Position numbers and translations under genes: made by a program. A model generated the notes under the pieces. The model made no database searches. It had not been told where the DNA came from and saw only the letters and a program-made list of their open reading frames with translations. Of a stretch of 24,034 bases of DNA, positions 1-24,034 are shown piece by piece; the stretch's first letter is position 1; the number at the start of each line of letters is the position of its first letter. Source of the DNA: a virus; the IMG/VR virus record IMGVR_UViG_3300046471_000233, positions 1 to 24,034 of that record. The stretch is one strand, 5' to 3'.

Positions 1-15
1 TATAGGAATAATCCT

Positions 16-37
16 AAAAAGTTAAACAAAACTTTTT
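16..37 (+). terminator. A/T-rich hairpin, possible weak terminator
   Basis: AAAAAGTT (16-23) and AACTTTTT (30-37) pair perfectly over 8 bp around a 6-nt loop, and the right arm ends in a run of T. A smaller dyad, TAGGA/TCCTA, lies just before it at 3-16. It could end a gene located left of the window. The stem is almost all A-T, so it would be weak. Confidence 0.3.
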
Positions 38-70
38 AATTGCATTGGTAATGATAACTAAGGTTATGAC

Positions 71-165
71 ATAGGTTCTCCGGCGATGGCGGTTCGGCCT
101 GGAGTTTTCGCAGCGGCCTGTTTCACACATATTTTAGTTTCAAGACCCGCCCCGAACCTGCCAGT
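71..165. other. Candidate cos (packaging) site
   Basis: This non-coding block is visibly richer in G+C than its flanks and lies directly upstream of the terminase genes, where lambda-type phages carry cos. It contains GGCGG (88-92) followed by GTTTTCGC (104-111). Lambda has GGCGG and GTTTTCGC at the same spacing across its nicking site. Imperfect dyads are present: CTCCGG (78-83) against CCTGGAG (98-104), and GGTTCGG (91-97) against CCGAACC (152-158). CGGCCTG occurs twice (95-101, 114-120). Seen: the composition, dyads and position. Inferred: the cos function and any cut position. The site could instead be a regulatory leader. Confidence 0.4.
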
Positions 166-212
166 ACTCCCCCTATGATCTCCAGCGGATAAATAATCCA
201 AAGGAGATACCA

Positions 213-767
213 ATGAAACTCACAATGAAAAAACTGGCTGAGCAGTACAGCTACGATGAATCAACAGTACGCCAAGTCTGGACACAGAAGGGGCTTGATA
301 TGTCATGGCCTGAAGAACAGATACGTGATTGGGTAAGAGACAACATAATTAAGCCCTTGAGAGAAACTGACCTTCGTGAACAGATGGATCGCCAGAAGTT
401 ACTGAAGCTAACAGCAGAGGCGGCAATGGCTGAACTGGAACTTGAGGAACAAATGGATCATATAGTGGGAATTGATTATCTACAGTCCAGCTTGTCCGAG
501 TACTTCACACAGATGAAGAACTATCTACGTTCCATGCCTAACAAACACTACCTTGAGCTTTTCGAATCTCAGGATGCTTTAGAACTAAAACAGAAACTAT
601 CAGGATTCATAGATGAAGCCTTGAATGAAATCGGTAATCAGGAATATGAATTACCGGAGGAACGACCACAGGAACTCACGGATGAGAACAAACCAACAGA
701 AACTACAGAGGATACTGAACAAAGCCAGGAAGACGATACTACCGCCGAAGAAACTACTACCGAGTGA
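213..767 (+). CDS. terS: Terminase small subunit (Nu1-like)
   Basis: 184 residues. The small terminase binds the cos/pac DNA and recruits the large subunit to start packaging. Residues 5-42 look like a winged or helix-turn-helix DNA-binding region of the Nu1 type, with a short loop and Trp residues, followed by a long charged helical segment (about 50-145) suited to oligomerisation. The last 40 residues are very acidic and rich in Thr and Glu. The start has a strong Shine-Dalgarno sequence (AAGGAGAT, 9 nt upstream region). It is the first gene after the candidate cos site and overlaps the large-subunit gene in another frame. The function rests mainly on position, size and the N-terminal DNA-binding pattern. 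Confidence 0.72.
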   Translation: MKLTMKKLAEQYSYDESTVRQVWTQKGLDMSWPEEQIRDWVRDNIIKPLRETDLREQMDRQKLLKLTAEAAMAELELEEQMDHIVGIDYLQSSLSEYFTQMKNYLRSMPNKHYLELFESQDALELKQKLSGFIDEALNEIGNQEYELPEERPQELTDENKPTETTEDTEQSQEDDTTAEETTTE

Positions 768-2574
768 TTGGGTAGAATCTAATATTACATTCCCAGATGG
801 CCCAATGTCAGGACAGAACGTTAAGTTATTTGAATTCCAGAAAGAACCTCTGAATGTAATCAGTAATCCAAAAATTCGAAAAGTAGTAATGCAATCAAGT
901 GCTCAATTATTGAAAACCACTGTAATGCTAAATGCTGCAATGTACTTTATGGCAACTGATAACAGTAATATGGCATTTGCTTCAAGTACTGGCAAAGAAG
1001 TTAAACTTATGAAGTCTGGTAAGTTTGATAATGTTGTAGCTAAGTCACCAGTACTTTCCAAGATAATAACAGACAAGAACAATAAGAACTTTGCGAACAA
1101 TGCCGATCAAACACAATGTGTTGATGGAAACTTTTTATATTGGTTGAACCTAAACGCAGCCAGTACTCTACGTGGTAAAACAATTAAAAGACTATTCCTT
1201 GATGAAGTAAGTAATGTCGATGTTGACGGTGATGAAGGTAATCCCCTAAGACTCGCCGAACAACGTGCTGCTACTTTCACAGATGGTCTTGTCATGGTGG
1301 CAAGTACTCCAAAGTTGAAGGATGACTTGATCTGTACTGAATATGAACTTTCAGATCAAAGACGGTACTTTATCAAATGCCCTCATTGCGAACATGAACA
1401 TACTCTTGAATGGGATAACGTTAAGTTCAGTTTTAAACAGGTCAATGGGGGTAAGAGGGCAATCCCTGATGAAGATACCGCAAGGCTTGAATGTCCAGAA
1501 TGCAAATCTGAGATCACAGAAGCCCAGAGAGTTAGGGCAGTAGCCGCAGGACATTGGATAGCTACTAATCCCGATGTAAAGGACGTTGCTGGATTTCAGA
1601 TCTCACGGTTATACAGTCCCATAACTACCATTAAGAAGTTGGTTCAGTCATTCGCAGTAGCAATGTACGAATTCAACCTGATGTCATTCATGAACAATGA
1701 GCTTGGTTTGCCTTGGAATGACGAGATGAACCAAGAACTTGATTCAGTACTACTCGAAAACCTGCGTGATTCAAGTTTTGATATCCGTAATATACCTGAT
1801 GATGTACTTGGAATTTGTATGGGAATTGACCAACAGTTAGACCGCTTGGAATGTACTACCATAGGATTTTCAGAATCACGTATATATGTCTTGGATCATC
1901 GTAGTTTCTTCAGTCCAGACTGTACTAAATTCGCAGCTAAGGCTTATACAGAACTTGAACAGTACTGCCATGGTGTATTCAAAACTAATGATGGAAGAAA
2001 ACTAAAAGTACTTGGTGCATGGATAGATTCCAGTAATGGGAATGCAACGGCAACGGTATATCGCTTCTGTGCTGGTAAGAAGTTATTCACACCAATAAAA
2101 GGATCTGCCAGTACTACCAGTGATTTGTTCAAGAAGTCCAGAACAGGTGGTCATGAACTTATGATGTTAAATGTTAACGTGGGCAAGTCAACAATACGAC
2201 GATTACTTAATGGTGCGGTCAGTGAAGATGCTGATGAATTACCACTACAGTTAAAGTTCTCCAGTACCTTACCAGATGATTATTTTGAAATGTTAACCTC
2301 TGAAGAACTAAAACGCAAAGGTGAAAATCTGTATTGGGTTCTTAAGAAAGGTATTAAGCGTAATGAATCATTGGACTGCCTTAACTACGCCTTGATATGT
2401 CAACAGGAAGTACTATCCAGACTTGGAAGTCAACCATTCGCCAAACTACGTAAGTACATGGCAAGTGTGAAATCAGATGATAAATACAACGAGGATATCC
2501 CAGTCAAACAACAGACCAAACAAGAGCAGCCTCGAAGAAGATTATCACAGGGACAATCTTGGTTTGGTAAATAA
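682..2574 (+). CDS. terL: Terminase large subunit, GpA family
   Basis: 630 residues. This is the ATP-driven packaging motor and cos-cutting nuclease (family PF05876). It opens with the family's PSDW element near 27-30. An ATPase P-loop equivalent is at 72-79 (SSAQLLKT) and a Walker B with catalytic acid is at 171-176 (LFLDEV, D174/E175). A zinc-binding pair, CPHC (233-236) and CPEC (271-274), is typical of GpA proteins. Nuclease-domain acids are visible at D383, D449 and a later LDC motif. The P-loop lacks the usual glycine. ATG 682 is chosen because AGGA lies 8 nt upstream; in-frame ATGs at 625 and 646 have poor or badly spaced sites. The chosen start still overlaps the small subunit by 86 bp. 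Confidence 0.93.
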   Translation: MRTNQQKLQRILNKARKTILPPKKLLPSDWVESNITFPDGPMSGQNVKLFEFQKEPLNVISNPKIRKVVMQSSAQLLKTTVMLNAAMYFMATDNSNMAFASSTGKEVKLMKSGKFDNVVAKSPVLSKIITDKNNKNFANNADQTQCVDGNFLYWLNLNAASTLRGKTIKRLFLDEVSNVDVDGDEGNPLRLAEQRAATFTDGLVMVASTPKLKDDLICTEYELSDQRRYFIKCPHCEHEHTLEWDNVKFSFKQVNGGKRAIPDEDTARLECPECKSEITEAQRVRAVAAGHWIATNPDVKDVAGFQISRLYSPITTIKKLVQSFAVAMYEFNLMSFMNNELGLPWNDEMNQELDSVLLENLRDSSFDIRNIPDDVLGICMGIDQQLDRLECTTIGFSESRIYVLDHRSFFSPDCTKFAAKAYTELEQYCHGVFKTNDGRKLKVLGAWIDSSNGNATATVYRFCAGKKLFTPIKGSASTTSDLFKKSRTGGHELMMLNVNVGKSTIRRLLNGAVSEDADELPLQLKFSSTLPDDYFEMLTSEELKRKGENLYWVLKKGIKRNESLDCLNYALICQQEVLSRLGSQPFAKLRKYMASVKSDDKYNEDIPVKQQTKQEQPRRRLSQGQSWFGK

Positions 2575-2582
2575 GGAATTAT

Positions 2583-3059
2583 ATGAAAGAGAACATTTAC
2601 ATTGGTGAAAAGTTCTCTGAAACAATCCCAGGTGAATGTACATTAATGGTTGGAAACACTAACAGTACATTAATCGAAATAAATAATCCAAGTACTGAAT
2701 CTATCGTTCAAACAATAGACACAAGTACATGGGAAGCAGGATTGTATTCAGTAGTACTAAATCAAGCAGGGAAGATAAGTGTCAGTACTTGTCAGGTAAT
2801 TGATCCCTTAGCTGAAGTAACACAGATTCAGGATGCCCGAAACATGGTAGCCGAGATTGATCAAATCATTGAAGACAGAGCACAGAACGCAGTTACACAG
2901 ATAACCATTAATAATAAGACAATCATCAACGAATCCTTGGATGTACTGATGCGTCTAAGAACCTACTACGTCAACAAGGCAAACAGTCTATTAAAGAAAC
3001 ATAATGCTTCCGGCAATGGCGGTATGTTCAAATCCATTACAGTATTCAGGGGGAAGTAA
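2583..3059 (+). CDS. gpW-like head-tail joining protein
   Basis: 158 residues. The C-terminal part (about 80-158) has the pattern of small head-completion proteins that sit between terminase and portal genes: an Ala/Arg-rich helix, a short beta hairpin reading TINN, a SLDVLMRLRTYY helix, and a Gly-rich end with SITVFRG. The N-terminal 75 residues are predicted by eye to be beta-rich and may form a small Ig-like or adaptor domain. Such proteins plug or extend the portal after packaging. The gene starts 8 nt after the terminase stop, and its own stop abuts the portal start (TAAATG). The family assignment is from remembered pattern, not a search. Confidence 0.55.
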   Translation: MKENIYIGEKFSETIPGECTLMVGNTNSTLIEINNPSTESIVQTIDTSTWEAGLYSVVLNQAGKISVSTCQVIDPLAEVTQIQDARNMVAEIDQIIEDRAQNAVTQITINNKTIINESLDVLMRLRTYYVNKANSLLKKHNASGNGGMFKSITVFRGK

Positions 3060-6366
<3,307 letters not shown>

Positions 6367-6368
6367 TT

Positions 6369-6656
6369 ATGAGGACGTTCACAGCTAAACAAGTGAGCGT
6401 CTTGATTGATACATTCGGGGAACCATTGGTATTAACTTCTGGTTCCCAGATTACAGTACTTTTCGAAAGTCAGCCAATTGCCATTGAAACAGATCAAGGC
6501 ATTGTTCAGACACAAGAAACCTATCTAACAACAAAAAAAGACTTAGTAACCTACGATGATACATTTTTGTTTAAATCGAAATTACAAGAAGTCTATAACA
6601 TAGAAGATGATCTCTCTGGGATTATCAACGTATTCTTCAGGGAGTCCAGTACATGA
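6369..6656 (+). CDS. Putative head-closure / head-tail joining protein
   Basis: 95 residues, mostly alternating beta strands. It begins right after the capsid stop, and its stop overlaps the next start as ATGA. In lambda-type genomes this slot holds gpFII-like proteins, which bind the head neck and receive the tail. The pattern is compatible with that group: an N-terminal short helix (VLIDTFGEP), a central stretch of strands, and a late Y-N-I-E-D-D turn before the final strand. No diagnostic motif is visible, so the call depends on position, size and fold-like pattern. Confidence 0.5.
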   Translation: MRTFTAKQVSVLIDTFGEPLVLTSGSQITVLFESQPIAIETDQGIVQTQETYLTTKKDLVTYDDTFLFKSKLQEVYNIEDDLSGIINVFFRESST

Positions 6657-7045
6657 ATATTATAACAATAAAAAATCATGTCAGTGACTCCCTTCTTTCG
6701 TTAGGTCTGACAGTACGCAAAGCAACCGAAATAAATCAAGATGCCGGAGATTACATTCTAATGATCTCCAACATGTTAGAACAATCAGAAAACATTCCAA
6801 TGGGAAGAAAGGCACAGACAGTACTTACTTGTGATATCTCATGTTCTTCAAAGGAAGAATCAACAGTACAGTCAGTAATGGCACAGGTATATGAACTGGT
6901 AACATCTCAGGATTTCCTTGTAAGTTTTAGTCCAAGTGTTCCAGTGAGTACCATAACAGTTATCAGTACTATCGATGATATAGATCCAACGTCTGGAATA
7001 AATACCTTGATGATAACACTTCAGTTTAATTATCTAACGAGGTAA
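6653..7045 (+). CDS. Putative tail terminator protein (gpU-like)
   Basis: 130 residues. It starts with a helix (KNHVSDSLLSLGL), then alternates strands and a helix (VQSVMAQVYELVTSQ) and ends with a strand rich in Leu, Met and Phe before a terminal Arg. This order is usual for tail terminators that cap the tube and dock on the head. Its position between a head-joining candidate and the tube genes fits. It is translationally coupled to the previous gene through ATGA, and its stop is 2 nt from the next start. Homology is inferred, not searched. Confidence 0.5.
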   Translation: MNIITIKNHVSDSLLSLGLTVRKATEINQDAGDYILMISNMLEQSENIPMGRKAQTVLTCDISCSSKEESTVQSVMAQVYELVTSQDFLVSFSPSVPVSTITVISTIDDIDPTSGINTLMITLQFNYLTR

Positions 7046-7047
7046 TA

Positions 7048-9927
7048 ATGAGTTCAATATTCCACGGTGGGAACACCTATATATTCTATAACACTGATGC
7101 TGGAAACAACATTCCTACAAGCATTGGATATAAAAACATTGACCAACTTGGAGCATTTCCCCAGGTTAAAATTAATTCAAGTACTACACAGTTCGAAACC
7201 TACAATGATGAATGGGTACAAGTACTATCAGGACAGATGAGTATTGATTCTGTCAGTATTGTAGTACATTACGTACCAGATAACTTGAGTCACAGATACC
7301 TTGATTCAATGTTCACAGACAGTACTAAATTCCAGATTAAAGTATCACTATATGAATCCCAGACTTCATTAGACCAGCACTATGTAATCTTAAGTGGTTA
7401 TGTATCTGCTTATCAGGATTCAGCCGATCAGAATGAAATCTTTGACCGTACTTACACATTCACGGCAGAAGATGTGATTGCCAGAGGTACGGCAGTAGAT
7501 CCGGCTCCCTTGAAACAGGGTGATTATGGTGTTGGTAGTAATGGTGAGGACATTCCTCAGTACGAATCCGATACCCCATCTGGTAATAGTTTTATCAAAG
7601 TACCGGCAATCCGGCAGGATAACCCATTGGGTGTAGATCTTGGTGGATTTGCATATGTTGATAATGGTGGTGATCAAGGTGCTCAGTTTGTAATTTCTGA
7701 GACAGGGCCAATCAATATCTATACTAAGAATACTGATAATCCATGGACACTACTACCAACAAAATCGCAAAATGATTTTTCATATGTACCAGTAACCAGA
7801 ACTATCAATAGTTATTCTCTTCATAATGATATTGTACTATCAAAATCTGATGTTGGACTTGGTAGTGTTCTGAACGTTCCGAGTTATTCAAAGACTGAAT
7901 CAGATAGTGTCTTTACTACTATGACAACTACTGTAAATGGACATCCGCTTTCAGCTAACGTTACTGTTACAAGTACTGATGTTGGACTTGGTAATGTACT
8001 GAACGTACCTTCATATAGTAAAAATGAAACTGATTCTTTAATCTCTAATGTGAACAGTTCTATTGCTACAGTCAGTAATAACAAAGTAGATAAAAAAACC
8101 ACCATAAATGGCCATGACCTATCTACTAATGTCGTACTAACAAGTACGGATACTGGTTCATTAGCTATTACTAATAACTTAAGTGATGTAGCTAATGTAA
8201 CAACCGCACGTACTAACCTTTTAGCGGCAAAGTCTGGCATCAACTCTGATATTACAAACATTACAACATTATCGGGTTCCTTAAGGCTTGGTGCCGATGC
8301 TCAGAACGATTATGACGCTGTTACCTTAAAACAACTTTTGGCAAATTCTGGCGGCAGTTCTGGCCCAAGTATGACGGGAGTAATGAATAATTATCTGGGG
8401 GCTGTGAGCTGGTTTAACGGTTCTCGTGCAAAGTTACCAGCAGGGCACTTAGCAGGAGATGGACAGCTACTAAGCCGTGCTACCTATCCAGAGATTTGGA
8501 ACGCTATCAGTACGGGGATGTTAATCAGTACTGACGATACCGCATGGCAATCTACGCCCACAGTTCGCGGTATGTACTCAACAGGTGATGGAAGCACAAC
8601 ATTCCGTATGCCTGATCTCAATGGTGTTTGGGTACATCCTACTAACACAAACTTTAATTCCGTGCCTGGTTTGTTCTTACGTGGTGATGGTGGTACAGAA
8701 GGACGTACAGTGGGATATGTTCGCTTAGGTTCAGTCCCTAATCTTACAGGTTCATTCCAGGCGGCATTCAATGGGGCTACTGTTGGTATCATTAACAACC
8801 AAACAGGGGTGTTTACTAACTTAGGTGCTTCTTCTATTGGTACTCCAAATGCACCAGCTACCGCATCAACCGCACGGGACATACGAGTTAACTTTGATGC
8901 TTCATTAATCAGTAATGTTTATGGTGCTGATGGTACTACTGAAGTACGTCCCAACTCTGTAAAAGGTATTTGGGTTATCCGTGTAAACGGAATGTTCTCA
9001 GCCAGTTCTACGAACTTCAACGTAATCACAGCCGACACAGCTTTACCCGCAGCGGGTACGGTAGTCTACGGTGGTGATCTTAGATCTGTTTATCAAGTTG
9101 CTGGAAGTGATTATGTAGTAGCCCGTCTAAGAGCTACCAGTACTATCGGTACATCCAGAGGTGCTGTAATCAGTCTACAAGATTCAAGTACTGGTAGTGT
9201 TGTTAACACTAACTGGGCATTGCCTGCTACTGGTGGAACCTTAGCCTTAAGTACGGATACACGTTTCAGTACGATTGATGGTAAAACGGGTGGTACTATT
9301 TCAAGCTCTATATCAGTCAATGGTGTAGTGAATGTTTCATCAAATCTAAACGTTGGTACAAACAGTGCTACAAGTTCCCAGGTGATGGCGGCAAGTACTA
9401 ATACTTCAGAATTAAACAGGGCAGGTGGGTTATTCAACTCAATTATCTACACAGGTACTTCTAACCGAGCACAAGCAAACTTTTATATGGCTACGTCTGG
9501 TTCAGTACGTGTCGCTAAGATTGATGTTTACGCTGATGGTAGTGGTGGTAAATCATTTCAATTCTATCAAGATTCAGGAAATGGAACATGTTCAGGAACA
9601 TGGAATGGCGGCTCTGATGAACGTCATAAATCTAATGTTGTATTAGTACCCAATGCCCTTGAAGCTGTACTTTCTTGGCGTGGTTGTACCTATGATAAGA
9701 AAGATGGACTTTCAGAAGTTGGTTTAATTGCTCAGGATGTTGAAAAAGATTGCCCAATAGCAGTTACAACAAACGGCGATCGTGTTTTTGAAGATGGTAC
9801 AGTAGTTACAGACTTTAAGTACTTGAATACTTCAGGAGCAGCGGCCGCTTATCATACTGAAGCTATCAAAGAACTATACGCAATCATTCAAGATCTTCAA
9901 TCTCAAATAAATGAATTGAATAAATAA
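7048..9927 (+). CDS. Tail-tube domain fused to tail fibre with collar and S74 chaperone
   Basis: 959 residues. Residues about 1-155 are homologous to the tube protein encoded just downstream (9975-10430): both have an SI.V.Y.PD. segment, a Q/K-rich strand, a YVI/YVV.(S/N)G(Y/F)(V/I)SA segment and a DRTYTF/TREFTF strand. Residues about 250-385 hold three fibre repeats of the form T-(I/V)-N-x-x-x-L-x-x-(N/D)-(I/V)-x-(L/V). Residues about 450-650 are a phage tail collar domain (FRMPDLNGVW, FLRGDG, RPNSVKGIWVIRVNG). Residues 856-959 are an S74 intramolecular chaperone with SDERHK; S856 and K861 have the spacing of the known Ser-Lys self-cleavage dyad. The probable role is host binding by fibres carried on a tube-like ring. 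The fusion of a tube domain with a whole fibre is unusual. Confidence 0.85.
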   Translation: MSSIFHGGNTYIFYNTDAGNNIPTSIGYKNIDQLGAFPQVKINSSTTQFETYNDEWVQVLSGQMSIDSVSIVVHYVPDNLSHRYLDSMFTDSTKFQIKVSLYESQTSLDQHYVILSGYVSAYQDSADQNEIFDRTYTFTAEDVIARGTAVDPAPLKQGDYGVGSNGEDIPQYESDTPSGNSFIKVPAIRQDNPLGVDLGGFAYVDNGGDQGAQFVISETGPINIYTKNTDNPWTLLPTKSQNDFSYVPVTRTINSYSLHNDIVLSKSDVGLGSVLNVPSYSKTESDSVFTTMTTTVNGHPLSANVTVTSTDVGLGNVLNVPSYSKNETDSLISNVNSSIATVSNNKVDKKTTINGHDLSTNVVLTSTDTGSLAITNNLSDVANVTTARTNLLAAKSGINSDITNITTLSGSLRLGADAQNDYDAVTLKQLLANSGGSSGPSMTGVMNNYLGAVSWFNGSRAKLPAGHLAGDGQLLSRATYPEIWNAISTGMLISTDDTAWQSTPTVRGMYSTGDGSTTFRMPDLNGVWVHPTNTNFNSVPGLFLRGDGGTEGRTVGYVRLGSVPNLTGSFQAAFNGATVGIINNQTGVFTNLGASSIGTPNAPATASTARDIRVNFDASLISNVYGADGTTEVRPNSVKGIWVIRVNGMFSASSTNFNVITADTALPAAGTVVYGGDLRSVYQVAGSDYVVARLRATSTIGTSRGAVISLQDSSTGSVVNTNWALPATGGTLALSTDTRFSTIDGKTGGTISSSISVNGVVNVSSNLNVGTNSATSSQVMAASTNTSELNRAGGLFNSIIYTGTSNRAQANFYMATSGSVRVAKIDVYADGSGGKSFQFYQDSGNGTCSGTWNGGSDERHKSNVVLVPNALEAVLSWRGCTYDKKDGLSEVGLIAQDVEKDCPIAVTTNGDRVFEDGTVVTDFKYLNTSGAAAAYHTEAIKELYAIIQDLQSQINELNK

Positions 9928-9974
9928 TACAAAGCTCTGAAAGGATTCAGGGCATAACCTTATAAGGATATAAA

Positions 9975-10430
9975 ATGGCAATGGACATTTTTTCAGGTGC
10001 TAATCTAACCGTAGAAATCGGCACCGCTGGTACTACTGAATCAACTACTTTTACTGAAGTACCAGAGATCGCAACTTTCGCAACTTCTGGCGGTACAAGT
10101 ACAGTAATCGATGTTGTTACTTTCAACTCAATTTATAATCGTAAACTATTGGGTACTAAGTCTGTCCCGGACATAAGCATTAACGTGAACTATTTACCGG
10201 ACGATGCTGTACATGCTCAGATGGTTACGGCAAGTGAAAATCAAACCCGTATTCAGTTAAAGCTCAGCTACTATCAGGACGCCACTAAATCAAAAGGATT
10301 CTATGTCGTTTACAATGGTTTCATCTCCGCTGATAACTTGGCCGGTGATAAAGATGCTGTAGTTACTCGTGAATTTACATTTGCCGTTGATGGTGGATCA
10401 GTAAGTACTGGTTTGATTGGGGCTGAATAA
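9975..10430 (+). CDS. Major tail tube protein
   Basis: 151 residues. It forms the stacked rings of the non-contractile tail tube. The sequence has the layout of gpV-like N-terminal domains: an early strand after MDIFSGANLTVEI, a DISINVNYLPDDA segment near 75, a Q-rich strand near 95, a FYVVYNGFISA strand-turn near 115 and a final REFTFAVDGG strand. There is no C-terminal Ig domain. It follows the homologous tube-fibre fusion by 47 nt. AGGA lies 7 nt before ATG 9975; ATG 9981 is also possible. The stop overlaps the next start as TAATG. The next genes are chaperone and tape measure, the standard order. Confidence 0.82.
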   Translation: MAMDIFSGANLTVEIGTAGTTESTTFTEVPEIATFATSGGTSTVIDVVTFNSIYNRKLLGTKSVPDISINVNYLPDDAVHAQMVTASENQTRIQLKLSYYQDATKSKGFYVVYNGFISADNLAGDKDAVVTREFTFAVDGGSVSTGLIGAE

Positions 10431-10729
10431 TGAATTTACAAGAACTAATGAAGGCATTAAAGCCAGTACTCAAAACAGTTACACTAAGCAACGGTGTAGT
10501 ACTTAATATTCACCGTCCAAAACTAAGTGATTTCGAGAAGTGCGATACGCCAAAGTCTACATTAATTCTTTGTGTAGCAGATTCTGAAGGTAATCCGGTA
10601 TTCTCTGATGATGATACATTGGTTAACATCAACAATGTAGACACAATGTTAGTTAATGAAATCTATACTGAAGTACTTGGCCTATGGTCAGCTAATGATA
10701 AGTCTGAGGACGATATCGAAAAAAAATAA
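10430..10729 (+). CDS. Tail assembly chaperone, short form (gpG-like)
   Basis: 99 residues, ending in EKK at a TAA stop. It lies between the tube and tape-measure genes, the invariant place for tail assembly chaperones. The fold pattern (an N-terminal helix, then strands VTLSNGVVLNIHRPKLSDF, then helices and an acidic C-terminal tail) fits this group. These proteins coat the tape measure during tail assembly and are absent from the virion. A slippery heptamer covers its last two lysine codons, so some ribosomes continue into the longer form. The start overlaps the tube stop as TAATG. Confidence 0.75.
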   Translation: MNLQELMKALKPVLKTVTLSNGVVLNIHRPKLSDFEKCDTPKSTLILCVADSEGNPVFSDDDTLVNINNVDTMLVNEIYTEVLGLWSANDKSEDDIEKK

Positions 10730-11130
10730 AAAATAATCCCCGTTTGCGTTTTACCTTAAAGATGCTCCACAAGCGGGGATTATCGCCATCTGAACTTGAA
10801 GAATTAGATCCTGAACTATTTGAGTACTTAATGATATTTGACTCTGTGATTGAACCTAATGGTGCAAAGTTTGAACAAATAAAGTACGCAAATCTTTGTC
10901 ATTTAATCTTGATGAGTTCAGGTAATCTAACTGAACAAGGTATGAAGAAGGCGAAAGTACTTGATTGGGATATGTTCGGATTGTTAAGTAACTTGACTAC
11001 AAGGGAACTTGCAGAGGAACAAGAAAAGGATAAATGCAATCAGGAACAAGCAACATTTTCGGCCATGGCTGATCTAATAAAGTCAGAGGCATTAGCCAAG
11101 AACAAAGGGAAAGGTGATGGCAAAAAATAA
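10430..11130 (+). CDS. Tail assembly chaperone, long form by -1 frameshift (gpGT-like)
   Basis: Slippage by one base at 10720-10726 joins the 99-residue short form to the -1 frame. That frame is open from there to a stop at 11130 and adds IKNNPR plus 128 residues, giving about 233 residues in all. The downstream frame has no credible start of its own: its first candidate is TTG 10744 with no ribosome-binding site. The extension is helical and charged (SPSELEELDPELFEYL near its start, a Lys-rich end), like the T part of lambda gpGT, which binds the tape measure. The direction of the shift agrees with lambda. This is a join of 10430-10726 and 10726-11130. Confidence 0.85.
10720..10783 (+). promoter_or_regulatory. 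-1 programmed frameshift site with stimulatory stem
   Basis: The heptamer A AAA AAA occupies 10720-10726 in the correct phase for tandem slippage. After a 6-nt spacer, ATAATCCCCGTTTG (10733-10746) pairs with CAAGCGGGGATTAT (10770-10783): 14 bp with one G-T wobble around a 23-nt loop. The zero-frame stop TAA follows the heptamer directly. Heptamer, spacer and stem match the standard layout of bacterial -1 frameshift signals. Confidence 0.85.
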
Positions 11131-13309
11131 ACAACAGATGATATTTGAAGTAAATGGTGATGTTACAGGACTTCGAAAGGCATTAGCTCAAGGTACTAAC
11201 AGTATCACTGAATTCGGAAAAGAATCTGATGAACTATTTGGTGGTCTTACAGGACAACTAACGGGATTAACCAGCAAGCTTACAGGGTTCTCTGGTGGAT
11301 TGGTCGGTACGGCTGGTGCTCTTGGATTAGTAGCAGGTGGTATATTCACATTGGTCAGTGCAAGTAATGATTACGTTAAAACCTATAATGAAGTGTCGAA
11401 GACTACAGGACTATCAGTTACAGAACTTCAGAAGCTTGATAGAACATTCTCAGGGCTTGGCTTAACAATTGAAAATTACGGTGATATTAACCGTGATGTA
11501 CTGGACCATTTGGGAGACTCTGCACGTGATGCTTCAGGACCATTAGCTGACTTAGTAGCTAACGGTGTGAAGCTTGGTGATATTAAGAAGTACTCTACAG
11601 AAGCTGATGGTGGTATCAAGGCATTAGCCGATACATTTTACCAGCTACAGAAAGCAGGTAAGAGTACTGCGATCATTACAAACCAATTGGAAACTCTTGG
11701 TTCTGACGGTTCTAAACTAATCAGCGTATTCGAAAAGTACACGAACGTAGCTGACCTGATGAATGCTGTACAATCTCAACACGCAATTCTCACAGATGAA
11801 ACAGCACAAAAATATGCTGAATTCGACAAGCAGATAACAAATATCAGTACAAGCTTCCAGTTATGGAAAGCAAACGCTCTTGGTCCGACTCTTGACGACA
11901 TTCAGACATTGTTTGACCTGATGAATAAGGACTGGTCAAAAACTGACTTTGCCCAGATGTTCCGGGATTTCTATTACGGTGGGGATAATGGCATTGCCAA
12001 AATGCTCAGGGACTTGGACGGTGTTGATCCCAGTACTATTCCGGGCACAAAAGAATTTATCGCGAAACACAAGGCAGACAAGCCCTTAGCAGCTCCTGTA
12101 ACGAATTCTCAGGGGGGATGGGTTGACCAAGGTAAACTTGACGCAGCACGAAACGCAGCAGCTCAGAAGGCCGCACAGGCAGCTAAACAGGCAGAAGCTA
12201 AGCGACTTCAGGCAACAAAAAATCTTGAAACTGCAATGTCCAGTATTGGTATGTCTGAGGGTGATATTCGTATCAAGACCTTCCAGAGACAACAAGACGT
12301 GATGATCAAGGGTATCAAGGACAGTGCGAGTACCCTTAAGCTCTCTGAAGCTGAAACTACCCAGATGTTGAACCAAGCTTATGACTCAAGAACTAAAAAG
12401 TTCAAGGACATGATCGACGAAATGACGGGTTACAGTGATCCGAACAAAGACCTTAAAACCTTGAATGAGAACGTAGCCGCGATTGGATCGAACCTAACAG
12501 ATACAGATGCTAAACGACTTTTGAACGATCAGAGTAAGCGTACTGGATTAGTTGACGAGACTAACCCTTTCACCAACCAATCTGACTTAGATCAGAAGAA
12601 GACTGACCTACAGAATGAGATGCAGTTGGAACTTCAATTGAATGCAAACTTGAACCAACAACTGGGTACAGGCCATGAAGACTATATGAAGCGTAAGCTG
12701 GCCATCACTCAGAAGTACAATGATAAGATCCTTGCGGTAGAAACACAGAACACTCAAGCTCAGATTGGTGTTATGGCTGGAGCAGCAGGGGATCTTGGTA
12801 CTATGTTGTCAGGGGCAGCAGGTGAGGGATCTAAGGCGGCACAGGCTGCTTTTGCAGTACAGAAAGGTCTAAGCATCGCTCAGATAGTAATGAACATCCA
12901 AACGGCATTAAGTTCTGCTTTAGCAACACCGTTTCCGGCTTCTTTGGCGGCCTATGCTCAAGTACTGTCATTAGGTGCTTCCATAGTCACTAATGCTAAA
13001 GGTGCTGCGTCAGGCAAAGCTCACTCAGGTATTGATACAGTACCAACAATGGGCGGTCAGAACGATTCAACATGGATTCTTCAAGCCGGTGAACGTGTAG
13101 TACAAAAGTCTGCGAACAAGGACTTAACTTCATATCTTCAGAATCAATCATCTGGTAGATCATCTGGTGATAATGCTCCGGTAATAAATGCACCATTGAT
13201 TATCCAAGGCGGTAATCAAGATGATGACGCTAAGTTCCAAAGTATGCTTAAGAAGCACGCGACATCTGTCAATCAGGCAGTACGCAACTCACAACAACGT
13301 ACACAATAA
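11117..13309 (+). CDS. Tail tape measure protein
   Basis: 730 residues. The tape measure fixes tail length and is ejected into the host envelope. It is the longest gene right after the chaperones. Residues about 50-82 are Gly/Ala-rich and hydrophobic, and a second hydrophobic stretch lies at about 590-625 (near GLSIAQIVMNIQTAL); these suit membrane insertion. Residues about 345-375 are an Ala/Gln/Lys coiled coil. The C-terminal part contains HSGIDTVPTMG, then ILQAGERVV and a DLTSYL motif, a pattern common at tape-measure ends. At about 1.5 angstroms per residue the tail would be near 110 nm (inference). ATG 11117 is preferred over GTG 11114 because AGGGA lies 6 nt upstream. The start overlaps the chaperone end by 14 bp. 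Confidence 0.9.
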   Translation: MAKNKQQMIFEVNGDVTGLRKALAQGTNSITEFGKESDELFGGLTGQLTGLTSKLTGFSGGLVGTAGALGLVAGGIFTLVSASNDYVKTYNEVSKTTGLSVTELQKLDRTFSGLGLTIENYGDINRDVLDHLGDSARDASGPLADLVANGVKLGDIKKYSTEADGGIKALADTFYQLQKAGKSTAIITNQLETLGSDGSKLISVFEKYTNVADLMNAVQSQHAILTDETAQKYAEFDKQITNISTSFQLWKANALGPTLDDIQTLFDLMNKDWSKTDFAQMFRDFYYGGDNGIAKMLRDLDGVDPSTIPGTKEFIAKHKADKPLAAPVTNSQGGWVDQGKLDAARNAAAQKAAQAAKQAEAKRLQATKNLETAMSSIGMSEGDIRIKTFQRQQDVMIKGIKDSASTLKLSEAETTQMLNQAYDSRTKKFKDMIDEMTGYSDPNKDLKTLNENVAAIGSNLTDTDAKRLLNDQSKRTGLVDETNPFTNQSDLDQKKTDLQNEMQLELQLNANLNQQLGTGHEDYMKRKLAITQKYNDKILAVETQNTQAQIGVMAGAAGDLGTMLSGAAGEGSKAAQAAFAVQKGLSIAQIVMNIQTALSSALATPFPASLAAYAQVLSLGASIVTNAKGAASGKAHSGIDTVPTMGGQNDSTWILQAGERVVQKSANKDLTSYLQNQSSGRSSGDNAPVINAPLIIQGGNQDDDAKFQSMLKKHATSVNQAVRNSQQRTQ

Positions 13310-13314
13310 TCAAT

Positions 13315-13335
13315 GCCCTCTCATGAGGGCTTTTT
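13315..13335 (+). terminator. Rho-independent terminator after the tape measure gene
   Basis: GCCCTC (13315-13320) and GAGGGC (13325-13330) form a 6-bp stem with a TCAT loop, followed by TTTTT. It begins 5 nt after the tape-measure stop. It lies across the stop codon of the reversed gene, but only the rightward reading is followed by a T run. It may end tube and tape-measure transcription or be read through late in infection. Confidence 0.8.
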
Positions 13336-14130
13336 ATTTTTAATGTATCGATAATAAAAATCAATAGCATTTAGTCGATAAAGAGCAGCCCTAAATAAAA
13401 GAAGGGATACTATGATGGTGGCGAAAGAAATATAAAGTAAAACTCTTTGCCCTTTTATGATTTGTGTGATTGCTTCACTTTCTTTTTTAACTAAAAAACC
13501 ATCACATATTGCATTGACAGAATTAGTTTCAAGGTTTGTAAGTCTTGCATAGTTCCCCCTGTTAAAATCAGGTCGCATACAATCTTCTTTAGAAATTATG
13601 TAATCTGACGAAAGGGTTTTAGCTCTATGCAAATTTATTGAAATCCAAGGATCGTTATCATTTATTTTTACAATGGCTTGGGTTGAAGTTCCCCAAATCC
13701 CTAAAATCAATGATGACAAAAATAACGCCATTGCAATTACACACAAGACGAAAGTCATGAATCCATTTGGTCTGGTTAGTTTTAAATCGGATATTCTAAA
13801 CCATGACTTAACATTCGAGATTCTTCTGATATCATAGTTGTTATCAGCTATCCATTTTGTGAAATTTACAATTTCTTTGGTATTAATGGCATTTACATTA
13901 TATATAGAGTTAAACTTATCTATATCATGCCTTTCCTTATTGAATTTACTGATCTGTTTGTTGTTGTATTCTTTTTGTCCTATAAATAAAGACCAGACTT
14001 TATCCAAGATGGTATATATGGAGCCGGATTTATAGTAGAAATAAGTCCATACGGCAACAATAGCAAGTAGAATATATATTGATTTGAAATATTCTTCAAA
14101 CTTACCTAGAAATTGAAATATATTATCCAT
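13321..14130 (-). CDS. Three-pass membrane protein, probable prophage cargo gene
   Basis: 269 residues, and the only convincing gene on the minus strand. Hydrophobic segments are at about 17-33, 123-147 and 229-249. Residues 34-122 are a charged, probably cytoplasmic domain. The loop at 148-228 has two cysteines (C184, C209) that could form a disulfide if outside the membrane. From memory the N-terminal half resembles prophage membrane proteins grouped as DUF6216; this is unverified. The gene is visibly A/T-richer than its neighbours, contains no GTAC (about 8-9 expected from the window average), and interrupts the tail operon between a terminator and the distal-tail gene. Such genes often alter the lysogen, for example by excluding other phages, but no function is shown. 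There is no clear ribosome-binding site. Confidence 0.75.
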   Translation of the reverse strand: MDNIFQFLGKFEEYFKSIYILLAIVAVWTYFYYKSGSIYTILDKVWSLFIGQKEYNNKQISKFNKERHDIDKFNSIYNVNAINTKEIVNFTKWIADNNYDIRRISNVKSWFRISDLKLTRPNGFMTFVLCVIAMALFLSSLILGIWGTSTQAIVKINDNDPWISINLHRAKTLSSDYIISKEDCMRPDFNRGNYARLTNLETNSVNAICDGFLVKKESEAITQIIKGQRVLLYISFATIIVSLLLFRAALYRLNAIDFYYRYIKNKKPS

Positions 14131-14162
14131 AATTTAAGATGCATTAATTGACAAGGAAGTTA

Positions 14163-14191
14163 ATAATGGCACTATTTTCAAATAACATCAA
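14163..14191 (-). promoter_or_regulatory. Possible sigma70 promoter for the reversed membrane gene
   Basis: On the minus strand TTGATG (14191-14186) and CATTAT (14168-14163) are separated by 17 bp, each matching the sigma70 consensus at 4 of 6 bases. The -10 ends about 33 bp before the ATG. The match is modest and could be chance in A/T-rich DNA. Confidence 0.3.
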
Positions 14192-14720
14192 GATCACTGA
14201 CTTTCAGTTGACCAGTACTGAACCTAAATACTCAAACCGTTCATGGACAGGTACACAGATTCAGAGATCAACAGGTATCCAGTACTACCAGCTTCAGTTC
14301 ACCATGAACTTTCACCAGAAGGATTCAGCCGAGTACGAACGATTTATTGCGACATACGGGCAGGGACGTGCCTTCAGTATGGACTTAGGACATCTGAGCA
14401 AATACACCGGGTCACAGACAACAGCCGTTAGCAGTACAGCCGTGTCTGCAATCGGAACCTATCAGGTAAAGACTACCAACAATGGTCTTGAGGTAGGTAC
14501 ATTAATCCAGTTCCAGAATCACAAGAAGATTTACCGGGTTATTGCCAACACTGGAACAGTACTGTCATTGTTTCCAAACTTAAGACAGCAAGTCGGATTA
14601 AACGAGAATATTCGTTATCAGAACATTGAAGGGCAGTTTGTTCTTGATGTGGATAATAATCATCAGTTGAATATTAAAACATCAATGAACATTACGTTGA
14701 AAGCCACGGAGGACATTTAA
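14166..14720 (+). CDS. Putative distal tail protein
   Basis: 184 residues. It is the first of four consecutive genes whose order and sizes match the distal tail module of lambda-like siphophages and gene transfer agents (distal tail, hub, peptidase, tip). Early residues read NIKITDFQLTST followed by a SWTG turn. The middle is beta-rich with SKYTGSQTTAVSSTAVS, and the C-terminal strands end in NITLKATEDI. No catalytic motif is visible. ATG 14166 is chosen because AAGGAA lies about 9 nt upstream; TTG 14148 in the same frame lacks a site. The stop overlaps the next start as TAATG. The call rests largely on position. Confidence 0.5.
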   Translation: MALFSNNIKITDFQLTSTEPKYSNRSWTGTQIQRSTGIQYYQLQFTMNFHQKDSAEYERFIATYGQGRAFSMDLGHLSKYTGSQTTAVSSTAVSAIGTYQVKTTNNGLEVGTLIQFQNHKKIYRVIANTGTVLSLFPNLRQQVGLNENIRYQNIEGQFVLDVDNNHQLNIKTSMNITLKATEDI

Positions 14721-15358
14721 TGAACTCTGGAATTTTCACTAATGCAGCATTGTTACAGTACTATAATTTGACACGTGGTAAATCCAAGACAGTACTAACA
14801 CTATCGGACATTATGTCTCTCGGTGTTCATATCAAGTCAGTTGATGTATACCCACAACAAGGATCAGGGGTAGGTGCATTACACTTGAATGACGGGTACG
14901 TAAACTTCACGGTTAACGGTAATATCTATACCAGTTTCCCAGACTTCATCAATGATAGCTTTCCAAGTTTCACAGAACAGAAAGATATCTCAAATGACTC
15001 AGTAAGTTTCAAGATAAGCAACGTAAACAAATCATTTCAGGTACTGGCAATAGGTGGTTCGTTAAGACAGGCTCAGGTTAACATATACCTAACGATCTTA
15101 AGTCCAGCCGATAATTCTGTACTTGTACATGACTTGATGTTCTCAGGTTATATTGACTATTTCGAGAATGTTGCAAACAACGAACAACAAAACCTAAAGA
15201 ATGAACTAACAGTTAACTTAAACAGTGTTTGGAAGAAACTGGATGTTCAGACAAAGACCCTTGCGGCAAATTCAGTACACCAGAGTACACATCCAGGTGA
15301 TGCCTACTTTAGTTTACTTGGAATAGTTAATTCTGGTCAAACATGGAAGTACAAATAA
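14720..15358 (+). CDS. Putative tail hub protein (DUF2163-like)
   Basis: 212 residues. The pattern is that of hub proteins preceding the tail peptidase gene: an early helix (NAALLQYYNLTRG), strands around VDVYPQQGSGVGALHLNDG, a SFKISNVNKSF element near 95, then RQAQVNIYLTILSP and FSGYIDYFENV near 125-150. The end has STHPGDAYFSLL near 195, matching the PGD element typical of this family. These proteins form the ring at the tube end on which the tip assembles. A strong GGAGGA precedes the start. The family name is from memory of its motifs. Confidence 0.6.
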   Translation: MNSGIFTNAALLQYYNLTRGKSKTVLTLSDIMSLGVHIKSVDVYPQQGSGVGALHLNDGYVNFTVNGNIYTSFPDFINDSFPSFTEQKDISNDSVSFKISNVNKSFQVLAIGGSLRQAQVNIYLTILSPADNSVLVHDLMFSGYIDYFENVANNEQQNLKNELTVNLNSVWKKLDVQTKTLAANSVHQSTHPGDAYFSLLGIVNSGQTWKYK

Positions 15359-15370
15359 CAGGGACGCAAC

Positions 15371-15769
15371 ATGAGACGTGCAAAAATACAGGATTTAATC
15401 CGAATAGCAGAAACGGCTATACAAAACGAATATAAACTTGGTACGAATGATTGCAACCTTCTTGTACTGGAATGGATAGATACACTATGCGGTACTGACT
15501 ATGTAAGTGTTGGACATGCACAGTACTCAACAATCCAGGAAGGACTTCAATTATTCAAATCCATTGGATTCTCTGGACTTGAAGAACTTGTTCAGAATCA
15601 CGGGACAGAAACAGAATTCCCGATCATCGGTGATGTACTGATTGAACACATGAACGCGAGTGTAGTACTTCAAGGGACATACATCAGCTTGGATCACGAC
15701 ACAATGACATTCAAGATCGAAAGACTGGAGAACACCAAAGAAAATACCAAATACTACAGGATAAATTAA
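15371..15769 (+). CDS. Tail-tip cysteine peptidase-like protein (NlpC/P60-like)
   Basis: 132 residues. It lies exactly where NlpC/P60-type peptidase genes sit, between hub and gpJ-like tip. TNDCNLLVLEW (about 25-35) carries a cysteine at the helix start, as in these peptidases and the related DUF6950 group, where the motif is usually NDC followed by a Trp-containing helix. IIGDVLIEHM near 95-104 is the typical GDV strand and offers a possible catalytic His. Such proteins open the cell wall during DNA entry. The sequence is short and the His assignment uncertain, so activity may be absent. GGGA lies upstream of the start. Confidence 0.6.
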   Translation: MRRAKIQDLIRIAETAIQNEYKLGTNDCNLLVLEWIDTLCGTDYVSVGHAQYSTIQEGLQLFKSIGFSGLEELVQNHGTETEFPIIGDVLIEHMNASVVLQGTYISLDHDTMTFKIERLENTKENTKYYRIN

Positions 15770-15770
15770 T

Positions 15771-18700
15771 ATGGGATCATCAGGTAATGGAATACTTGGA
15801 GCCATTGTAACAGCAGTCGCAGTATTCGCAGCAGCTTATACAGGTGGTGCATCATTAGCAGCCTCAGCAGCATGGGGAGCAGCAGCCGGGGCAGCCAGTT
15901 TTGTTGCAACAAGTATGTTAAGTCAAATAGGGGTTACACCTTACAGTGACGCAGCGACAAGCCTTAGTCGAAGTACTGCACCAACTTCAGGGATGCCAAT
16001 TCTCTATGGTGGTGATAAACCGAATTTGAATCAAGGTTGCTATATAAAAACTGGTTCAATAGTAAATTGGTTCAACGTACAGAATTCTGATTCTCAGTAC
16101 TTGTTCACATCTCATGCAATTGCAATGGGTGAGATTCAGAATGTTATTGCACAGATTTATATCGATGATGAACCAGTACTGGCAAATCCAATCACCACAG
16201 AAGGTGTAGTTACTCCAGATAAGATACTTGCGAAGTATCAGAAGTACCTACAACTTGAGGTGTACTTTGGAAAATCAAACTATACGCAACCAAAAGTACT
16301 GGCTGGTCAGTATGCTGGAAATCAATGGAACAACAAGACTTTTCACGGTAATGGTGTAGTACAGATTTATACTGTTATCAAAAAGACGCAATCAAGCCTT
16401 GAAGATTCATTACTTGTTAATGATAACTACGTACTAACAGTAGAAGCCAAGGGGCGTTTGATTACCGATTTAGTAGACCTTCAGGTACGTCCGGCAAGTA
16501 ATGCACCAAGTCAGATATATGACTATATGACAAATACTGATTTTGGTATGGGATTAGATCCCAATGTCATTAATCTTGCAAGTTTCCGAACAGCAGCACA
16601 GTACTGTGAAGCATATGAGTACTACAGTAATGGTGCTATCGATTACTCTGCATCGTACAAATCAAACATTGAACAGATGCTTCAGACGTTCGGTGGGATC
16701 ATGTTCATTCACTCTGGACAGTTATACTTAACCGTCGATGTTCAAAGTACTTCAGTTATGTCATTTGATGAATCTAACATCTTTGGTGATTTCAAACTTA
16801 CCACTTCGGGTATGACTGATTACTTCAATACTATCGACGCAACATGGAAGAACGTTTCAAACAGCTATTCAGACGATGTTGTACGTATCCCAAGTGATAT
16901 CTCAAGTTCAGATGTTATCAAGTCTGATGGACAGATCATTACGGTAACTCGTGACTACACATGGGCATATGACAAAGACCAGGTAGCGGCATTGGTAAAC
17001 ATCGATTTGCTAAAGGGCAAGTACAGTCAAAGTACTATTCAATTCTCCAGCGATTCAGCATGGGATTTGAAAGTATGGGACGTTATCACTGTTAGCTTCT
17101 CGGAGAACGGTATTCAGAACAAACTGTACCGAGTACTCAGTAAAGACATTGCCACGGCACAAGACAGTATCGGCATGATCAACATCATGGCGGTTGAATA
17201 CCACGCAGGGATTTATCAGGGCATTGACGTACCAATCTGGTCTGAAGATGGTGATATCTCAAGTGTGGCAGTAGTACAGCCACCAAGTGGCCTACAGGTC
17301 ATTAAGAAGGGCGGTACAGTCAGTAACGGTCAGGTAGTACTGATGCAATGGCTTGCAAGCCCAGATGCCTATCTGCGGGGTTACTATGTCTACTACCGCA
17401 AAACAGGTGTAGCAGCATGGACATATGGCGGTTCAGTTAACCAGTACAACCTAAGTTACGAGCTATACAGTCTTGACCCTAACGAGAAGTATGATTTTGC
17501 AGTAGCGGCATTCAATAACCTTGGATTCGTCTCAGTGAAGGTTAGTCTTGATGGCGTACAGCCTGACTTTGAATTTAGTTTGCCAGCAGTAACTAACCTT
17601 CATCTTGTGAACGCAGACGTATCTGTCAGTGAAACTAACTCAGGTGATTTCGTACTGGCATGGGATTCGCAGAAGTCCCTTCAGGTCAACGGTAAGCCAT
17701 TCACAGACTACTTCACACGGTATGAGGTGATTGTATATTCCACTTCTGGAAACAAGGTTAAATCGTACTACACGCAGGATGACACCTTTACCTATACCTT
17801 CCAGATGAACAAGGCTGATAACATTGGTCGTACTGTCAAACTTGGAGTGGTGGCATGGGGGGCAACCTCTGGCACATACAGTCCAGAAGTACAGATAACT
17901 GTTAAGAATCCACAGGCACCTTTACTACAAGGTCTTGAGGCACGTTCTGCAATTGGTCAGATTGTATTCATATGGTCTGATGAAAATCGCCCGGTGGATT
18001 ACGCTGGTATCTTGTTCCAGATTTCAAGTTCTGAGAATTTCAGTACTGGAGTGCAGAGTTTCACTACTGACAAGTACTATACAGAATGGATTACTGTACC
18101 AGATGGTCAGTACTACATCAGGGCGGGGCAGTACGATGTATTTGGCCTTGATGGTATTCAGTACACACAGATGCTTCCATTCTTACAACAGACAGACATA
18201 CCATTTAGTCAGTTAAATAATGATGTGGTTGATGGAATCATAGGTAGTTCTGAATTCAATGAAGTAGTAACCCAGATAATTCACGATGAATCAGGAACCT
18301 CATATTACCTGAGCGTAAATGACAATGGATATGTTGCAGGTATTGGTATCAAAGTAAATGGTGTAGAACAAACCAGTGTAATGACTGTCATAGCAGATCG
18401 ATTTAGTATCATAAGCTCTGGTACAGCAAGTGACAGTACTAAAATCTATCCATTTATTGTTCAGAATGGTAAAACTTGGATCAACTCAGCAATCATACAA
18501 GATGCAAGTATTGGTACAGCTCAGATAGCAAACGCTGCTATTAACAATGCTAAGATTGCCGATGCCAGTATAAACGCGGCTAAGATTCAAGATGGTCAGA
18601 TTACCAATGCCAAGATAGGCAATACCATTCAATCAAATAACTACGTGGCTAACAGTACGGGATGGTTACTTGATAAAGGGGGTAACTTCTATATCAATGG

Positions 18701-18791
18701 TTCTGGTAATGGTCGAATGATAATTAATAACACACAAGTACTCGTATATGACGGTAACAACGTCTTACGGGTAAGAATGGGACTATGGTAA
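15771..18791 (+). CDS. Tail tip / host-specificity protein (gpJ-like)
   Basis: 1006 residues. It forms the tail tip and central fibre. Residues about 7-50 are Ala/Gly-rich and hydrophobic, as in many gpJ-like proteins. Residues 60-500 form the hub-like core, with TSGMPILYGG near 72 and repeated strand segments. From about 503 there are fibronectin type III-like units (PPSGLQVI near 503; a YYVYYRKTG strand; a second from about 604 and a third from about 705). The C-terminal end has the repeated INNAKI-ADASINAAKI-type segments followed by GWLLDKGGNFYING and VYDGNNVLRVRMGLW, common in lambda J relatives and probably receptor-proximal. The stop overlaps the next gene as TAATG. Confidence 0.88.
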   Translation: MGSSGNGILGAIVTAVAVFAAAYTGGASLAASAAWGAAAGAASFVATSMLSQIGVTPYSDAATSLSRSTAPTSGMPILYGGDKPNLNQGCYIKTGSIVNWFNVQNSDSQYLFTSHAIAMGEIQNVIAQIYIDDEPVLANPITTEGVVTPDKILAKYQKYLQLEVYFGKSNYTQPKVLAGQYAGNQWNNKTFHGNGVVQIYTVIKKTQSSLEDSLLVNDNYVLTVEAKGRLITDLVDLQVRPASNAPSQIYDYMTNTDFGMGLDPNVINLASFRTAAQYCEAYEYYSNGAIDYSASYKSNIEQMLQTFGGIMFIHSGQLYLTVDVQSTSVMSFDESNIFGDFKLTTSGMTDYFNTIDATWKNVSNSYSDDVVRIPSDISSSDVIKSDGQIITVTRDYTWAYDKDQVAALVNIDLLKGKYSQSTIQFSSDSAWDLKVWDVITVSFSENGIQNKLYRVLSKDIATAQDSIGMINIMAVEYHAGIYQGIDVPIWSEDGDISSVAVVQPPSGLQVIKKGGTVSNGQVVLMQWLASPDAYLRGYYVYYRKTGVAAWTYGGSVNQYNLSYELYSLDPNEKYDFAVAAFNNLGFVSVKVSLDGVQPDFEFSLPAVTNLHLVNADVSVSETNSGDFVLAWDSQKSLQVNGKPFTDYFTRYEVIVYSTSGNKVKSYYTQDDTFTYTFQMNKADNIGRTVKLGVVAWGATSGTYSPEVQITVKNPQAPLLQGLEARSAIGQIVFIWSDENRPVDYAGILFQISSSENFSTGVQSFTTDKYYTEWITVPDGQYYIRAGQYDVFGLDGIQYTQMLPFLQQTDIPFSQLNNDVVDGIIGSSEFNEVVTQIIHDESGTSYYLSVNDNGYVAGIGIKVNGVEQTSVMTVIADRFSIISSGTASDSTKIYPFIVQNGKTWINSAIIQDASIGTAQIANAAINNAKIADASINAAKIQDGQITNAKIGNTIQSNNYVANSTGWLLDKGGNFYINGSGNGRMIINNTQVLVYDGNNVLRVRMGLW

Positions 18792-19093
18792 TGGCACAGG
18801 GATTACAAGCATGGGACGGCTCAGGCCGTCTCGTAACAGACTTGGGTGACTTCAATATGAGATGGGTACAGGATTATACGGTAGCATGTACTGGTACTGG
18901 TTTAACATGGGATTTCGGTTATGGCCCAATGACTAATACTGGATGGTTAGTACTTCCACCATGGGATGCTAACAGTAATGTATCTAACTACGTATGCGTA
19001 GCAAACAATGGAAGTTTCACAGTACGGTATCTTTGGACTACACACAGTTCAGTCGGCGATACCTTCACAGTGGGGATATATACATACTCATGA
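18791..19093 (+). CDS. Small tail-tip associated protein
   Basis: 100 residues. It begins MAQGLQAWDGSGRLVTD, a pattern shared by small proteins directly downstream of gpJ-like genes, where a first strand with Asp/Asn-x-x-Gly precedes a short acidic loop. The rest is beta-rich with many aromatic residues and no signal or membrane segment. The start is the ATG overlapping the gpJ-like stop (TAATG); the upstream in-frame ATG at 18785 lies within the gpJ-like gene. The end overlaps the next gene as ATGA. It probably decorates the tip or helps its assembly; the exact role is unknown. Confidence 0.55.
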   Translation: MAQGLQAWDGSGRLVTDLGDFNMRWVQDYTVACTGTGLTWDFGYGPMTNTGWLVLPPWDANSNVSNYVCVANNGSFTVRYLWTTHSSVGDTFTVGIYTYS

Positions 19094-19740
19094 GTGGATT
19101 TGAAGCATATAACGCATCAGGATATAAGACGATAGATTCTGACTACAGGGCAACAGTCATATCAACAGCACGGGGGATGCCCGGCTTAACAGACATGGGG
19201 AACCAGACAAACATTAATAGTCCTTTCGGAAATGGTGTTACTCTTGGGTTTCTTCCATATAACTACTTGTCGGGTATGACAGGGGCGTTATGGTTCAGGC
19301 TTAATGCTGGTAATTATTGCTGGCCTGGTCCGGGTTTATACGAAGCAGGATCTGGTACTTTCATGAATTCCAGTACTGCCAATGGTATCAGTTCTGGTTA
19401 TCTTGATGTCTATAACGCATCAGGCGGTTTAGTATGGTCAGCAGCAAGTGCGGGCACAATGCCAAGGATTATTGACTTTATAACTATCCCTAATGGATAT
19501 GACTTAAGCAACAATACATTAACTATGAACTTAAGTTATAACCCTTGGATTTGTATCAGTCAGGCTCCGGGTAACTACAGCCCAGATCCAGAAGGTGGTC
19601 TTGGTTATTCTGGATTCCAGTTCAAATGGACAGGTTCTCAGTTACAGACACGGTGGGTTAGTGCTAAACAAAGAACATACCCACAAGTATTCTCTGGCAT
19701 TACATACAAGATAGCTTTGGCTCAGTTCACTGGATACTAA
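19090..19740 (+). CDS. Tail-tip associated protein with the same N-terminal module
   Basis: 216 residues. It begins MSGFEAYNASGYKTIDSDY, resembling the start of the preceding protein and the last segment of the gpJ-like protein (hydrophobic, aromatic, Asp/Asn-x-x-Gly, then a polar stretch). A second copy of YNASGG appears near 112-117. The remainder is rich in Gly, Asn, Ser and aromatic residues, typical of virion surface proteins. ATG 19090 overlaps the previous stop (ATGA), so it is preferred over the upstream in-frame start at 18994, which lies inside the preceding gene. The role is unknown; tip decoration is likely. Confidence 0.55.
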   Translation: MSGFEAYNASGYKTIDSDYRATVISTARGMPGLTDMGNQTNINSPFGNGVTLGFLPYNYLSGMTGALWFRLNAGNYCWPGPGLYEAGSGTFMNSSTANGISSGYLDVYNASGGLVWSAASAGTMPRIIDFITIPNGYDLSNNTLTMNLSYNPWICISQAPGNYSPDPEGGLGYSGFQFKWTGSQLQTRWVSAKQRTYPQVFSGITYKIALAQFTGY

Positions 19741-19744
19741 ATAC
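19737..19744 (+). promoter_or_regulatory. CTAAATAC motif, copy 1 (possible promoter element)
   Basis: CTAAATAC spans the stop codon of the preceding gene and lies 33 nt before the next ATG. Copies also occur before 20099 and 23324 at almost the same distance. It resembles a -10 element; no -35 is obvious. Confidence 0.25.
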
Positions 19745-19769
19745 ATATAATAATAACATAGGCGGTTTT

Positions 19770-20024
19770 ATGGAATGGATCATTGGATCTGTACTGTTGC
19801 CGTTGATTGGTTTTATCTGGAAAATTCATAGAGACATTAAAGACGATAACAATAAAAATGAACATCGTTTTGTGCAAATAGAAACCAGAGTAACAATCAA
19901 CGAGCAGAAAATACAGACACTCCAAAAGGAAATCTCAGAGATTGATAAGCTGGTGTCAGAACTAACTGAGGTTAAAATCAATATAGCTAAGATACTAACC
20001 ATTCTCGAAGAAAGGCAAAAGTAA
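19770..20024 (+). CDS. Small membrane-anchored coiled-coil protein
   Basis: 84 residues. A single N-terminal hydrophobic segment (about 3-18) is followed by a charged, helical region (about 20-82) with heptad-like spacing of Ile, Leu and Val. No lipobox or signal cleavage site is evident. It lies 75 nt ahead of the lysozyme, so a role in lysis control or as an inner-membrane spanin-like partner is possible, but no outer-membrane partner gene is visible. AGGCGG lies just before the start. A strong terminator follows the stop. Confidence 0.6.
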   Translation: MEWIIGSVLLPLIGFIWKIHRDIKDDNNKNEHRFVQIETRVTINEQKIQTLQKEISEIDKLVSELTEVKINIAKILTILEERQK

Positions 20025-20026
20025 TT

Positions 20027-20054
20027 AAGACGGGATAACTCCCCGTCTTTTTTT
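20027..20054 (+). terminator. Rho-independent terminator before the lysozyme gene
   Basis: AAGACGGG (20027-20034) pairs perfectly with CCCGTCTT (20042-20049) around a 7-nt loop, and seven T residues run from 20048 to 20054. It follows the stop of the coiled-coil gene by 2 nt and separates tail genes from the lysozyme block. Confidence 0.88.
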
Positions 20055-20061
20055 ATATCTG

Positions 20062-20070
20062 CTAAATACC
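20062..20070 (+). promoter_or_regulatory. CTAAATACC motif, copy 2 (possible promoter element)
   Basis: This motif lies between a strong terminator and the lysozyme gene, 37 nt before the ATG, the same distance as copy 3 before the methyltransferase gene. After a terminator, a promoter is expected here. There is no clear -35 partner. Confidence 0.3.
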
Positions 20071-20098
20071 ATAAGACACAACCAGACAAGGAATAGTC

Positions 20099-20551
20099 AT
20101 GGACATTAAACAAACTCTAAAAACCTATGAAGGTACTCAACAGTATCAGGCAAAGCTTGGATACTTCAAAAACTCAAAGTTCTGGACATACAAGGACTCA
20201 TTAGGATATCCGACAATCGGCTATGGTCATTTAGTACTGAAGTCTGAAGATTTCAAAGACGGACTAACTGAACAGCAAGCTGATGAACTACTTTCGAGGG
20301 ATATCTTGATTGCTAAGTCTGAAGTACTGAAGCTTAAGTTGAATCTTCCGGCTGAATCTAACTGGAACGACTTCATTGTACTGATGGTATTCCAGCTTGG
20401 ATTGACCAAGACACTTGGTTTTAAGAAGTTTTTAGCAGCACTAAAGGAAGGAAACTATGCAACGGCAATCATAGAAGTACGTGACAGTCAGTGGTACAGG
20501 CAAACCCCAAATCGCGTTGACCAGATGATCCATGATGTACTGAAGGGTTAA
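20099..20551 (+). CDS. Endolysin, T4-type lysozyme (GH24)
   Basis: 150 residues. It cuts peptidoglycan between N-acetylmuramic acid and N-acetylglucosamine at the end of infection. The catalytic triad of T4 lysozyme (Glu, Asp, Thr) is visible as E11, D33 and T39, within YEG, WTYKDSLGYPT and IGYGH. About 13 extra residues lie between E11 and D33 compared with T4 lysozyme. There is no signal peptide or signal-anchor helix, so release depends on a holin; a candidate lies about 1.3 kb downstream at 21895. AAGGA lies 6 nt before the start. The final helix has the RVDQMI segment typical of the family's end. Confidence 0.92.
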   Translation: MDIKQTLKTYEGTQQYQAKLGYFKNSKFWTYKDSLGYPTIGYGHLVLKSEDFKDGLTEQQADELLSRDILIAKSEVLKLKLNLPAESNWNDFIVLMVFQLGLTKTLGFKKFLAALKEGNYATAIIEVRDSQWYRQTPNRVDQMIHDVLKG

Positions 20552-20553
20552 TT

Positions 20554-20982
20554 ATGAACGCATGGACGATGTTTTACCCAATGGATTGGGAACTTGATGA
20601 AGTAACGAATTATTCCGCTTTCATTTATCTGATACAGTTTCCAGATACTAATGAATATTATTTTGGAATCAAACAAGTTTACAAGAAAATCAAGAATGCC
20701 TCAGAAATTAAAAGTACTTCACAGGAATCTAATTGGGAAGGTTACACCTCAAGTTCGAAGTACGTAAAAGCCATGATAGCCGATGGTATGCCTTATAAGA
20801 AACAAATCCTTTGGTGCTATAAGAGCCTACAGGAAGCAGCACTTGCCGAAACAGCCTTGATTAGTATCTTTGGTTCAGATCACCTGAACATTAACAAGGC
20901 AGTAATGGTTAAGACCAGACTCAAGAAGGACTCAGGGGAACAGTTTAAAATCATTCAAAGGATAGTAGGGGATTTAATATGA
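20554..20982 (+). CDS. GIY-YIG-like protein, possibly a nuclease
   Basis: 142 residues. It shows a GIY-YIG layout: FIYLIQFPD (about 23-31), then YYFGIK 4 residues later, an SSSKYVKAMIADG helix in the middle, a KQILWCYKS strand-helix, and AETALI, where the conserved Glu of this fold is expected. The usual catalytic Arg after the YIG strand is not apparent; Lys residues occupy that area. It could be a free-standing homing-type nuclease, a degenerate one, or a packaging-associated nuclease. It sits between lysozyme and a neck/tail gene. The stop overlaps the next start as ATGA. The fold call is by motif reading only. Confidence 0.5.
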   Translation: MNAWTMFYPMDWELDEVTNYSAFIYLIQFPDTNEYYFGIKQVYKKIKNASEIKSTSQESNWEGYTSSSKYVKAMIADGMPYKKQILWCYKSLQEAALAETALISIFGSDHLNINKAVMVKTRLKKDSGEQFKIIQRIVGDLI

Positions 20983-21566
20983 TTACAGGGGGATTTCAAT
21001 CCGGCAGTACTCCACAAGATGCTGTCCGGTGGATTAACAAAAAAGAAACAGAGGTTATCGTAAACGTTCAGTCTGAGATAACCAAACGAGTACGGGCGTT
21101 GACATACCAACTTCAGGATAAATTAAATAAGGATATAGCAGGCGGCCCGGTGGCATTTACCAAGCGGGCATTATTCTTCAACTTCATCCAGAACGGCGAT
21201 ACCCGTACTAACCAGATTTTAGTACGAGGTGATCAGGCGGCATACCTTAGAAGTACTATCACAGCCAGTCAGGATCTCTTTGATAAGTTCATACCTACGA
21301 GCAACGCAAAGCTAAGCCAACAGGGGAACATCTCTGGACTAAAGGCAGGCATGGACAAGAAGTACAAGGTGATTCAGGTCAAAGGCAAGAAGCTACTGGT
21401 AGACACTACTAAAAAGAAAAAGAACCGTGATAAACGTATTGTCGCAGTTAAAGAAAAGAAACGCCGCAAGATGATATTTGATTTCTTCAAGGAAGCAGAA
21501 GCAGGGGCGAAACTAATCCTCTCTGATGTTAACGGTACTTATACATTTACAAAAAGGATTTTATGA
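20979..21566 (+). CDS. Putative minor tail / neck protein (gpZ-like)
   Basis: 195 residues. The first helix (TPQDAVRWINKKETEVIVNVQSE, split in family members) is followed by a second helix with RVRALTYQLQDKL. Then come GGPVAFTKRALFF, a strand ILVRGDQAAYLRSTI, and a Lys/Arg-rich segment (about 130-165) before a final helix-strand. The order, helix then P-x-x-(Y/F)-T-(K/R)-x-(A/S)-(L/F) then a strand with AYL, is that of minor tail proteins that join tail and head in other phages. Here the gene is among lysis genes rather than beside the tail terminator. It is coupled to its neighbours by ATGA overlaps on both sides. Confidence 0.5.
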   Translation: MITGGFQSGSTPQDAVRWINKKETEVIVNVQSEITKRVRALTYQLQDKLNKDIAGGPVAFTKRALFFNFIQNGDTRTNQILVRGDQAAYLRSTITASQDLFDKFIPTSNAKLSQQGNISGLKAGMDKKYKVIQVKGKKLLVDTTKKKKNRDKRIVAVKEKKRRKMIFDFFKEAEAGAKLILSDVNGTYTFTKRIL

Positions 21567-21892
21567 TGGAAGAACATTACGACGCAGAAGACACAGAGAC
21601 AATCACTTTAGCTGGAAGCCAGCCAATGATGAATACCTACAGTTATCATACTGCCTTGATGGCACCCGAGTTTTTCAAAGGCAAGGTGAAGGTAGATCCA
21701 TTGGGTGGTAATGCGATGAACATTGCCTTTCATGATAAACAAGAACCAGAGCTAATTGAAGGTCAGATTACTGAATGGTGTCTTGATGATCTGATCTATG
21801 AAGTACGGGTAATCCGTCGTACAAGATTCTTCATCAAAGGCGTATGGATAGTACTATTCGTAGTTCAATTACTTGGACAAGGAGAGGAATAA
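21563..21892 (+). CDS. Small protein of unknown function with a C-terminal hydrophobic helix
   Basis: 109 residues, not recognised. The first 20 residues are acidic, the middle has mixed strands (HTALMAPEFFKG, then a Gly-Gly-Asn turn), and residues about 90-104 are hydrophobic (FIKGVWIVLFVVQLL) and could anchor or associate with a membrane. The start overlaps the preceding stop as ATGA, with AGGA upstream; a second ATG at 21566 is equally possible. The stop is 2 nt before the holin start, so it may be co-translated with the holin and connected to lysis or to the neck protein before it. Confidence 0.55.
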   Translation: MMEEHYDAEDTETITLAGSQPMMNTYSYHTALMAPEFFKGKVKVDPLGGNAMNIAFHDKQEPELIEGQITEWCLDDLIYEVRVIRRTRFFIKGVWIVLFVVQLLGQGEE

Positions 21893-21894
21893 TT

Positions 21895-22194
21895 ATGTTT
21901 TCAATAACAACGATCATTGATTTGATCAAGACTGGTTTTGGTTTCTTCCAGAAAAAGGAACAGAGTAAGGATCAACTGAACGCCCAGAACAGTCATGAAC
22001 AGAATGAAATCACCCTTGAGGAAACTCGTAAAGGCTTCACATGGCGGCAGGGACTTGGATGGGTGCTGACGTTCCTTGTCCTATGGAACTTCGTAGTGAT
22101 ACCAGTACTGGCCTTGTTCGGTGTAGTACTTCCCACAATACCACTTGATGAAGTGTGGAAAGTACTTATAATCTTGAATGGTGGAGTGTCATAG
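21895..22194 (+). CDS. Putative holin (3TM-phage-holin-like)
   Basis: 99 residues. Holins form inner-membrane holes that release the endolysin. The N-terminal helix (3-19) is followed by a polar charged stretch. Then a WRQGLGW element leads into a long hydrophobic segment (about 52-78), a PTIPLDEVW turn and a last hydrophobic segment ending in NGG. This pattern, with Trp-containing helix starts and a terminal Gly-Gly, resembles GTA_holin_3TM members. ATG 21895 is chosen because AGGAGAGG lies just upstream; the in-frame ATG at 21844 lies inside the preceding gene. The lysozyme lies about 1.3 kb upstream. Confidence 0.65.
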   Translation: MFSITTIIDLIKTGFGFFQKKEQSKDQLNAQNSHEQNEITLEETRKGFTWRQGLGWVLTFLVLWNFVVIPVLALFGVVLPTIPLDEVWKVLIILNGGVS

Positions 22195-22213
22195 ATTTTT
22201 ACTTGAGGTTTTC

Positions 22214-23263
22214 ATGAATATTTCTCCTGATTGGATTAACGAACATCTTCCTAAATTCGAATTGCTTGGTAAGCATGTTGCCTTCATTATTGAGAATTTG
22301 TTTCAATCAAATGGTATTGAGTATCTCTCAGTAAATTATCGAACAAAAAGTAAATTAAGTATACAAGAGAAAATAACAAGGAAAAACTATTCATCACCTT
22401 TGATTCAAATGACGGATATATCAGGTGTAAGAGTTATTTTGTTTTTCGAAAGTGATATAGATAAAGCTTGTGATATTATTAAGTCAATCTTTAATGTTGA
22501 TGTCGAGAATAGTACTAATAATTCAGAAAGACTCTCAATTGATAAAATAGGTTATCGTTCTGTTCATTACGTTTGTGATATTGGTAATAATAGGAAGGAA
22601 CTTGCTGAGTATTCTTATATTTCAGGTTTGAAGTGCGAGATACAAATTCGAACCATGCTCCAACATGCATGGGCAGAATTGACCCATGACCGCAATTATA
22701 AATTCGAAGGTCATCTTCCGCTGGAAATTAAACGTAAAATAAATCTATATTCAGGTATGTTGGAGTTAGTAGATAATGGATTTGCTGAAATAATTTCTGA
22801 GATTGATAGTTATCAAGAGATTCTAAGGAAACAACCTGTTGATACTTTTTTGGAACAACCAGTAAGTTCAGTATCATTAAAGGAATTTTTTGATAAGGTG
22901 TGTATCGAATATGACATACCTGCTGTACAGCTTCATAGGCTAAAAAAATCAAGTATGTCTGAGTTGTTGGATGAAATTGACTTTATGGGCATAAAAACCC
23001 TGAAAGAACTTAAAGAGTTAATTCCAGATAGTTATGCGGAAATATTAAAAGAATTTAATCAACGTGCTACAATTTATGGATTTATCAGGGATCTGTTGTT
23101 AATAATGGATTATGATAAGCTAAGGGCCAAGCCTGGTTTAAACTGGTGTGTGCTTCAACTTGATGAAGATGGTGAGCATGATTTAGGTTTAGATTATTAT
23201 TCAAAATTAATCAGCCCAGCAGATGCTCATAAAATCTACAAATTATTTAATGAGTTTCAGTAA
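22214..23263 (+). CDS. RelA/SpoT-domain nucleotide synthetase (toxSAS or defence candidate)
   Basis: 349 residues. The N-terminal half is a RelA/SpoT synthetase domain (PF04607), which transfers pyrophosphate from ATP to a nucleotide or tRNA. Visible family motifs are YRTKSKLS (42-49), TDISGVRVI with catalytic-type D68, GYRSVHYV (113-120), EIQIRT with E142, and LQHAWAE (149-155) followed by HD. There is no hydrolase domain. Residues about 195-349 are a helical region I do not recognise. Small phage-borne synthetases include toxins and fused toxin-antitoxin defence proteins (CapRel), so a defence role is plausible but unproven. It contains only two GTAC (about 11 expected), is A/T-richer, and ends at a hairpin: signs of recent gain. 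GAGG precedes ATG 22214; the in-frame ATG at 22178 is inside the holin gene. Confidence 0.85.
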   Translation: MNISPDWINEHLPKFELLGKHVAFIIENLFQSNGIEYLSVNYRTKSKLSIQEKITRKNYSSPLIQMTDISGVRVILFFESDIDKACDIIKSIFNVDVENSTNNSERLSIDKIGYRSVHYVCDIGNNRKELAEYSYISGLKCEIQIRTMLQHAWAELTHDRNYKFEGHLPLEIKRKINLYSGMLELVDNGFAEIISEIDSYQEILRKQPVDTFLEQPVSSVSLKEFFDKVCIEYDIPAVQLHRLKKSSMSELLDEIDFMGIKTLKELKELIPDSYAEILKEFNQRATIYGFIRDLLLIMDYDKLRAKPGLNWCVLQLDEDGEHDLGLDYYSKLISPADAHKIYKLFNEFQ

Positions 23264-23286
23264 AAAATATCCAAATCTTTAATTAA

Positions 23287-23295
23287 CTAAATACC
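23287..23295 (+). promoter_or_regulatory. CTAAATACC motif, copy 3 (possible promoter element)
   Basis: Identical to copy 2 and also 37 nt before the next chosen ATG. It overlaps the left arm of the hairpin at 23290-23319, so it could be part of the terminator sequence rather than a promoter. Confidence 0.25.
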
Positions 23296-23323
23296 TGCAT
23301 ATTAACTTATGCGGGTATTATTT
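23290..23323 (+). terminator. Terminator hairpin after the RelA/SpoT gene
   Basis: AATACCTGCATA (23290-23301) pairs with TATGCGGGTATT (23308-23319) over 12 bp with one G-T wobble and a 6-nt loop. Only a short T-rich stretch (ATTT) follows, so termination may be moderate. It could also act as a two-way terminator. It separates the RelA/SpoT gene from the methyltransferase gene. Confidence 0.6.
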
Positions 23324-24034
23324 ATGGCACGACTCAGTAAACAACAAGCAAAATTACATCAACAAGTTTTAGACCTTGTTCACTCAGATACAGTACTAAC
23401 ATTCGAACAGAAAGAATTCATCTTAGGTAACTATCAGGGCGATGGTATAGGCAGTACAGGAGCATTCTTCACGCCTGAAGGTCTTGCATGGGATTTTAGT
23501 ATTGATTCTGCCAGTACAGGACGTTGCCTTGAACTATGTGCGGGGATAGGGCGGTTGTCATTCTCTCAGTACATCCGACACAGGCCGGAACACATCACCT
23601 GTGTTGAGTTGAATCCAGAGTACTGCCAGATAGGGCAAAGGATACTTCCAGAGGCAGAGTGGATCTGTATGGATGCTCTCCAGTACGTCTCAGAAGAACG
23701 ATTTGATGTTGTCTATGGCAATCCACCTTTCGGTAAGATTAAGACCTCAGAAGCACTTACAGGCTCGTATAGAGGCTCTGAATTTGAATACAAGGTGATA
23801 CAGCATGGCAGTACTTTGGCAGACTACGGAATCTGGATCGTTCCCCAAGGATCAGCCGGATTTGTCTACTCAGGTGTTCGCTGTTATGAACGTCGAGAAT
23901 CTGCTAAGTACGCCAAGTTCACCAACGAGACAGGGTATGTGTTAGAGGCAGGATGTGGGATTGATACGTCTATCTACAGGGATCAGTGGCATGGAACGAA
24001 CGTACTGTGTGAGGTGGTTACGGTTGAGTACTGA
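23324..24034 (+). CDS. SAM-dependent DNA methyltransferase, N6-adenine type
   Basis: 236 residues. Class I methyltransferase features are in order: AFFTP (47-51), motif I LELCAGIGRLS (69-79) for SAM, an acidic end of the next strand (VELNPEY, E95), MDAL with D117, and the catalytic motif NPPFG (133-137) typical of N6-adenine or N4-cytosine DNA methylation. The order I then IV and the small size without an evident separate target-recognition domain suggest an orphan enzyme rather than half of a restriction pair; no nuclease gene is adjacent. ATG 23324 is preferred because the in-frame ATG 23309 lies within the terminator hairpin; the ribosome-binding site (GGGT) is weak. Unlike the preceding gene it is rich in GTAC. 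The target is not predictable from sequence alone. Confidence 0.85.
   Translation: MARLSKQQAKLHQQVLDLVHSDTVLTFEQKEFILGNYQGDGIGSTGAFFTPEGLAWDFSIDSASTGRCLELCAGIGRLSFSQYIRHRPEHITCVELNPEYCQIGQRILPEAEWICMDALQYVSEERFDVVYGNPPFGKIKTSEALTGSYRGSEFEYKVIQHGSTLADYGIWIVPQGSAGFVYSGVRCYERRESAKYAKFTNETGYVLEAGCGIDTSIYRDQWHGTNVLCEVVTVEY

Follow-up and report, generated by a model that had tools for sequence, protein, structure and literature searches.

DNA word rules shared with unrelated giant phages suggest that a prophage family of Enterobacterales hitchhikes in giant-phage-infected cells

Gene content of the window and its relatives

The window, by which we mean the whole 24,034-bp stretch of viral DNA analyzed here, carries its genes for packaging, particle and lysis on the + strand. 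A terminase small subunit (213 to 767; PHROG family phrog_57, E value of 7e-11) is followed by a terminase large subunit of the gpA family (625 to 2574; Pfam GpA_ATPase and GpA_nuclease), which defines the clade to which the window belongs. The portal protein (3060 to 4529) was assigned from synteny and from an Escherichia coli prophage ortholog annotated as portal; a portal-protein scan found no relatives. Next come a fused prohead protease and major capsid protein (4477 to 6366; Pfam Peptidase_S78 and Phage_capsid), a tape-measure-like protein (11114 to 13309), named from its position, its length and its ortholog series, with no match in the Pfam search, and a tail-tip protein (15771 to 18791), supported by alignment and by an ortholog annotated as such. 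The endolysin (20099 to 20551; Pfam Phage_lysozyme) has its best phage-database matches in jumbo phages of the RaK2/121Q/CBB/Munch type, with 48 to 53% identity and E values down to 2e-38. It is followed by a GIY-YIG nuclease of the SegE family (20554 to 20982; Pfam SegE_GIY-YIG, E value of 5e-16), whose predicted structure (model pLDDT of 92) gave weak matches to 9u75 and I-TevI in a fold search, none with an E value below 0.2. The conserved late protein adjoining the nuclease (20979 to 21566), recognized by alignment, is probably a tail completion protein, and a DNA methyltransferase-like gene (phrog_3820) lies at the window end. The particle gene set is not the incomplete one of a satellite: the window encodes terminase, portal, protease-capsid, tail, tail tip and endolysin.

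Promoter-like sequences on the + strand accompany these genes. ATAAATA, resembling the late promoters of T4 and jumbo phages, occurs upstream of the terminase small subunit (189 to 195), upstream of the gene at 7048 (6998 to 7004, a single putative site) and upstream of the tail gene at 9975 (9920 to 9926), while the variant CTAAATA(C) is found at the head of the lysis block (19737 to 19743), upstream of the endolysin (20062 to 20068) and upstream of the methyltransferase-like gene (23287 to 23293).

Members of the clade are prophages of roughly 35 kb, integrated in the chromosomes of Enterobacterales, including E. coli and Pantoea, with sharp junctions to the host DNA. They bring their own genes for head, tail, packaging and lysis, and most carry a serine recombinase-like protein (integrase) at one end. 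The window, being a fragment, does not include the integrase end. For comparison we used a sister clade whose genes are arranged in the same order.

Enrichment of AGTACT and absence of GCGC

The palindrome AGTACT occurs 85 times in the window, compared with 7.8 expected from base composition, and its core GTAC occurs 251 times, compared with 85 expected; AGTACA and TGTACT are found 30 and 24 times, respectively. These exact counts bear out the preliminary description of this DNA, which had put the two words at about 85 and about 250. The 85 sites lie between 163 and 24032 without strand assignment, about one per 284 bp (starts at 163, 499, 985, 1050, 1162, 1303, 1746, 1961, 2007, 2110, 2409 and so on to 23392, 23619, 23810 and 24027). 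Palindromes are usually avoided in phage genomes.

To control for coding constraints, we permuted synonymous codons within each gene, preserving protein and codon usage, in 500 runs. The coding sequence holds 84 AGTACT sites, compared with 21.8 ± 4.0 after shuffling (maximum of 33 in 500 runs), and 250 GTAC sites, compared with 142.7. Roughly one in four AGTACT sites, and more than half of the GTAC sites, can be attributed to codon usage, and the remainder is word level. The shuffle that the preliminary description had proposed therefore did not reproduce the AGTACT count, ruling out codon usage or dipeptide preference as the cause. All three reading frames are occupied (37/31/16), and the two orientations of the extended word are equally enriched over the shuffle (CAGTAC 3.7-fold, GTACTG 3.5-fold), so that the signal resides in the double-stranded DNA, in line with the palindromic, DNA-level cause proposed earlier. 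The dipeptides themselves are skewed by this pressure (QY 1.6 versus 0.4 and ST 1.31 versus 0.77 in the sister clade).

AGTACT is the top palindromic hexamer in the window and in every relative tabulated. The best consensus, CAGTACTG, is found 178 times in 33 pooled sequences, compared with 4.65 expected (38-fold); a longer recognition motif was rejected, as a logistic fit of the synonymous choices placed the effects mainly inside AGTACT, with weak flanks. Relative to the synonymous shuffle, AGTACT stands at 3.69 in the window clade, 0.23 in the sister clade and 0.28 in E. coli. The enrichment had been described as a property of the late region, but in relatives it spans the whole element and ends at the host junction. 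Host chromosomes, for which the preliminary description had asked, are poor in AGTACT, showing that the enrichment is a phage trait and ruling out a host trait as its explanation.

A companion feature, unreported in the preliminary description, is the absence of GCGC throughout the window (1 to 24034), where about 19 sites are expected from codon usage; CTAG has 1 site. Across the native genes of 40 clade loci, 0 GCGC sites were found, compared with 484 expected, and all GCGC sites in the clade fall within GC-rich genes (>48% GC), which were transposase-like in the four loci inspected. The sister clade shows neither the AGTACT enrichment nor the absence of GCGC. This clade and the jumbo phages described below also go unmentioned in the preliminary description.

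The enrichment could in principle be produced by a mutational bias in phage replication or repair, as the preliminary description had allowed, and its presence in every frame and every core gene would suit such a bias. We consider this extremely improbable. Among synonymous changes, those away from AGTACT are rarer and those towards it commoner (S about 2.7): TAC is retained in 88% of cases in the AG_T context and 61% elsewhere, while TAT is retained in 59% and 82%, respectively. Moreover, of 576 words in the clade, AGTACT has the most even spacing (combined z of -4.6), which makes it both over-represented and more regular than chance, in the manner of Uptake- and Chi-like dispersed words, and its one-mismatch neighbors showed no depletion. 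Since loss is reduced, gain is raised and sites are evenly spaced, plain mutational bias is unsupported, and what drives the enrichment is selection acting at the DNA level. We also rejected an origin of GTAC from GCGC by deamination, since one-mismatch words are undepleted, there is far more GTAC in excess than the missing GCGC could supply, and losses are reduced. Weak selection acting on a palindrome scattered across phage genomes is quantified here.

The same signature in jumbo phages and candidate readers of AGTACT

Four jumbo phages, 121Q, RaK2, GAP32 and Munch, which are T4-like phages of Enterobacteriaceae, have matching values: AGTACT stands at 3.60, 3.51, 3.55 and 3.99 over the synonymous shuffle, compared with 0.95 in T4 and 0.00 in RB49. 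GCGC is at 1/253 in the window clade and at 0/140, 0/24, 0/36 and 0/25 in the four jumbo phages, compared with 1.37 in the sister clade, 1.17 in T4 and 1.09 in RB49; the whole 121Q genome has 0 GCGC, where composition predicts 295. The four-mer profile of the window clade correlates with those of 121Q (0.94), GAP32 (0.94), Munch (0.90) and RaK2 (0.89), but not with those of the sister clade (-0.04), T4 (-0.07), RB49 (0.03) or the hosts (0.01 and 0.13). This correlation is carried largely by the AGTA, GTAC and GCGC words, and without them it drops to 0.54 to 0.64, no better than for some hosts (0.57). In two IMG/VR pattern scans for clustered AGTACT, in which long, strongly enriched, GCGC-free contigs were considered, we retrieved essentially the window clade and jumbo phages of 345 to 371 kb.

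What might read the word? An adenine methyltransferase domain (PF05869) is present in 121Q, GAP32, RaK2 and Munch and absent from T4 and RB49, the six phages compared, making this Dam-family methyltransferase of the jumbo phages the leading candidate reader of AGTACT. That the window clade supplies its own methyltransferase or restriction system for AGTACT, as hinted at by the phrog_3820 gene at the window end, is highly unlikely: that gene occurs in a subset of members, among them G251, in which AGTACT is unenriched, and is missing from the enriched G001, G276, G271, G079 and G175, so that its distribution rules it out as the cause. A search of 18 clade records detected neither PF05869 nor PF00145, and no clade-encoded methyltransferase was found in all enriched members.

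Alternatively, the GIY-YIG nuclease of the clade, standing in for endonuclease VII in debranching DNA for packaging, could preferentially cut or resolve DNA at AGTACT. All clade members with a contig spanning this region carry the nuclease gene, even those in which it is relocated, whereas in the sister clade it is missing and endonuclease VII is found instead; resolution sites would suit the even spacing, and resolvases such as RuvC can prefer sequences (PMC3834835). However, nuclease and signature differ across one and the same clade split and so are confounded, and we demoted this reading because 121Q, with an annotated endonuclease VII and no detected homolog of the clade GIY-YIG nuclease, is equally enriched in AGTACT, leaving it only a slim chance. 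A host DNA-binding or defense factor that rewards AGTACT is very unlikely as well. One example is SlmA, a nucleoid occlusion protein whose site, GTGAGTACTCAC, has AGTACT at its center (PMC3116907), but the flanks rule it out: against the 178 occurrences of CAGTACTG, the pooled sequences have 7 of GAGTACTC (1.5-fold) and 0 of the full site, and 121Q likewise has 194, 3 and 0. In addition, the sister clade, T4 and RB49 also infect enteric bacteria, yet they do not carry the signature.

A jumbo helper phage and related systems

Jumbo phages CBB and GAP32 have ATAAATA as their predicted late promoter and encode a gp55-like sigma factor (PMC5259590). Intergenic ATAAATA is found 85 times in the window clade, compared with 14 expected, and 121 of the 215 occurrences lie in the roughly 5% of the sequence that is intergenic, a concentration in keeping with late transcription of the T4 or jumbo type. 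Because the sister clade is also rich in intergenic ATAAATA (42 versus 11 expected), though without the word signature, promoter type alone cannot name a helper; in a small E. coli sample, TAAATA was avoided too. The late sigma families phrog_234 and phrog_12791 were detected in 0 of 25 window-clade records, while the controls 121Q, GAP32 and T4 matched, a search in which many records are incomplete and a diverged sigma factor could escape. Furthermore, a promoter of the form TGAAACG-N-GGTATAAT, containing the -35 box of CBB and GAP32, heads the early region in 5 of 11 clade prophages, with variants in two more; it was found in neither of two sister prophages and is hardly found in 121Q.

From the promoters without a sigma factor and the shared word signature, we infer that these prophages, despite their own particle and lysis genes, need a jumbo helper of the RaK2/121Q/GAP32 type for at least late transcription, a reading towards which we lean by a small margin. 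The jumbo-phage matches of the endolysin, a tail fibre of some members that resembles that of 121Q, and the PF05869 enzyme present in all four jumbo phages also speak for it. The prophage DNA would have to work and survive within jumbo-infected cells and would for this reason be selected for the two rules of the jumbo genome, namely, no GCGC and dense, even AGTACT, at best as CAGTACTG. Much less certain are the steps behind these rules: a nuclease of the jumbo phage may destroy host DNA by acting at GCGC, and AGTACT may be a self mark, probably a site at which the jumbo Dam-family adenine methyltransferase would modify both genomes. The complete particle, unlike what is known of satellites, counts against a helper. 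Early genes were scanned in part of the prophages only, and replication genes may have been missed.

On the opposing account, the window family would be a self-sufficient phage, and it and the jumbo phages would each encode, or share through gene transfer, two unrecognized factors, for example a nuclease for GCGC and a protein reading AGTACT. Complete structural, packaging and lysis genes and the serine integrase fit this account, and a shared gene could lie unnoticed among the early genes, the majority of which have no match in known families. Genes have indeed moved between the two groups, namely, the endolysin and, in some clade members, a tail fibre 50% identical to that of 121Q over 950 amino acids. 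Nevertheless, only the endolysin is common to nearly all of 16 clade members and 121Q (E < 0.01), the early genes vary within the clade although the signature is conserved, and the late sigma factor was not found in the 25 records. We regard such independence as unlikely, though not negligibly so.

A broader form of the helper reading, which we offer tentatively and with some doubt, is that unrelated DNA molecules multiplying in one infected cell are made to share a word code set by the larger phage, in which GCGC is lethal and even AGTACT means self. The small prophage family would have evolved its helper's whole code, while the sister clade and the head module of Escherichia phage DCP80 would carry the codes of other T4-like helpers. 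If the helper reading is true, a widespread, uncharacterized prophage family of E. coli, Pantoea and other Enterobacterales hitchhikes on virulent jumbo phages with complete particles of its own, and word statistics, revealing who parasitizes whom, offer a sequence-only route to pair such elements with helpers. It would also mean that RaK2/121Q-type phages, with no GCGC in 348 kb and AGTACT favored, follow a so far unexplained DNA code for self and non-self, pointing to a nuclease and a mark that could be sought in phages growing on laboratory E. coli.

Our literature search found nothing direct on AGTACT in prophages or on the jumbo-satellite idea. The closest precedent for the word is in subcluster B3 mycobacteriophages, where GATC/GGATCC is over-represented about fourfold, which the authors left unexplained (PMC4841201). 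There, too, a short palindrome is enriched genome-wide in one clade and not in its relatives, but the word and the host are different, and no codon-controlled test, spacing test, banned partner word or second, unrelated lineage was reported. The RaK2/121Q/GAP32/CBB phages resemble the clade in their AGTACT, CAGTAC and GCGC values, ATAAATA late promoters and related endolysin. They differ in being virulent, in their size of about 350 kb and in their T4-type terminase and capsid, with no homology to the terminase, portal and capsid of the window; their word signature goes unmentioned in PMC5259590. DCP80 (PQ671644, filed under Gaprivervirus) carries, in its left 25 kb, a head module distantly related to that of the window (TerL 37% identity) and standing under TATAAATA promoters. 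Unlike in the window family, this module is joined to T4-like genes in one record, both parts lack GATC rather than GCGC, and AGTACT is unenriched. Finally, satellites of virulent phages, such as PLE with ICP1, PICMI and I55 of a Pseudomonas jumbo phage (PMC7567579, PMC10803314, PMC12595487), are likewise chromosomal, integrase-bearing elements apparently tied to a virulent helper and its expression program, I55 being a satellite already known to be carried by a jumbo phage. For these three, helper dependence has been demonstrated, whereas for the window family we infer it; unlike them, this family supplies capsid, terminase, tail and lysis functions from genes of its own and matches its putative helper in short DNA words.

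AGTACT in the window and its maintenance

The window, which is an entire IMG/VR record (24,034 bp) with tailed-phage late genes that include a gpA-type terminase, contains 85 AGTACT sites against 7.8 expected and 251 GTAC sites against 85, in agreement with the over-representation noted in the preliminary description. Coding DNA holds 84 AGTACT, compared with 21.8 ± 4.0 (maximum, 33) in 500 shuffles of synonymous codons within genes, showing that the count is real and that neither protein sequence nor codon usage accounts for it. Given that the half-word is equally enriched in both orientations, the signal sits in duplex DNA. The earlier suggestions that codon or dipeptide preference is an insufficient cause and that the cause is palindromic and acts on DNA are thus both upheld.

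We compared 392 independent orthologous gene pairs with 107,629 aligned codons. The TAC codon was kept in 88% of cases inside AG_T versus 61% in other contexts, and TAT in 59% versus 82%; the same pattern was seen for AGT before ACT, GTA in A_CT, and AAG or GAG before TAC. Such reduced loss and raised gain are as expected from weak selection or biased fixation, and the TAC:TAT odds (355:54 inside AG_T versus 1972:4515) give S of ∼2.7 for the full site as a rough pairwise estimate. No depletion of the one-mismatch neighbors of AGTACT was found. The mutational bias proposed earlier as a possible cause is therefore not supported, and AGTACT is kept by selection.

AGTACT is also evenly spaced, ranking first of 576 words tested (combined z of −4.6 versus an all-word mean of +0.35). 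In the ∼350-kb T4-like jumbo phage 121Q (KM507819), its spacing gave z values below 1, mostly negative, in 15 of 17 20-kb intervals, and two intervals at ∼140 to 180 kb (L381-L382) were strongly clumped (z of 12 and 17). The clumped sites apparently lie in repeated intergenic sequence. Among extended words, CAGTACTG is enriched 38-fold and GAGTACTC 1.5-fold, on which grounds the excess was rejected as a set of SlmA sites. A regression on synonymous choice placed the effects mainly inside the six bases and only weakly beyond, and the recognized word is thus short.

Distribution among prophages and hosts

Relatives of the window, retrieved via the terminase and assembled region by region, form a clade of ∼35-kb Enterobacterales prophages, in which GTAC and AGTACT are high over whole prophages and fall at the junction with host DNA. 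A host trait, also considered in the preliminary description, would enrich the chromosome equally; in each of the 13 host genomes in which it was counted, AGTACT is instead outnumbered by its reversed control word. A sister clade, whose genes run in the same order and whose terminase is 40% identical, shows AGTACT at 0.23 and GTAC at 0.70 of the shuffle expectation, and the trait is likewise absent from the more distant relatives compared. A partner word, GCGC, is banned from the window clade, with 0 versus 484 expected in native genes of 40 nonredundant members, and stands at 1.37 of expectation in the sister clade. Every GCGC found in the window clade lies in genes above 48% GC, and the genes examined at four loci proved to be transposase-like insertions.

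In several window-clade members (among others L112, L097, L118, L194, L195, and G251), AGTACT itself has been purged, whereas the near words GGTACT, AGTACC, and AGTACA are retained and still enriched; a ScaI-like restriction system acting on top would be a plausible cause. GC-rich transposase-like genes are inserted among the late genes of L104, L137, L151, and L097, which are probably defective prophages. CTAG occurs once in the window (85 expected) and is missing from many, though not all, relatives; both clades avoid CTGCAG, CAGCTG, and GGTACC. A DUF6216 gene (13321-14130, minus strand), inserted between late genes of the window and free of AGTACT, is probably recent cargo. A RelA/SpoT-domain protein (22178-23263; Pfam E value, 1e-19; PHROG phrog_9640) had no counterpart in the 16 related elements compared.

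The same signature in jumbo phages

When IMG/VR was scanned for clustered AGTACT, the strongly enriched GCGC-free matches were the window clade and contigs of 345 to 371 kb, including Klebsiella phage RaK2 (100% match). The whole 121Q genome has 903 AGTACT (119 expected), 194 CAGTACTG (3.5 expected), and no GCGC (295 expected). Codon-corrected AGTACT enrichment is 3.69 in the window clade, 3.60 in 121Q, 3.51 in RaK2, 3.55 in GAP32, and 3.99 in Munch, with no excess in T4, RB49, or hosts except for a mixed host sample at 2.17, which may include prophage DNA. The tetranucleotide profile of the window clade correlates at 0.89 to 0.94 with jumbo phages and at ∼0 with the sister clade, T4, RB49, and E. 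coli; this correlation is dominated by the signature words, and without them it drops to 0.54 to 0.64 and does not separate jumbo phages from hosts.

The window clade and jumbo phages have almost no genes in common. Against 121Q, the endolysin was matched in nearly all members, tail-fiber proteins in some, and a few minor genes besides; the best database matches of the window endolysin are RaK2/121Q/CBB/Munch-type phages. ATAAATA, the intergenic motif of the window clade, is the predicted late promoter of CBB and GAP32, two jumbo phages with a gp55-like sigma factor of their own (PMC5259590), and it also occurs between sister-clade genes (42 versus 11 expected). Two late sigma factor families, detected in 121Q, GAP32, and T4, were found in none of 25 window-clade and 5 sister records. 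In several clade prophages, the early region is headed by a promoter with the TGAAACG −35 box reported for CBB and GAP32, which is absent from that position in the two sister prophages; as this promoter turned up hardly at all in 121Q, the link is to the CBB/GAP32 branch. Among the part of the early genes covered by profiles, matches were to HNH nucleases and unknown families, with no sigma factor or polymerase.

Possible causes and known systems

The signature is most simply accounted for if the window clade multiplies inside cells that a RaK2/121Q-type jumbo phage has taken over, where its DNA would have to obey the DNA rules of the infected cell, and we lean towards dependence on such a helper. 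As to the purpose of the two rules, we infer a GCGC nuclease that would be directed at host DNA and a role of AGTACT as a mark. The best candidate reader of AGTACT is a PF05869 Dam-family adenine methyltransferase, present in the four jumbo phages and not in T4, RB49, or the 18 window-clade records searched, even though the methylation step itself appears doubtful.

A host factor with an effect on every phage would reach the sister clade, T4, and RB49 as well, and is excluded by them. The window clade is unlikely to encode the factor itself, as it shares with the jumbo phages no conserved clade-specific DNA-acting gene. The window does carry a methyltransferase-like gene at its right end (23309-24034; phrog_3820; E value, 1e-105), which was rejected as the cause since only a few relatives have it, with a frameshift in one (G048). 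The GIY-YIG nuclease gene is perfectly associated with the window clade, the sister clade having endonuclease VII, and is still of interest, but it is probably not the cause. In the sister clade (L171-L178, G337, and G392), endonuclease VII stands in place of GIY-YIG and the word profile is nearest to RB49 among those tested; this clade may depend on another T4-like phage.

In the T4-like Escherichia phage DCP80 (PQ671644, L407-L408), the left 25 kb is distantly related to the window head module and stands under TATAAATA promoters; endonuclease VII and T4-type genes come next, and GATC is missing from both parts (0 versus 78 and 0 versus 59 expected); the record is either a true hybrid or a coassembled hitchhiker. 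Window-clade elements encode full particles and are thus not classed with the known satellites. In the literature, they come closest to the unexplained GATC excess of B3 mycobacteriophages (PMC4841201) and to the transfer of Pseudomonas island I55 by a jumbo phage (PMC12595487).
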